From contig NZ_CP126247.1 of the NCBI RefSeq assembly GCF_030142155.1, positions 1,550,001-1,614,000 on the forward strand: DNA of 64,000 nucleotides, read 5' to 3'. The notes beneath the pieces were generated by a model that was given only the letters and a program-made list of their open reading frames with translations, made no database searches and was not told where the DNA came from. Positions 1 through 64,000 of this stretch are shown piece by piece (position 1 is the first letter of the stretch; the number at the start of each line of letters is the position of its first letter). A program made the position numbers and the translations under genes. This DNA comes from Arthrobacter sp. zg-Y820. Its GTDB lineage: Bacteria; Actinomycetota; Actinomycetes; Actinomycetales; Micrococcaceae.

Positions 1-40
1 TTGCCAGTGGATTCGACACTCGATGGACCTTGGGTCCGGG

Positions 41-421
41 TCAGTCCGGACGGACGGCGGTTAGGCAGAACGGGTGCCCCGCGGGGTCGAGCATGACGCG
101 CCATCGTTCGGGCGCCGGCTGGTGTCCGGCAGGTTTCGCGCCGAGGGCGATTGCGGCATCAGCTGCTAAGTCCAGTTCCTCCACAGCAATATCCAGGTGA
201 AGCTGCTGCTGCTGAGGGCCCTCCGGCCACGCTGGTGCAACGTACTGATTGACGCGCATCAGAGTGAGCATCGGACCGGCGCCTGCCAAGGCGACGACGC
301 CGCGGTCCGGGGTTGCGAAGGCCTCTTTGAGTCCCAGAAGGCCGGAGTAGAAAACCGCCAGGAGGTCGGTGTCCGGGCAATCGAGGGAAATGGACGCGAG
401 TTGTCCAACGGGCTTAGTCAT
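41..421 (-). CDS. VOC family (glyoxalase-like) protein
   Basis: A 126-residue single-domain protein of the vicinal-oxygen-chelate fold. The N-terminus (VGQLASISLDCPD, then AVFYSGLLGL) is the usual first beta-alpha unit of small glyoxalase/bleomycin-resistance-like proteins, and the C-terminus ends with the typical DPAGHPFCLT strand. The HLDIAV stretch near residue 75 supplies a possible metal ligand. It follows prfC on the same strand with a 56-bp gap, so it may be read through from prfC. Members of this group bind or modify small molecules, but the substrate cannot be inferred. Family is fairly sure, function unknown. Confidence 0.8.
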   Translation of the reverse strand: MTKPVGQLASISLDCPDTDLLAVFYSGLLGLKEAFATPDRGVVALAGAGPMLTLMRVNQYVAPAWPEGPQQQQLHLDIAVEELDLAADAAIALGAKPAGHQPAPERWRVMLDPAGHPFCLTAVRPD

Positions 422-477
422 GGTGCCAAATCTACAGCCGTACTGGAATTTCCCTGGCTGCGGGGTGGACAGGGAGC

Positions 478-2124
478 CTAGTACCCGCGGCTGTTGGGGG
501 ACTCGGTGCCAATCACGGTCAGCGACACCTCGGGGTGGTTTTTCTGCACCCGCTTGAGCGCCCAGATGTCGTTGAACAGTGCCAAATACGCGCCGTCGGT
601 GCGCTGCAGGACCTCGGCGCCGTGCACGTTGGCCAGGATCTCAGCCGCGTCCGGCGTCGTCAGCCGGGCCAGCGAGTAGGAGAGCTGCTCATAGCGCATG
701 GGGGCGTTGAAGTCCTGCGTCATGCGGTCCTCAACCACCTCGAACTGCATGGGGCCGACGGCGGCGAGCACCGGCGCCTGGTCTCCGCGCCGGTCCGAGC
801 GCAGCACCTGGATGATGCCCTCGTGCTCGAGCTGGTCGATGCCGCGGCGGAACTGCTTGTAACGGCTGGGATCCTTGGACCGGGCGACGCGGAAGTGCTC
901 CGGGCTGAAGAACGGAATCGGCGGAAACTCCACCGGCTGCTCCACGAAGAGGCTGTCGCCCACGCGCAGGGCCGAGGCGTTTACCAGTCCGACGACGTCG
1001 CCGGGCCAGGCCTGGTCGATGACCTCGCGTTCGCGGCCAAACAGGTGCTGGGCGTATTTGGTGGCAAAGGTCTTGCCGGTGTTCGAGTGGGTAACGACCA
1101 TGCCGCGCTCGAAGATGCCGGAGCAGACGCGGATGAAGGCCACGTGGTCGCGGTGCGCCTTGTTCATGCCGGCCTGGACCTTGAACACGAATCCGGAGAA
1201 CGGTGCGTCCACGGGACGCAGCTCGCCGTCCTTGTCTTCGCGCGGTCCGGCCGCCGGGGCCAGATCCACCAGGGCGTCCAGGATCTGCTTCACGCCGAAG
1301 TTCAGGGCTGCGGAGGAGAACAGGATCGGGGTGGCCTTGGCGTTGAGGAACGCGTCGCGGTCAAACTCGCGGCCGTCGATGACCAGCTCGGCCTCGCCGA
1401 GGGAGTCTTCCCAGACTTCACCTTCGGCGGCGAGGGCCTCCTCGGGCGTGAAATGGTCTTCCTTGGCCAGCGAGGCGCCGGAGTTCTGCCGTTCGAAGCG
1501 GACGTACTCGTCCTTCTTCAGGTCCCAGACGCCGCGGAAGTCTCCGGCGATGCCCACGGCCCAGGTCAGCGGCATGGGGGTCAGACCGGTGCGTTCGGTG
1601 ATCTCATCCATCAGGGCCAGCGGGTCCAGGCCCGGGCGGTCCCACTTGTTGATCACGGTGATGATGGGCAGGTTCCGGGCGCGGCAGACCTCGAAGAGCT
1701 TCATGGTCTGGGTTTCCAGGCCCTTGGCGGCGTCCACGAGCATCACGGCGCAGTCGACGGCGGCGAGAACCCGGTAGGTGTCCTCGGAGAAGTCGGCGTG
1801 GCCCGGAGTGTCCAGCAGGTTGATGACAGTGTCCCGGTAGGCGAACTGCAGGGCTGTGGAGCTGATCGAGATGCCGCGGTCCTTTTCCATCTGCATCCAG
1901 TCGGAGACCGTCTCGCGGCGGTTTTCCTTGCCGTTCGTGGCACCGGCCGTGCCGATGACGCGGGCATGCAGGGCCAGGGCTTCGGTGAGCGTGGACTTAC
2001 CGGCGTCGGGGTGTGAAATCACCGCAAAGGTGCGGCGGCGGGAGGACTCGCGGGCAATTGCCGCAGTCGCCTTGCCGGCCGGACTGTTGGTGGCGCTGAC
2101 GGTGGGGGAAACCTGTAAGGACAC
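478..2124 (-). CDS. prfC: Peptide chain release factor 3
   Basis: Translational GTPase that recycles RF1/RF2 from the ribosome after peptide release. The G-domain motifs are intact: SHPDAGKST (P-loop, about residues 37-45), DTPGHADF (G3, about 105-112) and NKWDRPG (G4, about 160). The 548-residue length is close to the normal RF3 size, and the RF3-type C-terminal domain follows. The start is a GTG at 2124, giving a roughly 30-residue low-complexity lead-in before the G domain, so a slightly later start is possible. It stands alone apart from the downstream VOC gene. Confidence 0.95.
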   Translation of the reverse strand: MSLQVSPTVSATNSPAGKATAAIARESSRRRTFAVISHPDAGKSTLTEALALHARVIGTAGATNGKENRRETVSDWMQMEKDRGISISSTALQFAYRDTVINLLDTPGHADFSEDTYRVLAAVDCAVMLVDAAKGLETQTMKLFEVCRARNLPIITVINKWDRPGLDPLALMDEITERTGLTPMPLTWAVGIAGDFRGVWDLKKDEYVRFERQNSGASLAKEDHFTPEEALAAEGEVWEDSLGEAELVIDGREFDRDAFLNAKATPILFSSAALNFGVKQILDALVDLAPAAGPREDKDGELRPVDAPFSGFVFKVQAGMNKAHRDHVAFIRVCSGIFERGMVVTHSNTGKTFATKYAQHLFGREREVIDQAWPGDVVGLVNASALRVGDSLFVEQPVEFPPIPFFSPEHFRVARSKDPSRYKQFRRGIDQLEHEGIIQVLRSDRRGDQAPVLAAVGPMQFEVVEDRMTQDFNAPMRYEQLSYSLARLTTPDAAEILANVHGAEVLQRTDGAYLALFNDIWALKRVQKNHPEVSLTVIGTESPNSRGY

Positions 2125-2387
2125 TCCGCTGCTTTCACATGTGGTGGGATGCGGCCGCCGGGCTGGGCACTCGCGGCTGTGCTGTCAGCAATGACAGCCT
2201 TTCCATTCTAGCCGGTCGGCGCATGCTCTTCGGACGGTGCAATCACGTTCCCGGGCCTCGCACAACCGGCGGCTGCGCCGGCACCTCTGCGGCTTTCAGT
2301 CAGGGAAGGCCTGCCCCGCCAGTTGTCCTGCATGAGGGTGACCCACGACGGCGAAATGCGTTGAGTTATTAGCGCTCCTGTGTGCGA

Positions 2388-2915
2388 TTAGCTCAACAGG
2401 CGCTTTACCTCGGCGATGAAGGTCACATCATCCAGCACTCCGCGATCATGAAGCCCTGCTACCTGGCGCAACTCCGCTAAAGGGCCTCCGGCCGTCGCGG
2501 CAGGGACAGATGTCAGCGGCATCTGTCCCGCATAATTTACGTGCTGAGTCCGCTGCTCTTGAGAGAACCGCAGCCGCGCCTGCTCGGCAACACGGTTGAT
2601 GGTTTCTACACCGTCCCGAAAGTTCGGAATATCAACGATTTGGACTGTCTCCCGCGTCCCATCCTGACGCACCACATGTACTAGCAGCGACCCCACGCCA
2701 CGTGCCTTCTGAGTCAGCGACTGACGCAAATCAACATCGACAATTTCTCGGGTAGGCACCTGCTGGGCTTCGGTTTTCAAGCCACCAGCCTCGCAGTACA
2801 GGTAATCCTCCGTCAGCCGATATCGGCCCCCACCAAAGCCTGTCACGGGCTTCCCCGTAGCGGCCCACAAGTCTCCCGGCTTCATGGGCAAGGAATCACC
2901 AAAGTTCGTTGTCAT
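2388..2915 (-). CDS. bPH-like protein with C-terminal SHOCT domain
   Basis: A 175-residue soluble protein without signal peptide or membrane segment. Residues about 20-120 look like a bacterial pleckstrin-homology-like beta domain (alternating short strands, FGGGRYRLTEDYLYCEAGG at its start). The last 30 residues (PLAELRQVAGLHDRGVLDDVTF and following) are a classic SHOCT short C-terminal domain. SHOCT domains are usually oligomerisation tails. No enzymatic residues are visible, and the cellular role is unknown. The AT content is a little higher than in its neighbours. Confidence 0.7.
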   Translation of the reverse strand: MTTNFGDSLPMKPGDLWAATGKPVTGFGGGRYRLTEDYLYCEAGGLKTEAQQVPTREIVDVDLRQSLTQKARGVGSLLVHVVRQDGTRETVQIVDIPNFRDGVETINRVAEQARLRFSQEQRTQHVNYAGQMPLTSVPAATAGGPLAELRQVAGLHDRGVLDDVTFIAEVKRLLS

Positions 2916-3138
2916 GAGCTCAGCCTAGGACGGAAGGATCCACCACGGCAGACCCGCGGCCCGGAAACCGGATCCCTGACGCCGACTCCAGGCGTCCAGC
3001 GACGCATACCGGCGGTCTGGTGCCGGCGTCGTCGTCATCGTTTAGTGTGGTTTTCGACACAATCAGAGCAGGAGTTCCCAGCGGCACGGTGGCCCCGGGC
3101 GCCCTGCTACGCCTTCCATCGACGAAAGGCCTGTTCCC

Positions 3139-4305
3139 ATGGCTGAAGCATTCATCATTGACGCAGTGCGCACGCCCGTCGGGCGGCGCAACGGCGGACT
3201 GAGCAAGATCCATCCGGCCGACATGGCCGCGCACGTGATTGCGGAGACGGTCCGGCGCACCGGGATCGATTCCGCGGAATTCGACGAGGTCATTCTCGGC
3301 GCCATCGACCAGGTGGGACCGCAGGCCATGGACATTGCCCGCACCGCCTGGCTGGCCGCCGGACTCTCCGAGCGCGTGCCCGGGACCACCGTGGAACGCC
3401 AGTGCGGATCCGGCCAGCAGGCCGTGTCCTATGCGGCGCAGGCCGTCATGAGCGGCACCAGCGACCTGGTCCTGGCCGGCGGGGTGCAGAGCATGTCCTC
3501 CATTCCGATCAGTTTTGCGAACTCCGCTGCCCGGGAACTGGGCTTTCCCGATCCCTTCACCGGATCCACCGGGTGGGCGGAACGCTACGGAGACCAGAAA
3601 GTCTCCCAGTTCATCGGCGCCGAAATGATGGTGGACAAGTGGGGGCTGACCCGCGGCGAAATGGAGGACTTCGCCGTCGAATCCCACGTCCGGGCGCTCG
3701 CCGCCCAGGCCGACGGCCGCTTTGACCGCGAAATTCTTCCGCTGAACGGCATTAGCGCCGACGAAGGCCCCCGGGAACCGAACCGCGCCAAGATCGAGTC
3801 CCTGGCGCCGCTCTCCGAAGGCGGACGGCTCACTGCTGCCACGTCCTCGCAGATTTCGGACGCTGCCGCCGTGCTGCTGCTCGCCTCCGAGGACGCGGTG
3901 CGCCGCTACGGGCTCAAGCCCCGGGCGCGGATCCATTCCATCTCCGCCCGCGGCGACGATCCGATCATGATGCTCAGCGCTCCCATCGAAGCGACACGTC
4001 ACGCCCTGGGCCGCGCCGGCATGAGCCTGGACCAGATCGACCTGCTGGAAATCAACGAAGCCTTCGCCTCCGTGGTGCTGGCGTGGCAGCGGGAGCTCGA
4101 TGTCGACATGGACAAGGTGAACGTCAACGGCGGCGGCATTTCGCTCGGGCATCCCATTGGCGCCACCGGCGCCAGGATCATGACCACGCTGCTGCACGAG
4201 CTCGAGCGCACGGGCGGCCGCTACGGCCTGCAGACCATGTGCGAGGGCGGCGGCCAGGCCAACGTGACCATCATCGAGCGGCTCGACGAGGGGTTCCGGC
4301 TGTAG
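3139..4305 (+). CDS. Acetyl-CoA C-acyltransferase (thiolase)
   Basis: A 388-residue thiolase that either cleaves 3-ketoacyl-CoA or condenses two acyl-CoAs. The N-terminal nucleophile lies in VERQCGSGQQAV (Cys about residue 90), followed by NEAFAS, the GGGISLGHPIGATGARI box with the active-site His (about residue 340), and the second Cys in CEGGGQAN near the C-terminus. All catalytic residues are present and the length is normal. It is monocistronic here, bounded downstream by a strong hairpin. Whether it is degradative (FadA-like) or biosynthetic cannot be settled from the sequence. Confidence 0.93.
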   Translation: MAEAFIIDAVRTPVGRRNGGLSKIHPADMAAHVIAETVRRTGIDSAEFDEVILGAIDQVGPQAMDIARTAWLAAGLSERVPGTTVERQCGSGQQAVSYAAQAVMSGTSDLVLAGGVQSMSSIPISFANSAARELGFPDPFTGSTGWAERYGDQKVSQFIGAEMMVDKWGLTRGEMEDFAVESHVRALAAQADGRFDREILPLNGISADEGPREPNRAKIESLAPLSEGGRLTAATSSQISDAAAVLLLASEDAVRRYGLKPRARIHSISARGDDPIMMLSAPIEATRHALGRAGMSLDQIDLLEINEAFASVVLAWQRELDVDMDKVNVNGGGISLGHPIGATGARIMTTLLHELERTGGRYGLQTMCEGGGQANVTIIERLDEGFRL

Positions 4306-4317
4306 CGGTCCGGGGAT

Positions 4318-4343
4318 CTGGCGGCCGGCGGTCCGGCCGCCAG
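4318..4343 (+). terminator. Hairpin after the thiolase gene
   Basis: An 11-bp perfect GC-rich stem (CTGGCGGCCGG with CCGGCCGCCAG) with a 4-nt loop begins 12 bp after the thiolase stop codon. There is no T-tract, as is common in actinobacterial terminators. A further GC-rich inverted segment follows. Confidence 0.6.
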
Positions 4344-4438
4344 ACCGTCTGGCGGTGCGTGTGGCGGCGTGTGTGTGGCGGCGGCCGCCCGCCGTGACGC
4401 GGCGCGGCCGGCCGCAACGCCCTGCGGACCTGTCCCGG

Positions 4439-4486
4439 TTGACAAGTGACGGCAGTCACTCAACACTGGTGTCTGCCGTTACTTGT
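4439..4486 (+). promoter_or_regulatory. Promoter with flanking 14-bp inverted repeat (candidate operator)
   Basis: A consensus -35 TTGACA (4439-4444) is separated by 17 bp from AACACT (4462-4467). Around the -10 lies a long inverted repeat: ACAAGTGACGGCAG (4442-4455) and CTGCCGTTACTTGT (4473-4486), 13 of 14 positions complementary, with a 17-bp spacer. The left arm overlaps the -35 and the right arm covers the expected start of transcription, as for a repressor operator. It lies about 100 bp upstream of the permease operon. Confidence 0.6.
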
Positions 4487-4582
4487 TTTCCAATAAGCAT
4501 CATTTGTTTCTCCAAGGTGTGCCGAAAGGCTGTCGCGCGTTGAGAACAGAGATCTTGAGAACAGAGATACAGAGAGACTCCC

Positions 4583-5008
4583 ATGAACCCCCAGCACCAG
4601 GCCGCCCCGCTGGCCGAGCACGAGGTAACCGCCGCCGTGCAGAACCTCGTCGGCGCCTTCGCCCGCACGGACACCGACGCCTACTTCGCAGCCTTCGCGC
4701 CGGAGGCGTCCTTCGTCTTCCACACCGAAGACCGGCGCCTGGAATCCCGGGCCGAGTACGAGGCTCTCTGGAAGAGCTGGCTGGCGGGGGACTGGTCCGT
4801 GACCGGCTGCGAAAGCACCGACGCGCGCGTCCAGCTGTTCGGCAGCAGTGCGGTCTTCAGCCACACCGTGCGCACCACCACGAGCACCGGAGGCGTCGAG
4901 GAGGTCACCAACGAGCGGGAGACCATCGTCTTCGCCCGCATTGACGGCCGGATCCTGGCAGTTCATGAGCACCTTTCGTCCAGCCCGGCTGCCGCCGGCA
5001 CCGCCTAG
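4583..5008 (+). CDS. NTF2/SnoaL-like protein
   Basis: A 141-residue protein with the cone-shaped NTF2-like fold pattern: an N-terminal helix (HEVTAAVQNLVGAFARTDTDAYFAAF), EASFVFHTEDRRLESRAEYEALWKSW, then four strands. Such proteins act as small isomerases or hydrolases, or as ligand-binding accessories. It is the first gene of an apparent operon: 16 bp separate it from the NCS1 permease gene, whose product is followed by a cyclase-family hydrolase. The shared promoter suggests a role in handling the transported compound. No specific catalytic assignment is possible. Confidence 0.75.
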   Translation: MNPQHQAAPLAEHEVTAAVQNLVGAFARTDTDAYFAAFAPEASFVFHTEDRRLESRAEYEALWKSWLAGDWSVTGCESTDARVQLFGSSAVFSHTVRTTTSTGGVEEVTNERETIVFARIDGRILAVHEHLSSSPAAAGTA

Positions 5009-5024
5009 AGTCCGGGGAAACACC

Positions 5025-6485
5025 ATGACCTCAACTGCACCCGGCACCGGCCGGACCACCACGGCTGCCACCGGTACGGGCTCATCGGCGTGGTCCCGGC
5101 TGTCCCGCCGGCTCGATGGAAACGCTGAGGGCTACGGCCCCATCCGCGGAACCCTGGGCACGGGCCGGATCGGCATGATCTGGCTGGCCGCCAACCTGGT
5201 GGTCACCACCCTGCTGACCGGCACCCTGTTCGTTCCGGGCGTCACCTGGACCACCGCAGTGGGCATGATCGTGCTGGGAACCGTGATCGGCGGTGCCGTC
5301 CTGGTCCTGATCGGCAACATGGGCACCCGGACCGGCCTGCCCACCATGTCCCTGACCAAGGGTGCGTTCGGGCTGCGCGGGTCCTTTGTGGCCGTGGCCG
5401 CAAACGTTGTGATCCTGATGGGCTGGAGCTGGGTGCAGGCGATGCTTGCCGGCGTCACCGTGAACTTCCTGGTGGAGCGCGCCACCGGATTCTCCAACCC
5501 CGTGCTGTTTTCCGTTCTCTGCCAGCTGCTGGTCGTAGCCCTGGCCATCTTCGGCCACAAGGGCATTGCCCGGGTGGAGCCCCGGCTGGCACTGGTGATC
5601 CTGGCGATCATGGGATACATCTTCACCGTTTCCTTCACGACCTTCCCGGTGGCTGACTTCGCCGCCATCCCGGTGGATACCGCCGCCGGCTGGTCGGCAA
5701 TCACGGTGCTCGACGTCGTCATTTCCACCGCCATTTCCTGGACGGTGCTCTCGGCCGAATTCAACCGGCTGGCCAGAACGCAGACCGCCGGCGTGGTGGG
5801 CTCGGCGACCGGGTACGTGCTTTCCACCGTCCTGGCAATGGTCCTGGGCGCCACCGCCATCGGCTACGTGGTGCTCGACGGCGGGGAGGCCGTGGGCTTC
5901 GAGCCGACCCTGATTGTCGGCATCTTTGGTGTTCCGCTGGCCATCGTCATTTTCCTCTCCGTCATGGCCACCAACACGATGGTCGTCTACGGCATGGTCT
6001 CGTCCGTGGTGAACATGGTTCCGTCGCGGAAAATCCGGTTCCTGCCCACGGCCCTGGTGCTGGGCGCCGTCTCGGTCCTCGGATCCACCTGGCTGGGGCT
6101 GCTGGACAGCTTTACCTCGTTCCTGACCGTGATCGGCTCCCTGTTCATCCCCGTCTTCGCCGTGATGATCGCCGACTACTACCTGGTCAACAAGCGCTCC
6201 TACGGCACCGATATCCTCCGGGCCCGGGGCGGCCGTTACTGGTTCCGCAGCGGCTTCAATCTTCCGGCCCTGACGACCTGGCTGCTGGGCGCAGCAATCT
6301 CGCTGCTGCTGACCTATGCCGTCACCAGCCCGGTCGGAGCCACCATTCCGACCTTCGTGATCAGTTTCGCCGTCTACTGGGGCTGGTCCGCGGCGGCGGG
6401 GCGGGTGGTTGCCGGTTCGCCGGTGTCCCGGCATCTGAGCGAGGCAGTGGACGCTTCCGGGACGGCCGAACATGCAGGCGGTTGA
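5025..6485 (+). CDS. NCS1-family permease (cytosine/purine type)
   Basis: A 486-residue integral membrane protein with about 12 hydrophobic segments, starting near residue 45 (IGMIWLAANLVVTTLLTG). It belongs to nucleobase:cation symporter-1; the loop MSLTKGAFGLRG and the segment ILMGWSWVQAMLAG resemble CodB/hydantoin-type carriers. The ATG at 5025 was chosen because it follows AGTCCGGGGAAACACC and sits 16 bp after the NTF2-like gene; longer upstream starts would overlap that gene. Its 3' end overlaps the cyclase gene by 14 bp, so both are probably translated together. The substrate is likely a nucleobase, hydantoin or related heterocycle, but is not determined. Confidence 0.88.
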   Translation: MTSTAPGTGRTTTAATGTGSSAWSRLSRRLDGNAEGYGPIRGTLGTGRIGMIWLAANLVVTTLLTGTLFVPGVTWTTAVGMIVLGTVIGGAVLVLIGNMGTRTGLPTMSLTKGAFGLRGSFVAVAANVVILMGWSWVQAMLAGVTVNFLVERATGFSNPVLFSVLCQLLVVALAIFGHKGIARVEPRLALVILAIMGYIFTVSFTTFPVADFAAIPVDTAAGWSAITVLDVVISTAISWTVLSAEFNRLARTQTAGVVGSATGYVLSTVLAMVLGATAIGYVVLDGGEAVGFEPTLIVGIFGVPLAIVIFLSVMATNTMVVYGMVSSVVNMVPSRKIRFLPTALVLGAVSVLGSTWLGLLDSFTSFLTVIGSLFIPVFAVMIADYYLVNKRSYGTDILRARGGRYWFRSGFNLPALTTWLLGAAISLLLTYAVTSPVGATIPTFVISFAVYWGWSAAAGRVVAGSPVSRHLSEAVDASGTAEHAGG

Positions 6486-7128
6486 CCTCAGCCATCCGGT
6501 TGTCTCCGGGATGCAGGTGTTCCCCGGGGATCCTGCCGTGCACATCCGGAACGCGGCATCCGTTGAGGCGGACGGCTTCCAAGTAGCTGAACTGCACCTG
6601 GGCAGCCACACCGGAACCCATCTGGATGCCCCGCTGCACACGGTTCCGGGCGGAGCAGCCGTGGACGAGCTTCCCCTGGAGAATCTGCTGGGCTCGGCCC
6701 GGATTGTCTCCGTCCCCGGCGCCGCCGAGCTGGGCAGGATCCGGTGGCAGGACGTGGCGGCCGGACTCGAGGGGCTGCTGCCCGGGACCATCGTGCTTTT
6801 TTCCACCGGCTGGTCCGAGCACTTCAACACGCACCGCTACCTCCGGCATCCCTCCTTCGACGCAGAGATCGCCGAACGCCTGGTCGACGCCGGCATCCGG
6901 TTGGTCGGGATGGACACGCTCAACCCGGATCCGACGCCGGCACCCGGGTCCGGCGGCGTTCCCAGCCTTCCGTTCCATGACGTGTTTCTGGGCGCCGGCG
7001 GCGGGATCATCGAGAACCTGACCAACCTGGCGGCTGTGACCTGGTCCGATCCGCTGTTCTCCGCCTTGCCGCTGCGCCTGGCCGGCGTGGACGGTTCCCC
7101 GATCCGCGCTGCCGCGTTTCAGCTCTGA
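6472..7128 (+). CDS. Cyclase-family metal-dependent hydrolase (kynurenine formamidase/isatin hydrolase-like)
   Basis: A 218-residue protein of the cyclase family (arylformamidase, isatin hydrolase and relatives). The metal-binding motif HTGTHLDAP (about residues 44-52) matches the HxGTHxDxP signature, with SHPVVSGMQVFPGDP at the N-terminus and LVGMDTLNPDP further on. It hydrolyses amide or lactam-type bonds in characterised relatives. The gene overlaps the permease gene by 14 bp, so the natural reading is that it acts on whatever the permease imports. Confidence 0.82.
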   Translation: MQAVDLSHPVVSGMQVFPGDPAVHIRNAASVEADGFQVAELHLGSHTGTHLDAPLHTVPGGAAVDELPLENLLGSARIVSVPGAAELGRIRWQDVAAGLEGLLPGTIVLFSTGWSEHFNTHRYLRHPSFDAEIAERLVDAGIRLVGMDTLNPDPTPAPGSGGVPSLPFHDVFLGAGGGIIENLTNLAAVTWSDPLFSALPLRLAGVDGSPIRAAAFQL

Positions 7129-7168
7129 CGGCTCGGCTATCCCGGGTCCGGCTCACCGCGAGGTGGGG

Positions 7169-7768
7169 CTAGATCAGCCCGGCTGCCCAGCGCAGCCGCA
7201 GACTCTCTTCCAGTTCCTGTTCGGCGACCCTGCGTTCAATCTCCGCCAGCTGTTCCTGCAGCAGGGGAATCCACCGGTTCTCCACGGCGCGCTGCCGGGT
7301 ACGGGTGGCAGCCAGCTCATCGGAAACCAGCAGCAGAGCCCGTTCAGCGCTCGCCGCAGCGACAGCCGCCTCCAGCGCGGCACGGTGCGAAACCGCCGTG
7401 TAGGCCAGCGCGGAGCTTCCGCCCACCGACGACGGATCGGGAAGCACGCACTCCGCCGCCTCGGGATAGGAGATGCCCATGGCACCGCCCCACCGCACCC
7501 GCACAGTGGCCGGACCGGCCGGCACGGCCTGCCCGATCCGGTCTTCCCCATCCAGGCCGGCGGACCGCCGCAGCCACAGCGCGGCCTCCGCTGCCTGCTC
7601 ATCCCAGGCCCGCCGGGCGGCGTCTGCCTTCTCCCGCAGCCCCTCGATCGCACGCTGCAGGATGCGCTGCTTGCGGTCCAGCAGTTCCGCTCCGCGCGTG
7701 GCAGTAGCCAGCCGGCGCTCCACGTCGGCTTTGTCCGCACGGCTTCCGCCGCTCCGGAACGCGCTCAT
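7169..7768 (-). CDS. V/A-type ATPase subunit D
   Basis: A 199-residue central-stalk subunit D, the rotor shaft of the V1/A1 sector. It is a helical hairpin: long helices at residues about 10-65 and 145-195, with the small beta region between. The C-terminal segment RQRAVENRWIPLLQEQLAEIERR matches subunit D, which typically has about 200-220 residues. It is the last gene of the ATPase operon. The region just before its ATG is a four-fold 17-bp repeat that joins it to the subunit B gene. Confidence 0.88.
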   Translation of the reverse strand: MSAFRSGGSRADKADVERRLATATRGAELLDRKQRILQRAIEGLREKADAARRAWDEQAAEAALWLRRSAGLDGEDRIGQAVPAGPATVRVRWGGAMGISYPEAAECVLPDPSSVGGSSALAYTAVSHRAALEAAVAAASAERALLLVSDELAATRTRQRAVENRWIPLLQEQLAEIERRVAEQELEESLRLRWAAGLI

Positions 7769-7821
7769 GCCCGGAACCTGCTCATCTCGGGAACCTGTTC
7801 ATGACCGGAACCCGCTCACAG
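7754..7821. repeat. Four tandem 17-bp repeats joining the ATPase B and D genes
   Basis: Four consecutive 17-bp units occur at 7754-7770, 7771-7787, 7788-7804 and 7805-7821, of the form CCGGAACCTGCTCATCT on the plus strand. The first covers codons 1-5 of subunit D; the last covers the stop codon of subunit B. On the minus strand, three of the copies carry an ATG. The two upstream ATGs open six-codon reading frames, each ending in a TGA that overlaps the next ATG, so the third start is the D gene itself. Confidence 0.85.
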
Positions 7822-9321
7822 CCGCGCTCCACCGACGGGCCCGGGCAAATACCTGTCCAGGAACTCGCCGGAGAGCATGGTCAGTTCCCGGCGGGGCAGG
7901 AGCGACAGGGCCTGCCAGGCCAGATCCATGGTGTCGTCGAAGGTCCGCAGCTCATCACGTCCCTGGTTGAGCAGGTTCCGCTCCACGACGCTGCGGAACT
8001 CGATGTAGGCATTGTCGGTCTCGCTCAGTGCTGCCGCGCCGACCAGTTCGGCCAGTTCAGCGGCGGTGCGGGCGCGGGCCATCGCCGAGAGGATCTGCGC
8101 CGCGACATCCAGGTGGTCCTCGCGGGTGCGTCCCTTGCCGGCGCCGCTGCGCATCAGGCGTGACAGTGAGGAGAGCACGTCCACCGGCGGATAGATGTTC
8201 CGCGCGTCGACGTCCGGATCCAGGACCACCTGGCCTTCGGTGATGTAACCGGTCAGATCAGGAACCGGATGGGTAATGTCTCCGGCCGGCATGGTCAGCA
8301 CCGGCACGATGGTCACCGATCCCTCCCGATCCCGAACCCGGCCGCACCGTTCATAGAGGCCGGCGAGGTCGCTGTAGAGGTAGCCGGGGTATCCGCGGCG
8401 GGCGGGAATCTCCCGGCGGGCCGCAGAAACCTCCCGCACGGCCTCGGCGTAGCTGGTCATGTCCGACATCACCACCAGAACATCGGAGCCCTCGTCGTAG
8501 GCCAGTGACTCGGCCACGGTCAGGGCTATGCGCGGGGTGAGGATGCGTTCGATCACCGGATCATCGGCGGCGTTGAGCAGCAGCACCAGTTCTCCGGCGG
8601 CTGAGCGTTCCTCCAACCGGTCGCGGATGTAGGCGATGTCCGCGTGGGTCATGCCCATCGCCGCAAACACCACCCGGAACGCCCGGCCCGCGGACGTGGT
8701 GGCCTGCGCGGCGATCTGCGTGGCCAGGGTGAGGTGCGGCAGGCCGGCAACCGAGAAGATCGGCAGTTTCTGCCCCCGCACCAGAGTGGTCAGCGCATCG
8801 ATGGCTGAGATGCCGGTGATGACCGGATCCTGCGGCGGTTCCCGGTAGACGGGGTTAAGCGGCCAGCCGCCCACCGGCGCCGTCGTTCCGGCAGTGATGG
8901 GAGGGCCGCCGTCGAGCGGTTCGCCGCGCCCGTTGCAAACCCGCCCGAGCCAGTCCGGGCCGGTGGGAACAGCCAGCGGCCGGCCCTGGAACCGGACCTC
9001 GATCCCGCCGAGCGACATTCCGTCGGTGCCCTCGAGGACCTGCAGCGTGACTTCATCGCCGTCGACCTCCAGCACCAGTCCGTGCCGGTCCGGCTGGCCG
9101 GCCACGCCCACGGTGGCAAACTCGTCCCAGCCCACGCCGTCGGCGTCGCCGAGGACGAGCAGGGGCCCGCGCAGCTCGCGGACCGCACTGTGGCCCACCT
9201 TCGGCACGCCGACCGCGGGCACGCCCCCCGCGGGCACGGGACCGGGCACGCCCCCCGCGGGCCCGGGACCGGGCGGGGAGTCCTGGGGGTTCGTGCCGGG
9301 GGTGCTGTCGCTACTGGTCAC
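7816..9321 (-). CDS. V/A-type ATPase subunit B (non-catalytic)
   Basis: The regulatory nucleotide-binding subunit of the V1/A1 head, paired with A in a hexamer. The segment from about residue 50 (ELRGPLLVLGDADGVGWDEF) to the C-terminus matches subunit B, including PVITGISAIDALTTLVRGQKLPIFSVAGLPH where a catalytic subunit would have its P-loop, and DMTSYAEAVREVSAARREIPARRGYPGYLY. The start chosen is a GTG at 9321 that overlaps the end of subunit A. This gives 501 residues, with a roughly 35-residue Gly/Pro/Val repeat lead-in (GPGPAGGVPGPVPAGGVPAV) not usual for the family. A later start is possible. Confidence 0.9.
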   Translation of the reverse strand: MTSSDSTPGTNPQDSPPGPGPAGGVPGPVPAGGVPAVGVPKVGHSAVRELRGPLLVLGDADGVGWDEFATVGVAGQPDRHGLVLEVDGDEVTLQVLEGTDGMSLGGIEVRFQGRPLAVPTGPDWLGRVCNGRGEPLDGGPPITAGTTAPVGGWPLNPVYREPPQDPVITGISAIDALTTLVRGQKLPIFSVAGLPHLTLATQIAAQATTSAGRAFRVVFAAMGMTHADIAYIRDRLEERSAAGELVLLLNAADDPVIERILTPRIALTVAESLAYDEGSDVLVVMSDMTSYAEAVREVSAARREIPARRGYPGYLYSDLAGLYERCGRVRDREGSVTIVPVLTMPAGDITHPVPDLTGYITEGQVVLDPDVDARNIYPPVDVLSSLSRLMRSGAGKGRTREDHLDVAAQILSAMARARTAAELAELVGAAALSETDNAYIEFRSVVERNLLNQGRDELRTFDDTMDLAWQALSLLPRRELTMLSGEFLDRYLPGPVGGARL

Positions 9322-11149
9322 CGTCGTTGCCTTCCGTAAGCCCGCCGCCGGCCACCTGCTGCAGCTGACGCAGGAATTCGCGTCCCCGCTCCAGGACGCC
9401 GTCGGCGTCGGTGGGACCGGTGTCCTCGCGCAGCCGCAGGACCGGCGTGAAATCGAAGCGTTCGACGTCGGCCGGCGGCACTCCGCGCGCCACCAGTGAC
9501 TGGCAGACGTCCACCACGTCCAGGACGGTCTGCAGCAGCGCTGATCCCTTCTCCGCGGAGCTGTAGCCGTCATTGGGGCTGAGCGCGTTCTGCAGCAGGA
9601 CGCCGTCGCGCACCAGCCGTCCGCCCAGCAGCACCATCCGTTCATGGCCGGGCAGGGAAGCGGCTCCGATGATCTCCGCCAGGGCAGTGAGCCGGTCCGC
9701 CTCGGACAGCAGCAGGGACGCCGACGCCCGGCGCTGCGCCCACAACGGATCGCCGTGCGCCGAGAACCAGCGGCCCAGCGATTCTGCATCGCGGGAGAAG
9801 GAGCCGCGCCAGCTGACGGCCGGATAATGCCGGGAATAGGCCAGATCCCGGTCCAGCACCCAGAGCGAGCGCACAAAGCGCTGGGTGTCGGTGGTGACCG
9901 GTTCGCTCATGTCGCCGCCGGGAGGGGAGACCGCGCCGATCACGGTGACCGACGCCGTTGCCCCGCCCAGGGTGCACACCCGCGCCGCGCGTTCGTAGAA
10001 GGCGGCCAGCTCACTGGCCAGGGAGGCGGGGTAGCCCTCCTCGGCGGGCAGGTCGCCGTTGCGGTTCGCGAATTCACGCAGGGCTTCGGCCCACCGGGAG
10101 GTCGAGTCGGCGATGACGACGGCGTCATACCCCATGTCGCGGAAGAACTCGGCCACTGTCACCCCGGTGGCAATGGATGCCTCGCGGGCCATCATCGGCA
10201 TGTTGGAGGTGTTGGCGATGATCACGGTGCGGTCAATCAGCTTGCCTCCGGTGCGCGGATCATCCAGTCCGGACAGCCCGTCCAGGACATCGGCCATCTC
10301 GTTGCCGCGCTCGCCGCAGCCCACATAGACAATGACGTCGGCGTCGGACCACTTGGCGATCTGCTGCAGCGTCAGGGTCTTGCCGGTGCCAAACCCGCCG
10401 GGCACTGCCGCTGCCGAGCCGCGGGGGAGGGGGAAGAGCAGATCCAGGACCCGCTGGCCGGTCTGCAGCGGAACGGTGTCGGTCAGGCGCTCGCCGAAGG
10501 GGCGTGGCCGGTGCACCGGCCACTGCTGTGCCAGCGGAATCTCGAGGCCGCCCACCCGCGCCACCGGATCCAGGGGATGGACCGGGCCGGTCGCCAGCCA
10601 CTGGACCTCACCGCCGATGTGCGGCGGCGCCAGGACCCGGAATTCCACCGTGCCGGCTTCCGGAACTGTGCCGAGGACCTGTCCCGGACGTACCGTGTCA
10701 CCGACCGACACCGAGGGCGTGAACCCCCAGGACGTGCTCAGCACCGAAGGATCCTCGGCGGAGGACATCCGGTCCTGGGTCAGCCAGAGGGGAGCCGAGG
10801 ACAGCGGCCGGAGCAGCCCGTCGAACACCGTGCCCAGCAGCCCTGGTCCCAGCAGTCCGGAGAGCTGGCGCCCGGTGCGCTCCACGGCGTCGCCGGTCTT
10901 CAGCCCGCCGGTGTACTCGTAGGCCTGCAGTGTGGCGTCGGTGCCGTTGATGGAGACGGCCTGCGCGGAGATCCGCTCCGGTCCCACGGCGACGACCTCC
11001 AGCATGGAGAGTCCGGACAGGCCGGTGACCTCCACCAGCGGGCCGCTCACCCGGGTAATGGTGCCGCTGTCCCGAGCGGAGCTGCCCCCGGCTGTATCGG
11101 ACCGCTTTCCAGCACCAGGGCGGCCTCCCGGATCTACTCTGCGTCCCAT
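9311..11149 (-). CDS. V/A-type ATPase catalytic subunit A
   Basis: The catalytic ATP-hydrolysing or synthesising subunit, 612 residues. The Walker A sequence PGGFGTGKT lies at residues 250-258. The family signatures ITRVSGPLVEV (N-terminal barrel), the bulge region around residues 115-190, CGERGNEM and ADSTSRWAEALRE are all present. The ATG at 11149 lies 16 bp inside the end of the subunit E gene, and its own end overlaps the subunit B gene. The length agrees with the usual 580-600 plus a 25-residue Gly/Arg/Ser-rich N-terminal tail. Confidence 0.94.
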   Translation of the reverse strand: MGRRVDPGGRPGAGKRSDTAGGSSARDSGTITRVSGPLVEVTGLSGLSMLEVVAVGPERISAQAVSINGTDATLQAYEYTGGLKTGDAVERTGRQLSGLLGPGLLGTVFDGLLRPLSSAPLWLTQDRMSSAEDPSVLSTSWGFTPSVSVGDTVRPGQVLGTVPEAGTVEFRVLAPPHIGGEVQWLATGPVHPLDPVARVGGLEIPLAQQWPVHRPRPFGERLTDTVPLQTGQRVLDLLFPLPRGSAAAVPGGFGTGKTLTLQQIAKWSDADVIVYVGCGERGNEMADVLDGLSGLDDPRTGGKLIDRTVIIANTSNMPMMAREASIATGVTVAEFFRDMGYDAVVIADSTSRWAEALREFANRNGDLPAEEGYPASLASELAAFYERAARVCTLGGATASVTVIGAVSPPGGDMSEPVTTDTQRFVRSLWVLDRDLAYSRHYPAVSWRGSFSRDAESLGRWFSAHGDPLWAQRRASASLLLSEADRLTALAEIIGAASLPGHERMVLLGGRLVRDGVLLQNALSPNDGYSSAEKGSALLQTVLDVVDVCQSLVARGVPPADVERFDFTPVLRLREDTGPTDADGVLERGREFLRQLQQVAGGGLTEGNDGDQ

Positions 11150-11670
11150 AACCGGTGCACCTCCCCGGAGTGGCGTTCCAGGGCCTGTTCGGCCAGGGCG
11201 GGCAGGGAGAGGTCCAGATGCCGGGATCCGGCAGACCCTGTGACGCCGCCCTTGTAGCTTTCGGTCACGGAGGCCATCGGACCCAGCAGTGCATCCGCCC
11301 GCTCGGTCAGCCGCCGGAGCATCTGCGGATAGCGCGGATCGCTGCGCAGTTCCCGGGCCTGGTGCTGCACCTGCTGAACCAGGTCGGAGCGCAGGGCCTC
11401 CTGCTGCGCCAGCACGGTGCGGCGGGCCTCCCTGCGGATCCGCGCCGACCGGCCGACAGCTTCCGCATGGGCTGCTTCGCTGCCTTGCTGGGCTGCCGTG
11501 GCGCGGATCTGCTCCGCCTCGGACCGGGCCGCGGACAGGATTTCGTCGGCCTGCCGTCGGGCGTCGCCGGCCCGGCGGGCAGCCTCGGCCTCGGCTTGCC
11601 GGCGCAGCGCATAACGCACCGGCTCGAGGGCGGCATCAAAGCCGGAGGGCAGGCGACTCATCAGGGCCAC
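11134..11670 (-). CDS. V/A-type ATPase subunit E (peripheral stalk)
   Basis: A 178-residue subunit with a long charged N-terminal coiled coil (residues about 20-110, alternating Ala/Arg/Glu heptads) and a globular C-terminal part. This is the architecture of subunit E, which clamps the head to the membrane stator. Assignment rests on coiled-coil composition, length and position between the F and A genes. The gene overlaps the A gene by 16 bp and follows the F gene by 4 bp. Confidence 0.8.
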   Translation of the reverse strand: MALMSRLPSGFDAALEPVRYALRRQAEAEAARRAGDARRQADEILSAARSEAEQIRATAAQQGSEAAHAEAVGRSARIRREARRTVLAQQEALRSDLVQQVQHQARELRSDPRYPQMLRRLTERADALLGPMASVTESYKGGVTGSAGSRHLDLSLPALAEQALERHSGEVHRLWDAE

Positions 11671-11674
11671 CTCA

Positions 11675-13749
<2,075 letters not shown>

Positions 13750-13763
<14 letters not shown>

Positions 13764-14763
13764 CCAGCACCTCGCTGGCTCCGGCGTTCACCGCTGCAGC
13801 GGCCAACGCCGCCCGGACCCGCCAGGCATCGGCCGCAAGTACTGTCATGGCACCGAGGACCACGTCCGGCCCGGGCAACCCGGCCCGAAGCAGGGAAAAT
13901 CCGTCGGTTTCAATGCGCACAGCCAGCGCGGCCTCGGCCCGCCACAGATCGGCGCTTCGGTCGATGCCCGCCAGAGCCTGCGCTGCAGACGGGGGAAGCG
14001 TGCTGCGCAGGGTTTCCGGAGTCAGGGTTTCAGAATTGCGCGTTTCAGAGTTGCCAGGTTCAGACGTGTGGGGTTGGGAGGGACGCGTTTCCCGGACGCC
14101 GGTGCTGCTCCAAGCGGTGCCCAGGAGTGGGCGAAGCAGAGCGACCAGCCGGTCAGCCGGCGCGGTCCCGTCCACCAGGAGCAGCCGGGCGCAGATCAGT
14201 GCAGCCGCAGCTGCCGCCCAGGGCCGCACTGCCGCCGCTTCCGCGGTGAGCCGACGCAGCCAGACGGCGGTCAGCACATCGGGCAGCGCGGAGTCCGGTC
14301 CCGGATCGCCCCAGGGCGACGAGGCCAGCGCCGCCTGCAGCTCTTCGGATGTTGACGCGGTCCGAAGGCGCGGCCAGGCTGTTGCGAGCCCTCCGAGGTC
14401 AAAGTCCGCTGCGGCGTCGCCGTCGTTGGCTCCGGCCTCCTGGCGGCGGAGGACAAGGTCCAGGGCGAGGATGTTGTCGGCTTCAAAGGCTGCTGCCGCG
14501 GCGCGGATCAGGCGGGTTCCTCCGGCGGGAAGCCATCCGGCCAGTACCCGCAGTTGCCAGAGGACAGTTCTGCGGGTGGCGCGGTGTGCCTCGGTGAGCG
14601 TGCGGGCCCCGTTCAGCTCTTCTCCGTACACCGTGTCGGCCAGCCGGTCGAGGCCGGCCTGCAGTCCGGGAGCCGCGGCGATGCTGCGGCAGGTTCCGGC
14701 CCCGACCCGGCGCTGTGCCATGGAGCGCGCCCGCACCGATGCAGCTACCCAATCGGATCTCAT
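13750..14763 (-). CDS. V/A-type ATPase subunit C (d-type)
   Basis: A 337-residue mostly helical protein in the position of subunit C/d, the funnel that joins the central stalk to the proteolipid ring. The pattern of about 15 helices with EADNILALDLVLRR (the family ENLRLLLR-like stretch) fits. A non-helical insert near residues 235-255 carries near-repeated NSET/TPET units, and the DNA there repeats TTTCAGA-type blocks. It overlaps the G/H gene by 4 bp and the I gene by 14 bp. Confidence 0.75.
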
Positions 14764-15203
14764 GGGAAGGTGTTCCCGGAGCCGAGGAGATCCTGCACCA
14801 GATCCGCTACTATCACCGAAGCGAGTTCGGGCATCCGGGCTTCACCGCGCTCCTTCAGTTCTGCCGCTTCCTCAGTTGCCTGCCGGAGCATCTCCGTGTC
14901 GGCGGCTTCGGCCTCGCTGGACACCTTTTCCGCTGCGGCGGCACGTACGGCACCGCTGTCCATGCGCGCTTGTTCCACCAGGGCGGCTGCCTGAGCCCGT
15001 GCCCGGGCCACCGTGTCTGCTGCCCGCACTGAGGCGTCGTTGGTCAGGTCTTGCGCCTCGCGGATGGTCGGATCCAGGGCTTCGAACACCGGGACGAGTT
15101 CCGCTTCCGGCCCCTCGTCGTCGGTGGCGGGAACTCCGGCAGGGCCTGCCGGTCCCGGTGATCCAACGGGCCGGAACCTGTCCAGCAAACTGTTGCGTGC
15201 CAT
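14760..15203 (-). CDS. V/A-type ATPase subunit G/H (peripheral stalk)
   Basis: A 147-residue protein, first gene of the ATPase operon. Residues about 45-130 form one long Ala/Glu/Arg-rich coiled coil, as expected for subunit G/H, the partner of subunit E. A 35-residue Pro/Gly/acidic leader precedes it. A strong ribosome site (CAGGAGGTGTTTCG before ATG) marks the start. Its identity rests on coiled-coil character, size and operon position. Confidence 0.72.
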   Translation of the reverse strand: MARNSLLDRFRPVGSPGPAGPAGVPATDDEGPEAELVPVFEALDPTIREAQDLTNDASVRAADTVARARAQAAALVEQARMDSGAVRAAAAEKVSSEAEAADTEMLRQATEEAAELKERGEARMPELASVIVADLVQDLLGSGNTFP

Positions 15204-15284
15204 CGAAACACCTCCTGGTTAAGCAGTAGGGCTGAGTGCAGGGGAGCCGGCATAGCCGCCGGACGTGCGTGCCGGGAACCCGGC

Positions 15285-15626
15285 CTAGCTGCCGGAGGCA
15301 TCGGGCTCGCCTTCGGTGGCTTCGGCCTCGGACGCCTCACCGTGCTGCACAATGTCGCCGTCGGTGAAGAGGATGCCGTGGGCGATCTCCCGCCACAGCG
15401 GAGTCCGGCGGAGCAAAAACTCCAGTTCCATGCTGAAGTGCTTGAACTCTTCGCCCAGGGAATCGTGCATGATCGCGCGGGACTGGGCATCGGGTTCCAC
15501 AGCGATCCGCTGGACATACCAGCCAATGGCTTCTGCTTCTTCGCTCAGGCTGGCGCACATCCTGGCGAAGGTTCGGGTCTCTGCGGGAAGTTCGGATGGC
15601 GGCTCGTGATACTGCTCAGTGCCCAT
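15285..15626 (-). CDS. EncFtn-type (encapsulated ferritin-like) protein
   Basis: A 113-residue two-helix protein matching the encapsulated-ferritin family. The metal-site residues known from Rhodospirillum rubrum EncFtn are in place: Glu29-Glu30 and Trp36-Tyr37 in EEAEAIGWY, and Glu59-Glu60 with His63 in GEEFKH, followed by the LFTDGDI end of the domain. Such proteins assemble as rings of dimers that oxidise Fe(II), normally inside an encapsulin shell. No encapsulin gene is visible here, and the acidic C-terminal tail (ASEAEATEGEPDASGS) has no obvious cargo-loading peptide. It lies 81 bp upstream of the ATPase operon on the same strand. Confidence 0.82.
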   Translation of the reverse strand: MGTEQYHEPPSELPAETRTFARMCASLSEEAEAIGWYVQRIAVEPDAQSRAIMHDSLGEEFKHFSMELEFLLRRTPLWREIAHGILFTDGDIVQHGEASEAEATEGEPDASGS

Positions 15627-15769
15627 GGTGTCTCCTGGTGCGGCCGGTGGTTCAGGCCGATGTCCGGGCTGTCGAGGAGCCAGTGGAATTCTGCGGCTCC
15701 TGCGTTACGTCCCCTGTCATTCGAGGTTACGGTTGGCCCCGGACGGAAACAATGGTCGAGGCCCAGGCC

Positions 15770-15806
15770 CCGGCGGGGACCGGCAAAAACGCCGGTCCCG
15801 CCGGGC
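15770..15806 (-). terminator. Strong hairpin downstream of the flavin reductase gene
   Basis: A GC-rich inverted repeat (core GGGACCGGC pairing with GCCGGTCCC, extended by CCGGC/GCCGG with small bulges) with a CAAAAAC-type loop lies 20 bp past the flavin reductase stop. It separates that gene from the EncFtn-like gene on the same strand. Confidence 0.6.
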
Positions 15807-15826
15807 AGGGACAGAACGCTACCCGC

Positions 15827-16372
15827 TTACCCCAGCCGGGCATAGGCGGAGGCGAAGTGCACCAGCGGGTCCGCCTCGTCGTCGGGCGTGGCCCGCCGGC
15901 CCATCGCCACCACTTCGCCGACAACCAGTTGGTGGGTGGCCGCCGTCGTAACCTGAGTGGTGCGCACCTCGAACCAGGCGATGCACCCGTCGATGATGGC
16001 AGCATCGGTGACCGGCCCGCGGCCGTAGTCCACCTGGCTGAGCAGGCCTTCCAGCGGCGAACCGGGGCTTGCCAGCCAGTTTGCCGTGCCGCGCTGGCGG
16101 GCGGAGAGCAGGCTCAGCGCCCAGGTGCCGCTCTCCACCACGGCCTCGGCGATCCGTGCTTCGGCGAAGAGGCTCACCAGCAGCGTTGGCGGATCGTAGG
16201 ACACGGAGAGGAAGCCGCTGACCGTGGCCGCGTAGTCCCGGCCGCGCAGCCGTGTGGACACCACGGCCACACCGGAGGCAATGTCGGCGCTCAGCAGGCG
16301 GTAGCTGTTGATCGCCTCGTCGGTCACCTCCGGCGAGGGAACCAGCTCGCCGGGGAAAACGCCGTGTTCCAT
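15827..16372 (-). CDS. Flavin reductase family protein
   Basis: A 181-residue flavin reductase-like FMN-binding split-barrel protein of the HpaC/NtaB type. Conserved features are SGVAVVSTR, AATVSGFLSVSYDPPTLLVSL (flavin-binding loop, about residues 47-67), LLSARQRGTANWLA and the C-terminal THQLVVGEVVA. It would supply reduced flavin to a monooxygenase, but no partner gene is adjacent. The GTAGGAG ribosome site overlaps the msrB stop region, and the two genes are 6 bp apart. Confidence 0.87.
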   Translation of the reverse strand: MEHGVFPGELVPSPEVTDEAINSYRLLSADIASGVAVVSTRLRGRDYAATVSGFLSVSYDPPTLLVSLFAEARIAEAVVESGTWALSLLSARQRGTANWLASPGSPLEGLLSQVDYGRGPVTDAAIIDGCIAWFEVRTTQVTTAATHQLVVGEVVAMGRRATPDDEADPLVHFASAYARLG

Positions 16373-16378
16373 GAACTC

Positions 16379-16852
16379 CTACTTGGCGGCGTCGTGCTGC
16401 GTGCCGTCGGCGGAACCCGTGTCGGAGCCTGCGGCTGCGGGAACCAGCTTCACGGAGACGGAGTTGATGCAGAATCGCTGGTCAGTGGGGGTGTCAAAAC
16501 CCTCGCCCTCGAACAGATGGCCCATGTGCGAGTCGCAGTTGGCGCAACGGACCTCGACGCGGTCCATGCCCATGCTGCGGTCGTGGATGTAGCGGACCTT
16601 GCCCTCGGCCAGCGGTGCGAAGAAGGAGGGCCAGCCGCAGTGCGAATCAAACTTCTCACTCGAGGTGAACAGCTCGCTGCCGCAGGCCCGGCACTGGTAC
16701 ACGCCTGCGGTCTTGGTATCCCAGTATTCACCGGTGTAGGGGCGTTCGGTTCCGGCCTTGCGCAGAACCTGGAATTCCTCCGGGCTCAGTTCCTCGCGCC
16801 ACTGGTCATCTGTCTTTTGTACCGGTACGGTTCCGGCGGTGTCTTCAGTCAT
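16379..16852 (-). CDS. msrB: Peptide-methionine (R)-S-oxide reductase
   Basis: Repairs methionine-R-sulfoxide in proteins. The 157-residue sequence has two zinc-binding CxxC pairs (CRAC about residue 55, CANC about 104), the HCGWPSFF box, and the catalytic cysteine in RFCINS near residue 127. The N-terminus DDQWREELSPEEFQVLRKAGTE is standard for MsrB. It is probably co-transcribed with the flavin reductase gene directly after it. Confidence 0.95.
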   Translation of the reverse strand: MTEDTAGTVPVQKTDDQWREELSPEEFQVLRKAGTERPYTGEYWDTKTAGVYQCRACGSELFTSSEKFDSHCGWPSFFAPLAEGKVRYIHDRSMGMDRVEVRCANCDSHMGHLFEGEGFDTPTDQRFCINSVSVKLVPAAAGSDTGSADGTQHDAAK

Positions 16853-16866
16853 AGTCGCGTCAACGC

Positions 16867-17358
16867 TTAAGAGTCGCCAATAAATCCCGAACCGGAATAC
16901 AGGTGCAGCACCGGGACTCCCAGCCGGTCCTGCGCCTCATTCGCCCAGTCAGTGCGGAACGTGTCCTCCACGGCATGCGGAGTGGTGATGACCACAACCT
17001 GCTGCGCATCCGAGGCCTTCGCCGCGGCCACCACCGCCTGCACGGGATCCTCACCGGTAACCGAACCGGTGGCCTCCAAGCCCGACGCCTTCAGCAGCTG
17101 CAGCGATTCGGCGAGCTCCACCTCGGCTTCCTTCGTTTCCTGCTCCTTGGTCTGCTTGCCTCCGGTCAGCTCGCGGAAGGCAGCGGCGAATTCCAGCAGG
17201 CTCAGGTTGTCCAGCACATCCACCAGCAGATTTCGGCCGGTATCCGACGGGACCAGCACATCAAACCGGGCGGGATTGTCCTGCACCAGATACTGCAGGT
17301 TGGAAATGTCGACGTCGTTCAGGGACTCTTCGGTCAGCACCACGATTGTTGCAGTCAT
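16867..17358 (-). CDS. Conserved hypothetical protein, possible USP-like fold
   Basis: A 163-residue soluble protein I cannot assign to a named family. It starts with a beta-strand/helix unit (TATIVVLTEESL), has a charged KQTKEQETKEAEVELAESLQLL helix in the middle, and ends with QQVVVITTPHAVEDTFRTDW and LGVPVLHLYSG. The alternating strand-helix layout resembles universal stress or Rossmann-like proteins of actinobacteria. It sits 14 bp upstream of msrB and may be co-expressed with it. Confidence 0.6.
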   Translation of the reverse strand: MTATIVVLTEESLNDVDISNLQYLVQDNPARFDVLVPSDTGRNLLVDVLDNLSLLEFAAAFRELTGGKQTKEQETKEAEVELAESLQLLKASGLEATGSVTGEDPVQAVVAAAKASDAQQVVVITTPHAVEDTFRTDWANEAQDRLGVPVLHLYSGSGFIGDS

Positions 17359-17525
17359 GCGGCCAGCTTACGTTACGGCGCGAATGACCGGATGAGTGCC
17401 GGAATTGAAGAGGAGCGTAAAGAAGCCAGTCCGGAAAAGCCTTGTTGTGGCAAATGGACGAAACGTATACTCAGTTTTTTGACGCCGTCGGAATGGCCCT
17501 CCCGAAGTGAAAGAGAGCAGGCATC

Positions 17526-18911
17526 TTGTCGATCAATGCAGCAGAAAAAGGCACGGTGGCCATGAGCGGGCCATCTGCACGCCAAGGTGAACTGAGCCCG
17601 GCTACGGTGCAGGCTTTCGACGAGGGGTTTGCCTCCGATCCCCGGCGTCTGCGTGCACAGAATGCAGTGACATCGGTCGCGATCAACGACATTGCCCTGA
17701 ACCGTTCCCGTTTGCTCTCCGTGCCCGGAAGCATTTCACACAGACTCGATGACTGGGAAGCTGTTGATCAGAAAAAAAGCGGCCGGTGCTGGCTCTTTGC
17801 TGCGCTGAACCTGCTTCGGGCAGACGCCCGGAAGAAACTGTCGCTCAAAAACTTCGAATTCAGCCAGAACCACGCCATGTACTGGGACAAGCTGGAACGG
17901 GCCAACGCCTTCCTGGAAGATATGATCACGCTTTCCGGCCGAAGCGTCGATGACCGGCTTCTTTCCTTTCTGCTGGGCAACGTCATGAATGACGGCGGTC
18001 AGTGGAATATGGCCGTTAGCATCTTCACCAAGCACGGTGCGGTGCCGAAGGAGGTCATGCCCGAAACGGAGTCATCCTCGAATACCTCCGCAATGAACAA
18101 GTCCCTGAGCAGCCACCTGCGCAAGGAAGCCGGGGTCCTGCGGGAGGCAATCACTGCCGGTGCGCTGCCGGAGCAGGTGGCAGCACATAAGGAACGGATA
18201 CTCAGGGATTTCCACGCGATCCTGACCATCCATCTGGGAACACCGCCGAAGGATTTCGAATGGGCCTGGAATGATGACAACAAGAAATACTGCAACGCCG
18301 GCACCTTCACCCCGCAGGAGTTTCTGCGGAAATTCACCGACATGAATTTGGATGACTACGTATGCCTCGTTGACGATCCGCGTCTGGAGCACCCTAAAAA
18401 CACACCGCTGACGGTGGATCATCTGGGAAATGTCGTTGGCGGAAATCCGGTGCTTTACCTCAATGCCGATATTGAAGTCATGCGGGAGCTTGCGGCAGCA
18501 GCAATTGTGGATGGTGAACCGGTGTGGTTCGGATGCGATGTTTCCCCGCAGATGTCTGAGAAGGACGGAGTATGGGCCGGTGACCTGTTCGACTATTCGG
18601 GCGTCTACGGGGTCGACTTGGTGTCCACGAAGGAAGACCGGGTGCGTTACCGGGATTCTGAAATGACCCATGCCATGCTCTTCACTGGTGTCGACCTCGT
18701 TAATGGGCGGCCTCGGCGCTGGCGCGTCGAAAACAGCTGGGGCAGCGAAAAGTTCGACAAGGGATTCTGCACCATGGACGACTCATGGTTCGACGAGTAC
18801 GTTTTTGAAGTCGTGGTGAATAAGTCACGTCTTACCGGGCCTTTAAAAGATGCCCTGTCCAGGGAGCCGCTGGTCCTTCCGGCATGGGATCCGATGGGTG
18901 CACTTGCCTGA
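17526..18911 (+). CDS. pepC: Aminopeptidase C / bleomycin hydrolase (C1-family peptidase)
   Basis: Cytoplasmic papain-fold aminopeptidase of 461 residues. The catalytic triad is visible: Cys in KKSGRCWLFAALN (about residue 87), His in THAMLFTGVD (about 383) and Asn in RVENSWGS (about 404). It trims amino-terminal residues from peptides in the cytosol and normally forms hexamers. The start is taken as TTG at 17526, preceded by AGAGAGCAGG; an ATG at 17562 is the alternative. It converges on the amidotransferase gene with a 20-bp gap. Confidence 0.93.
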   Translation: MSINAAEKGTVAMSGPSARQGELSPATVQAFDEGFASDPRRLRAQNAVTSVAINDIALNRSRLLSVPGSISHRLDDWEAVDQKKSGRCWLFAALNLLRADARKKLSLKNFEFSQNHAMYWDKLERANAFLEDMITLSGRSVDDRLLSFLLGNVMNDGGQWNMAVSIFTKHGAVPKEVMPETESSSNTSAMNKSLSSHLRKEAGVLREAITAGALPEQVAAHKERILRDFHAILTIHLGTPPKDFEWAWNDDNKKYCNAGTFTPQEFLRKFTDMNLDDYVCLVDDPRLEHPKNTPLTVDHLGNVVGGNPVLYLNADIEVMRELAAAAIVDGEPVWFGCDVSPQMSEKDGVWAGDLFDYSGVYGVDLVSTKEDRVRYRDSEMTHAMLFTGVDLVNGRPRRWRVENSWGSEKFDKGFCTMDDSWFDEYVFEVVVNKSRLTGPLKDALSREPLVLPAWDPMGALA

Positions 18912-18931
18912 GCCCGGCCCGTTGAAAGTCC

Positions 18932-19672
18932 TCAGCCCACTCGATGAGCCTGGTTTTCCCAGACATGGACGGCAAACGCGGAGGCCATGGCGGCGCAGCG
19001 GCCGGCGCTGTCGGTGTCGTGGGTAAGAGCTGCCTCGACGAGTTGACCGAGGCTCAGCCCCTGCTCGGCCAGAGCAGCGTCGTCCCAGTTCCTGAGTTCT
19101 TCCGCCTGTACCTCCGGGTGAAACTGCAACCCCCAAACGCGTTCGCCCAACCGGAATGCCTGATTGGTGCAGTCCGAGCTGGACGCGAGGAGGACGGCGC
19201 CTGCCGGCAGAGCAGTGATCCGGTCCTGGTGGTTTTCAATGAGGAAAGCCTCCGGGGCAAAGGCGGATATGACCGTATCCAAGGCTCCCTCGTCCGTCAC
19301 CCGAATACGTACGGCGCCCCGTTCCGGCGTTCCGTCATTCCGTTTCACCTCTCCTCGGGCAACGTCGGCCAGTAACTGCCCGCCCAAGCAGATCCCCAGC
19401 GTCGGAATGTCCCCGGCAATGGCCTGCTGCGCCAACCTGCGTTCCCGAGGGAGCCAGGGAGCTTGTTCGTAGTCATCGGGCATCAGCCCGCCGCCGAGCA
19501 TTACCAGGCCGTCGAAAGCCGCCAGGGTTTCGGGCAGCCCGTCGCCGCCGAACCTGATGTCCAGGTCAAGTCCGGCATCGCGGAACCAAGGTTCCAGGCG
19601 GCGCAACCCGCTCTGGCGGGAGTTAGCCACCACGAGCACTTTCGGCGGGTCGGACGGATTTTCATTTTCCAT
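18932..19672 (-). CDS. Class I glutamine amidotransferase-like protein
   Basis: A 246-residue GATase1 domain with the nucleophile Cys in LGICLGGQLLAD (about residue 85) and the His in LQFHPEV (about 180). It resembles the stand-alone COG0518 group, which includes gamma-glutamyl peptide or amide hydrolases. The ATG at 19672 has GGGAG 5 bp before it; a GTG 12 bp upstream would abut the dipeptidase stop. It is the last gene of the GNAT-SIS-racemase-dipeptidase operon, so a gamma-glutamyl or amidated D-amino-acid substrate is a reasonable guess. Confidence 0.85.
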   Translation of the reverse strand: MENENPSDPPKVLVVANSRQSGLRRLEPWFRDAGLDLDIRFGGDGLPETLAAFDGLVMLGGGLMPDDYEQAPWLPRERRLAQQAIAGDIPTLGICLGGQLLADVARGEVKRNDGTPERGAVRIRVTDEGALDTVISAFAPEAFLIENHQDRITALPAGAVLLASSSDCTNQAFRLGERVWGLQFHPEVQAEELRNWDDAALAEQGLSLGQLVEAALTHDTDSAGRCAAMASAFAVHVWENQAHRVG

Positions 19673-19684
19673 GATTGCTCCCAC

Positions 19685-20737
19685 TCAGTTGGTTCCGGCC
19701 CGCACGAAAGAGCGGTAGTCGTCATCTGCACCCGCGAGCACCCGTAGGACGTTTCCGGAAGCAAGTTTGCGAAGGTCATCGTTGTCCCACCCGCGGTGCG
19801 ACAGTTCAGCGAAGAGGTTCGGATAGCCGGCAACCGTGTCCAGCCCCTCCGGCATCGCGTCAGTACCGTCGAAGTCACCGCCCAGGCCAACTCCGTTGAT
19901 GCCGGCGACGGACCGCACATGGTCAATATGGTCTGCTACGGTGCGGACATCCACCGGCGGCATCGGGCCCTTTTGACCGGCTACCACCCATGCGCGGCGC
20001 TCCGGACACATGAATGAGGGTACGAAAGTCACCATGTGGACACCTCCGGCCGCGGCCACACGTCGGATCACGTCATCGGGGACATTGCGCGGATGGGGGT
20101 TGACCGCATAGGCGCCGGAATGGCTGTTGATCACGGGCATGGTGGATGCATCCAAGGCATCGTGCATGGTTTTGATGGAGGCGTGGGCCAAATCCACCAG
20201 CATTCCGATGCGGTTCATTTCGGCGATGACTTCCCGGCCGAATGCGGTGAGGCCGTTATTGACCGCGGCGTCGGTGGCGGAATCGGCCCAGCTGCTGCTG
20301 GAGGTCCACGTCAGGGTCAGGTAGCGGGCACCCAAACGTGCATAACTGCGCAGCACGGCCAGCGAACCGTTGATCTGGCTGCCCCCTTCGACTCCGATCA
20401 GCGAGGCAACGCGGCCATCCTGCATGCTCCGGCGGACATCGTCTGCGGTGGACGCTAGCCGGAACGTGTCGGGGTACCGGGCAGCCATCCGGTGCACGAA
20501 GTCGATCTGTTCCAGCGTTGCTTGGACCGCGTCTGCGCCGCCGATGTCGCTGTGGACCCACACCGACCAGAACTGTCCTGCAACACCGCCTTTCCGGAGC
20601 GCCGGAATATCGGTGTGCAGACTGAGCTTGTCGTCCTCCATTCCCTCGACGGAGTATCCGCGCGTGGTGCGTGCCGTCCAGGGGAAATCATTGTGCCCGT
20701 CAATGACGGGGATTTGTGGCAAGTGGCTAGTACTCAT
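19685..20737 (-). CDS. Membrane-dipeptidase family (M19) dipeptidase
   Basis: A 350-residue zinc dipeptidase of the renal-dipeptidase family. Metal ligands are seen in VIDGHNDFPW (HxD, about residues 13-15), GVEGGS (Glu about 119), VDLAHAS (His) and NSHSGA (His), with GLGGDFDG (Asp) near residue 290. There is no signal peptide, so it works in the cytoplasm. Bacterial members commonly cleave L-D dipeptides. It overlaps the racemase gene by 11 bp, which ties it to D-amino-acid metabolism. Confidence 0.92.
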   Translation of the reverse strand: MSTSHLPQIPVIDGHNDFPWTARTTRGYSVEGMEDDKLSLHTDIPALRKGGVAGQFWSVWVHSDIGGADAVQATLEQIDFVHRMAARYPDTFRLASTADDVRRSMQDGRVASLIGVEGGSQINGSLAVLRSYARLGARYLTLTWTSSSSWADSATDAAVNNGLTAFGREVIAEMNRIGMLVDLAHASIKTMHDALDASTMPVINSHSGAYAVNPHPRNVPDDVIRRVAAAGGVHMVTFVPSFMCPERRAWVVAGQKGPMPPVDVRTVADHIDHVRSVAGINGVGLGGDFDGTDAMPEGLDTVAGYPNLFAELSHRGWDNDDLRKLASGNVLRVLAGADDDYRSFVRAGTN

Positions 20738-21887
20738 CTGCGGTTCCCTGCTGCCGGCCGGACTGGTCTGCAGGCACTTCGGAATCGAAATACCGCAGTT
20801 GGTTGTGCGCTATCCAGGCATGGTCGATTGCGAACCCGATGCCCGGACCGGTGGGAACATCGACAGCGCCGTCGCGGGCAGTAATAGCCGGGGTGATGAC
20901 ATCCCGGGCGTAGTACTTGTCCGAACCTGAAACATCCGAGGGCAAGGTGAAATTGGGGAGGGAGGAAAGCGCCACGTTACCCGCCCGGCCTATTCCAAAT
21001 TCATGCATGCCGCCGCACCAAACAGGGATCCCCTCGTTCCACGCCAGGTCATGGGCGGCTTTGGCCACGGTCAGCCCGGCCATGCGGGACACCTTAATGT
21101 TCAGGACCCGGCCGGCCTTCATCGCGATCATGGTCCGCAGATCGTCGAGTTGAACCACGGCCTCGTCGAGGCACACTGCGGTGGCGATGCGTTCCTGCAG
21201 CCGGGCGTGGGCGGGAAAGTCGCGGGGGGCAAACGGCTGTTCGATCATGGTCAGGCGGTACGCATCCAGTTGGGCGAGCCGGTCCATGGAGGAGGTGTCT
21301 GAGCCGTAAGCACCGTTGGCGTCCACATGCAGGTCGAGTGCGGGGTAAGCCTGGCGCACGGCCTGAACCGGCAGGACGTCCCAGCCCGGTGCAATCTTCA
21401 GCTTGACCCGTCCGTAACCGGCTGAAACCTGCTTGTCGACTTGGTCCAGAAGGATATCGATGGTCGGCTCTATGCCCAGCGAGACTCCTGACCGGACCAC
21501 CGAACGGGTGCCGCCCAGCCCTGCGGCCAGCGACTGGCTGTTCGCCTTGGCCCACAGGTCCCAGGCGGCACCGGCGAACCCCGCCTTGGCGAATTCGTGG
21601 CCGCGGATTTTGGCCCAGCAGCCGTCAACGTCGCCGGGGTGCTCCCACTCGACTCCGAGCACGGACTGAACCAGGTATCCGGTAGCCATCAGCCAAGCGG
21701 TGTCAGTGGTTTCAGAAGTGAAATATGGATGGGTGGAGGAAGCGACTTCGCCCCAGCCGGTGGAATCATGCTCGTCGGTCAGCTCCACCAGGATGTGCGT
21801 GAGGCTGGACTTCTTATGCGAGCTGGTTTGGAAGCTGTGGACGAGCGGCAACTCCACCTCGAACAGGCGGACACGGGTGATCTTCAT
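20727..21887 (-). CDS. MenC-like enolase-superfamily protein, probable N-acylamino-acid racemase
   Basis: A 386-residue member of the o-succinylbenzoate synthase/N-succinylamino-acid racemase group. Catalytic and metal residues are complete: the KLKI lysine pair (about residue 170), DANGAY (Asp), IEQPF (Glu), CLDEA (Asp) and NIKVSRMAG (the second catalytic Lys about 270). No menaquinone genes are nearby. Instead it sits with a GNAT acyltransferase, an M20 hydrolase and an M19 dipeptidase, the context in which this group racemises N-succinyl amino acids. Racemase rather than synthase is therefore the preferred reading. Confidence 0.85.
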   Translation of the reverse strand: MKITRVRLFEVELPLVHSFQTSSHKKSSLTHILVELTDEHDSTGWGEVASSTHPYFTSETTDTAWLMATGYLVQSVLGVEWEHPGDVDGCWAKIRGHEFAKAGFAGAAWDLWAKANSQSLAAGLGGTRSVVRSGVSLGIEPTIDILLDQVDKQVSAGYGRVKLKIAPGWDVLPVQAVRQAYPALDLHVDANGAYGSDTSSMDRLAQLDAYRLTMIEQPFAPRDFPAHARLQERIATAVCLDEAVVQLDDLRTMIAMKAGRVLNIKVSRMAGLTVAKAAHDLAWNEGIPVWCGGMHEFGIGRAGNVALSSLPNFTLPSDVSGSDKYYARDVITPAITARDGAVDVPTGPGIGFAIDHAWIAHNQLRYFDSEVPADQSGRQQGTADEY

Positions 21888-22606
21888 GAAAAACCCTTTT
21901 CATTTTCATCGGTCGGATCGAAGTAGAGGCCCATGGATTTTCCTATGGCGCCGCGGGTGCCGAGCCGGCGACGGGCACCTTTTGCGCTGGCCGCCGTCAG
22001 CGTGCTCAACAAATGACACACCGCCGCTATGGAGGTGGGCGAATCGGCGTAGGAGGCAGAACCGGTATTGAGCGCGATCAGCGCGGCGGCGTCCCGGGCC
22101 AGGGGTGAGTCCTCGCTGTCGGTGATCACCACCAGGCGTCCGCCGGCCTGTTGGAAGAGCCTGCCCAGCATCACTGTTTCCTTCCGGTACCGGCGCAACG
22201 AAAACAAGATCAGGACATCCGAGCTGCGCACATCGCTGAGGACATCCAGCGGGTTCAGGGAGTGTCCGTCGATCAGGAACACGTTGGACAGCGTTGAGGC
22301 CAAATCGGCATTCAAGAGGGCGGCGTAGGCAGAGGACTTGCCCTCTCCGGCAATGTATTTCCGCCGGGCGCCAAGAATGATGGCCGCGGATTGCGGCACG
22401 GCCCCGCTGTAGCGCAAATGGGTGAAGGAATTGGCCAGGGATGCAGTCTCGGTTTCCATGAGCCTTTCTTGGAGTCCCTCCGCTGAAAAATTCTTCCTCA
22501 GCCGCACGCCGAAACGGTCCTCCGGCGACTCAAGCGAACGATTCAGCTCATAATCCTGGTCAAGAGGTTTCCCTGGATCCGCGGTGCCTGGTTGCTCCTG
22601 CATCAT
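21884..22606 (-). CDS. RpiR-like SIS-domain protein lacking the helix-turn-helix domain
   Basis: A 240-residue protein. Residues about 33-60 (FGVRLRKNFSAEGLQERLMETE) match the linker that follows the HTH in MurR/RpiR regulators. Residues 68-210 form the SIS sugar-isomerase-type domain (KYIAGEGKSSAYAALL, DVLILFSLRRYRKETVMLGRL, LVVITDSEDSPLA). The normal 75-residue N-terminal HTH is absent; only about 30 non-conserved residues precede the linker. No HTH is encoded upstream in frame, where the GNAT gene lies. The start overlaps the GNAT stop (ATGATG/TGA). It could be a ligand sensor acting through a partner, or an enzyme. Confidence 0.8.
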   Translation of the reverse strand: MMQEQPGTADPGKPLDQDYELNRSLESPEDRFGVRLRKNFSAEGLQERLMETETASLANSFTHLRYSGAVPQSAAIILGARRKYIAGEGKSSAYAALLNADLASTLSNVFLIDGHSLNPLDVLSDVRSSDVLILFSLRRYRKETVMLGRLFQQAGGRLVVITDSEDSPLARDAAALIALNTGSASYADSPTSIAAVCHLLSTLTAASAKGARRRLGTRGAIGKSMGLYFDPTDENEKGFS

Positions 22607-23409
22607 TTTCCTTCCGGACGGTCCCTGCTGGCCAGGTAAGCGGAAGTCAGCTGCCCTGCAGGCAGGCAACTGACGAGAGTAAAGCCGGCGTCGAAGATGT
22701 CCTTCAGGCTCGATGCCAACCGTCCGCGGGTCCGGGCCTGGCTGCCGTAGGGGTCGCCGTCTGCCGGGAGCCCGGCCGGCACCGGTATCCAGTAGGCCTC
22801 CCCGTCGGGGATCAGCGCACCGAATTCCTCGTTCTGCAGGCCTTCGGGAGGAACGGGCATCTGTTTGGGTTCGGAATGTTCGGAACCGGGCCCAAACTTC
22901 CATTCGACGAGGATCCGGTCTGTGTACTCCCGCCCGTAATAGTTCTCGATGAAGTCGATTCCACGGGCGCCCAGCGAGTTCAGGTTGAAGTGCGCGTTTC
23001 GAGCGAGCATCGGATCGAAGGTCCACCGCATGGCCCGGACTCCCTGGCGCAGCGTGAGATCGCGCTGGCAGTTTTTCAGGATCCGGCCGCACCCCTGGCC
23101 CTGGTAACGCGGGTCAATCACGGTGGCCTGCGAGTAGTGGTAGGGCATACCGCCGTCGAAGCCGGTGAACCCGTAGGCGAAACCGATCAAACTCGACTCC
23201 TCGTTGCAGATGCCGACCGCTGAGCCGCCGTTGCGCACCAGGGCGCTCAACAAGTTCACGTTTAGGCCATACCCCTTTGCTTCGTAGCCAAAGACTCTGC
23301 TGTAGAGGTCGTTGGCTTCTTGGAACGCGTCGTGGCTCGTGAGCAGTCCGCTGAAGCACTTCTGGCCCGTTGGTAAGGACCAGCTCCGCAGTTCATTCAT
23401 TCTGGTCAT
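22603..23409 (-). CDS. GNAT acyltransferase, probable D-amino-acid N-acyltransferase
   Basis: A 268-residue GNAT protein of the COG3375 type. The acyl-CoA pyrophosphate loop is in YQGQGCGRILKN (about residues 100-111), followed by the group-specific MRWTFDPMLARNAHFNLNSL and YGREYTDRILVEW. In Geobacillus, a GNAT protein linked to N-succinylamino-acid racemase transfers succinyl groups to D-amino acids, and the same neighbourhood is seen here. It is the first gene of the minus-strand operon and is divergent from the M20 gene. Start at ATG 23409; an internal ATG three codons later is possible. Confidence 0.82.
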   Translation of the reverse strand: MTRMNELRSWSLPTGQKCFSGLLTSHDAFQEANDLYSRVFGYEAKGYGLNVNLLSALVRNGGSAVGICNEESSLIGFAYGFTGFDGGMPYHYSQATVIDPRYQGQGCGRILKNCQRDLTLRQGVRAMRWTFDPMLARNAHFNLNSLGARGIDFIENYYGREYTDRILVEWKFGPGSEHSEPKQMPVPPEGLQNEEFGALIPDGEAYWIPVPAGLPADGDPYGSQARTRGRLASSLKDIFDAGFTLVSCLPAGQLTSAYLASRDRPEGK

Positions 23410-23512
23410 AATGTGATCCGTAAACTCCGAGGGCGGGTTAGCTGCATGCTATGTTTCAGCATGTTTGTCAGTTACTTTCTGCAATATACGTTTCTTATCC
23501 TGAGGGGTCATT

Positions 23513-24649
23513 TTGACGCCAGATGAAATGCGAGCTGCTGTTGCCCGTCGTGAAAACCTGATTCTGGAGCGGGTCAGGCACTTGGTGGAGATCGAGTCGC
23601 CCTCGGGGGACCGGGAGGCGAGCACCCGGATCACGGACGTGCTGATCGAATGGTTCGGCGCCCTCGACGTGCAGATCGAAACCGTCCGCGCCGAGGCAGG
23701 AACCCACTTGCTGATCGAAGCCCCGGGAACCACGGAGGAAGCCCCGCTGCTGCTCATCGGACATTCCGACACCGTATGGCCCAGCGGAACCCTGGACACG
23801 AGCCTGCCCTGGTCGGTGCAGGACGGGGTGGTCCGAGGGCCGGGAGCGTTCGACATGAAAAGCGGGCTGGTCATGATCCTCTCGGCACTGGAACTCCTGA
23901 AAGGCCGTCCCCGCCGCAGTGTGCGCATCCTGATTAACGCGGACGAGGAAATCGGTTCCCCGACCTCCCAGGACCTTGTGCGCCGGGCCGTGGCAGGAGC
24001 GGCCGGGGCCATCGGCTTCGAATCCCCGCATCCGGATGGTGCCTTCAAAGTCGGCCGCCGCGGATCCACCCGGATCCACGTGGAAGTCACTGGCCATGAA
24101 GCGCATGCCGCGCTTGACCCCGACAAGGGTGTCTCGGCGATCGACGAACTCGTCGACCAGCTCCTCGTTCTCCGCGGAATTGTCGAGGAAGCCTCGCTCT
24201 CGGCTCCGGTCCTGTTCAATGTCGGGACTGTTTCCGGAGGGACCCGGGCCAATGTGGTGCCCGGCCAGGCCAGTGCTGAAATTGGGCTCCGATTCCTGGA
24301 TGCCGTGACGGAGCGTGCGGTCCTGGAGCGGTTTGCGGATTTGGCGCCCGTACGGAGGGGTGCCGTGGTGACTACCAAGGTGCTCAGCAGCCGCCCCGCT
24401 TGGAAAGCCACCAGCGCCGACGCGGCGCTGCTCCGGGAAGTGTCGCTCCTGGCCGAAGGTTTTGGCTGGGACGCCACCGGACGACCGGCAGCCGGAGCCG
24501 GGGACACCAACCTCGTGGGAGCCCTGGGGGTTCCCACGATCGACGGCTTCGGGCCGGCCGGTGCAGGGTCTCACGCAGCGGATGAACACTTTTTGCTCCC
24601 GGACCTTTACCGCCGCACCGCGCTGCTGGCCGCGCTTCTGCAGCGTTAG
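23513..24649 (+). CDS. M20-family metallopeptidase, candidate N-acyl-amino-acid hydrolase
   Basis: A 378-residue zinc hydrolase of the carboxypeptidase G2/ArgE/DapE type. Metal ligands: HSDTVWP (about residues 84-90), Asp in GAFDMKSG, Glu-Glu in ADEEIGS, Glu in GFESPH and the C-terminal His in DEHFLLPD. The TTG at 23513 follows GAGGGG at 5-bp spacing. It is the only plus-strand gene between two minus-strand operons, sharing its upstream region with the GNAT gene. In the D-to-L route an M20 enzyme removes the N-succinyl group from the L-isomer; that is the proposed role. Confidence 0.85.
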   Translation: MTPDEMRAAVARRENLILERVRHLVEIESPSGDREASTRITDVLIEWFGALDVQIETVRAEAGTHLLIEAPGTTEEAPLLLIGHSDTVWPSGTLDTSLPWSVQDGVVRGPGAFDMKSGLVMILSALELLKGRPRRSVRILINADEEIGSPTSQDLVRRAVAGAAGAIGFESPHPDGAFKVGRRGSTRIHVEVTGHEAHAALDPDKGVSAIDELVDQLLVLRGIVEEASLSAPVLFNVGTVSGGTRANVVPGQASAEIGLRFLDAVTERAVLERFADLAPVRRGAVVTTKVLSSRPAWKATSADAALLREVSLLAEGFGWDATGRPAAGAGDTNLVGALGVPTIDGFGPAGAGSHAADEHFLLPDLYRRTALLAALLQR

Positions 24650-24681
24650 GCGCCGGAGCGCTACCGGGGGCAGTACGGGGG

Positions 24682-25887
24682 TTACCAATTGGGCTCCCCG
24701 GGTGACGGGGGCAACGGCACGCCGGGAGGGTGAAAGACATAGGTGATGCCTCCGCTTCCCTTCAACCAGGCGCTCTCGAAGGGTGCCCGGTCCAGCTCGC
24801 GCCGCACCTCGCCGCTCGAGGCGGCGCCGGGATCATTGACGATGACGTTTCCCTCCCCGGTGAACCCCGAGATCACCAACAGGTGCCCGTCCGTGTCATA
24901 ACCGGCCTGCGGGAGTTCCTCCCTGGTGAATGAAACCGAAACGACCAGCGGAATTCCGAGGGCAATGAAAGCTTCGGCTTCGGCGAGGGAACGCAAACGC
25001 GTGACAAAGGCCCGAAGCCCGAACCCGGCGGCATAAGCAGCATTGAACGCCCAGTTCCCGGTCCCCTCGTAGCCATGGTCATAGACGCCCTGCGCCGCCC
25101 AAATGATGTGCGGGTCGCCCTGGGGCGCCTCGATGGATTCGAGCAACTCGGCCCCGACCTCCCGGCCCCAGTAATACAGCACCATGCTGGTGGCGGTGGG
25201 GGAGCACCAGGCAGCACCCCCGCCGGCGAACGCCGGGTAGCAGCCGGCATGGATCATCTGCGGGAAGCGCGGGACATCTAGTGCGAGTCCCTTGTCCAGT
25301 GTGAAGGCACTGGTCGGTTTCAGATCGTCCGACGGCGGTGCGCTGACCATGGCATACAGGGCCGCCAGCTGCACCGGGGCAGTCGAGCCGGCGGGCCGCA
25401 CCAGCGTTGCCCGGACCTGGAAAGCATGGAAGGGGCGGTCCTGCGCAGCACGGAACGTGTCGTTCAGCACCCGGCCGGCAGCGTCAGACTGTCCGTCGAT
25501 GGTGGTTCGCCGGATATCGCCCGATGCGAAGTCGTCGCCGCCCGCCCAGTGGCCCAGAACGAACCATCTGCTCCAGCACCCGTCCGCCCCCCGGACCCGT
25601 AAGGCGGCTTCCAGCCAGGTTGCGGTGGGTGTAACGGCATGCCACGAGAGAACAGCCTCGCCGGCCGGGAAGCCGGTTTCAATAACAGGAGAGGTCGACA
25701 CACCGCGCTGGTCGCCGCTCTCCGGGGGGATGGGCCGGGGACTCGCCGGGCCGGTCGCGCCCGCCGTTGTGTCGTCGATGCGCAGCGCTCCGTTGTCCCC
25801 GGACACGAGACCCGCAAGAGTTCCGGCAGCGAAACCGGGGTCCCTGCCCAGATCATGAAAGCGTATCCGGGGAGCCGGGCCGGTCAT
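24682..25887 (-). CDS. C39-like peptidase family protein
   Basis: A 401-residue protein. The C-terminal half (from about residue 205, LALDVPRFPQM) is a C39-like papain-fold domain: catalytic Cys in GGAAWCSPTATSMVLYYWG, His in TDGHLLVISGF and Asp in VNDPGA. The N-terminal 190 residues look like a beta-sandwich accessory domain (ETGFPAGEAVLSWHAVTP, WSRWFVLGHW). No signal peptide is present, unlike many secreted relatives. It is the last gene of the ABC-transporter operon, overlapping the serine hydrolase gene by 4 bp, so it may cleave imported peptides. Confidence 0.82.
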   Translation of the reverse strand: MTGPAPRIRFHDLGRDPGFAAGTLAGLVSGDNGALRIDDTTAGATGPASPRPIPPESGDQRGVSTSPVIETGFPAGEAVLSWHAVTPTATWLEAALRVRGADGCWSRWFVLGHWAGGDDFASGDIRRTTIDGQSDAAGRVLNDTFRAAQDRPFHAFQVRATLVRPAGSTAPVQLAALYAMVSAPPSDDLKPTSAFTLDKGLALDVPRFPQMIHAGCYPAFAGGGAAWCSPTATSMVLYYWGREVGAELLESIEAPQGDPHIIWAAQGVYDHGYEGTGNWAFNAAYAAGFGLRAFVTRLRSLAEAEAFIALGIPLVVSVSFTREELPQAGYDTDGHLLVISGFTGEGNVIVNDPGAASSGEVRRELDRAPFESAWLKGSGGITYVFHPPGVPLPPSPGEPNW

Positions 25888-26705
25888 GCGCTGCCCTGAA
25901 CATGCCCGCGAAGCAGCACACCGACGTCGCGCATTGCGTCCATGGCCGCATCACGGTGGTCGCTGCCCCGTTCCCAGTTCGCTAGCACCGCATAGGCCAC
26001 CCGGCTTTCGGACGTCGACAGCACGCCAATGTCGGCGCGCACGCTGCTGGTCGTTCCCGTCTTGTTCCACAGCCACAGTCCGCGGTCATAGTAGTCATGG
26101 GCCAGCGGATCGAAGTTGAAGGTGGAAGCCACCATGGAGCAATCCACGCCGGCACCCAGCCACCGCCGCAGTGTGTCGCATCCGGCTGCGTCGAGCAGTT
26201 CGTTGCGGGCCAGACGGGAGACGAAACCGCTGAGCTCCGTGGCGCAGCCGGTGGAAAGGCTAGTCGGAAACCCGGCCGGAACCGGCCACCGCACGATGTC
26301 ATTCAGGGACGAGGAACGTATTCCCAGCTCCCTGGTGTGTGCGTGGATGACGTCCAGGCCGACCCTCCGGCACATGGTGTTGGTGGCTGCATTGTCGCTG
26401 ACCGCACCAATCAGTGTGCAGATGTCATAGATGCTCAGGGTCCCGGCCTGCAGCTGGTGCCACAGCCCGGAGTTGTCCATCCACTCGTTCGGTCGGCGGG
26501 TGACCTGCTCATCGAGGTTGAGGCGGCCCTCTGCTTCGAGCCTGAGGACCGAATGCAGCAGGAAGACCTTGCCGACGCTGGCGGTATCCAGCGCCCGGTC
26601 CGGCTCATATGAGAGGACCTCGGCACCGGAATCAATGTCGAAGGCGCTCACGGACCACGCGATGCCGGGGCTATCCAAGCGGTCGAGAATCTGTTGGCGC
26701 TCCAT
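25884..26705 (-). CDS. Serine hydrolase of class A beta-lactamase fold (copy 1)
   Basis: A 273-residue penicillin-binding-protein-like hydrolase. It has TASVGKVF (SxxK, about residues 42-45), AVSDNAATN (SDN, about 100) and WNKTGTTSS (KTG, about 207). The omega-loop ExxLN glutamate required for deacylation in true class A beta-lactamases is not recognisable. No signal peptide is seen, so the enzyme should be cytoplasmic, which is odd for a beta-lactamase. It is paralogous to the next gene and encoded between transporter and C39-like peptidase, favouring a peptidase or amidase role on imported peptides. Confidence 0.82.
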   Translation of the reverse strand: MERQQILDRLDSPGIAWSVSAFDIDSGAEVLSYEPDRALDTASVGKVFLLHSVLRLEAEGRLNLDEQVTRRPNEWMDNSGLWHQLQAGTLSIYDICTLIGAVSDNAATNTMCRRVGLDVIHAHTRELGIRSSSLNDIVRWPVPAGFPTSLSTGCATELSGFVSRLARNELLDAAGCDTLRRWLGAGVDCSMVASTFNFDPLAHDYYDRGLWLWNKTGTTSSVRADIGVLSTSESRVAYAVLANWERGSDHRDAAMDAMRDVGVLLRGHVQGSA

Positions 26706-26738
26706 GCTCTTATGCCTCCATCGGCAGGTGTCGCCGGG

Positions 26739-27557
26739 TCATGGCAGACCGGTGACGAGCACCCGGATGGAATCACCGATCCGGTGCATGGCCCCGAGCA
26801 CCAGTGCCCGCAAGTCTCCGGATTCATCGCTCCAATTCGCAGCAACCGCATAGGCCACACTGCGCGCCGGACCGTTGAGAATTCCGATGTCAGCGCGCGC
26901 GAAGCTCGTACTGCCGGTCTTATGCCGCAGCTCCATGCCCTGGTACTCGGGCTCATCATGGGCTAGCGGATCGAGAAGGAACCCGGCAGCGACCATCGAG
27001 GTGTCAGTGTCCGCGGCCAACCATCGGCTCACCAGCCCGCAGACTGATTTGTTCAGGATTTCATCCCGATTGAGCCGAATCATCAGGTCGCTGAGCTCAG
27101 CCGCTGTCCCGTAGGACGGGGTCCAGGGCAGGCCGGGACCACGTTCGTTGCGGATGTAGTCCAGGAGCGCGGTGTCCTTGTATCCGAGTTCCGCAGCCAC
27201 GGCGTGGACGGAGTCGAGCCCGCAGAGGTGGATGAGGGCGTTGGTAGCCAGATTGTCGCTGACAGCGCCGACCAGCAGAGCAGCGTCGTAGGCCGTGATG
27301 CGCTGTTCGAACATGCGGTAGAGCAAGCCGGAATCCTCGACGACGTGCTCTTCGGGGATCTCGATCAACCGGTGCGGGTCCAGCCGCCCGTCGACTATGC
27401 GGCGGGCGACGTCGATGAGCAGGAACACCTTCCCAATGCTGGCGGTCCGGCACACGGTGTCGGAGTGGTGGGTCGCCGCCACCTGTCGGGTATCGGCGTC
27501 CAGAATATGTATGGACCAGGTGACCCGGTCATCGAGTTCGGGCAGCGTAAAGGTCAT
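26739..27557 (-). CDS. Serine hydrolase of class A beta-lactamase fold (copy 2)
   Basis: A 272-residue paralogue of the preceding entry, with TASIGKVFLL (SxxK), AVSDNLATN (SDN) and RHKTGSTSF (KTG) in the same order. Again there is no signal peptide and no clear ExxLN motif. The two copies have diverged widely, so the duplication is old. Its start overlaps the stop of the transporter ATPase gene in the order of transcription (ATGA), making it part of the peptide-uptake operon. Confidence 0.82.
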   Translation of the reverse strand: MTFTLPELDDRVTWSIHILDADTRQVAATHHSDTVCRTASIGKVFLLIDVARRIVDGRLDPHRLIEIPEEHVVEDSGLLYRMFEQRITAYDAALLVGAVSDNLATNALIHLCGLDSVHAVAAELGYKDTALLDYIRNERGPGLPWTPSYGTAAELSDLMIRLNRDEILNKSVCGLVSRWLAADTDTSMVAAGFLLDPLAHDEPEYQGMELRHKTGSTSFARADIGILNGPARSVAYAVAANWSDESGDLRALVLGAMHRIGDSIRVLVTGLP

Positions 27558-29242
27558 GAGGTGCTGCCGCCTTCCGCGGTTCGGACGGGGGCACCGGATT
27601 CGAGGTCCCGGTGGATCATCGGGGCGGCGGCGAGCAGCCGCTTCGTGTACTCGTGTTTCGGATCCAGGAGCACCTGTTCGGCAGGTCCTCTCTCGACAAT
27701 TTCGCCGTCCACCATGACGGCCACGGTATCGGCAATATTCCAGGCCAGGCCCAGGTCGTGGGTGATGACCAGAGCCGAGAGGCCCAGGCTGCGCTTGAGG
27801 TTCAGCAGCAGGGCCAGGACCTCGCCGCGTGCTGAGGCATCGAGGGAAGCGACGGGCTCATCCGCGATGAGCATCTGCGGGTCCATGGCCAAGGCACCGG
27901 CAATCACTACGCGCTGGCGCTGTCCGCCGGAGAGCTCCTGCGGAATGGCACCGAAGTAGTCCTCGCCGGGGATCAGCTCCGCGTTCTCCAGGCTGCGGAT
28001 CACCTGTTCGCGTTCATCGCCCGGGTACTTCTGGATCCGCAGGCCCTCGGCCACTGATTCGTAGACCGAAAGCTTTGGGTTCAGCGACGCGCTGGGGTCC
28101 TGGAGGATCAGCTGGACCTCCTTGCGGAATGCGCGCAGCTGCCGGGTGGTGCGGCCCAGCTGTTTGCCGCCGTACAGGATTTCACCTCCTGAATCCGGCA
28201 GCTCCAGACCGAGCAGGGTGCGGGCAAGGGTCGACTTGCCGGAACCGGACTGGCCCACCAGGGCCAGGATCTCACCGCGGTGGATTTGCAGGTCCACGTT
28301 CCGTACTGCCCGAACCGTTCTTCCACCGGTGTGGAAGGTGACGTTCAGGTTCTTGGCTTCGAGGAGAACCTCGCCGCTTACTGCCGACGGTGTTGCTGCG
28401 GGTTTGGCGTAGTCCCGGCGGGTCACTGGGTTGAGCCGGGATTCGGGGTCGCCTATCTCAGGGAACGCATCGGCCAGCTGTTTGGTGTATGCGGCCTGGG
28501 GGTTCGTGCAGATCTGCCGGGAGTCGCCGACCTCAATCACTTCCCCTCCCCGCATTACGGCTATCCGCTCGCAGGCGGCCGCCAGGACGGAAAGGTCGTG
28601 GCTGATCATCAGCAGCGAGATGCCGCGGCCGGTGACCAGTTCCTTCAGTACCTGCAGTACCTGGGCCTGAACGATGACGTCCAGGGCAGTGGTCGGTTCA
28701 TCGGCGATGATAATGTCCGGCTCGCAGGCCAGTGCCATGGCGATCATGACGCGCTGCTTCTGTCCGCCCGAGAGCTGGTGCGGGTAGGACTTGGCTTTCG
28801 CCGGGTCGACGTCGACCTGCCGCAGCAAATCGCCCAGGCGCTGCCGGCGGGAAGCCTCGGTAGTCCAGCTGCCTTTCACATGCAGTTCCAGGGCCTCAAT
28901 GATCTGTACTCCGACCATCTGCACCGGGTTTAGCGAGTGCATAGCGCCCTGGAACACGATGGAGGCCTCGGACCATCGGACGGCGCGCAGTTGCCCGAAG
29001 GTCAGGTCGGCGATGTTCTTGTCGCCGACCAGCACGTTGCCGTCGACGCGGGCATTGGAGGGAAGCAGCCGGAGGACGCTCATGGCGAGCGTCGACTTCC
29101 CGGATCCCGATTCGCCGGCTACGCCCAGTGTTTCGCCTGCCGGAAGGGCCAGGCTTACGTTCTTGACGGCTTGGATCACCCCGCGGCCGCTGCCGGTGGT
29201 GGAGTAGCTGATGGAGACGTTGTCGAAGACGAGATCTGGCAT
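27554..29242 (-). CDS. Oligopeptide ABC transporter, fused ATPase (OppD-OppF type)
   Basis: A 562-residue protein with two full nucleotide-binding domains. Domain 1: GESGSGKST (about residue 40), [17 protein letters not shown]. Domain 2: GQSGSGKST (about 335), [17 protein letters not shown]. This is the single-chain equivalent of DppD plus DppF and energises dipeptide/oligopeptide import. It is separated by 2 bp from the permease gene and overlaps serine hydrolase copy 2. All ATPase motifs are intact. Confidence 0.94.
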
Positions 29243-29244
29243 GT

Positions 29245-30177
29245 CTACCGGCTCCTCATGGTGGGGTTGGTGATTGATTCAAAGGCACGGCCCACCAGGG
29301 TGAATGCCAGCACCACCAGCAGGATGGCCAGGCCCGGGATGATGACATACCACCAGTAGCCGCTGGTTGCCGCCGAGACGTCCATGGCGTTCTTTAGGAT
29401 GGTTCCCCAGGATTGCTGGGTCGTGTCGCCCAGCCCGAGGAACGCCAGAGTCGATTCGGCGATGATTGCCGAGCCCACAGTCAGCGTCGTGTTGGCCATG
29501 ACCAGGGGAAGCACCGCCGGGAAGAGGTGTTTCATAATGATGTGCAGGTGCCCGGCTCCGAGCGCCCTCGACCGTTCAATGTAGGGCCGGGACTCGACAG
29601 AGAGTGTTTGTGCGCGGACCACACGTGCTGTGCCCGCCCATGACGTCACCCCGATGGCGATGACGATTGTCAGGACGCCGCGGGAGAGCACCGAGGACAG
29701 GACAATCGCCAGGATGAGGGAAGGCAGCACCAGGAAGAAGTCAACGAAACGCATGATGACCCCTGCGGTCAGCCCGGTGAAGTGCCCGGCTGCCATGCCA
29801 ACCAGTGTGCCGATGAACATCGACATGGCGGTGGCGGCGATGCCGACGATCAGCGACACGCGGGCTCCCCAGAGCATCCGGACCCAAAGTTCCCGGCCCT
29901 GGTGGTCGGTCCCCAGCGGGTGCTCCCAGGAGGGGGGAGCGAAGCGCGGCTGGTCCATCAACAGGGTGACGTCCAGCATGGATCGGGGGGCGAGCACAGG
30001 GGCGAAAATGGCAGCCAGGATTACCACTGACAGGAATACTGCCCCCAGCAGGCCGGTCTTGCTCCGGCAGAACTGCTTCCGGACGTTGGCGGCCGCTGCC
30101 AGGCGGCGCCGGCGGACAATTTGGCGGCGTGAAAGTTGGGCCTGCGGCTTGCGGTTCCGTGCGGTTTCGGTGCTCAT
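29245..30177 (-). CDS. Peptide ABC transporter permease (DppC type)
   Basis: A 310-residue inner-membrane permease with six hydrophobic segments. The first is at about residues 42-64 (GLLGAVFLSVVILAAIFAPVLAP), then HPLGTDHQGRELWVRMLWGARVSL, the standard DppC N-terminal signature. The coupling-loop motif is in SRALGAGHLHIIMKHLFPA (about 200-218). It pairs with the DppB-type product encoded just before it in the operon; their genes overlap by 4 bp. Confidence 0.93.
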   Translation of the reverse strand: MSTETARNRKPQAQLSRRQIVRRRRLAAAANVRKQFCRSKTGLLGAVFLSVVILAAIFAPVLAPRSMLDVTLLMDQPRFAPPSWEHPLGTDHQGRELWVRMLWGARVSLIVGIAATAMSMFIGTLVGMAAGHFTGLTAGVIMRFVDFFLVLPSLILAIVLSSVLSRGVLTIVIAIGVTSWAGTARVVRAQTLSVESRPYIERSRALGAGHLHIIMKHLFPAVLPLVMANTTLTVGSAIIAESTLAFLGLGDTTQQSWGTILKNAMDVSAATSGYWWYVIIPGLAILLVVLAFTLVGRAFESITNPTMRSR

Positions 30178-31211
30178 GACCGCCTCACTCTCGGGTCAAG
30201 CTGGCGGTAGACCAGGTCGGCAACCAGGTTCATGATGATGATGATGGTCGAAAAGACCACGAAGGTACCTTGCAGCAGCGGCATGTCCGGTCCGCTGATG
30301 GCCTCGTAGGTCAGCTTGCCGAGACCCGGCCAGGAGAAAACTGTTTCGACGGTGACAGCACCCGCAATGAGTCCACCGATGTGCATGAAAACGAGGGTGA
30401 CGGTTGGGAGCATTGCATTTGGCACGGCATGCCGTCGGCGGACCAGATCGTCCCGGAGGCCCTTTGCCCGGGCCGTGGTCAGGTAGTCGGAGGACATTTC
30501 TTCAATGAGCGATGCCCGCATCACCAGCAGGTATTGCGCATATACGACCGCCACCATGCTCGCCACCGGCAGGGCCATGTGCCGGGCAACGTCGATCACG
30601 TATTCGATGCCGCTGGCCTCCAGCCCGGGCGTCACCATCCCCCCGGTTGGAAACCAGCGAAGGGTTCCGCCGAAGATCATCAACAGGATGAGTCCCAGCC
30701 AGAAGGTGGGTACGGACCAGAACACCAGGGAAATCCCCGTGGCCGCCCGGTCAAACCAGGAGCCGCGTTTCCAAGCGGCGTGCTGGCCCAGCCACAGCCC
30801 GAGGACGATGGCCACTAGGGCAGCGGTGGCCGTCAGCACCAGAGTGGGGCCGATGTACTCAGCGATGAGCGAACTGACCGCCTTGCGGTAAACATAACTC
30901 TCACCCAGGTTGCCGCTGAAGATATTGACTATGTAATCCCAGAACTGGGCAGGGAGCGGTTTATCCAGCCCATACTGGCTGCGCAACTCGGCAATTTGTT
31001 CAGGACTCATCGGTCGTTCCTGGGCGATTCGGCGGACCGGGTCGCCGGGCAGGATACGGAAGGCGAAGAACCCGAGCAGAATGACCATGGCGAAGCTAAT
31101 CAGTGCACCGCCCGCCTTGGACGCCGCGTAGCGGATAAAGGAGGAATCGACCTGGTCAGGTGATTCCTGTTCTGCCTTCACCGCCCCAATGGGTGCTGTT
31201 GCAGCGGACAT
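30174..31211 (-). CDS. Peptide ABC transporter permease (DppB type)
   Basis: A 345-residue permease with six transmembrane segments. The DppB signature FFAFRILPGDPVRRIA...EQIAELRSQYGLDKPL lies at about residues 46-85. The inner-loop coupling motif is in TARAKGLRDDLVRRRHAVPNA (about 240-260). A 25-residue polar N-terminal extension precedes the first segment. It overlaps the DppC-type gene by 4 bp and is separated from the binding-protein gene by a region with a strong hairpin. Confidence 0.93.
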   Translation of the reverse strand: MSAATAPIGAVKAEQESPDQVDSSFIRYAASKAGGALISFAMVILLGFFAFRILPGDPVRRIAQERPMSPEQIAELRSQYGLDKPLPAQFWDYIVNIFSGNLGESYVYRKAVSSLIAEYIGPTLVLTATAALVAIVLGLWLGQHAAWKRGSWFDRAATGISLVFWSVPTFWLGLILLMIFGGTLRWFPTGGMVTPGLEASGIEYVIDVARHMALPVASMVAVVYAQYLLVMRASLIEEMSSDYLTTARAKGLRDDLVRRRHAVPNAMLPTVTLVFMHIGGLIAGAVTVETVFSWPGLGKLTYEAISGPDMPLLQGTFVVFSTIIIIMNLVADLVYRQLDPRVRRS

Positions 31212-31258
31212 ATCAGCGCTCTCTTCTTCTTTCAGGAGTCAGACTGGTCCGAACTGAC

Positions 31259-31299
31259 GGCAGGGCCGGCGCACTTTGTTGCACTACGCCGACCCTGCC
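31259..31299 (-). terminator. Intercistronic hairpin after the binding-protein gene
   Basis: The arms GGCAGGGTCGGCG and CGCCGGCCCTGCC (minus strand) pair over 13 bp with one mismatch and a 15-nt loop, 15 bp past the binding-protein stop. No T-tract follows. Such hairpins between a binding-protein gene and its permeases usually act as partial terminators or 3'-end stabilisers, giving more binding protein than permease. Confidence 0.55.
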
Positions 31300-31313
31300 A
31301 TCGAACGGGAGAG

Positions 31314-33149
31314 CTACTCGCGGTCACCCGCGGATTTGCGGCGGTTCAGGGCGAAGGCGACGCCGCCGATAACGACGACAGCCAGGGCTCCGAGCCCGAC
31401 CCAGAGGCCGGTGTTTCCGTCGGAGCTTTCAACCTGGGCGGACTGGACACTGTCGACGGTCAGGAAGCCCCAGTAACCGGCCTGATTGGCGATGATGCCG
31501 TTCTGTTCCGGCTGAAGCGTGAAGCCGGTGAAACGGTCGGAACGGTAAGCCTCGAGGGAGCGCGGATACCAAAGGGTGATCTGAGCCGCGTCCGTGTAAT
31601 GCATCCGGAGCATGTCATGAACAATGGAGGCACGTTTTTCGGCATCGAGTTCTGAGTGCTGTTCCGCGAACATCCGGTCAAATTCCGGGTTGCAGTAGCC
31701 ATCCTGGCTGGTTGCCCCGTTGCCTTCGGCGTCCGGACGCGAAGCGCAGGTGTTTATACCCAACTGGTAGTCGGGATCCGGATTCACACTCCACCCCGTG
31801 AAGTACAGATCGTAGTCACCCTTGGCGGTCTTGTCCGAGATGGTATCGGAGTCGGTCGACTCCACAACAAGCGCGATGCCGATGTCTTTCATCCAGGGAA
31901 CGAGGTATTCGGACATTGACTGCTCGTTGGAGCTGGCCGCGTCCACGAGCAGCCGCAGTTCGAGCGTTTCGCCGTTCTTGGAACGTATTCCGTTGCTGTC
32001 CGCAACCCAACCGGCATCGTCGAGAGTTTTCTTGGCAACCTCTGGATCGAACCCCACAATGGCGCTGTCATCGTTCGGCAGGTGCCACTGGGCGAAGGCG
32101 GAGGGGATGAAGCTGGTTGCAGGGGTGCCGTAGTCGCCGAGCACCTGTGTCAGCAGGGATTCGGTGTCGATGCCCAAACGCATGGCCTCGCGCACCGCCT
32201 TGTCCTGCAGGCCGGTGTGGCCGGTTCCGTAGGCGACACCTTCCGGGGTTTCGGAGCCGGAATTGATCCCGATGCCGGTGAAGCGGCGGCCTTCCCCGGC
32301 CTGGGTGGTGATGTTTGCTTCATTTTCCAAGGCCTTGAACTGCGTGGGCGTTAGGCCTGTGACGAAATCGACCTCTCCTGCGCGCAGGGCCTGCAGCTGG
32401 GCGTCCGAGTTCGTGTAGTAGACGTACTGGATTGCACCAATATTCGGCGCCCCCCGCCAGAAATTGGGGTTCGCCTTCAGATCGATCGACTGGTTCGCCT
32501 GGTAGCTTTCCAGCAAGTAGGGTCCGGAGCCGACTACGTCCTTGTCGTTCGGATAGGTGGTGGGATCGGAGATTTCCGACCAGACATGTTCCGGGACAAC
32601 GGGGATCTCGGTTCCCGGGTTCGGGGCCTGGGGGGTCTTGAGGTTGATCACGACGGTCTTGTCATCGGGCGTGTCAATGGATTCAAAGTTCGAAACCAGG
32701 TTGCCGTTAGCAGTGCCCATGGCAGGAATGGTCATCATCTGCTCGTATGTCCATTTAACGTCCTCGGAGGTGATTGGTTCCCCGTCGGACCACTTCAGCC
32801 CGTCATTCAGCGTGAAGGTCCATTGCATTCCGTCCGGGGTGGATTCCCAGTCCTGTGCGAGGCCAGCCGTTGGAGAGCCGTCCTTGGCATCATTCTGGAC
32901 GAGGCTTTCGTACATGTAACGGATGGAATTAGTCGGCAATAAGTAGATCGACGTAAATGGGTTGAACGAGTCCACGAACCCCGCGGTGGCAATCCGGAAG
33001 GTTTCGTTACCCTCGGCAGCGGGTGCCGTTTCAGCTGCCAGCGCCGGTGTGGCAGCGCCGCCCATGCTTCCCGCCACCAGAGCCAGTGACGCCGTGGCCA
33101 TTTGGAATGAACGAACCCATTTGGGTCGGCTTTTTGCGGAAGATCCCAT
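31314..33149 (-). CDS. Peptide ABC transporter substrate-binding protein with C-terminal membrane anchor
   Basis: A 611-residue family 5 solute-binding protein. A signal peptide occupies residues about 1-40 (SFQMATASLALVAGSM then AALAAE-type cleavage region), without a lipobox cysteine. The SBP_bac_5 body includes LAQDWESTPDGMQWTFTLNDGLKWSDGEP (about 100-130, in part). Near the C-terminus, LWVGLGALAVVVIGGVAFAL (about 580-600) is a transmembrane segment followed by RRKSAGDRE, so the protein is probably membrane-tethered at its C-terminus. It is the first gene of the peptide-uptake operon. Confidence 0.92.
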   Translation of the reverse strand: MGSSAKSRPKWVRSFQMATASLALVAGSMGGAATPALAAETAPAAEGNETFRIATAGFVDSFNPFTSIYLLPTNSIRYMYESLVQNDAKDGSPTAGLAQDWESTPDGMQWTFTLNDGLKWSDGEPITSEDVKWTYEQMMTIPAMGTANGNLVSNFESIDTPDDKTVVINLKTPQAPNPGTEIPVVPEHVWSEISDPTTYPNDKDVVGSGPYLLESYQANQSIDLKANPNFWRGAPNIGAIQYVYYTNSDAQLQALRAGEVDFVTGLTPTQFKALENEANITTQAGEGRRFTGIGINSGSETPEGVAYGTGHTGLQDKAVREAMRLGIDTESLLTQVLGDYGTPATSFIPSAFAQWHLPNDDSAIVGFDPEVAKKTLDDAGWVADSNGIRSKNGETLELRLLVDAASSNEQSMSEYLVPWMKDIGIALVVESTDSDTISDKTAKGDYDLYFTGWSVNPDPDYQLGINTCASRPDAEGNGATSQDGYCNPEFDRMFAEQHSELDAEKRASIVHDMLRMHYTDAAQITLWYPRSLEAYRSDRFTGFTLQPEQNGIIANQAGYWGFLTVDSVQSAQVESSDGNTGLWVGLGALAVVVIGGVAFALNRRKSAGDRE

Positions 33150-33210
33150 ATGTATCGTATTCCTTCGTTTTTGTCTGGCGCCCTACGCCGTGCGCTGGTC
33201 CCGTCTCTGG

Positions 33211-33238
33211 AGAATATAGGAGGGGGTGGTGAAGTCAA
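33211..33238 (-). promoter_or_regulatory. Promoter of the peptide-uptake operon
   Basis: On the minus strand TTGACT (33233-33238) and TATTCT (33211-33216) are separated by 16 bp, about 60 bp upstream of the binding-protein start codon. The region is clearly more AT-rich than its surroundings. AAGGAA near 33162 could serve as ribosome site. Confidence 0.5.
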
Positions 33239-33670
33239 TAGAACGCGTCCAGTTAAGCAGAACCGCCAATTTGCGGTAGAAAAGCCAGCATTCTGACAAA
33301 TGATGTAGATGTCGAGAAAACATTTTGATAACTCACAAGCTCACCCTCAGCTGATTTCGGCGCCTTCGGCAGTGCCTGCGGCGTCGGATTTCATTCCTCA
33401 ATGAAGCATTGATGCGGAATTGTTACTGGGAACTTACGGAACCTATCCAGACTCCAAGGCATGAAAACGCCCGCTGGGCGCCTGATTCTTCCAGGCAGCT
33501 GAGCCCGTACCCGCAAGCCGCCCGGGGCACTTGCGGGCCCGGTTAGACAGCAGTGGAAACGGTTTCCTCGCACTGCCGGCGGGGAAGGGCGGGTGTATTG
33601 CCAGTGACACTTGGCCCACCGGCGGCATGGGCGCGCTGCGGCACGATGAACTATCAGTCAGAATGGACTC
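33239..33670. other. Gene-free stretch between divergent genes
   Basis: This 432-bp interval upstream of both the binding-protein gene and the alpha/beta-hydrolase gene has no coding region with believable start, codon use or motifs. It is AT-rich near 33280-33350, with a few small palindromes such as CGCCCGCTGGGCG near 33467. I see no conserved RNA element. Confidence 0.6.
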
Positions 33671-34960
33671 ATGGCTATCTCCATTCCCGCGCTTCCGTTC
33701 CAGGCCCTTCCCGCCGAACCCGCACCGCCAACCGGCCTCTCGGCCCCGTGGATCAAATGGACGGCATTCGGGGCCGGAATGGGGGCGGCGGCAACCGCTG
33801 CGCTGTTCGCTGCAACGTCCGGTCTGGGAGTGTATTTCGCCCGCCAAGTAGTCACCCCGCGCCGGACCCGGGATGCGAACCTGCAAATCCTGGCCGTCAT
33901 CGATTCCGAACACGGCAAGCAGGTCATTCTGCCCGCCAACGAAGACACCACCGTTGACGGCACCTACAGCCTGTTTTTCGACGGCGGTGCCGGCCACGCC
34001 CGGATCGGCGCCATCCGCTCCTACGAGCCGCGGGAAGGCACGGTGCAGCGGGATGTCGAAGAAATCTACAGCGGCGACCTGCTCAAAGCCGTGCGCGGCT
34101 GGTGGAGCGGCGCCATCTACGAATCGCCCACCTCCGTCGGGCTGGCCGAAGAGGAAGTGAACATTGCCGTGGACGGCGGGCTGGCGCCGGCCTGGCTGGT
34201 GCGGGCCGACGCCGACGCCGCCACCTGGGCGATCATGGTCCACGGCCGGGGGGCCCAGCGCACGGAGGGCCTGCGTGCCGTCCGCACCGCGCGTGAGGCG
34301 GGAATGACGAGCCTGCTCATTTCCTACCGGAACGACGGCGACGCCCCCTATGCCTCCGACGGCCGGTACGGGCTGGGCCTCACGGAGTGGCACGACGTCG
34401 AATGCGCCATCCGCTACGCGCTGGCGCACGGGGCCAAGGACGTTGTGCTTTTCGGCTGGTCCATGGGCGGTGCCGTCAGCCTGCAGGCGGCCGACCGGTC
34501 ACCGCTGCGCCGTCACATCCGCGCGCTGGTGCTCGACGGACCGGTGATCAACTGGCTCGATGTGCTCAGCCACCACGCCCGGCTGAACCGGATTCCGGTG
34601 CAGTCCGGCCGTCTGGGACAGTGGCTGATCTCCAATCCGGCAGGCCGCGCGCTGACCGGTCTGGCTGCGCCGCTGGACCTCAAGAGCATGGACTGGGTGT
34701 CTCGAGCCGAGGAAATCCGGATCCCCACCCTGATTCTGCACAGCGAGGACGACGAATTCGTGCCGTTTGGCCCCTCGGCTGAGCTGGCGGAGAAAAACCC
34801 GGGCGTGGTGACGTTCGAGCGGTTCTCCAAGGCCGGTCACACCAAGGAATACAACGTTGACCCGGAGCGGTGGGAGACCACGGTCCTGGTCTGGCTGAAC
34901 AACGTTCTGGGCCGCACCCGGCATCCCGCAGAGCGCCGGGCGGACACGCCGAAGGGCTAA
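33671..34960 (+). CDS. Alpha/beta hydrolase, membrane-anchored
   Basis: A 429-residue protein. A hydrophobic segment at about residues 36-60 (GAGMGAAATAALFAATSGLGVYFA) probably anchors it in the membrane. The hydrolase domain follows, with the nucleophile Ser in LFGWSMGGAVSL (about residue 260), the oxyanion region MVHGRGAQR and the acid/His in HSEDDEFVPFG and KAGHTKEYN. The fold is that of BAAT/dienelactone-type or peptidase S9-type hydrolases. No operon partners; the substrate is unknown. Confidence 0.85.
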   Translation: MAISIPALPFQALPAEPAPPTGLSAPWIKWTAFGAGMGAAATAALFAATSGLGVYFARQVVTPRRTRDANLQILAVIDSEHGKQVILPANEDTTVDGTYSLFFDGGAGHARIGAIRSYEPREGTVQRDVEEIYSGDLLKAVRGWWSGAIYESPTSVGLAEEEVNIAVDGGLAPAWLVRADADAATWAIMVHGRGAQRTEGLRAVRTAREAGMTSLLISYRNDGDAPYASDGRYGLGLTEWHDVECAIRYALAHGAKDVVLFGWSMGGAVSLQAADRSPLRRHIRALVLDGPVINWLDVLSHHARLNRIPVQSGRLGQWLISNPAGRALTGLAAPLDLKSMDWVSRAEEIRIPTLILHSEDDEFVPFGPSAELAEKNPGVVTFERFSKAGHTKEYNVDPERWETTVLVWLNNVLGRTRHPAERRADTPKG

Positions 34961-34976
34961 GAGCTGCTCAGCTCTT
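34959..34976. terminator. Palindrome across two convergent stop codons
   Basis: A perfect 8-bp-arm palindrome (AAGAGCTG, CT, CAGCTCTT) includes part of the hydrolase TAA stop (34958-34960) and the whole TGA stop of the YbaK gene (34968-34970). It could act as a bidirectional terminator. The pairing is perfect, but there is no clear T-tract. Confidence 0.45.
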
Positions 34977-35471
34977 GGGTCCCGCGATAGGGGCCGAGAG
35001 TGCGGAGGTCAGCCGGATCAGGTCAAACGGTGACAGTCCGATTTGGAAGCCCCGCCGGCCGCCGGAGACGTAGATGGTGTCCAGCAGCTCGGCGGAGGAA
35101 TCGATTCCGGCGGCGCTGGGATGGCGCTGCCCCAGCGGTGAAATGCCGCCCACAACGTAGCCGGTGCGCCGTTCGGCCTCTGCCCGGTGCGCCATGCTGG
35201 CCTTCCGGGCGCCCATCAGTGCGGCGAACTTCTTCAGGTCCAGGTTGTACGCCACCGGAACCATGGCCACCGCCAGCCGTCCGCCGAGGTCCACCATGAG
35301 TGTCTTGTACACGGATTCCGGCGGCAGCCCAAGTTTGTCCGCGGCCTCCAGACCGTACGACGGCGCATCGTGGTCGTGCGTGTAGCTCAGTGTCTCGTAC
35401 GGAACTTTTGCGGCGTCGAGGACCCGGGTTGCCGGCGTCGCACTTCCTGATGTCTTTCCTCGACCCGCCAT
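34968..35471 (-). CDS. ybaK: Cys-tRNA(Pro)/Cys-tRNA(Cys) deacylase YbaK
   Basis: A 167-residue trans-editing deacylase that clears mischarged Cys-tRNA(Pro). The family pattern is clear: TPATRVLDAAKVPYETLSYTHD at the N-terminus, LGLPPESVYKTLMVDLGG (about residues 50-67), the conserved Lys region DLKKFAALMGARKASMA and GYVVGGISPLGQ. The length is normal. It is 2 bp downstream of the sufE gene, so the two are likely co-transcribed, consistent with a shared cysteine-sulfur theme. Confidence 0.93.
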   Translation of the reverse strand: MAGRGKTSGSATPATRVLDAAKVPYETLSYTHDHDAPSYGLEAADKLGLPPESVYKTLMVDLGGRLAVAMVPVAYNLDLKKFAALMGARKASMAHRAEAERRTGYVVGGISPLGQRHPSAAGIDSSAELLDTIYVSGGRRGFQIGLSPFDLIRLTSALSAPIAGPKS

Positions 35472-35473
35472 GG

Positions 35474-35959
35474 TTATGCCTGCTTTCCGCTGTCCGCAGC
35501 GTCCCTGGATGCTGCATCCTGCTCGAGCCGGCGCTTGATGCGTCCGAGCATTGCTGACATTCCGCGCATCCGCAGGGGAGTGATGGCCCGGGTGAGCCCG
35601 AGCCGGTCCGGAACATCCGCCGGCACCGCGAGAATCTCAGCGGCCGGCAGTCCGTTCAGCCCCTCGTGGAGGACGCTGGCGAAACCGCGGGTGGTGGGAG
35701 CCTCCCGCGGTGCCGAAAAGAACAGCTGGACCCGGCGCTCGGGGGAGTCATCCACCTCGATGGTCAGGAACAGCGGCGACTGGCACTCAACGACCTGTTC
35801 GAGCAGTTCCGGGTGCTCGGCCAGCCGATCCGGCAGGGGAGGAAGGGTCCGCGAAAACTCCAGGAGCAGTTCCAGCCGCTCCACTTCTTCGAGGGCCTGG
35901 AAGTCCTCGATGATTTCGGCAAGCTGTGCCGGTACGGTCGGTAGTGCTGACGTGGTCAT
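35474..35959 (-). CDS. sufE: SufE-family sulfur acceptor
   Basis: A 161-residue SufE protein, which takes persulfide sulfur from a cysteine desulfurase or sulfurtransferase. The acceptor Cys is in VVECQSPLFL (about residue 53), matching the GCQS motif; PLPDRLAEHPELLEQ precedes it, and SVLHEGLNGLPAAEILAVP and LRMRGMSAML follow. It lies between sseA upstream and ybaK downstream. The SseA-SufE pairing is common in actinobacteria and suggests SseA donates sulfur to SufE. Confidence 0.93.
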   Translation of the reverse strand: MTTSALPTVPAQLAEIIEDFQALEEVERLELLLEFSRTLPPLPDRLAEHPELLEQVVECQSPLFLTIEVDDSPERRVQLFFSAPREAPTTRGFASVLHEGLNGLPAAEILAVPADVPDRLGLTRAITPLRMRGMSAMLGRIKRRLEQDAASRDAADSGKQA

Positions 35960-36032
35960 ATGCTTCGTCTCTCCGCTGTGGTGCTGGTGCTTGGTGTGTT
36001 GTGCCGGTGCTGAGGTGCTGTGCTGCCGCGGC

Positions 36033-36938
36033 CTAGCGTGCTGCCGGAGCTTCTCCGGGTGCCTCGCCCTTAGCGATCGGAACCCGCACGGCGTTGCCCC
36101 ATTCGGTCCAGGACCCGTCGTAGTTGCGGACCGAGTCGAAACCCAGCAGGTGCTTCAGTACAAACCAAGTATGGCTGGAACGTTCGCCGATCCGACAGTA
36201 GGCGACGACGTCGTCGCCCTCCCGGAGTCCGGCCTGGTCCTTGTACAGCGCCTCCAGCTCGGGCCGTGTGCGGAAGGTTCCGTCGTCAGCGGCAGCCTTG
36301 CTCCACGGCACCGATGCGGCGGTCGGGATGTGGCCGCCCTTCATGGCGCCCTCATCCATGTAGTCCGGCATGTGGGTGCGGTCGCCGGTGTATTCGGCGG
36401 GAGAGCGGACATCGATCAGCGGGCCCTTGCCCAGGTGCGCAAGGACGTCGGGCAGGTAGGCGCGGATCGGCGCATCGTTGCGTTCGACGACGGGATAATC
36501 AGTGGCCGCGACCTGCGGCTTGTCCGTGGTCAGCTCCCGGCCTTCCGCAATCCACTTGTCCCGTCCGCCGTCGAGCAGGCGAACGTCCTCGTGGCCGAAG
36601 AGGGTGAAGACCCACAGTGCGTAGGCTGCCCACCAGTTGCTCTTGTCGCCGTAAATGACGACTGTCGAATCGCGGGTAATGCCCTTGCGGGACATAAGCG
36701 ACGCGAAAGACTCTCCGTCCACGAAATCTCGGGTATCGGTGTCATTGAGATCCGTATGCCAGTCGATTTTCCGTGCACCTGGAATGTGGCCCGTCTCGTA
36801 GAGCAGGATGTCTTCGTTTGATTCCAGGACCACCAGCCCGTCAGTTTCCAAGTTGTCGGCGAGCCACTGTGTGGAGACGAGCCGCTCGGGATGGGCATAG
36901 TCGGCAAACTTGGATGCGGTGTCCGGGGCAATCGACAT
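36033..36938 (-). CDS. sseA: Thiosulfate/3-mercaptopyruvate sulfurtransferase
   Basis: A 301-residue tandem-rhodanese sulfurtransferase. The inactive N-terminal rhodanese domain covers residues about 15-140. The catalytic domain carries Cys in [13 protein letters not shown] (about residue 239); the CRIGERS loop is the thiosulfate-type active site. The ATG at 36938 is preceded by AAAGAGG at 8-bp spacing, better than an upstream start 17 codons earlier. The gene for SufE follows after 73 bp containing imperfect CAGCACC-like repeats. Confidence 0.93.
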
Positions 36939-37306
36939 GTATGTGGCCTCTTTCGGTTTCGGATCGGCCGCCGCGAAGGCGGCTGGCACGGGCTTACCTC
37001 TAGCCTAACGACGCGTGCGGACGAAAACTTCCGATGGTCTGCTGATGTCTCCGAACTTTGTGCCCGAACTTTTGTGCCCTGACTTTGTGCCGGGCTATTT
37101 GTGCCGGGCCATTTGCGCCGATGGCCGGACGGGCCCGCGCTCGCAGCTGAGCGCTTGTCCGGAATTCAATCTCAACGGGGACGTCCCGGAAATCCGGTGG
37201 CTGGGCCCTCTTGGCGTATCGTTGCAACGGCGGCAATTTTGCCGGCGGCAGATCTGGTACCACTGGCAGCACTACCGTGGGAACCTTTGACACCTATCAA
37301 CATCGG
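36939..37306. other. Divergent intergenic region with tandem 14-bp repeats
   Basis: This 368-bp interval between divergent sseA and zapE has no credible gene. Its main feature is a five-copy 13-14-bp tandem repeat at 37051-37119, annotated separately. The rest contains no clear terminator or RNA element. Confidence 0.6.
37051..37119. repeat. Five tandem 13-14-bp repeats (core TTTGTGCC)
   Basis: Consecutive units CCGAACTTTGTGCC, CGAACTTTTGTGCC, CTGACTTTGTGCC, GGGCTATTTGTGCC and GGGCCATTTGCGCC run head to tail. The core TTTGTGCC is exact in three units and nearly so in the rest. The array is between the sseA and zapE start regions. Confidence 0.85.
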
Positions 37307-38362
37307 ATGGACGGATTGCGCACAGTGGCACAAGTGGAGCACCTTGCAGAGCGGACTCCCCAGGTCTCGACAGATGACCTGTTGAAGGGGTTCTTCCCTT
37401 CTCCGCGGTTCGGCTCAGTTTCCTTCGACAGCTACCGTCCGGATCCATCGCAGCCCTCCCAGGCGCATGCGGTGAGCTCGATGCGGAACTTTGCTGCCGC
37501 CGTCGACATTCCCGAGCCGACCGGTTTGCGCAGGCTCTTCGGCGCCAAAAAGCCCGATTCCAAGGCCGGGTTCTATTTGGACGGTGGGTTCGGCGTCGGC
37601 AAGACGCACCTGCTTGCCTCGCTGTGGCACTCGGTTGAGGGCCCCAAGGCCTTCGGAACGTTTGTCGAGTACACGAACCTGGTTGGTGCACTGTCCTTCC
37701 GCAAGACCGTGGATGCCCTGAGCACCTACAAATTGGTGTGCATCGATGAATTCGAGCTCGATGATCCGGGCGACACCGTTCTGATGTCCCGTTTGATGCG
37801 GGAGCTCGCTGATGCCGGCGTCAAGCTTGCTGCCACGTCCAATACCCTGCCCGGTTCCCTGGGCGAGGGGCGTTTTGCCGCCGTCGACTTCCAGCGGGAA
37901 ATCCAGGTTCTGGCCGACCAGTTCGACGTCGTGCGCATTGACGGTGAGGACTACCGGCACCGCGGTCTGCCGCAGTCTCCCGATCCCGTTGCCGAAGACG
38001 AGCTCGAAAGCCGGGTTACCGCGGAGTTCAGCGGAAAGGTGGTGGCCGAGGACGATTTCACTGCCCTGATCAACCATCTCTCCACCGTGCACCCCAGCCG
38101 CTACCGTCAGCTCATTAGCGGTATCGACGCCGTCGCGTGGCACAACGTCGGCACCATCACCGAGCAGTCGGTTGCCCTGCGCTTTGTGGTCCTCGCGGAC
38201 CGGCTGTACGACAAGGATGTTCCGATTCTCGCCAGTGGTGTTCCGTTCGATCAGCTCTTCACTGAGGAAATGATGAACGGTGGGTACATGAAGAAGTACT
38301 TCCGTGCTGTGTCCAGGCTTACCGCCCTGGCTCGCGAGGGTCAGACCGGGGAAGCGGCCTAG
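37307..38362 (+). CDS. zapE: Cell division protein ZapE (AFG1-like ATPase)
   Basis: A 351-residue AFG1/ZapE ATPase. The family N-terminus VSTDDLLKGFFPSPRFGSVSF is followed by Walker A GGFGVGKTHLL (about residue 94), Walker B VCIDEFELDD (about 144) and ATSNTLP (about 175). In E. coli, ZapE acts at the division ring, while the eukaryotic relatives work on membrane proteins. The ATG at 37307 is a guess: GTG at 37277 and in-frame starts just downstream fit equally well, and there is no strong ribosome site. Confidence 0.88.
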   Translation: MDGLRTVAQVEHLAERTPQVSTDDLLKGFFPSPRFGSVSFDSYRPDPSQPSQAHAVSSMRNFAAAVDIPEPTGLRRLFGAKKPDSKAGFYLDGGFGVGKTHLLASLWHSVEGPKAFGTFVEYTNLVGALSFRKTVDALSTYKLVCIDEFELDDPGDTVLMSRLMRELADAGVKLAATSNTLPGSLGEGRFAAVDFQREIQVLADQFDVVRIDGEDYRHRGLPQSPDPVAEDELESRVTAEFSGKVVAEDDFTALINHLSTVHPSRYRQLISGIDAVAWHNVGTITEQSVALRFVVLADRLYDKDVPILASGVPFDQLFTEEMMNGGYMKKYFRAVSRLTALAREGQTGEAA

Positions 38363-38419
38363 TCTCGGTTGGCGGTGCCGGGGCTGCTTTGAATAACTGA
38401 TGGCAAAGATGGGGGTCTT

Positions 38420-39538
38420 GTGCGCAGAGCAGTTATCTTGGGTGGCAGCGGACTGATTGGCCGTGCCGTTGCCCGGCGGCTTTTGTCGTCCGGCTGGAAT
38501 GTCGATATCACGGGCAGGAACCCATCCAACGTTCCTGCCGATCTCACCGCCTCGGGTGCGGCATTTCATGCGGCCGACCGCAGCGATACCGGGGCTCTGC
38601 GGCATCTTGTGGGCTCTGGTGCGGATTTGCTGGTGGATTGCCTGTGCTTCACTGCAGCTGATGCCCTGCATCTTCTTCCGTTTGTGGGTGATGTGGGATC
38701 GTCTGTGATGCTCTCCAGCAAAGCCGTTTATGTCGATTCGTTTGGGCGGCACGTGAATTCGCCCGACCGTCCTGTCTTTTCCGGCCCAGTTTCTGAAGAC
38801 CAGCCCACTGTCGCTCCGGGCAACGGCTATTTCGACTCGCCCGAAGGGTATGGACGCAACAAGGTAGCTGCTGAACACGTGCTGCTGGACAGTGGGCATC
38901 CGGTCACTGTCCTCCGTGCGTCAAAGGTACATGGGGAGGGTGCCTCTCCTGCCCGTGAATGGGTCTTTGTCCGTCGTGTCCTGGATGCCCGAAAAGCCGT
39001 GTTTCTGACTTCCTCCGGTTCCGGTGTAGACCATACGACTGCAGCTGTGAACGTCGCTGCGCTGGTGGAGCGTATTGCGGCGAACCCCGGTAGCCGGATC
39101 CTCAACAGCGCAAATCCTGATGCTCCGAGTGCTCTCGAGATTTCACGTGTTGTCGCGGCCTATTTCGGACACCGGTGGGAGGAGATACTGCTTGCCGGTG
39201 GAAGTGGGTCTGGCGGCCGTGCTGGCAGCGCTGGCAGTGGTGCCAGTGCGGGGAGTGGTGGCGGTCGTGGTTCAGGGGGAGCAGCGCCGGGTGAGCGTGG
39301 CAGTGCCCAGCTGGGTACGCATCCCTGGGAGAGTGCTGCGCCCATTATTCTGGACACCCGTGCCTCTCTGGAGCTCGGTTACGTTCCTGTGGGTGATTAC
39401 GCAGCCACGGTCCAAACTGAGCTGGACTGGCTTTCCAGGAGTGTCGACGATCCTGCCTCTGCAGCCGGGCGTCTGGAATTCTTCAACCGATACGTTGACT
39501 ACGCTGCGGAAGATCGATTTATGTCGGAACGTCGGTAG
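38420..39538 (+). CDS. NAD-dependent epimerase/dehydratase (extended SDR) with Gly/Ser insert
   Basis: A 372-residue extended short-chain dehydrogenase. The nucleotide motif GGSGLIGRAVARRLL is at residues 8-22; VMLSSKAVYVD and GYGRNKVAAEHVL supply the catalytic Tyr-x3-Lys (about residues 150-154). A disordered Gly/Ser/Ala insert of about 40 residues (about 258-297) interrupts the C-terminal substrate domain. The start is GTG at 38420. It may be co-transcribed with zapE 57 bp upstream. The substrate is unknown. Confidence 0.85.
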   Translation: MRRAVILGGSGLIGRAVARRLLSSGWNVDITGRNPSNVPADLTASGAAFHAADRSDTGALRHLVGSGADLLVDCLCFTAADALHLLPFVGDVGSSVMLSSKAVYVDSFGRHVNSPDRPVFSGPVSEDQPTVAPGNGYFDSPEGYGRNKVAAEHVLLDSGHPVTVLRASKVHGEGASPAREWVFVRRVLDARKAVFLTSSGSGVDHTTAAVNVAALVERIAANPGSRILNSANPDAPSALEISRVVAAYFGHRWEEILLAGGSGSGGRAGSAGSGASAGSGGGRGSGGAAPGERGSAQLGTHPWESAAPIILDTRASLELGYVPVGDYAATVQTELDWLSRSVDDPASAAGRLEFFNRYVDYAAEDRFMSERR

Positions 39539-39748
39539 CACTCTGTCGAATACTGACGCTGGTTTTGCCGGCCATCCTGCGGCACACCAGCCAGAAGCAC
39601 CGCTAGCAACCGAAACCCATTGGATTTTTGGAGGCGATTATCCGCGACACTGCGAGATTCCGCCTTCCAAACGCTAATCGTTTGTGGTGCGCTGGGGTGG
39701 TCCTGCTAACCGGGGGTCTTCGCAGGGATAGACGACTTAAATGACGAA

Positions 39749-39782
39749 GGTCCTGGTGCCGCCACTCGGCGGAACCAGGACC
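39749..39782. terminator. Hairpin between convergent SDR and antitoxin-like genes
   Basis: GGTCCTGGT pairs perfectly with ACCAGGACC, and inside it CCGCC pairs with GGCGG around an ACTC loop, one mismatch in between. It lies downstream of both the SDR gene (plus) and the antitoxin-like gene (minus), so it probably ends both transcripts. Confidence 0.65.
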
Positions 39783-39800
39783 CTTGTCGTGCTCTGAAGC

Positions 39801-40058
39801 TTATACGGCCGGAGGAGTCGGTCCGGAATCAGTTCCGGAGTCGGGACCCTGCTTGCGGTCGACCTTGTCTACCGCCTCTGAGGCCTTGCTCTGGAAGCCA
39901 TCGATCTTGTCGGAGTACTTTCCGCCAGTCTTCTGATCGACGAAGTTTCCTGCGTGATCGATGCCGCCCTTGATCTTGTCAGCGTTTCCGCCCACAAACT
40001 CGGTTGCCTTGTCCTTCAGCTCTCCGGCCTTGCCCTTGAGCCCGTCAAATACAGACAC
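39801..40058 (-). CDS. MT0933-type antitoxin-like small protein
   Basis: An 85-residue hydrophilic protein rich in Lys, Asp and Gly: FDGLKGKAGELKDKATEFV, then NADKIKGGIDHAGNFVDQKTGGKYSDKIDG. This is the pattern of the actinobacterial Rv0909/MT0933 antitoxin family, related in style to CsbD stress proteins. No toxin partner is encoded next to it, so an antitoxin function is doubtful. The GTG at 40058 has AAGGAGG at good spacing; a GTG two codons upstream is too close to it. Confidence 0.72.
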   Translation of the reverse strand: MSVFDGLKGKAGELKDKATEFVGGNADKIKGGIDHAGNFVDQKTGGKYSDKIDGFQSKASEAVDKVDRKQGPDSGTDSGPTPPAV

Positions 40059-40329
40059 GGACACCTCCTTTCGCAGGGGAAACCAAACGTTTCCCGTTCA
40101 TTTCAATCGTAAGGCAACTGAGTTGATGGACCAACAGCTGCAACTGGGCCTTTGGGCAGGGTGCTGGCGCGATGACGGGCTGAACGCGCGGGAAGGACCG
40201 CTGCCAAGCTTGAAGAAGTGGCGCCTCTCCTGTCCGGCCACCCTAATTGCCGGAGCGCGGGTCCCGATCTGCCCGCAGTCCTCGGATGAGCTTGTGGGCA
40301 GTCCCGAACCGGGATATGGCGCCCGCACC

Positions 40330-41853
40330 TCACACCGTTTGTCGGTCTCGGCGCAGTGGATGGAAATACGTGTTGCGCAGCGGTGCTTGGAAGGGATCCA
40401 CGTAGGTGGGCGGGATGAACCACGGGACACCGTTCCTGACGCGGATGCGCCATTTCTCCCGGTGTATCAAATGATGGTGGAACCCGCAGAGCAGGACACC
40501 GTTGTCGGTACTGGTAGCGCCGCCACGGGAGTAATACTCAATGTGGTGGGCCTCGCACCACGGCGCCGGTGAGGTGCAACCGGGGAAAGCACATCCGCCG
40601 TCTCTGGCGGTTAGTGCTTTTCTAAGATGCGGCGGGAAGTAGCGGGAAGCACTTCCCACATCCAATATGCGGCCCTCACCGCTCAGGACAACCGGAATGA
40701 TGTCCGCCTCGCAGGCGATGCGGCGGATTTGGTGGGGTGGGACGGGGCCAGCAAAGGCCAGCATGCCGCTTTCCGTTTTTCTCCCTACTCGTTCCTGGAG
40801 CTGCTCATAAGGAACGATAGCCAGGACCTGCGGCTTGGACCCTCCGTTGGCGGGGAGCTGCCCAGACGACAGGGCGATCCTGCAGGATGACACGAGGCCG
40901 TCCAGGCACTTTTGCGGATAGCTCCGCCGGTCGGCGGGGACTGCACGTTCGTTTCCTTCCAGATCCACGCAGGCTCCATCCGCAGGTTGCCCCGCGTCGT
41001 TCCGGGGGCTGGTTTCCGGAGACAACGCCGTCATGAGGGTTTCGAATTGATCCTCCGTCGCGAAAATATCCAGGCGGTGCATCCCGCGGTACTTCCGGCG
41101 GATAAACAGGCCCTGCAGTTCGGCCTTTTGCTGCTCAGACGGTTCAGTTCCATCAGGGTCCAACTGGTTCACCCAGGCGCTGGCCACCACAGTGAGGGCA
41201 TCCAGGTCCTGGCTGACAGCCACTTCCGTCAGTGCCTCCTCCATGGAGGCCCTGTCCTCCGGGCTGCCGCAGCCTTGCACGTGTTTCATGGCCACACTGA
41301 CCGTCTGGGCGGCTTGCCCGGACACCAGCCCCTGAGCCACCCGAGCGGACAGTGCTGCGAGCTCAGGTTCGATTCTCTGACCAGTCAGGCTAGTTGCCGG
41401 CATAAGAGCCGATCCAAGGCAGATTCGCCTCCACGCCTCGCGACGGCTAATCCGAAGCCGCTGCCGCATGTAGTCCGCTGTGCTCTTAAACTCCTGCTGG
41501 GCTTTCCCGGCCGCGGTAGTCCACGATCCTGACATCTCAGCACAAACCCGTCCTCGGTCCATCGCGGCTGCGGTGCCGACCTGCAGATAGTCCACAAACC
41601 GGGAAAGTTCCTCGACAGTGGATGCAAGAGATGCAAGTTCGGCACAGTTGAGGCGGGGGAGCCATTCGTTAACATCAGAGGCGGCGTTACGGACGGAGTA
41701 AAGGGCATGGAGTAGCCCTGTAGGACTTATGTGCTCAGTCTCACCAGTCAGAGTTTCGGGCTGTCCGGTCTGTATGGTCCGCGGCGGGTTACCGGTGGGG
41801 CCGGCAGTTCCGGTCATCCACGTTGTCCTCGGGGCAGCGATCTCTTCGTCCAT
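40330..41853 (-). CDS. DUF222/HNH endonuclease-signature protein
   Basis: A 507-residue protein of the 13E12-repeat type that is multi-copy in actinobacteria. The N-terminal two-thirds is the helical DUF222 region. The C-terminus has the HNH nuclease motif: GCAFPGCTSPAPWCEAHHI, then TDNGVLLCGFHHHLIH (about residues 425-470), with zinc-binding cysteines and HH. The ATG at 41853 is preceded by GAGAGG; longer starts exist. The role of the family is poorly known, and movement by homing or recombination has been proposed. Confidence 0.87.
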   Translation of the reverse strand: MDEEIAAPRTTWMTGTAGPTGNPPRTIQTGQPETLTGETEHISPTGLLHALYSVRNAASDVNEWLPRLNCAELASLASTVEELSRFVDYLQVGTAAAMDRGRVCAEMSGSWTTAAGKAQQEFKSTADYMRQRLRISRREAWRRICLGSALMPATSLTGQRIEPELAALSARVAQGLVSGQAAQTVSVAMKHVQGCGSPEDRASMEEALTEVAVSQDLDALTVVASAWVNQLDPDGTEPSEQQKAELQGLFIRRKYRGMHRLDIFATEDQFETLMTALSPETSPRNDAGQPADGACVDLEGNERAVPADRRSYPQKCLDGLVSSCRIALSSGQLPANGGSKPQVLAIVPYEQLQERVGRKTESGMLAFAGPVPPHQIRRIACEADIIPVVLSGEGRILDVGSASRYFPPHLRKALTARDGGCAFPGCTSPAPWCEAHHIEYYSRGGATSTDNGVLLCGFHHHLIHREKWRIRVRNGVPWFIPPTYVDPFQAPLRNTYFHPLRRDRQTV

Positions 41854-42043
41854 GGCATCCAGCCTCTCAAGATGAAGGCCCGGCGTCGAACACATGTTCG
41901 AAGTTGGGGAAAAGGCTGCGTCAGTCCGCAAAATTCCGCATTTGTGGAGGAGAAGTCGGGAGGCCAGCACTTCCACGGAGAAACGCCGGAAGGTTAGCGC
42001 ACGAGACGAATCCCTGAAGCCACGTTGGACAAAGCCGCGTTAA

Positions 42044-42083
42044 ACACAGAAGGAGCAGGCCGTTTGGCCTGCTCCTTCTGTGT
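42044..42083 (-). terminator. Terminator of the tRNA cluster
   Basis: An 18-bp perfect stem (ACACAGAAGGAGCAGGCC and its complement) with a GTTT loop lies 35 bp downstream of the last tRNA-Gly gene of the minus-strand cluster. It also sits upstream of the HNH gene on the same strand. It is the strongest hairpin in the window. Confidence 0.8.
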
Positions 42084-42118
42084 GTCGCCCCGAAACATCC
42101 CCGGAAAGCAACTATGTG

Positions 42119-42192
42119 AGCGGACGACGGGATTCGAACCCGCGACATCCACCTTGGCAAGGTGGTGCTCTAGCCAGCTGAGCTACGTCCGC
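42119..42192 (-). tRNA. tRNA-Gly (GCC), copy 1
   Basis: A complete 74-nt cloverleaf: acceptor GCGGACG/CGTCCGC, D-arm GCTC...GAGC, anticodon stem CCACC/GGTGG with loop TTGCCAA (anticodon GCC), and T-arm GCGGG TTCGAAT CCCGT. CCA is not encoded. It is the last gene of a six-tRNA minus-strand cluster. Confidence 0.97.
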
Positions 42193-42216
42193 AAAAAAGA
42201 CAACCTGGGTTGTCCG

Positions 42217-42288
42217 TGCGCGATACTGGGATCGAACCAGTGACCTCTTCCGTGTCAGGGAAGCGCGCTACCGCTGCGCCAATCGCGC
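42217..42288 (-). tRNA. tRNA-Val (GAC), copy 1
   Basis: A complete 72-nt tRNA: acceptor GCGCGAT/ATCGCGC, anticodon stem CTTCC/GGAAG with loop CTGACAC (anticodon GAC), and T-arm loop TTCGATC. CCA is not encoded. Confidence 0.97.
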
Positions 42289-42333
42289 TTGATGCATCAA
42301 GTCTCCCAAAGGAGGCCCCGATGCAGTCAAGAG

Positions 42334-42407
42334 AGCGGACGACGGGATTCGAACCCGCGACATCCACCTTGGCAAGGTGGTGCTCTAGCCAGCTGAGCTA
42401 CGTCCGC
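42334..42407 (-). tRNA. tRNA-Gly (GCC), copy 2
   Basis: Identical over its 74 nt to the other two tRNA-Gly(GCC) genes of this cluster. The anticodon loop is TTGCCAA, and CCA is not encoded. Confidence 0.97.
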
Positions 42408-42443
42408 AAAAACACAGTTGTGCGTCAAAACGCCTAACTGTAG

Positions 42444-42515
42444 TGCGCGATACTGGGATCGAACCAGTGACCTCTTCCGTGTCAGGGAAGCGCGCTACCG
42501 CTGCGCCAATCGCGC
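42444..42515 (-). tRNA. tRNA-Val (GAC), copy 2
   Basis: Identical over its 72 nt to tRNA-Val(GAC) copy 1. The Val-Gly pair therefore appears twice in tandem in the cluster, with different spacers. Confidence 0.97.
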
Positions 42516-42542
42516 CCATAAGGGCTTGCAAGTCCACCGTGG

Positions 42543-42613
42543 AGGTGGGGACGGGATTCGAACCCGCGTATACGGCTTTGCAGGCCGCTGCCTCGCCTCT
42601 CGGCCACCCCACC
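42543..42613 (-). tRNA. tRNA-Cys (GCA)
   Basis: A 71-nt tRNA with acceptor GGTGGGG/CCCCACC, anticodon stem GCGGC/GCCGT and loop CTGCAAA (anticodon GCA), and the U discriminator expected for tRNA-Cys. CCA is not encoded. Confidence 0.96.
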
Positions 42614-42674
42614 GTGACCACTGCATAAGCATAGGCCGACCGGTCAACATCAACCGGTTTTACAGTGACTTGCG

Positions 42675-42748
42675 AGCGGACGACGGGATTCGAACCCGCG
42701 ACATCCACCTTGGCAAGGTGGTGCTCTAGCCAGCTGAGCTACGTCCGC
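42675..42748 (-). tRNA. tRNA-Gly (GCC), copy 3
   Basis: The first gene of the six-tRNA minus-strand cluster, identical to copies 1 and 2. A TACACT box (minus strand, 42763-42768) lies 15 bp upstream and could be the -10, but no good -35 is visible. Confidence 0.97.
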
Positions 42749-43340
42749 ATGCTGAAGAAGTTAGTGTAATCGTCCTCGAATCGCTTTCGCGTTTCGCGGC
42801 GAACTCCCGCTTTCCAACGAAGAAAAACTCTACTGGACGATTCGAAGTTCGTCCAATCGGGACTAATTTGCGCCACGCCGGAAGCAGTCGTCCTCACCTG
42901 TATGTCTTCGCAGGTGGGGGTGGTGAAGCGGCTTGAGGCGGGCTCCTGGGGAGTAGCAAACAGAGCAAGCGGACAAGGTGTGGCCGGCCGTGCGGGAGTA
43001 ACGGTGCGGAAATGGGCAACGGAAGGGGGTAGCCGCCTGTGCGCGATGACGCCGGGCTGAGCCGCGCACGACGACGGCGGGCTGGGCCGCGCACGACGGG
43101 TGCCCTGCGGACGACGACGGCGGCAGGCTGAGCCGCGCACGACGGCGGACCGGGTGCTCCGTGCCGCGCAACCCGTCGCGGAGATCAGCAGGCGCTCCGG
43201 CCCCGCCCGCTGTGTTCTGCTGCGACTGGCGTCTTCTCCGACGGCTTGCCCCGACGCGGATCGTGCATCGGTTTGGAGCCAGCTCCAATCTGGGCTAGCA
43301 TCTTTAGACGTTGCGGTTGTGAAAACAATTTGCAGCAAGG
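42749..43340. other. Gene-free stretch between divergent tRNA genes, with GC-rich repeats
   Basis: This 592-bp interval separates tRNA-Gly copy 3 from tRNA-Val(CAC). It holds the promoters for both directions, and in 43050-43150 an imperfect GC-rich repeat (GAGCCGCGCACGACG recurring three times with variation, interspersed with GACGACGACGGCGG). Long open frames cross it, but they have no start context, no motifs and repetitive composition, and I do not regard them as genes. Confidence 0.6.
43273..43301 (+). promoter_or_regulatory. Promoter of tRNA-Val (CAC)
   Basis: TTGGAG (43273-43278) and TAGCAT (43296-43301) are separated by 17 bp. This predicts a start about 30 bp before the tRNA. Confidence 0.45.
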
Positions 43341-43415
43341 GGGCGATTGGCGCAGTGGTAGCGCGCTTCGTTCACACCGAAGAGGTCACTGGTTCGAACC
43401 CAGTATCGCCCACCA
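43341..43415 (+). tRNA. tRNA-Val (CAC)
   Basis: A complete tRNA: acceptor GGGCGAT/ATCGCCC, anticodon stem CTTCG/CGAAG with loop TTCACAC (anticodon CAC), and T-arm TGGTTCGAACCCA. Discriminator A is followed by an encoded CCA (43413-43415), unlike the other six tRNAs here. Confidence 0.97.
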
Positions 43416-43438
43416 AAAGCTGTTGAAGAATTGTCGCT

Positions 43439-43464
43439 AAGAGGTCCCCCAGGGGGCCTCTTTT
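43439..43464 (+). terminator. Terminator after tRNA-Val (CAC)
   Basis: AAGAGG...CCTCTTTT with CCCCC/GGGGG inside forms a hairpin ending in TTTT, 24 bp after the tRNA. It also lies just beyond the end of the opposing unknown gene. Confidence 0.7.
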
Positions 43465-43490
43465 CGTATCTCAGGGCAGAAACCCCTGCG

Positions 43491-44543
43491 CTAGTTTTGC
43501 GCGTTGTTCCGATGCGAATACCAACGCTGCCAGGCCTGCAGCCAGCGGGCCTCGGCTGCTGGGTCGGCGATCCCGCAGCACCATAGATCCTGGGCAGCCC
43601 GACTGGGTACGTCACTCGCGAAGACGGCATGGCGGATGCTCTCGGCCACCGCCTCGGTGCCAGCCTCTTGCCACCACGGCACGGCAGACGACAGAGCTTT
43701 CATTTGATCCAGCAGAGCCATCAACGCCTGGGCAGCTGCCGGAGCATCCTGCCCGGTGAAGTGCATCTGGCTCCGGTGGGCTTCCGTCCACCGGGTGCGC
43801 AGCTCCATCATCCACCGGCGCACCTCGGCATACCCGGCAGGATCGGGATTCTCCAGGCTCGTGAGGATAAGTCGCTCGATGGCACCGAATCGGATGCTTG
43901 CGCAAGCCTGCGCAAATCCGGGCGGAGCGTCCTCTTGTTCCGCGTGCTCGAGCGTCAATGCGGCGAATGAGCTCAGGTCGGAAACGACGGTAAGGCGAAT
44001 CTCGGACAACTCGACTCCGCGGGCAACGATCGTGGCAAAAGTGCCGGGGAACCCCGGTCCGGGCGGCAGGACTTCGGCGGATAGATATACGTGGGCGGCG
44101 AAAGCATCACCCTGACGGCGGACCACACAGGCCGCACGGGTCTCCTCTACGAGGATCGTTGCATGTTCCAGAGGTGAAAGGCCGGCTTCGTGGGGATCGG
44201 CACCAGGGGTTGACGACTCACTGAGACGGGCGGCAAAAGACAGCAGGGCTGCCTCCAGCAGGACTCCCCGGACAGGTGTCCGACGGCGGTCAGCCGGGCG
44301 CGACGTCACCGAAAGGAACGGACCGGCAGGGTTGCGCGGGTCGCCAAAATCGAGCACAACATAGTGGGAATGGACGTTCCCGAGCACCTGACGAACGCGC
44401 CCGGGGAGCTTCGGGACAGCCAGCCCCAGCACCGGAGGAACGGCCAGCGGGTCCTCCCAGAGAGGCTCCCGGGGCATGGCGAACGGACTGCCGGAGCTGG
44501 CATCGGGAGGCGTTCGGTCCGCTCGGTCAGGCCATGCGTCCAT
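43491..44543 (-). CDS. Hypothetical protein, family not recognised
   Basis: A 350-residue protein without signal peptide, membrane segment or familiar catalytic motif. It is rich in Ala, Pro and Trp; the middle has LSPLEHATILVEETRAACVVRRQGD, and the C-terminus QDLWCCGIADPAAEARWLQAWQRW. Codon use and the AT-poor third positions look like real coding sequence. The start at ATG 44543 avoids a hydrophobic, cysteine-rich N-terminal stretch encoded upstream that looks non-coding. It is convergent with the tRNA-Val(CAC) gene and divergent from the next small gene. Confidence 0.6.
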   Translation of the reverse strand: MDAWPDRADRTPPDASSGSPFAMPREPLWEDPLAVPPVLGLAVPKLPGRVRQVLGNVHSHYVVLDFGDPRNPAGPFLSVTSRPADRRRTPVRGVLLEAALLSFAARLSESSTPGADPHEAGLSPLEHATILVEETRAACVVRRQGDAFAAHVYLSAEVLPPGPGFPGTFATIVARGVELSEIRLTVVSDLSSFAALTLEHAEQEDAPPGFAQACASIRFGAIERLILTSLENPDPAGYAEVRRWMMELRTRWTEAHRSQMHFTGQDAPAAAQALMALLDQMKALSSAVPWWQEAGTEAVAESIRHAVFASDVPSRAAQDLWCCGIADPAAEARWLQAWQRWYSHRNNAQN

Positions 44544-44667
44544 GCAGGCGATGGTCGCATGGGGTGGTTGACCGGGTCTAGGGGGCGCGGCAGAATGCAG
44601 ACTCACGTGTAACCAATGACACATGGAAACAAACAGACAACACAGGTAAGCAAACGATGAGGAGTGC

Positions 44668-44949
44668 ATGATGCGGAAGCTCTGGACCAAAAACGGTCGC
44701 CCCCTGCTCAATGACGGCAATACGGTGCTGGTGCCTTCGGGTGCGGTGGTGGGAAAAATCAGCGGTGACCGGGTGTTTGCAGGAGAGGATCTCGCCTACG
44801 TTGGCACGCTGGTGGGGGATCGGCTGGTGTTCCGCAGCTACGACATCGATGGCCCGGACCGTCACTACACGCGTCCCGTAAGCGTTGCGGACGTTGAAGA
44901 GGTACCGCCGGCACGCATGTGGGGCGATGAGCCCGTGATCCCTGACTGA
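44668..44949 (+). CDS. Small hypothetical protein with two glycine-rich beta units
   Basis: A 93-residue protein (MRKLWTKNGRPLLNDGNTVL...) containing paired short strands: VVGKISGDRVFAGEDLAYVG then TLVGDRLVFRS. This resembles the beta-flank type domain seen in many small actinobacterial proteins, but I cannot name it with confidence. The start is preceded by GATGAGGAGTGC. It ends just before a terminator-like hairpin and the Rieske operon promoter region. Confidence 0.6.
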   Translation: MMRKLWTKNGRPLLNDGNTVLVPSGAVVGKISGDRVFAGEDLAYVGTLVGDRLVFRSYDIDGPDRHYTRPVSVADVEEVPPARMWGDEPVIPD

Positions 44950-44957
44950 CCATGTGG

Positions 44958-44988
44958 TGCCGGTCTTTATTTGGCCGGCAAGCTTTTT
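44958..44988 (+). terminator. Terminator of the small hypothetical gene
   Basis: The stem TGCCGG/CCGGCA (44958-44963 and 44975-44980) is followed by AAGCTTTTT, 9 bp after the small gene's stop codon. This is one of the few hairpins here with a T-tract. Its loop contains one ATTTGGCC half-site of the catabolic operator. Confidence 0.6.
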
Positions 44989-45003
44989 ATTTGACCAGGA
45001 AAC

Positions 45004-45021
45004 GGAACAAATATTTGGCCC
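45004..45021 (+). promoter_or_regulatory. Catabolic-cluster operator, site 1 (Rieske operon)
   Basis: GGAACAAATATTTGGCCC, a near-palindrome shared with four other places in the cluster. Two further ATTTGRCC half-sites lie upstream as direct repeats at 44969 and 44989. It is 170-190 bp before the Rieske gene. Confidence 0.6.
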
Positions 45022-45033
45022 GCACCTATTCCC

Positions 45034-45049
45034 TGTGATGCAAATCACA
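45034..45049. promoter_or_regulatory. CRP/GlxR-type binding site
   Basis: TGTGATGCAAATCACA: both half-sites match the TGTGA-N6-TCACA consensus perfectly. It lies 145 bp upstream of the Rieske gene and 13 bp downstream of operator site 1. A possible -10, TATGGT, begins 3 bp further on (45052). Carbon-source control by a cAMP-receptor-type protein is the expected meaning. Confidence 0.65.
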
Positions 45050-45193
45050 AGTATGGTTCGGGGGAACGGCTCCGATTCGAGCCGATCAGCCCCTTCGAGG
45101 CCACGCGCCAAGGCGGGAGCGGCGAAGTCAGCAGCAGACCAGGACAAGAACCGGCACAGGGTTGTGCCGGGATGGAAGCAGGGAGATGCAGCT

Positions 45194-46570
45194 ATGACCA
45201 GTGTTCAAAACGACCCGACTGTCGTTGAAGCGATCGACACGTCGAAGGTGCCGTACCGGGTGGAAAATGAGCTCTTGGTTCCGACGGCCCGGTACCACGA
45301 CAAGGAGTTCTTCGAGGTGGAGAAGAACCTTTGGAAGCACGCGTGGCAGCTGGCCTGCCACGGCACGGAAATCCCCAAGCCCGGAGACTTCACGGAATAC
45401 ACCATCCTTGACCAGTCCATCATGCTCATCCGCCAGAAGGACGGCAGCGTCAAGGCGTTCCACAATGCCTGCCGGCACCGCGGCACGGCGATTGCCTGCG
45501 GCTCCGGCACTTTCCGGGCCGACCAGGTCGTTTGCCCCTTCCACGGTTGGCGCTGGAATCTTGAGGGCAAGAACACCTACATCTACGCCAAGGATGCCTT
45601 CCGCGAGGAAACCGTTCAGCAGGCGGATGTCGACCTCGCCGAAGTGCAGGTGTCGGAGCGCTGGGGATTCGTTTGGATCAACATGGATCCCAAAGCCGTC
45701 TCCTTCGAGGAATGGCTTGGAGGGATCAAGGGTCCGCTCGACGGCAACGGATTCGAAAAGGCACACATTACGTGGTGGCACCAGATCGAATTCGAGGCGA
45801 ACTGGAAGATCGCTCAGGAGGCCTTCTTTGAGGCCTATCATGTGATGCAGGCACACCCCGAGATGGCCGGATTCCTGCGCGATGAAGACTTTAACGCCCT
45901 CGCCTTCGCGCACTACAGCACGGATCCGCAGGGGCACGGGTGGACCGATTCCAGAGCGCCGAGAATCCTGCAGCTGCCGGGTCAGGAAGACCGGCTTTTT
46001 GCAGACCCGGAGAAGATGACACCTGCGGTGAAGTTCTATATGAGTGCGAAGGTCATGTGGGAAGGATCGCAGTCGCAGACGAATGCTCACTACATCGCGA
46101 TTCTGGAAGATTTGTTGGAGATAACCGATGCCAACGAATTCTTCGGTGAGTTCTTCAAGCGGGCCTACATCGATGCCGCGATGCGCGGAGTCGAGCTGAC
46201 ACCCATGCATCCGGACACCACCGGGCACTGGACAATGTTTCCGAACTTCACCGGTGTGGCGATGCTGGGCTGCGGCCTGGTCTACCGTGCGCGTCCCCAC
46301 CCCACGGACCCCAACAAATGCATCTACGACTTCTTCGCCCTGGAAATCCCTCCCACGGGCACCCCGGTCAAGAAGCCCAAGATCGGAGCAGACGACGCGC
46401 CCACATGGGATGAACTGTGGTTCGTCCAGCAGGACGCGAGCAACATTGAGCGAATGCAAACGGGTATCCGCTCGTCGGACCTGGAGCATGTCCGTCTCGG
46501 TGTCGACGTCGAGCGCCTGATCGTCAACTGGCATCAGGCACTGGACCGAGAACTCGCCAAGTACCTGTAG
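45194..46570 (+). CDS. Rieske non-heme iron oxygenase, alpha subunit
   Basis: A 458-residue ring-hydroxylating oxygenase large subunit. The Rieske cluster ligands are in CRHRGT (about residue 93) and CPFHGW (about 113). The mononuclear iron site is in EAFFEAYHVMQAHPE (two His, about residues 216-221), with an Asp expected in the C-terminal part. The ATG at 45194 follows GCAGGGAG. Longer upstream reading has no family similarity. No small subunit or reductase gene is adjacent; a ferredoxin gene follows at 46577. It probably hydroxylates the substrate at the top of the pathway. Confidence 0.92.
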   Translation: MTSVQNDPTVVEAIDTSKVPYRVENELLVPTARYHDKEFFEVEKNLWKHAWQLACHGTEIPKPGDFTEYTILDQSIMLIRQKDGSVKAFHNACRHRGTAIACGSGTFRADQVVCPFHGWRWNLEGKNTYIYAKDAFREETVQQADVDLAEVQVSERWGFVWINMDPKAVSFEEWLGGIKGPLDGNGFEKAHITWWHQIEFEANWKIAQEAFFEAYHVMQAHPEMAGFLRDEDFNALAFAHYSTDPQGHGWTDSRAPRILQLPGQEDRLFADPEKMTPAVKFYMSAKVMWEGSQSQTNAHYIAILEDLLEITDANEFFGEFFKRAYIDAAMRGVELTPMHPDTTGHWTMFPNFTGVAMLGCGLVYRARPHPTDPNKCIYDFFALEIPPTGTPVKKPKIGADDAPTWDELWFVQQDASNIERMQTGIRSSDLEHVRLGVDVERLIVNWHQALDRELAKYL

Positions 46571-46576
46571 CCGGAA

Positions 46577-46939
46577 ATGTCTGCGGAGCCGGTATCCATC
46601 CCGTTCCCGAAGGTGCGCGTTGAGCCTGCCGGGGTGGTGATCGAGGTAATGGACGGGGAAACCCTCTTCGACGCGGCCTATCGGGAAGGGTATGACTGGC
46701 CGACTGTCTGCGCCGGACAGGGCACCTGCTCCCGGTGTCACGTGAGGATCCTGCAGGGTGCTGACCAGGTGGCGCCAGTCGCCCCCTCAGAGCCCGAACA
46801 GCGCGTGATCAAAAGGGTGGCGCAGCGCAACTACGAGAACAAAACCGAAGGAATCCGCCTGGCCTGCCAGATCGAGTTCGCGGCCGACGTGACCGTGGAG
46901 CAGCTGGTTTTCCGCGGGGAACGGCTGCCCGGCACTTAG
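46577..46939 (+). CDS. 2Fe-2S ferredoxin
   Basis: A 120-residue plant-type ferredoxin with cluster ligands in CAGQGTCSRC (about residues 45-54) and a fourth Cys in RLACQIEF (about 97). GETLFDAAYREGYDWPTVC is the usual lead-in. It lies 6 bp after the Rieske oxygenase gene and very likely passes electrons to it. A partner reductase is not encoded in the window. Confidence 0.92.
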   Translation: MSAEPVSIPFPKVRVEPAGVVIEVMDGETLFDAAYREGYDWPTVCAGQGTCSRCHVRILQGADQVAPVAPSEPEQRVIKRVAQRNYENKTEGIRLACQIEFAADVTVEQLVFRGERLPGT

Positions 46940-47082
46940 CCGGGCGGCCCTGTCGGCGCCCTAATCGACGATCGAGGAAACAGATGGCGGCATCCGAAAC
47001 GTGGGTTGGGCAGGTCGGGTGGCAGGACAAAACCGGTCGGGCGGCAGAGGGCCGGCGGCCAAGAAGAAGGAGGTATGCGGAC

Positions 47083-47286
47083 ATGGCAGTGGTGACAGTG
47101 ACAACCGATGAGGACAGCGAGGGCTTCCAGCTGGAGGTCGAGCCGATCGTAACCGGAGGGTGGCTTTCCGCCGAACCCGGTTTCAACGGCTTCGGTCCAG
47201 GTCAGGTCAAGAAGGTCTACGTTGACGGTGCCGCCCATTGGGCACAGCGTCGGTGGACGCACCTGGCGTTGATTCCGGACAGCTGA
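47083..47286 (+). CDS. Small hypothetical protein in the Rieske operon
   Basis: A 67-residue protein (MAVVTVTTDEDSEGFQLEVEP...GQVKKVYVDGAAHWAQRRWTHL). GGAGG lies 9 bp before the chosen ATG; a longer version from 46984 would add a basic Arg-rich stretch with poor coding character. The family is not recognised. The beta-rich composition and operon position suggest an accessory protein of the oxygenase, possibly a stand-in for a small subunit, but this is a guess. Confidence 0.55.
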   Translation: MAVVTVTTDEDSEGFQLEVEPIVTGGWLSAEPGFNGFGPGQVKKVYVDGAAHWAQRRWTHLALIPDS

Positions 47287-47335
47287 TCCCGGACACACAA
47301 GGACCTGGGCGGGACCGCCAAAGGTCAACATAACG

Positions 47336-47367
47336 GGACGGCCGGCAGGGATACCAGCCGGCCGTCC
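47336..47367. terminator. Terminator between the convergent Rieske and dehydratase operons
   Basis: An 11-bp perfect stem GGACGGCCGGC/GCCGGCCGTCC with a 10-nt loop. It lies 50 bp after the small hypothetical gene and 10 bp before the end of the opposing MaoC gene, so it probably stops both transcripts. Confidence 0.75.
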
Positions 47368-47376
47368 TGCTGTCCT

Positions 47377-47811
47377 TCAGGCGAAAAGGACCCTTGCCGT
47401 TCCGGGCGCCAGGTCAGCGCCGGCGGCATCCCGAAGCCAGAGTTCGAGCAGGACCTCAGTGCCGGCGTCGGTCCCGGTGACCTCGATGATGGTGCCGCCG
47501 GCGGTGATGCTCCCCTTGGTGTTCGGTTTGCGGAACTGGGCGGAGACTTCCAGGATCCGGCCGCTTTCTCCCATCCAGTTCCGCACTGCGGCATGAAGAT
47601 AGGAAACGAGGAGATTGCCCTGGCCGAAGGCGCCGGGCATGCCCGCAGCCCGACCGGCGTCGGCATCCATGTGAATCGGGACGAACTCGTCGTTGACGGC
47701 AGCAAAGCGGTTCCAGGTGTCCAGGCCTGTCTCGCGGGTCCAGTCGCCAATGGAGGCGCCGGGGACAAGCTCGGGCGTATTGGCGGGTGTTCGAAGGGGT
47801 GCGGTGGTCAT
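47377..47811 (-). CDS. MaoC-like dehydratase, catalytic-type hot-dog subunit
   Basis: A 144-residue single hot-dog enoyl-CoA hydratase. The hydratase-2 motif is recognisable in AVNDEFVPIHMD (Asp and His of the catalytic pair, about residues 39-48), followed by GAFGQGNLLVSYLHAAVRNW. Single-domain MaoC proteins often pair with a non-catalytic partner; the next gene encodes a candidate. It would hydrate an enoyl-CoA formed by the acyl-CoA dehydrogenases of the cluster. Confidence 0.85.
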   Translation of the reverse strand: MTTAPLRTPANTPELVPGASIGDWTRETGLDTWNRFAAVNDEFVPIHMDADAGRAAGMPGAFGQGNLLVSYLHAAVRNWMGESGRILEVSAQFRKPNTKGSITAGGTIIEVTGTDAGTEVLLELWLRDAAGADLAPGTARVLFA

Positions 47812-47879
47812 GATTCCTCGCTCGGGTCTGGGTCGGATCTGGGGTGGGCCTGTGGTCTGGCCGGCGGTAACAGAGGAGG

Positions 47880-48383
47880 TCAGTAACGGATCAGGGTGAG
47901 TTCGGTGCGCTTGACCGTTTGGTTTTCCTGGTTGGTCCAGGTGTCGGTCATGGTCGTGAAGAGCATCCGGCCCAGTCGGCCCTCTCGCTCCGTGTAGCCG
48001 GCGAGGATGCGCTCGGACGAAATGGTGTCGCCAACCCTCATGGGGACGCCGTATTCGATCTTCAGGCCGCCGTTGAGCTGCTTGGTGAGCCCTGGACCCT
48101 CGATGCCGATGCTCTTCTCCGTGCGGTCCGGATCGTGGCCTGGAACGTCACTGGGATGAGGGGGAGTGTCGGAGGACAGCACGGCCCAGGCGAAGGGGTT
48201 CATGTCCTCCGGTGCCGTGAGCCAGGCTTCCTCTGCGCTGAGGTATTTTTCGGGCGGGGGTTCGGGCCAGTAGATCGCCGTCGCCCATCGCCGAATGTCC
48301 GAGGCAGAGACGGGGTACGAGAGCTGATGACCCAACCGGGTCCCGAGCGCCGCCTGCATCTGGGCGGTAATGAGTGAGCTCAT
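47880..48383 (-). CDS. MaoC/FAS1-like dehydratase partner subunit
   Basis: A 167-residue protein with the FAS1-like dehydratase N-terminal hot-dog pattern: GHQLSYPVSASDIRRWATAIYWPEPPPEKYLS and EDMNPFAWAV, then LNGGLKIEYGVPMRVGDTISSERILAGYTEREG. The canonical catalytic motif is missing. It is followed by the catalytic-type subunit gene after a 68-bp gap, so the pair resembles heteromeric hydratases such as the ChsH1/ChsH2 type in steroid breakdown. The ATG at 48383 was chosen because the conserved region begins right after it. Confidence 0.8.
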   Translation of the reverse strand: MSSLITAQMQAALGTRLGHQLSYPVSASDIRRWATAIYWPEPPPEKYLSAEEAWLTAPEDMNPFAWAVLSSDTPPHPSDVPGHDPDRTEKSIGIEGPGLTKQLNGGLKIEYGVPMRVGDTISSERILAGYTEREGRLGRMLFTTMTDTWTNQENQTVKRTELTLIRY

Positions 48384-48434
48384 AAGTTTGATTCCTTGAC
48401 TGGTGGGGCGAAGTGCTGAAGCGGTGGGAGGTGC

Positions 48435-48463
48435 TTGACAACTGTCTCCGATCAAGGCAGGTT
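48435..48463 (+). promoter_or_regulatory. Promoter of the VOC-synthetase-dehydrogenase operon
   Basis: TTGACA (48435-48440) and CAGGTT (48458-48463) with a 17-bp spacer. Operator site 2 starts 12 bp downstream, so a bound repressor would cover the transcription start. Confidence 0.6.
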
Positions 48464-48474
48464 TCATCAATAGC

Positions 48475-48492
48475 GGAACGAATATTTGTTTC
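48475..48492. promoter_or_regulatory. Catabolic-cluster operator, site 2
   Basis: GGAACGAATATTTGTTTC: the two 9-bp halves are complementary at 7 of 9 positions. It lies in the divergent region between the dehydratase operon (minus) and the VOC operon (plus) and could control both. Confidence 0.65.
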
Positions 48493-48589
48493 GCGGGCTT
48501 TCCCGGTTTAGTTGGCTTTCCGGCCGGCCGGCATTCATATCGAAAGCTCAGCACCGTTACTTCGTGTCCGTCAGAGAGGGGATGGCTCC

Positions 48590-49522
48590 ATGGCCATCGG
48601 CCAGATCTTCCACATCATTCACATGACCGACGACCTCCCCGCACTGGAGGCCTGGTACGACGACGTCTTCAGCGTGCGCAGGGGGTTCCTGGACCACAAC
48701 TACATGCCCGGGGAGAAGCGTGACGCCTCCCTGGTGCTGCTGGGGGACACCGTGATCGAGCCGCTGGCACCGGCCTTTCGGGTTGAGGGCTGGGACGCGA
48801 TGCCCCTGGGCCGCTTTTTCAACCGCTTCGGGCGGCACTGGCATTCGATTGCCTGGTACACCGATGACGCCGGAGAAATGTGGCAGCGCTGCACCGACGC
48901 AGGAATCCGAGTCTTCGTCGAAGGCGGCCGGATGACCACTGAGCGCCCCGGACCCAACTCGGCCATCATGACCCACCCCAAGGACACGATCACGCAGCTC
49001 GAGTTCTTCAATCCCGAGGGCAGCCAGGTCGGGACGATGGATCCCCGGTCCAACGACAGCGGTTTCGACCCGGAGTGGTGGATTTCCAACCACCCGGTGA
49101 AGACCCCGGGGCTGGCCTACACGACCATCCTCACCAAGGACCTGAACCGGGCCACGGGCATTTTCGCCGGCGTCCTGGGCGGGGAGCTCCTGCACAAGGG
49201 ATCCTCCGCGCTGACCGGCACCGACGACGCCTACGTGCAGATCGGCGACACCGTCGTCCAGCTTTCGACGCCGAACACCGGGAACACCCTGGCGGCAGCC
49301 GACCTGGACGCCAACGGCGAAATTCACCACGCAGCAGCCTTCCGGGTGCAGGACCTCGACGCGGTGCAGGCCTACTTCGAGACCAAAGGCATCACCACCC
49401 TGGGCCGGGACGAGCACACCCTGATCACCGATCCGGCCACCACTCACGGCGCCCTGTTCCGCTGGACCACCTGGGACGTCCCCGGCGGACCGCGCGACGC
49501 AGCGCGCGGAGGAACGGCGTGA
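48590..49522 (+). CDS. Two-domain VOC protein (glyoxalase/extradiol-dioxygenase fold)
   Basis: A 310-residue protein with two VOC modules. Module 1 starts at IFHIIHMTDDLPALEAWYDDVFSV, with HWHSIAWYTDD (about residue 85). Module 2 starts at PGLAYTTILTKDLNRATGIFAGVLGG (about 170), with HHAAAFRVQDLDAVQAYF (about 246). Bidomain VOC proteins include extradiol ring-cleavage dioxygenases and dehydrochlorinase-like enzymes; the full 2-His-1-Glu iron triad is not obvious. The stop overlaps the GTG of the synthetase gene by 4 bp. A role in ring opening or isomerisation is possible. Confidence 0.82.
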   Translation: MAIGQIFHIIHMTDDLPALEAWYDDVFSVRRGFLDHNYMPGEKRDASLVLLGDTVIEPLAPAFRVEGWDAMPLGRFFNRFGRHWHSIAWYTDDAGEMWQRCTDAGIRVFVEGGRMTTERPGPNSAIMTHPKDTITQLEFFNPEGSQVGTMDPRSNDSGFDPEWWISNHPVKTPGLAYTTILTKDLNRATGIFAGVLGGELLHKGSSALTGTDDAYVQIGDTVVQLSTPNTGNTLAAADLDANGEIHHAAAFRVQDLDAVQAYFETKGITTLGRDEHTLITDPATTHGALFRWTTWDVPGGPRDAARGGTA

Positions 49523-51673
49523 GCGGCGGTCAGTCCGAGGCGCTGCGGCGGCTGCTCAACCCGCGCACCGTGGCCGTGGTGGGGCTGCGGGACGGCGCAC
49601 CGTTCGTGAAGTCCTTCTCGCCCACGCTGAAAAGCGACGCCACCATCTACTACGTCAACCCGAAGCATTCCGCCGTCATGGGCCAGACGACGGTCCCGAC
49701 CCTCTCGGACATTCAGGGACCGATCGACGCCGTTTATTGCGTCACCAGCGCCGCGACGGCAGTCACCGTCGTTGAGGAGGCTGCCGCGCTGGACGTCGGG
49801 GGCGTCGTTCTGGTGTCCAGCGGCTATGCCGAGATGGGGGATGTGGCCGGGGCCGCGTTGCAGGAGAGGATCGCGGCGGCAGCACTGGCGTCAGGCATGG
49901 CCGTCGTCGGGCCGAACGGGCTGGGTTACTCGAACGTGCCGCGGAACATCGGCCTCACCATTGCGGCAGACCACAAGCGCCGTGCAGGCGGTCTCTCCAT
50001 CGTGTCCCAGAGCGGCGCCCTGCTCAGCGGGGTAGTGATGGCGGCCTGGGACCGGCCCCAGGTCGGCCTCAACGTTGTCATCTCCGCCGGTAACGAAGCC
50101 GTCACCGATCTGGCCGATTACCTGGAGTATCTGGCCCACGACCCCGCCACCACTGCGATTGGCCTGGTGATCGAGAAGATTCGCCGGCCCGAGGCCTTTT
50201 TCGAGGCGGCCCGGGGTGCGATCCGGGCCGGAAAGCCGATAGTCGCCCTCAAGCTGGCCCGCAACTCGCGGACACAGGAGATGGCGGCCTCCCACACCGG
50301 CGCGCTCACCGGCGATGCGTGGGTGTACGACGTCGCGTTCCGCCAGTTGGGGATCGGCGTCGCCCGGGACCCGGAGGAACTCATCGACCGGCTGGCGGTC
50401 ATCGACCAGCTCGGCGAGGAATACCGCACCAGCGGCAACGGGCTCGCGGTCATCACCTCCACCGGGGGTTACGCCTCGATGGCCATGGATCTCGCGCTCG
50501 ACGAGCAGATCGCGGTCCCGGCCCTGGAGCACCTGCGCGGCTGGATCGAGGACCTCATCCCGGGCGTCCATGTGCCCAACCCCTTGGACACCACGCCGAT
50601 GGGCATGCCGCACCTGGAACAGATCCTGGACCGCTACACGGCCGCCCCCGACGTCGACGCCGTGCTGAACGTCCATCCGCTCACGGATGAGGACGAGAGT
50701 CCGTACTCCGGGGCGTTCCTCCAGGCCTTTGTGGCCGCGGCGGAGAAGACCGGCAAGCCCTTCCTGGTCTCGAACTGCGGAGGAGCGCTGGGGGACTGGG
50801 CACGGAAGATCGTGGACGCATCCCCCGCCGCGGCCGGCGGTCACGGAATACGGGCCACATTGCGCGGACTGCAGACACTGGGAGACTTCTCGCGCCGGCG
50901 CCCGATGATGGCCGGCCCCCGGGCGGAGGCAGCACCGGTTGCCCGACCGGAACAGCCAACGGTCGCCACCCCGGAAGGATCGATGCTCCCGTTCGCTGCG
51001 GCCATGGAGCTGCTGCGGTCGCAGGGAATCCCGGTCGCTCCTTACCACCTGGTGGCGCCGGACGCCGAAGCCGGCCCCCCGGATTTTGCCGGTCCGTACG
51101 TCGTCAAGCTCGCCGACGTCGGTCATCGGACCGAACACGGGGCCGGTTGAAGTCGGAGTCCCCGCGGATGAACTCCGTGCCGCTGTAACCCGGATGCGGA
51201 GCATAGCGCGGCGCGACGCGCTGCCCGCGCTCGTCGTCGTCCAGCCGATGCTGGCGGTGCGCGCCGAGGCGTTCATCGGCATCCAGTCCACCGAGCTCGG
51301 CCCCATGGTGGTCTTCGGGCTCGGCGGCGTGATGGTCGAGGTCATCAACCGCATCGGCGGCCGAATGGCGCCCTTCCCCCGCTCCGAGGCCGAGGACTTG
51401 ATTGCCGAGTTCGAAGATGCCCGGCTGATGCACGGGTTCCGCGGCCAGCCGGCCTGGGACCTTAATGCGCTCGCAGACCTCCTGGTGCGCGTCGGCGACT
51501 TCGCGGCCGGCAGCTCCGAATGGCTCGGGTCCCTCGACATCAACCCCCTGGTGGTCACCGACGACGGGTTCGCCGCCGTCGACGCGCTCTGCCTGCTCCA
51601 GGCACCGCCGGCACCGGCACCGGAACCTTCCCCCGTTTCTGAAAGCTCTGTCCCTGAAAGGACCTTCATCTGA
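49519..51673 (+). pseudogene. ADP-forming acyl-CoA synthetase, interrupted by a frameshift
   Basis: This encodes an acetyl/succinyl-CoA synthetase (ADP-forming) of about 717 residues: a CoA-binding domain (LNPRTVAVVGLRDGAPFVKS), ligase-CoA domains with the phosphorylated-His loop ASHTGALTGD (about residue 258), and a C-terminal ATP-grasp domain. The first frame ends at TGA 51148-51150, just after KLADVGHRTEHGA. The ATP-grasp domain continues in the next frame from VEVGVPADELRAA to 51673. Removing one base of the GGGGCCGG run at 51139-51146 restores one frame. It is either a real inactivating mutation or a sequencing error in a GC run. The GTG start overlaps the VOC stop. Confidence 0.88.
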
Positions 51674-53124
51674 TGACAGCGAACACTGCCACCACAATCC
51701 TGATCGGCGGCGAGTGGCGCGAAGCGCTCAGCCGCTCCACCTTTCCGGTAACCAACCCGGCCACCGCAGCGGTGATCGGGTGGGCGTCCGACGGCGGAGC
51801 CGACGACACCGCGGCCGCCATCGCTGCCGCCGATGCCGCCTTTGACGCCTGGGCCGGAACCACGGCACACCAGCGCTCGGGGATCCTGGCTCAGGCGAAC
51901 CTGATCATGCGCGGCAGGCAAAAGGAACTGGCCGCCCTGATGACCAGCGAGCAGGGCAAACCGCTCAAGGCTTCCCTGAACGAGGTCGGCTACGCCGCGG
52001 ACTTCCTGGCCTGGTTCGCTGAGGAGGCCAAGCGGATCGGCGGCGTCACGATTCCCTCAGCCCGCGCCGACCAGCGCTTCATTACGATGCGCCAGCCAGT
52101 GGGCGTGGTTGCTGCCATTACGCCGTGGAACTATCCCATTTCGATGCTCACCCGCAAGCTCGCTCCGGCGCTGGCGGCAGGCTGCACCTCGGTGCTCAAG
52201 CCCGCGGCACTCACGCCGCTGTGCGCGGTGGCCACCCTGGAGGTCCTCCTGGAAGCCGGAGTGCCGGCAGGTGTGCTGAACATGGTCACCACCAGCCGCG
52301 CGGCTGCCGTGGGGGACACCCTGGTTGAATCGCCGGTGGTGCGGAAACTGACGTTCACCGGCTCCACCGCCGTTGGCAAGAAACTTGCCGCCAAGGCAAC
52401 CGAGAGTCTCAAGCGCGTCTCCGTGGAGCTGGGCGGCCATGCGCCGTTCATCGTGTTCCCGGATGCCGATCCAGTGCGGGCCGCCAAGGGGGCTGCGCTG
52501 GTGAAGTTCCTCAACACCGGCCAGGCCTGCATCAGTCCCAACCGGATCTACGTGCACCGCTCGCACTACGACACGTTCGTCACCACGCTCACCGAGCGGG
52601 TCAAGGCACTCAAGGTGGGCGCGGGTGAAACTCCGGGCGTCTCGATCGGCCCGCTTATCGACGAGCGCGCGGTCACCAAGATGGAGTCGCAGGTCCTGGA
52701 TGCGCTGGAGAAGGGTGCCCGCGTGACGGTGGGCGGCGAACGGGTCGAGGTCGAGGGGTTGGAGGGGAAGACCTTCTTCGCGCCCACGGTCCTGGCCGAT
52801 GTGACGCCGGAAATGCAGATCTACTACGAGGAGACGTTCGGACCGATCGCGGCGGTGATGCCGTACGACGACGAAGAGGAGGTGATCGCCAAGGCCAACG
52901 ACAGCGAATACGGACTGGCGGCCTACGTCTACACCAATGATCTGTCCACGGCCATCCGGGTCACTGAGAAGCTCCGGTACGGGATGGTGGGCGTGAACGA
53001 CATCAACCCGACCTCGGCCTCGGCACCGTTCGGCGGCGTCAAGGCCAGCGGACTGGGCCGTGAGGGCGGATATGAGGGGATCGACGAGTATCTCGACACC
53101 AAGCTCGTCGGGATCGCCGTGTGA
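51673..53124 (+). CDS. NAD(P)-dependent aldehyde dehydrogenase (succinate-semialdehyde dehydrogenase-like)
   Basis: A 483-residue aldehyde dehydrogenase. The general base Glu is in VELGGHAPFIVF (about residue 254) and the nucleophile Cys in NTGQACISPNR (about 283). EQGKPLKASLNEV and AITPWNYP are typical of the GabD group. Its start codon overlaps the synthetase stop (TGATG). It oxidises an aldehyde intermediate to the acid; the synthetase would then activate an acid to its CoA ester. The exact aldehyde is unknown. Confidence 0.92.
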   Translation: MTANTATTILIGGEWREALSRSTFPVTNPATAAVIGWASDGGADDTAAAIAAADAAFDAWAGTTAHQRSGILAQANLIMRGRQKELAALMTSEQGKPLKASLNEVGYAADFLAWFAEEAKRIGGVTIPSARADQRFITMRQPVGVVAAITPWNYPISMLTRKLAPALAAGCTSVLKPAALTPLCAVATLEVLLEAGVPAGVLNMVTTSRAAAVGDTLVESPVVRKLTFTGSTAVGKKLAAKATESLKRVSVELGGHAPFIVFPDADPVRAAKGAALVKFLNTGQACISPNRIYVHRSHYDTFVTTLTERVKALKVGAGETPGVSIGPLIDERAVTKMESQVLDALEKGARVTVGGERVEVEGLEGKTFFAPTVLADVTPEMQIYYEETFGPIAAVMPYDDEEEVIAKANDSEYGLAAYVYTNDLSTAIRVTEKLRYGMVGVNDINPTSASAPFGGVKASGLGREGGYEGIDEYLDTKLVGIAV

Positions 53125-53155
53125 GCCCTTCCGGCGCCCTTCCGGCGCCCTTCCG
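53125..53155. repeat. Three tandem 11-bp repeats after the aldehyde dehydrogenase gene
   Basis: GCCCTTCCGGC occurs almost three times head to tail immediately after the aldehyde dehydrogenase stop codon (third unit partial). It is likely slippage-derived. Confidence 0.7.
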
Positions 53156-53205
53156 CACGCCCGGCACAGCGCCGGTCACGGCGCCCCTCCCATCGCACGG
53201 CCAAG

Positions 53206-53221
53206 TGTGATGCTTGACACA
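53206..53221. promoter_or_regulatory. CRP/GlxR-type binding site (9/10 match)
   Basis: TGTGATGCTTGACACA matches TGTGA-N6-TCACA at all but one position. It overlaps the -35 box of the E1 operon promoter. Confidence 0.5.
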
Positions 53222-53242
53222 CCCAAGGCTCTCGACTAGGTT
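53214..53242 (+). promoter_or_regulatory. Promoter of the 2-oxoacid dehydrogenase operon
   Basis: TTGACA (53214-53219), a 17-bp spacer, then TAGGTT (53237-53242). This is the best promoter in the window. Operator site 3 begins 5 bp after the -10. It lies about 150 bp upstream of the E1 alpha gene, leaving a long leader. Confidence 0.7.
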
Positions 53243-53246
53243 CCAA

Positions 53247-53264
53247 TAACCAAATAATTGTTCC
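53247..53264. promoter_or_regulatory. Catabolic-cluster operator, site 3
   Basis: Read on the minus strand: GGAACAATTATTTGGTTA. It sits at the predicted transcription start of the E1 operon, a position typical for repression. Confidence 0.6.
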
Positions 53265-53389
53265 GCAGGAGGCAGGGGGCGGCCGGCATCGACGCCGGTG
53301 TCGCGTCCGGCCGTCCGGCAGGCGGATAGCTCTCCAGGTCCACAGGCGCCCCGGCGCCGCAGCTTAATTTCGACAGGAGTACGCACACC

Positions 53390-54376
53390 ATGACCGCAAC
53401 GCTCGAGGTGGATCCGACCACCGACATCGATCCCCAGATTCTCCTGGGGATCTACACGATCGCCGCCAAGATCAAGATGTACGACGACACTTACATCTCC
53501 ATGCTCCAGACCGGTAAGGCAACGGGCATGTACTACTCGCCCCGCGGCCAGGAGATCATCCCCTCCGCGATCGCGCAGGTGCTCACCAAGGAGGACTACG
53601 TCCTCACCATCTACCGCGGCATCCACGACCAGATCGCCAAGGGTGTTCCCCTGCGGGAACTGACAGCTGAGTTCTTTGGCCGGGTCGGCGGCACCTGCAA
53701 GGGCAAGGGCGGTCCGATGCACGTCACCCACCCGGAGTCCGGCCTGATCGTCACCACCGGCGTCGTGGGCTCCGGCCTGCCGATCGCCAACGGCGTCGCC
53801 CTCTCGGCCCAGATGCGCGGCACTGACCAGGTGACTGTCGTGAACTTCGGCGACGGCGCCACTAACATCGGTGCCTTCCACGAAGCGATGAACCTGGCTT
53901 CGGTGTGGAACCTGCCGGTGGTCTTTGTCTGCCAGAACAACCAGTACGCCGAATACACCGCCTTTGCGCAGGGCACCTCGGCGGCGCAGATCACGGATCG
54001 GGCCATCGGCTACTCGATGCGCGCCTTCCATGTGAACGGCAACAACCCCGTGGAAATGTACGAGGCAGCCCGCCAGGCCGTTGATGCGGCCCGTACGGGT
54101 GGCGGACCCACCCTGATCGAAGCCGACACCTACCGGTTCCGCGGCCACACCCCGCAGGATCCGATGGAGTACATGCCCAAGGAGGAACGCGCCGCCGCTG
54201 AGGCTGCGGACCCGGTGCCGGCCCTGCGCCGGCGCCTCCTCGAGGAGGGCATTGCCACCGAGGAGCAGCTCAAGGACATCGAGGATGCGCACCGCGCCGA
54301 AATCGACGACGCCTTCGCCTTCGCCGAAGCGAGCCCACAGCCCGACCTGTCCGAGCTCCACACCGACCTCGTCTGA
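53390..54376 (+). CDS. 2-oxoacid/acetoin dehydrogenase E1 component, alpha subunit
   Basis: A 328-residue thiamine-diphosphate-dependent E1 alpha. The ThDP motif runs from FGDGATNIGAFHEAMNLA (about residue 150) to VFVCQNNQYAEYT; MYYSPRGQEIIPSA and GVVGSGLPIANGVALSA are typical of the acetoin/pyruvate group. It decarboxylates a 2-oxoacid or cleaves a diketone and hands the acyl group to the lipoyl carrier. The start is at the ATG preceded by GACAGGAGTACGCACACC. It heads an operon with E1 beta, an isomerase-like gene, a lipoyl carrier and E2. Confidence 0.92.
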   Translation: MTATLEVDPTTDIDPQILLGIYTIAAKIKMYDDTYISMLQTGKATGMYYSPRGQEIIPSAIAQVLTKEDYVLTIYRGIHDQIAKGVPLRELTAEFFGRVGGTCKGKGGPMHVTHPESGLIVTTGVVGSGLPIANGVALSAQMRGTDQVTVVNFGDGATNIGAFHEAMNLASVWNLPVVFVCQNNQYAEYTAFAQGTSAAQITDRAIGYSMRAFHVNGNNPVEMYEAARQAVDAARTGGGPTLIEADTYRFRGHTPQDPMEYMPKEERAAAEAADPVPALRRRLLEEGIATEEQLKDIEDAHRAEIDDAFAFAEASPQPDLSELHTDLV

Positions 54377-54386
54377 AAGAGCGGAA

Positions 54387-55412
54387 ATGACTACGCAAGC
54401 ACAGGCCCCCGAAAGCACCGACGACACGCCGCAGGAACGAATCCTGAGCATGGTCCAGGCGATCAACGAAGCCCTCGATGTGGGAATGACGATCGACGAG
54501 ACCGTCTTCGAACTCGGTGAGGACATCCAGGACCCCGCCGGCGGCGGATTCAAGATCCACAAGGGTCTCTCCACCAAGTTTGGACTGGAACGGGTCCGTC
54601 CCACGCCGATTTCAGAGCAGGCCATCATGGGCGCCGCCGTCGGCGCCGCAATCGCCGGGATGCGCCCGGTGGCCGAGATCATGCTGATGAACTTCCTGGC
54701 CGTAGCCTCGGACCAGCTCATCAACCACGCGGCGAAACTTCGCTACATGTCCGGCGGCCAGACCAAGGTTCCGCTGGTGGTGCGGACCACGACCGGCGCA
54801 GGCGGCGGGTTCGGGGCCCAGCACTCCGACATGCTGGAGGCGCAGCTGACGCACACCCCCGGGCTGAAGGTGGTTGTGCCCTCGACGCCGGCGGATGCCA
54901 AGGGGCTGCTGCTGTCTTCCATCTTCGACGACGACCCGGTCGTTTTCGTGGAAATGTTCATGCTCTACTTCACGCAGAAGGGCCACGTTCCGCCGGGTGA
55001 CTACCGGGTGCCGCTGGGCAAGCTGCGGACCGCCCGTGAGGGCTCCGACGTGACGCTGGTCAGCTGGGGCCGCCAGGTGCACGACTGCATCGGTGTCGCG
55101 GAAAAGCTGGCAGGCGACGGCATCAATGCCGAGGTCATCGACCTGCGCACCCTGGTCCCGCTTGACAGGGAAGGGCTGCTCAACGCAGTGGCCGGAACCA
55201 AGCGGGCCGTCATCGTGCACGAAGCAGTGCGCCGCGGCGGTTACGGTGCCGAACTTGCAGCCACCATCTCCGAAGAGCTTTTCGGCGAGCTGGCCGGTCC
55301 CGTGCGCCGCGTCGGCGGTGCGGAAACCCCGGTCCCGTATGCCCGGAACCTCGAGGCGGAGTACCTGCCGCACGCCGGTCGGATCGAGCAGGCGGTTCGG
55401 TCCCTGTTCTAG
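54387..55412 (+). CDS. 2-oxoacid/acetoin dehydrogenase E1 component, beta subunit
   Basis: A 341-residue E1 beta, the partner of the preceding gene product. It shows RILSMVQAINEALDVGM, FELGEDIQDPAGG, RPTPISEQAIMGAAVGAA, QTKVPLVVRTTTGAGGGFGAQHS and the C-terminal HEAVRRGGYGAELAA. The ATG at 54387 is 10 bp after the E1 alpha stop and has GAGCGGAA before it. The N-terminal 20 residues are a short extension. Family features are complete. Confidence 0.92.
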   Translation: MTTQAQAPESTDDTPQERILSMVQAINEALDVGMTIDETVFELGEDIQDPAGGGFKIHKGLSTKFGLERVRPTPISEQAIMGAAVGAAIAGMRPVAEIMLMNFLAVASDQLINHAAKLRYMSGGQTKVPLVVRTTTGAGGGFGAQHSDMLEAQLTHTPGLKVVVPSTPADAKGLLLSSIFDDDPVVFVEMFMLYFTQKGHVPPGDYRVPLGKLRTAREGSDVTLVSWGRQVHDCIGVAEKLAGDGINAEVIDLRTLVPLDREGLLNAVAGTKRAVIVHEAVRRGGYGAELAATISEELFGELAGPVRRVGGAETPVPYARNLEAEYLPHAGRIEQAVRSLF

Positions 55413-55493
55413 CCCGCCCAGTTCTGAGTTGCTATGGATACCGCAGCTCAGCAGTTTTGACCGCAGCTTCGCTTTCACACCGAAAGGCAGCAA

Positions 55494-56207
55494 ATGACTG
55501 TTCAACTTCCAGACCCGGTGCTCGACAAAGCGCCGAGCAACGAGGACATGCTTCAGGCCTATCTGGACGGGGCCGCCCGGCTGATCGCCGTGGCTCGACG
55601 GGCAGGGGAGGAACGCGCCGACACCGTTGTTCCGGCTAGCCCGGCGTGGACCGTGCGCAATGTGGTGGCCCATCTCACCAGCGTCGCCTCCATCTCCGTG
55701 AACCAGCTGGGCTGGGGAGACGATGTGCAGGCCACCATTGAGCGGGAGGTCGAGGCACGCGCAAACCATACCGTGGATTCGATCACCAAGGAGTGGGAAG
55801 CACTGCTCGGCCCGCTCGCCGCCATGTTCGCCGGGCATCCCTCGGGTCCGCTCGTCGTCGACGTCGTTACGCACGAACACGATGTGCGGGCGGCGCTGGG
55901 CCCCGAGTACCAGGACCACAGCGCCGGACTTGAGGAGGCTCTCTCGGCCATGGTCGGCTGGGTGCGCTACCTCGGACTCGTGGGGGAGTCGGGGCTGCTG
56001 TTGAAGACCCCGACCTCGCAGGCGCTCTTCGGCGGCCCGGACATCGGCTGCGAGGTGGAGCTGCCGAGTGACTGGGAGCTCTTCCGGCTGCTGGGCGTTC
56101 GGCGCTCCGAGGAACAGCTGATGGCCTATCCAGCCACCGGGAACAAGGCGCTGCTCCTGGCGGTCACCAGCCGCTACCCGTTGCCGGTCGCCCCGCTTAT
56201 TGACTGA
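55494..56207 (+). CDS. Maleylpyruvate isomerase family, mycothiol-dependent-type enzyme
   Basis: A 237-residue DinB-fold protein. The metal ligands are seen as His in RNVVAHLTSV (about residue 54) and the HEHDVR motif (about 124-129), the arrangement used by mycothiol-dependent maleylpyruvate isomerases. TIEREVEARANHTVD lies between them. In known members mycothiol is cofactor for a cis-trans isomerisation or transfer. Encoded between E1 and E2, it may act on an intermediate just before or after the dehydrogenase step, or be a general thiol enzyme. Confidence 0.82.
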   Translation: MTVQLPDPVLDKAPSNEDMLQAYLDGAARLIAVARRAGEERADTVVPASPAWTVRNVVAHLTSVASISVNQLGWGDDVQATIEREVEARANHTVDSITKEWEALLGPLAAMFAGHPSGPLVVDVVTHEHDVRAALGPEYQDHSAGLEEALSAMVGWVRYLGLVGESGLLLKTPTSQALFGGPDIGCEVELPSDWELFRLLGVRRSEEQLMAYPATGNKALLLAVTSRYPLPVAPLID

Positions 56208-56295
56208 CTGCTCCACCCCCCCCGGGCGGCGGCTCCCGGGAGCCGCCGCCCGTCCAACGAAGCAACCCCCTCCATATGACGCACGAAGGAGACAG

Positions 56296-56526
56296 ATGGC
56301 AACCGAGGTTAAGATTCCGCAGCTGGGGGTCACCATGCAGGAGGGCGAGATCGCCGAGTGGTTTGTGGCGGAAGGTGCCGAGGTGAAGGCCGGGGATCCG
56401 ATCTACCTGCTCGAAAGCGACAAATCCTCGACCGACGTCGAATCCCCGATCGACGGGATCCTGCGGATCAAGGTGCCTGAAGGGGCAACCTATCCGGTGG
56501 GCACGGTCGTAGCGGAAATCGAGTAA
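56296..56526 (+). CDS. Stand-alone lipoyl carrier protein (E2 lipoyl domain)
   Basis: A 76-residue biotinyl/lipoyl-attachment domain and nothing else. The lipoylation lysine is in LLESDKSSTDVESP (Lys about residue 43), and the mirror-half fold is complete (VKIPQLGVTMQEGEIAEW to YPVGTVVAEIE). The ATG at 56296 is preceded by GAAGGAGACAG. Normally this domain is the N-terminus of E2; here it is a separate gene ending 3 bp before the catalytic E2 gene. Confidence 0.88.
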   Translation: MATEVKIPQLGVTMQEGEIAEWFVAEGAEVKAGDPIYLLESDKSSTDVESPIDGILRIKVPEGATYPVGTVVAEIE

Positions 56527-56529
56527 CCG

Positions 56530-57333
56530 ATGACGGCAGAGACCGACGCTGCCGGCTCCCGGCCCCGGGCCTCGCAAGGGTCGGAAGGGCCGGAAGGGCC
56601 GGAAGCCGGGACTACCGCCCGGCTTCCACGGATGCGCAGGATCATTGCCTCGCGGATGACCGAGTCGTTGCGTGTTGCAGCTCAGCTGACGGCCGTCCAG
56701 GAGGTTGACGTCACCGCCGTTGCGGAACTGCGGAGCCGGGTCAAGGGGAGCTTCCTGGAGGTCGAAGGGGTGCCGCTGTCCTACCTTCCCTTCTTCATCC
56801 GCGCCCTGGTCGAGGCCGGCCAGGATTTCCCCCGGTTCAACGCCTCCATCGATGAGACCGGAACCCAGATCACCTACCACGCCGGTGTCCACGTCGGGAT
56901 TGCCGTCGACACGCCCCGCGGGCTGGTGGTCCCGGTGCTCCGGGATGCACAGGCAATGTCGATCCCCGAGATCGCCCGCGGAGTAGCGGCGCTCGCGGGC
57001 AGGGTCCGGGAAGGCCTGGCCGGCCCGGACGAACTCACCGGAAGCACCATCACGCTGTCGAACATCGGCGGTGCGGGGACGCTGACTGACACGCCGATCA
57101 TCAACTATCCGGAGGTGGCCATCCTGGGCACCGGTGCGGTGGTCCGCCGGCCGCGGGTCGTCGCAGCCGGCGACGGCACCGAGTCCATCCTCATCCGTTC
57201 CGTCTGCTCACTGCCGCTGACCTACGACCACCGGCTGATTGACGGCGCTGACGCCGGGCGCTTCCTCGCCGCGATCCGCAGGCGCCTGGAGGCCGCTGAC
57301 TTCACTGCCGACTTGGCGGCCTACGGCGCCTGA
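56530..57333 (+). CDS. Stand-alone E2 acyltransferase catalytic domain
   Basis: A 267-residue 2-oxoacid dehydrogenase acyltransferase core. It contains RLPRMRRIIASRMTESLRVAAQLT, the DTPRGLVVPVLRDAQAMS strand, TLSNIGGAGTLTDTPIIN and the catalytic YDHRLIDGADAGRFL (His and Asp, about residues 235-245). The lipoyl domain and the peripheral-subunit-binding domain that would hold E1/E3 are missing. The N-terminus is a Gly/Glu/Pro repeat tail (GSEGPEGPEAG). No E3 gene is nearby, so the housekeeping lipoamide dehydrogenase must serve. Confidence 0.88.
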   Translation: MTAETDAAGSRPRASQGSEGPEGPEAGTTARLPRMRRIIASRMTESLRVAAQLTAVQEVDVTAVAELRSRVKGSFLEVEGVPLSYLPFFIRALVEAGQDFPRFNASIDETGTQITYHAGVHVGIAVDTPRGLVVPVLRDAQAMSIPEIARGVAALAGRVREGLAGPDELTGSTITLSNIGGAGTLTDTPIINYPEVAILGTGAVVRRPRVVAAGDGTESILIRSVCSLPLTYDHRLIDGADAGRFLAAIRRRLEAADFTADLAAYGA

Positions 57334-57435
57334 CGACCACGCCGCCGGCGCCTGAGGACCACACCGCGGGGGCTGAATGCCTCACCGAGGTACCTGAAGA
57401 CCGAGGCTGGAGCGGCCCCGGCACCGGGGGAGTCC

Positions 57436-58707
57436 TTACCGCGGGGTAAGGGCGCCTCTGAGCAGGTGTTCGCGCAGGAATGCCTGAATCCGCCGCTGGC
57501 TGGTTCGCTCATGGCGCCCCGAAGCGCTCCACAGCACGCTGCGCACATAGCTGGCCAGGATGTCCGGCGCCGCATACCTCTGGATCCGCCCTTCATCCTG
57601 GCCCTGCCCGAGCAGACCGGCGAGCAGCTCCTGCCGTTCTTTCGTGTGCCTGACATAGCGGTTCACCGGGGCCTGGGATTCTTGCTGGCGGTTCCAAATC
57701 AGCGACATCATGTGGGCCTCGTCCGTGAACCGGCGCGCCGCGTAAGCTACGCCGAATGCCAGTGCGTCCAGGGATTCGGCCTCCGATTCGGCTTCCGTGG
57801 TCAGGGCAACCCGGAGCAGTGCGTCGAGCTGCTCGTCGTAGTTGTCGACAATCTCAGCAAAAAGCGCCTGCTTGGACTCGATCCGCCGGTAGAGCGTGCC
57901 CATCCGGACTTCGGCAGCCTCGGCAATGTCGCGGATGGTCGTGGCATCGAAACCCCGGCGGGCAAACTCGCGCCGCGCGGCGGTGACAATCTGGGCGCGG
58001 GTCTCGTCTCCGGCGTCGGGCTGGACCTGGTGGGCGATCACATCCTTGACGGCTGCCATCGGGGCGGAAGCATCGAGCGAGGCATTGTCGGGGCCGTCCA
58101 GCACGACGCCGTGGAGCAGCAGATCGCACAGCAGGCGGGAGGATTCGTCCACGCCCCGGGGATCGCCGGCGCTTACGCCCGGGCTGACCGCGAGGCCCTG
58201 CAGGGCGTAGGTCAGCATGTCCTGGTCCATCACGCCCGGCGGTGCCAGCGGTGCCAGGTCTGCAATCACAGAGCGCCATACCCGCTGCAGGGCGGCCGGG
58301 CGGTGGTTGACCGCTGCGGAGAAACGCTTGCTGGCGACCGTCGGCGCTTCGAAGATGCGCAGGCCCAGCGCAGGCGCATGCTGCTTGCCGACGACGGAGA
58401 CGTCGGCGACGAGCCGGCGGAGGCGGTCTTCCGGGGGCAGCGCCGTGTGCTCGGGTGTGCGGAAATCGACCGCAACCTTGTAGAGCGCAGCGTGGAAGGC
58501 ATCCGAGAGTTCAATCGCGATTGTCTCTTTGGCCGCGAAGTGGTGGTAGAGGCTGCCGGGAAGAATACCGACAGCCTGGGCAATGTCGTTCATGGTGGTT
58601 GCCGCGTAGCCCTTGGAAGCAAAGAGTGCCCCAGCAGCCGCGCGGATCTCGTCGGTGCGGGCGCCCCCCGACTGCGGCACATCGATGGTTGCAGCTTCGC
58701 TTGGCAT
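57436..58707 (-). CDS. Tandem TetR-family transcriptional regulator
   Basis: A 423-residue protein made of two TetR units. HTH 1 is at about residues 17-65 (ALFASKGYAATTMNDIAQAVGILPGSLYHHFAAKE, in part), and HTH 2 at about 215-262 (FARRGFDATTIRDIAEAAEVRMGTLYRRI), each with its own ligand-binding-type helical domain. The ATG at 58707 has GAGGG 6 bp upstream. An operator half-site (site 4) lies 82 bp upstream, which would fit autoregulation. It is the only regulator gene in the cluster and the natural candidate to bind the shared 18-bp operator. Confidence 0.88.
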   Translation of the reverse strand: MPSEAATIDVPQSGGARTDEIRAAAGALFASKGYAATTMNDIAQAVGILPGSLYHHFAAKETIAIELSDAFHAALYKVAVDFRTPEHTALPPEDRLRRLVADVSVVGKQHAPALGLRIFEAPTVASKRFSAAVNHRPAALQRVWRSVIADLAPLAPPGVMDQDMLTYALQGLAVSPGVSAGDPRGVDESSRLLCDLLLHGVVLDGPDNASLDASAPMAAVKDVIAHQVQPDAGDETRAQIVTAARREFARRGFDATTIRDIAEAAEVRMGTLYRRIESKQALFAEIVDNYDEQLDALLRVALTTEAESEAESLDALAFGVAYAARRFTDEAHMMSLIWNRQQESQAPVNRYVRHTKERQELLAGLLGQGQDEGRIQRYAAPDILASYVRSVLWSASGRHERTSQRRIQAFLREHLLRGALTPR

Positions 58708-58788
58708 GGGCGTCCCTCTATAGGCGGGTCGCAACCCGCGGTGGCGGATCGCAGACCTTAATCGGTGTCCGGCGGGAGGAATGCCCCC

Positions 58789-58806
58789 GGAGCAAATATT
58801 AGCGCA
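58789..58806. promoter_or_regulatory. Catabolic-cluster operator, site 4 (half-site)
   Basis: GGAGCAAATATTAGCGCA: the left half matches the consensus at 8 of 9 positions, the right half poorly. It is placed upstream of the tandem-TetR gene, so it may be an autoregulatory site. Confidence 0.4.
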
Positions 58807-58868
58807 GGCACCCCGAGTTTTCGGGGCCTGAGACGGTTCCCGGGGCCGTTTGGCCTCGGAAACATGTG

Positions 58869-60131
58869 TCAGGCGCCGCCCCGCTTGACGTCCTTGAAGG
58901 CGACGCCGCGGTCGGCAGCTGCCTCCCGGGGCATGCCAAGGACGCGTTCGCTGATGATGTTGCGGGCGATTTCAGTGCTGCCGCCGCCGAGGCTTCCGGC
59001 CTGGCGGGAGAGGTAGCGCAGGCCTGCTTGTCCGTGGCCCGGGTCCTGAAGGCTTGGCCCCGCGACGGCGTTTGCGCCGGCGATCCGGAAGGCGGCGTCG
59101 TACTCGGTCCAGGTGCGCTCGGCCTCGAACAGCCGGAGGATCGAGCTTGCCTGGGGAGTGAGTTCGCCCGTGGCGATGGCGCTGCCGATGCGGCGCACCA
59201 GCTGTTTGGACACCACCTGCATGATGCGAACATCGGCGAGCTGGTCGCGGACGGAGGTGTCGCCAAGCTGGCCCGTTTCGCGGGCCAGTTCGAGCAGGTT
59301 GGGGCCGTGCGCCGCCTTGCTGAACCGGGGACCGCTGACATACGGCGATCCGCCGCCCATCGCGTTGCGCTCGTGGAAGAGCTGCTGCGAGGCGGTTGCC
59401 CACCCGTCGTCGACCGCGCCGACGACGTTTCCGGCCGGCAGGCGCACGTCGTCAAAAAAGACCTGGCAGAACTCGTTGGCGCCGTTGACCAGTTTGATGC
59501 GGTGGACCGTGACGCCCGGTGCTTTCAGCGGCAGGATGAACATTGTCAGTCCGCTGTGTTTGGGAACGTCCCAGTTGGAGCGGGTCAGGCAGAGCCCGTA
59601 GTCCGCGGCGTAGGCAGCCGAGCTCCAGACCTTGGAACCGTTTATCGTCCAATCCTCGCCGTTCCGCTCCGACTTGGTGATGACACCGGCCAGATCGGAG
59701 CCGCCGCCCGGCTCCGAAAGCAGCTGGCACCAGACATCCCGTCCGCTGATGATGCCCGGCAGGTACTGCTTTTTTTGCTCCTCAGTGCCCAGGTCCAGGA
59801 TCGTTGCCGCGCAGATCGCCACGGACGGCACGTTCAGGACGATCGGCAGTTCGTAGCCTGCCGCCTCCTCGTTGAAAGCATGCTGATGGTCGGGGCCGAG
59901 TCCCAGGCCGCCGTACTCCTTGGGAAAGCAGATGCCGGCGAATCCGCCGGCATGGATTCGGCCCTGCAGAACCCGCGCCCGCAGCCAGACGTCGTCGTCG
60001 ATGTTGCCGGCGGGAGTGTCCGCAGCCGGCGGCAGGTTCTCCGCCAGCCAGGCGCGGGCGCGCAGCCGGAACTCTTCCACGGGCTCGGTGCCGGTCGCGT
60101 CGGCGGTTCCGGTGCTGGTGGCGGTGCTCAT
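58869..60131 (-). CDS. Acyl-CoA dehydrogenase, catalytic-type subunit
   Basis: A 420-residue FAD-dependent acyl-CoA dehydrogenase. It has the FAD/substrate region CQLLSEPGGGSDLAGV (about residue 133), WTINGSKVWSSAA and the C-terminal GGGSTEIARNIISERVLGMPR. A candidate catalytic Glu is in ERTWTEYDAAFRIAGA. It overlaps the second dehydrogenase gene by 4 bp. The two are probably the subunits of an alpha2beta2 enzyme, the arrangement actinobacteria use for bulky CoA esters such as steroid side-chain intermediates. Confidence 0.9.
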   Translation of the reverse strand: MSTATSTGTADATGTEPVEEFRLRARAWLAENLPPAADTPAGNIDDDVWLRARVLQGRIHAGGFAGICFPKEYGGLGLGPDHQHAFNEEAAGYELPIVLNVPSVAICAATILDLGTEEQKKQYLPGIISGRDVWCQLLSEPGGGSDLAGVITKSERNGEDWTINGSKVWSSAAYAADYGLCLTRSNWDVPKHSGLTMFILPLKAPGVTVHRIKLVNGANEFCQVFFDDVRLPAGNVVGAVDDGWATASQQLFHERNAMGGGSPYVSGPRFSKAAHGPNLLELARETGQLGDTSVRDQLADVRIMQVVSKQLVRRIGSAIATGELTPQASSILRLFEAERTWTEYDAAFRIAGANAVAGPSLQDPGHGQAGLRYLSRQAGSLGGGSTEIARNIISERVLGMPREAAADRGVAFKDVKRGGA

Positions 60132-61261
60132 GCTGCGTTCCCTTCGAGAGTGGCGGCGATCCGCCGGCGGTGTTCATCGGGGGTGCCGTACAACGCACGG
60201 TCGCAGGCAGTGCGGCGCAGGTACAGGTGAAGGTCATGCTCCCAGGTGACACCGAGCCCGCCGTGCAACTGGACGAAGTCCTGCAGGATGGCCGGCACCT
60301 TGTCGCCTACGTAGGCCTTGGCGATGCTCACCATTTCGTGCGCATCCGGAGCACCCGAGTCCAGCGCGCCGGCGGCACCGGCTGTGGTGGCCAGGCACGC
60401 CTCCATGGCCGTCTTGTTGTCAGCCATTCGGTGTTTGAGCGCCTGATAGGAGGCCAGGGGGCGTCCGAACGTGTAGCGGTCAAACATCCATTGGACAGTC
60501 ACATCGAACATGGCCTGGAGGGCGCCGGTCATCTCGGCAGCGGCGAGCAGGGCGGTGTTGTGCAGCTGCGTTTCGACGGCTTCCCGGGCTGCCTCTCCGC
60601 GCTGCACCACCGCCCCCGGCGGGACCACTGCACCTGCAAAGGAGAGAGTGGCGAAGCGGCGGGTGGCATCCAGCGACCACGACGGCGTGACCGAGAGCCC
60701 CGGGGTGTCGCGGGGGACAAGGACCTGGACCGGGCCCCCGGGGCTGTGGGCGGTCACCAGGAAAAGGTCGGCGGATTCGCCGGCTTCGACCCGGTCCTTG
60801 GTTCCCGACAGTGTGAAGCCGCCACCGGGCAGGGGATCGGCCGCCGTTCCGGGGGTCGACGAGTCCCAGCCGCGCGAAGGTTCGTAAAACGCCCAGCTCG
60901 CAAGGCTGTCGCCGGTCATAATCGCCTCGATCGCCTCAGCGTGGGCTTCACCGGCAGCGGCCAGCCCGGTCAGGACGGCGCTTGTGGTCAGTAACGGTCC
61001 GGGAGCGCAGGTGCGGCCAAACTCCCGGGCCACCAGGCACAGGTCCCGCAGCGGTTCTCCGGAAACCGTTCCTCCGCCAAGGTCTTCCGGAACGAGCATG
61101 GCCGTCCACCCAAGCTCGGCACCCTGCGACCACCACGTCCGGTCGGTGCCCGCACCGGAGTCGGCCAGAGCGCGGATCTGTGGGCTGCTGCTCGTCTTGT
61201 TGAGGAAGTTCCGCGTGGTGTCGCGGAAGGTTTTCTGGTCGGGAGTGAGGTCGGAGTCCAT
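60128..61261 (-). CDS. Acyl-CoA dehydrogenase, partner-type subunit
   Basis: A 377-residue acyl-CoA dehydrogenase-fold protein: LTPDQKTFRDTTRNFLNK, GWTAMLVPEDLGGGTVSG, YTFGRPLASYQALKHRMAD, and LHGGLGVTWEHDLHLYLRR near the C-terminus. It lacks the STEI-RNIIAERVLG ending of the other subunit, which is usual for the second chain of heteromeric FadE pairs. The ATG at 61261 is where family similarity begins; longer reading upstream is non-coding. It is the first gene of the two-gene dehydrogenase operon. Confidence 0.88.
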   Translation of the reverse strand: MDSDLTPDQKTFRDTTRNFLNKTSSSPQIRALADSGAGTDRTWWSQGAELGWTAMLVPEDLGGGTVSGEPLRDLCLVAREFGRTCAPGPLLTTSAVLTGLAAAGEAHAEAIEAIMTGDSLASWAFYEPSRGWDSSTPGTAADPLPGGGFTLSGTKDRVEAGESADLFLVTAHSPGGPVQVLVPRDTPGLSVTPSWSLDATRRFATLSFAGAVVPPGAVVQRGEAAREAVETQLHNTALLAAAEMTGALQAMFDVTVQWMFDRYTFGRPLASYQALKHRMADNKTAMEACLATTAGAAGALDSGAPDAHEMVSIAKAYVGDKVPAILQDFVQLHGGLGVTWEHDLHLYLRRTACDRALYGTPDEHRRRIAATLEGNAA

Positions 61262-61284
61262 GACTGGTACCTGGCGGCTCTCTG

Positions 61285-61309
61285 ATGAGGGGAACAACGT
61301 TTCCCTCAT
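61285..61309. promoter_or_regulatory. Palindrome upstream of the dehydrogenase operon
   Basis: TGAGGGGAAC and GTTTCCCTCA are complementary at 9 of 10 positions, with 3 bp between, extended by one A/T pair. It lies 24 bp upstream of the dehydrogenase start codon, so it could be an operator or a leader hairpin. Confidence 0.5.
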
Positions 61310-61317
61310 GGAATCAC

Positions 61318-61335
61318 GGAACAAAAATTTGGTCC
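61318..61335. promoter_or_regulatory. Catabolic-cluster operator, site 5
   Basis: GGAACAAAAATTTGGTCC: each half matches the consensus at 8 of 9. It lies between the divergent acyl-CoA dehydrogenase operon and the SnoaL-like gene. Confidence 0.65.
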
Positions 61336-61342
61336 AGCCCCC

Positions 61343-61371
61343 CTTGTGTCCGGGTCGACTCTCAGCTAGTT
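61343..61371 (+). promoter_or_regulatory. Promoter of the SnoaL-like gene
   Basis: TTGTGT (61343-61348), 17-bp spacer, TAGTTT (61366-61371). It starts 7 bp after operator site 5. Confidence 0.5.
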
Positions 61372-61423
61372 TTGGCGACGAGCGGGCATTCCCGAGCCAC
61401 GTGACAGCACAAGGAGCTAAACG

Positions 61424-61873
61424 ATGGAACTGACCGAAGCGGTTGCCCGGCTCGAAATCCAACAACAACTGGCGAACTACGCCACCGGCGTGGATGAACA
61501 GGACTGGGAGCTTTACAAGTCCGTTTTCACGGAGAACGCGGACGTGGATTACTCCAACTCCCTGCCGCTGCGCGGCACTCCCGAAGAGATCGTGGCCTTC
61601 TTTGAGCCGATCTTTGGTGCGATGTCCTGGACGCAGCATTACATCACCAATTTCAGCTACCGCTTTGAGGGCAGCGAATGCCAGGTGCGCGCCTTCTTCT
61701 ACAACCCGTGCGTGCTGCCGGGAGAAAAAACCACCTCGCATCACTACGGTTACTACGACCACCGGTTCGTGCAGACCGACGCAGGATGGAAGAGCGCCCA
61801 CATGGTCGAGACCATGCTGCACCGCGAGGCCAGCGCGCCGGCTGCGACCCGGGACACCGCGAGCCTCTCCTGA
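61424..61873 (+). CDS. SnoaL-like/NTF2-fold protein
   Basis: A 149-residue NTF2-like protein of the SnoaL_4 group: ARLEIQQQLANYATGVDEQDWELYKSVFTENADVDYS, then MSWTQHYITNFSYRFEGSECQVRAFFYNPCV and TSHHYGYYDHRFVQTDAGWKSAHMVETML. Related proteins are subunits or isomerases of aromatic and polyketide pathways (scytalone dehydratase-like, ketosteroid-isomerase-like). It has AAGGAGCTAAACG before the ATG and is controlled by a promoter next to operator site 5, which makes it part of the catabolic regulon. Confidence 0.85.
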   Translation: MELTEAVARLEIQQQLANYATGVDEQDWELYKSVFTENADVDYSNSLPLRGTPEEIVAFFEPIFGAMSWTQHYITNFSYRFEGSECQVRAFFYNPCVLPGEKTTSHHYGYYDHRFVQTDAGWKSAHMVETMLHREASAPAATRDTASLS

Positions 61874-61973
61874 CGACCCTCGTCGGACAGCCCTTCGTGA
61901 CCAGCCGCGGTGCGGAAAGCTGGGCGGGTACCCGTTTTGCATAAACGTCGGTGCCGGGTGACAAACTGAAGAC

Positions 61974-62858
61974 ATGACTGATCCAGCTCTGGCACATGCA
62001 ACAGAATTCGGGCGGATGTACTCCCGCTCCCTCTCGGAACCTCCCACGGTGCCGTCCATCACCACGGTCATTTCCCAGGGGTCCATGACCTCGTTGGACG
62101 GATGGCACGGGCACATGGCAGCCACTGCCGTCGTCAAGGATCCGAAGCTTGCTGCCAGCCTGGGCAACCCGGGAGCCCTGCGCAGCGTGGTCAAGGAAGC
62201 GTCGCGCGCCTCGGAACGGTATCGGAATTCCGCAGCCGAACGAGGCACCCGGGTGCATTTTTACTGCGAGCAGGTATCGCTGCGTGCCCTGGATCTTCCG
62301 CATGAACTGGAAGCAGCACGCACAGCGCTCCTGGAACACGGCGAGCACCAGTTCGCAGACCGCTTCGACGAATGGTGGGACCTCTACCAGGTGGAGCCCC
62401 TGGCGCCGGAGATCACCGTGTGGAATGACGAAGTGGGTTACGCCGGAACCCTGGACCTGGTGGCCCGTATCAACGGCCGGCTCTGCCTGATCGACTACAA
62501 GACCAAAAACACTGACCGCGACGGGCAGGTCAAGCCGCTGGATGACAAGGTGGTTATGCAGCTGGTCGCCGGAATGAAGGCTAAAGAATCGCTCGTCGAC
62601 GCTGGTAAGGGCATCTGGGAGCCCTGGGCCTACGGAGAGGATCCGTTGCTGCTCGGCGTTGCGGTCGGGCAGACCGAGGTCCGGCCGATGCGCGCCAACC
62701 CGGCGGTTCTGCCGCAGCACTGGTTCAAGTTCTGCGCTCTCCGCCGGCTCTGGCAAACCTCGTACGACGTCGCGGGCGCCGGGCCGGCCCTGCTGCCCAT
62801 TTCGCCGCCTCCGGTCGGAGCCCACGCGGTTTCCGCTGCGCAGCCCTCCGCCACGTAA
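61974..62858 (+). CDS. PD-(D/E)XK nuclease-like protein
   Basis: A 294-residue protein with a restriction-endonuclease-like core: YAGTLDLVARINGRLCLIDYKTK (about residues 162-184) gives the Asp and the DxK pair of the PD-(D/E)XK active site, and an upstream Glu is available. RGTRVHFYCEQVS supplies an N-terminal helix. The core resembles RecB/Cas4-family nucleases, but no helicase or CRISPR gene is nearby. It is encoded upstream of def, outside the catabolic regulon. The role is unknown. Confidence 0.72.
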   Translation: MTDPALAHATEFGRMYSRSLSEPPTVPSITTVISQGSMTSLDGWHGHMAATAVVKDPKLAASLGNPGALRSVVKEASRASERYRNSAAERGTRVHFYCEQVSLRALDLPHELEAARTALLEHGEHQFADRFDEWWDLYQVEPLAPEITVWNDEVGYAGTLDLVARINGRLCLIDYKTKNTDRDGQVKPLDDKVVMQLVAGMKAKESLVDAGKGIWEPWAYGEDPLLLGVAVGQTEVRPMRANPAVLPQHWFKFCALRRLWQTSYDVAGAGPALLPISPPPVGAHAVSAAQPSAT

Positions 62859-63020
62859 GCCGTCCCGCAAGCTCCACCCCCGGGCCCGCGAAGTGCCCGA
62901 GGCGATGCATCATGTCCGGCCCAACTAGACTGGTACTTGGACAGATCTGCGTCCTAAGATTTCGCACCACCCTGCATCACCGTGCACCAGTCAGCAGCAA
63001 CAGTAAGGAACGAACCCCAG

Positions 63021-63623
63021 ATGGCAATCCTGAACATCCGGATTATCGGCGACCCAGTCCTGCGGACCCCCGCCGAGGAAGTTACGGACTTCGGGCCTGA
63101 ACTGGCCAAGCTCGTTGCCGACATGGAAGAAACCATGGAGGACGTTGACGGTGCCGGCCTCGCCGCGCCGCAGGTCGGCGTCAGTCTCCGGGTCTTTACC
63201 TACCGGATCGACGGCCAGGCCGGACACGTCGTCAACCCCGTCCTGGAACTGAGCGAAGACCGGCAGGAAGACCAGATGGAGGGCTGCCTCTCGATCCCCG
63301 GCCTGGGCTACCCGGTGCCGCGGTACCGCTGGACCCGAGTCACCGGCGTGGATAAGAACGGCAACCCCGTCAGCGTCGAGGGTGAAGGAATGCTGGCCCG
63401 CGCCTTCCAGCACGAAACCGACCATCTGGACGGTGTGCTGTACATCGACCGGCTGGAAGGTGAAAACCGCAAGAAGGCCCTGCGCGCCATCCGCCAGGCG
63501 GACTACGACGCCATTGCCGGACGCACGACGGCGGAGCGCGCCCAGACGGTGGGCTCGGCCTTCGGAGCCGGAGCGTCCTTCGGCGGCGGATCCTTCGGTT
63601 CCGGCATCCGCGGACAGGCCTAG
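63021..63623 (+). CDS. def: Peptide deformylase
   Basis: Removes the N-formyl group from nascent proteins. The 200-residue protein has all three motifs: GAGLAAPQVGV (about residues 44-54), EGCLSIPG (about 90-97, metal Cys) and QHETDHLDG (about 131-139, HExxH-type metal site). The start at ATG 63021 gives the usual MAILNIRIIGDPVLR N-terminus. The Gly/Ser-rich C-terminal tail (about 20 residues) is an extension. It is followed by fmt after 12 bp, the classic def-fmt pairing. Confidence 0.97.
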   Translation: MAILNIRIIGDPVLRTPAEEVTDFGPELAKLVADMEETMEDVDGAGLAAPQVGVSLRVFTYRIDGQAGHVVNPVLELSEDRQEDQMEGCLSIPGLGYPVPRYRWTRVTGVDKNGNPVSVEGEGMLARAFQHETDHLDGVLYIDRLEGENRKKALRAIRQADYDAIAGRTTAERAQTVGSAFGAGASFGGGSFGSGIRGQA

Positions 63624-63635
63624 CGGCCCGTGGCC

Positions 63636-64000
63636 ATGCGCGTACTTTTCGCCGGCACCCCGTCCGTCGCCGTCCCCTCACTGAACGCCCTGCTGGAAGC
63701 CGGCTTCGACGTCGTCGCGGTACTCACCCGCCCCGACGCGCCGCTGGGCCGCAAACGCACGCTCACGCCGTCGCCCGTTGCCGCCCGCGCTGAGGAACTC
63801 GGCCTGCCCGTGATCCGCGCCGCCAAGATCGACGACGACGCCGTCGCCGCCATCCGTGCCGCCAACCCCGACGTCGCGGCGATCGTGGCCTACGGCGGAC
63901 TGATTCCGGAACGGGCCCTGAGCATCCCCGCGCACGGCTGGATCAACCTGCACTTTTCCCTGCTGCCGGCCTGGCGCGGCGCGGCACCGGTGCAGCACGC
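63636..64000 (+). CDS. fmt: Methionyl-tRNA formyltransferase (partial, runs off the window)
   Basis: The first 121 codons of Fmt, which formylates initiator Met-tRNA. The N-terminus [20 protein letters not shown], the [11 protein letters not shown] loop and the formyl-folate site region [17 protein letters not shown] are typical. A GTG two codons upstream is an alternative start. Its 3' part lies beyond position 64000. It is likely co-transcribed with def. Confidence 0.96.

Follow-up and report, generated by a model that had tools for sequence, protein, structure and literature searches.

A tandem-TetR protein and its probable 18-bp operator in an Arthrobacter oxygenase cluster and beyond

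The DNA analysed here is a single stretch of 64,000 nucleotides (the window), in which a catabolic cluster lies between positions 45194 and 61873 (Table 1; coordinates elsewhere carry the prefix of a locus, L, a genome, G, or a contig, C). The Rieske protein has carnitine monooxygenase as its best PDB match (E 4.9e-29, residues 30-229), and it falls far under the cut-offs of every NCBIfam model that it matched. The ATP-grasp_5 protein is probably the second subunit of the CoA ligase. At 56296-57333 the E2 component is encoded in two pieces, a stand-alone lipoyl protein (about 76 residues) followed by a distinct catalytic core; the two share one reading frame, interrupted by a stop codon. We found no amidohydrolase among the genes of this cluster.

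Table 1. Genes, putative operator copies and related features in the window and at the other loci
Feature	Coordinates	Strand	Remark
Operator copy 1, GGAACAAATATTTGGCCC	45004..45021	+	upstream of Rieske oxygenase gene; gap 44950-45193 (left bound a 92-codon reading frame, set by eye)
Inverted repeat (perfect), TGTGATGCAAATCACA	45034-45049		upstream of Rieske gene, 12 bases downstream of operator copy 1
Rieske oxygenase alpha subunit	45194..46570	+	
2Fe-2S ferredoxin	46577..46939	+	
MaoC-like dehydratase	47377..47811	-	
FAS1-like dehydratase	47880..48383	-	
Operator copy 2, GGAACGAATATTTGTTTC	48475..48492	+	between divergent FAS1-like dehydratase (-) and glyoxalase-family (+) genes; gap 48384-48589
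Glyoxalase/VOC-family protein	48590..49522	+	
CoA-ligase subunit (Succ_CoA_lig, CoA_binding_2)	49519..51150	+	
ATP-grasp_5 protein	51194..51673	+	start approximate
Aldehyde dehydrogenase	51673..53124	+	best NCBIfam match succinate-semialdehyde dehydrogenase, under cut-off
Operator copy 3, GGAACAATTATTTGGTTA	53247..53264	-	upstream of E1 alpha; gap 53125-53389
2-Oxoacid dehydrogenase-type E1 alpha	53390..54376	+	
E1 beta	54387..55412	+	start approximate
MDMPI_N domain protein	55494..56207	+	
Stand-alone lipoyl-domain protein	56296..56526	+	start codon by eye
E2 catalytic domain	56530..57333	+	
Tandem TetR (double TFR), 423 aa	57436..58707	-	two TetR_N domains; proposed repressor
Operator copy 4 (autoregulatory), GGAGCAAATATTAGCGCA	58789..58806	+	81 bp from tandem-TetR start codon; gap 58708-58868
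Acyl-CoA dehydrogenase	58869..60131	-	
Second acyl-CoA dehydrogenase	60128..61261	-	adjoins the first
Operator copy 5, GGAACAAAAATTTGGTCC	61318..61335	+	between divergent acyl-CoA dehydrogenase (-) and SnoaL_4 (+) genes; gap 61262-61423
SnoaL_4 protein	61424..61873	+	
Autoregulatory sites, other loci	L052:14270, L053:9023, L060:10781, L061:10898, L062:10865, L063:11206		
Small genes beyond the tandem-TetR 3' end	L052:16205, L053:7228, L060:9013, L061:9109, L062:9036, L063:9400		about 105-160 codons
New exact GGANCAANNNTTNGNTNC places	G541:3831649, G639:199526, G831:778448, G835:C3:582555		

An 18-bp near-palindrome had been predicted at five intergenic places in the window. When the sequence was read at each, the element was present at all five coordinates, always within a gap of about 160-265 bp between genes. 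The copy at 58789, which the original prediction took for a half-site, instead spans the full length of the motif, its right half being the weaker, and is the probable autoregulatory site. Searching the window for GGAACAAATATTTG with up to three mismatches gave nine matches, against 0.96 expected (sd 0.99; at most four in 100 shuffles); the nine comprise the five sites, of which three match on both strands, and one three-mismatch match at 12451. That match and others scoring 9-13 with an asymmetric matrix (25557, 31092 and 37061 in the window) were excluded from the site list, as were L060 7188, 8923 and 10976 and L052 6852. A further weak match, GCAGCAAATGACTGTTCA at 55487-55504, lies at the start of the MDMPI_N gene (score 12.1, symmetric matrix); it is probably a chance occurrence and was likewise excluded.

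Genome-wide scans used IUPAC patterns, and matrix scoring was reserved for loci. A near-exclusive match to the cluster had been proposed as the check on the prediction, and at up to one mismatch GGAACAAATATTTG occurs at four places in the whole genome, all four of them inside the cluster. At up to two mismatches there are 15 matches in the 3.79 Mb of the two contigs, and three for the backwards pattern. The 15 represent 12 distinct places, five in the cluster and seven elsewhere, two of the latter at one divergent MFS promoter.

The idea of a five-site regulon that defines the boundaries of the cluster proved too narrow, as the motif also occurs at this MFS pair and in a second tandem-TetR cluster. 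The two MFS copies lie between divergent genes at L054:4857-8047 (C1:3.21 Mb, 1.6 Mb away). Over 459 residues, one of the two encoded transporters shares 69% identity with the MFS protein whose gene follows a motif copy in the tandem-TetR cluster of genome G541, so the distant site is probably real, and the regulon probably includes the transporter pair. The host genome has a second tandem-TetR gene (C1:1628413-1629639), some 14 kb beyond the window, with four motif copies around it. Its cluster occupies L052:4905-15648, about 5-16 kb past the window end, with the fourth motif copy at L052:16130, and encodes a Rieske oxygenase, a ferredoxin, E1 alpha and E1 beta homologous to those of the window, together with two Amidohydro_2 proteins and a Rieske ferredoxin; G541 has the same gene set. 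A paralogous double TetR with a similar operator probably controls this neighbouring oxygenase cluster. Position 4 of the motif is A in four of the five window sites and in the better MFS site, and G in all four sites of the paralogue. This position could separate the sites of the two host proteins, although the numbers are small.

The tandem TetR is assigned to the TetR family by two TetR_N stretches (E 2.3e-29), which represent two non-identical TFR units with different helix-turn-helix domains in one chain, making it a double TFR. Its recognition helices, GSLYHHF and GTLYRRI, are nearly invariant across the clade. Against the PDB, the first half matches KstR2 and RHA5900 (2ibd) best, the latter of which we take to be the Rhodococcus KstR2; the GSLYHHF string is also present in 2ibd.

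Homologues were identified in five other genomes, which with the two proteins of the host genome gives seven proteins, 35-85% identical. One other genome of the 394 in a family draw yielded one (E 1e-40); further draws at E 1e-50 yielded two others among 393 genomes (a class draw), two new ones among 294 and no new ones among 149 and 376, counts that may be too low because the searches score only 4 to 12 candidates per genome. None was found at E 1e-40 in the other genomes of the same genus that were drawn, and tblastn against 72,556 plasmid records gave no match at E 1e-20. We did not use 33 loci from a scan of named genome contigs, which had no full-length tandem match with the whole protein. 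Past the 3' end of the tandem-TetR gene, six loci have a small gene, which is preceded by a motif copy in five of them (not L062). A Pfam search with five of these genes (not L063) gave no clear match.

The original prediction placed one site upstream of the tandem-TetR gene. This is the copy at 58789, and it has a counterpart just upstream of the TetR gene at each of the seven tandem-TetR loci examined, in six genomes and three families. Mean pairwise identity among these upstream copies is 70% within the motif and 27-30% in the 60-bp flanks, where no other 18-bp window exceeds 34%. A symmetric matrix trained on the five window sites only has 27 matches scoring at least 14 in 283 kb of loci, and none when reversed. 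The corresponding counts are 29 against one at a score of 12 and 35 against two at 10. The 27 comprise the five training sites and 22 others, 16 of which lie in the six loci that were fetched for holding a tandem TetR. Pattern matches had led to the choice of L054 and L092-L095, and L055, fetched as a blank, has no sites.

The pattern GGANCAANNNTTNGNTNC, which was drawn from sites already known, occurs exactly at 13 places in the six genomes, four of them new, and 11 of the 13 lie within about 15 kb of a tandem-TetR gene. The remaining two are the MFS promoter of the host genome and G835:C3:582555. The latter lies 3.3 kb from a contig end, a distance expected from the sister genome G831, and we infer that it belongs to the tandem-TetR cluster across the contig break. 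Only strict matches are informative, since with one mismatch the host genome contains 40 matches forwards and 39 backwards. Of 28 other genomes of the same genus, 11 contain exact matches, 15 in all or about 0.5 per genome; backwards, the pattern matches seven times.

Alignment of the sites gives the consensus GGARCAAWNWTTTGRTYC. The left half is GGARCAA, and the right half, read inward, is approximately G(A/G)ACC(A/T)A, where positions 15 and 17 are only loosely fixed. For 22 distinct sites outside the window, collected with the symmetric matrix, an oriented model beats a symmetric one by 24.9 natural-log units, a value reached in one of 500 symmetric simulations (14.7 +/- 2.65). The leave-one-out gain from orientation is 5.95, and 14 of the 22 sites favour it. 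These sites score at least 13.9, exclude the five window sites, and are 22 rather than 23 because a G831/G835 duplicate was merged; the test supersedes an earlier one on 28 sites from an asymmetric matrix. Because sites that share a common descent are not independent observations, these statistics support the asymmetry of the operator and do not prove it.

When all seven autoregulatory sites are read in the same orientation with respect to the TetR gene, five have TTAG and two (L062 and L063) TTCG, where sites elsewhere mostly have TTTG. The orientation model prefers the opposite reading for those of L062 and L063. An explanation of this deviation as a -10 box was rejected, as none of the seven was found to have a TTG -35 element pointing towards the TetR gene. 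L092:5149, which has no known adjoining TetR gene, also has TTAG, and window site 48475 shows the same C on its other strand.

Two of the window sites had been placed at predicted transcription starts. This holds for 53247, where TTGACA-17-TAGGTT ends four bases upstream of the site; the other four are without such a promoter pair. A strict sigma-70 promoter scan of the region found none, with 1.4 expected in shuffles. A TTGnnn-16..18-TAnnnT pair ending between -12 and +18 of the site start is present in eight of 29 gene directions, against 21 of 6000 random positions, an enrichment that is overstated because the random positions take in coding DNA. The other 21 directions, among them those of all seven TetR genes, have no recognisable promoter pair at the site. 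In G541, TTGCAA-17-TAACCT abuts the site of the Rieske gene, and three amidohydrolase promoters have their second hexamer within the site. Promoter pairs that overlap the sites or end just before them are compatible with steric repression.

The genome scans and the presence of the motif at all seven loci agree with the original prediction of an operator for the tandem-TetR repressor, and we consider it highly probable that the 18-bp element is the operator of the protein encoded at 57436-58707. A different regulator, such as a homodimeric TetR of the KstR2 kind, could bind the motif and have the tandem-TetR gene merely as a target. The core does have the skeleton of the KstR2 palindrome AnCAAGnnCTTGnT (PMC3068626), and at the motif-bearing MFS promoter one of the two MFS genes has a single-TetR gene immediately beyond it. 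A symmetric homodimer, however, does not predict unequal halves, the motif tracks the tandem-TetR gene at all seven loci in six genomes and three families, and the annotated neighbours (not every gene was annotated) have no other regulator in common, with PucR in G639 and G831; this reading is therefore unlikely. A point against the tandem TetR itself as the binding protein is that Mce3R is reported on non-palindromic 25-bp sites, unlike the motif. That the five window sites are a chance cluster of AT-rich near-palindromes might be suggested by their small number, but nine matches where 0.96 are expected, and conservation at distant loci with unrelated flanks, make chance an extremely improbable explanation.

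The tandem TetR might also activate transcription, or activate at some promoters and repress at others. In the SnoaL direction at 61318 a promoter-like TTGTGT-17-TAGTTT, identified by eye and outside the range counted above, lies downstream of the site, and the inverted repeat that follows the 45004 operator is presumably of the CRP/GlxR type. Where promoter pairs were found, in the eight of 29 directions, they instead overlap the site or end just before it, and most studied TFRs are repressors (PMC3511530). We regard activation as very unlikely.

As a repressor, the single chain would fold as a pseudo-dimer like Mce3R, with its helices GSLYHHF and GTLYRRI set into two adjacent major grooves. 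Each helix would read one half-site, and a pseudo-palindrome with unequal halves would result. By occupying DNA at or within the core promoter, the repressor would keep RNA polymerase from the cluster's promoters, its own among them, and a pathway intermediate, perhaps a CoA thioester, may fill the ligand pocket and bring about release.

Double-TetR repressors have been described before. In open-licence literature on tandem, double or fused TetR proteins, the only one found with a described operator was Mce3R (Rv1963c) of Mycobacterium tuberculosis, which a PDB search brought up. It is a double TFR (PDB 9b7y) that reportedly binds two non-palindromic 25-bp sites 53 bp apart (PMC11667970), whereas each gap in the window has a single 18-bp pseudo-palindrome, an operator of another type. 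The tandem TetR is 17% identical to Mce3R, with similarity found in the HTH regions only. phmmer matched one HTH stretch (query 235-316 to chain 14-94), and a profile aligned 228-301 to chain 5-78, pairing the second HTH with the first of Mce3R.

KstR2 (Rv3557c; PMC3068626; PDB 4w1u, 4w97) is a homodimeric TetR repressor with chains of about 200 residues, and its motif is a true palindrome with an inner GnnC. The present operator shares the skeleton AnCAA....TTGnT, at consensus positions 3-16 of our motif, and in both systems several motif copies occur in one catabolic cluster with one at the regulator's own gene. Unlike that of KstR2, our motif has no inner GnnC, its inner bases are mostly A/T, an outer GG/YC is added and its halves differ; the 423-residue tandem protein is also not a protein of the KstR2 type.

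Clusters L052, L053 and L061 resemble those of AibH1H2 in having a pair of Amidohydro_2 genes, joined in L052 and L061 by the gene of a small Rieske ferredoxin. The member of the L052 pair that was searched (L052:11039-12205) has AibH1H2-type oxygenases as its closest PDB matches. The published aib cluster is listed with a LysR-type regulator (PMC7782822, PMC10811679), while these three clusters have a tandem TetR.

Taken further, these comparisons lead us to a tentative proposal, which we hold at slightly less than an even chance. A double-TetR clade in several actinobacterial families would read a KstR2-like pseudo-palindrome in fixed orientation because its fused helices differ in specificity. 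Fusion would have made a symmetric operator directional, and its use in trans would link Rieske/E1 and amidohydrolase-type oxygenase clusters to their transporters.

Double-TFR repressors have been called infrequent, with 204 predicted in actinomycetes (PMC11667970). The clade combines a compact conserved operator, more than 20 natural variants of it and its nearly invariant helices, and is therefore a convenient system for asking how fusion of a repressor lets its DNA site lose symmetry. The motif also provides a search key for the regulons, and hence the substrates, of uncharacterised oxygenase clusters.
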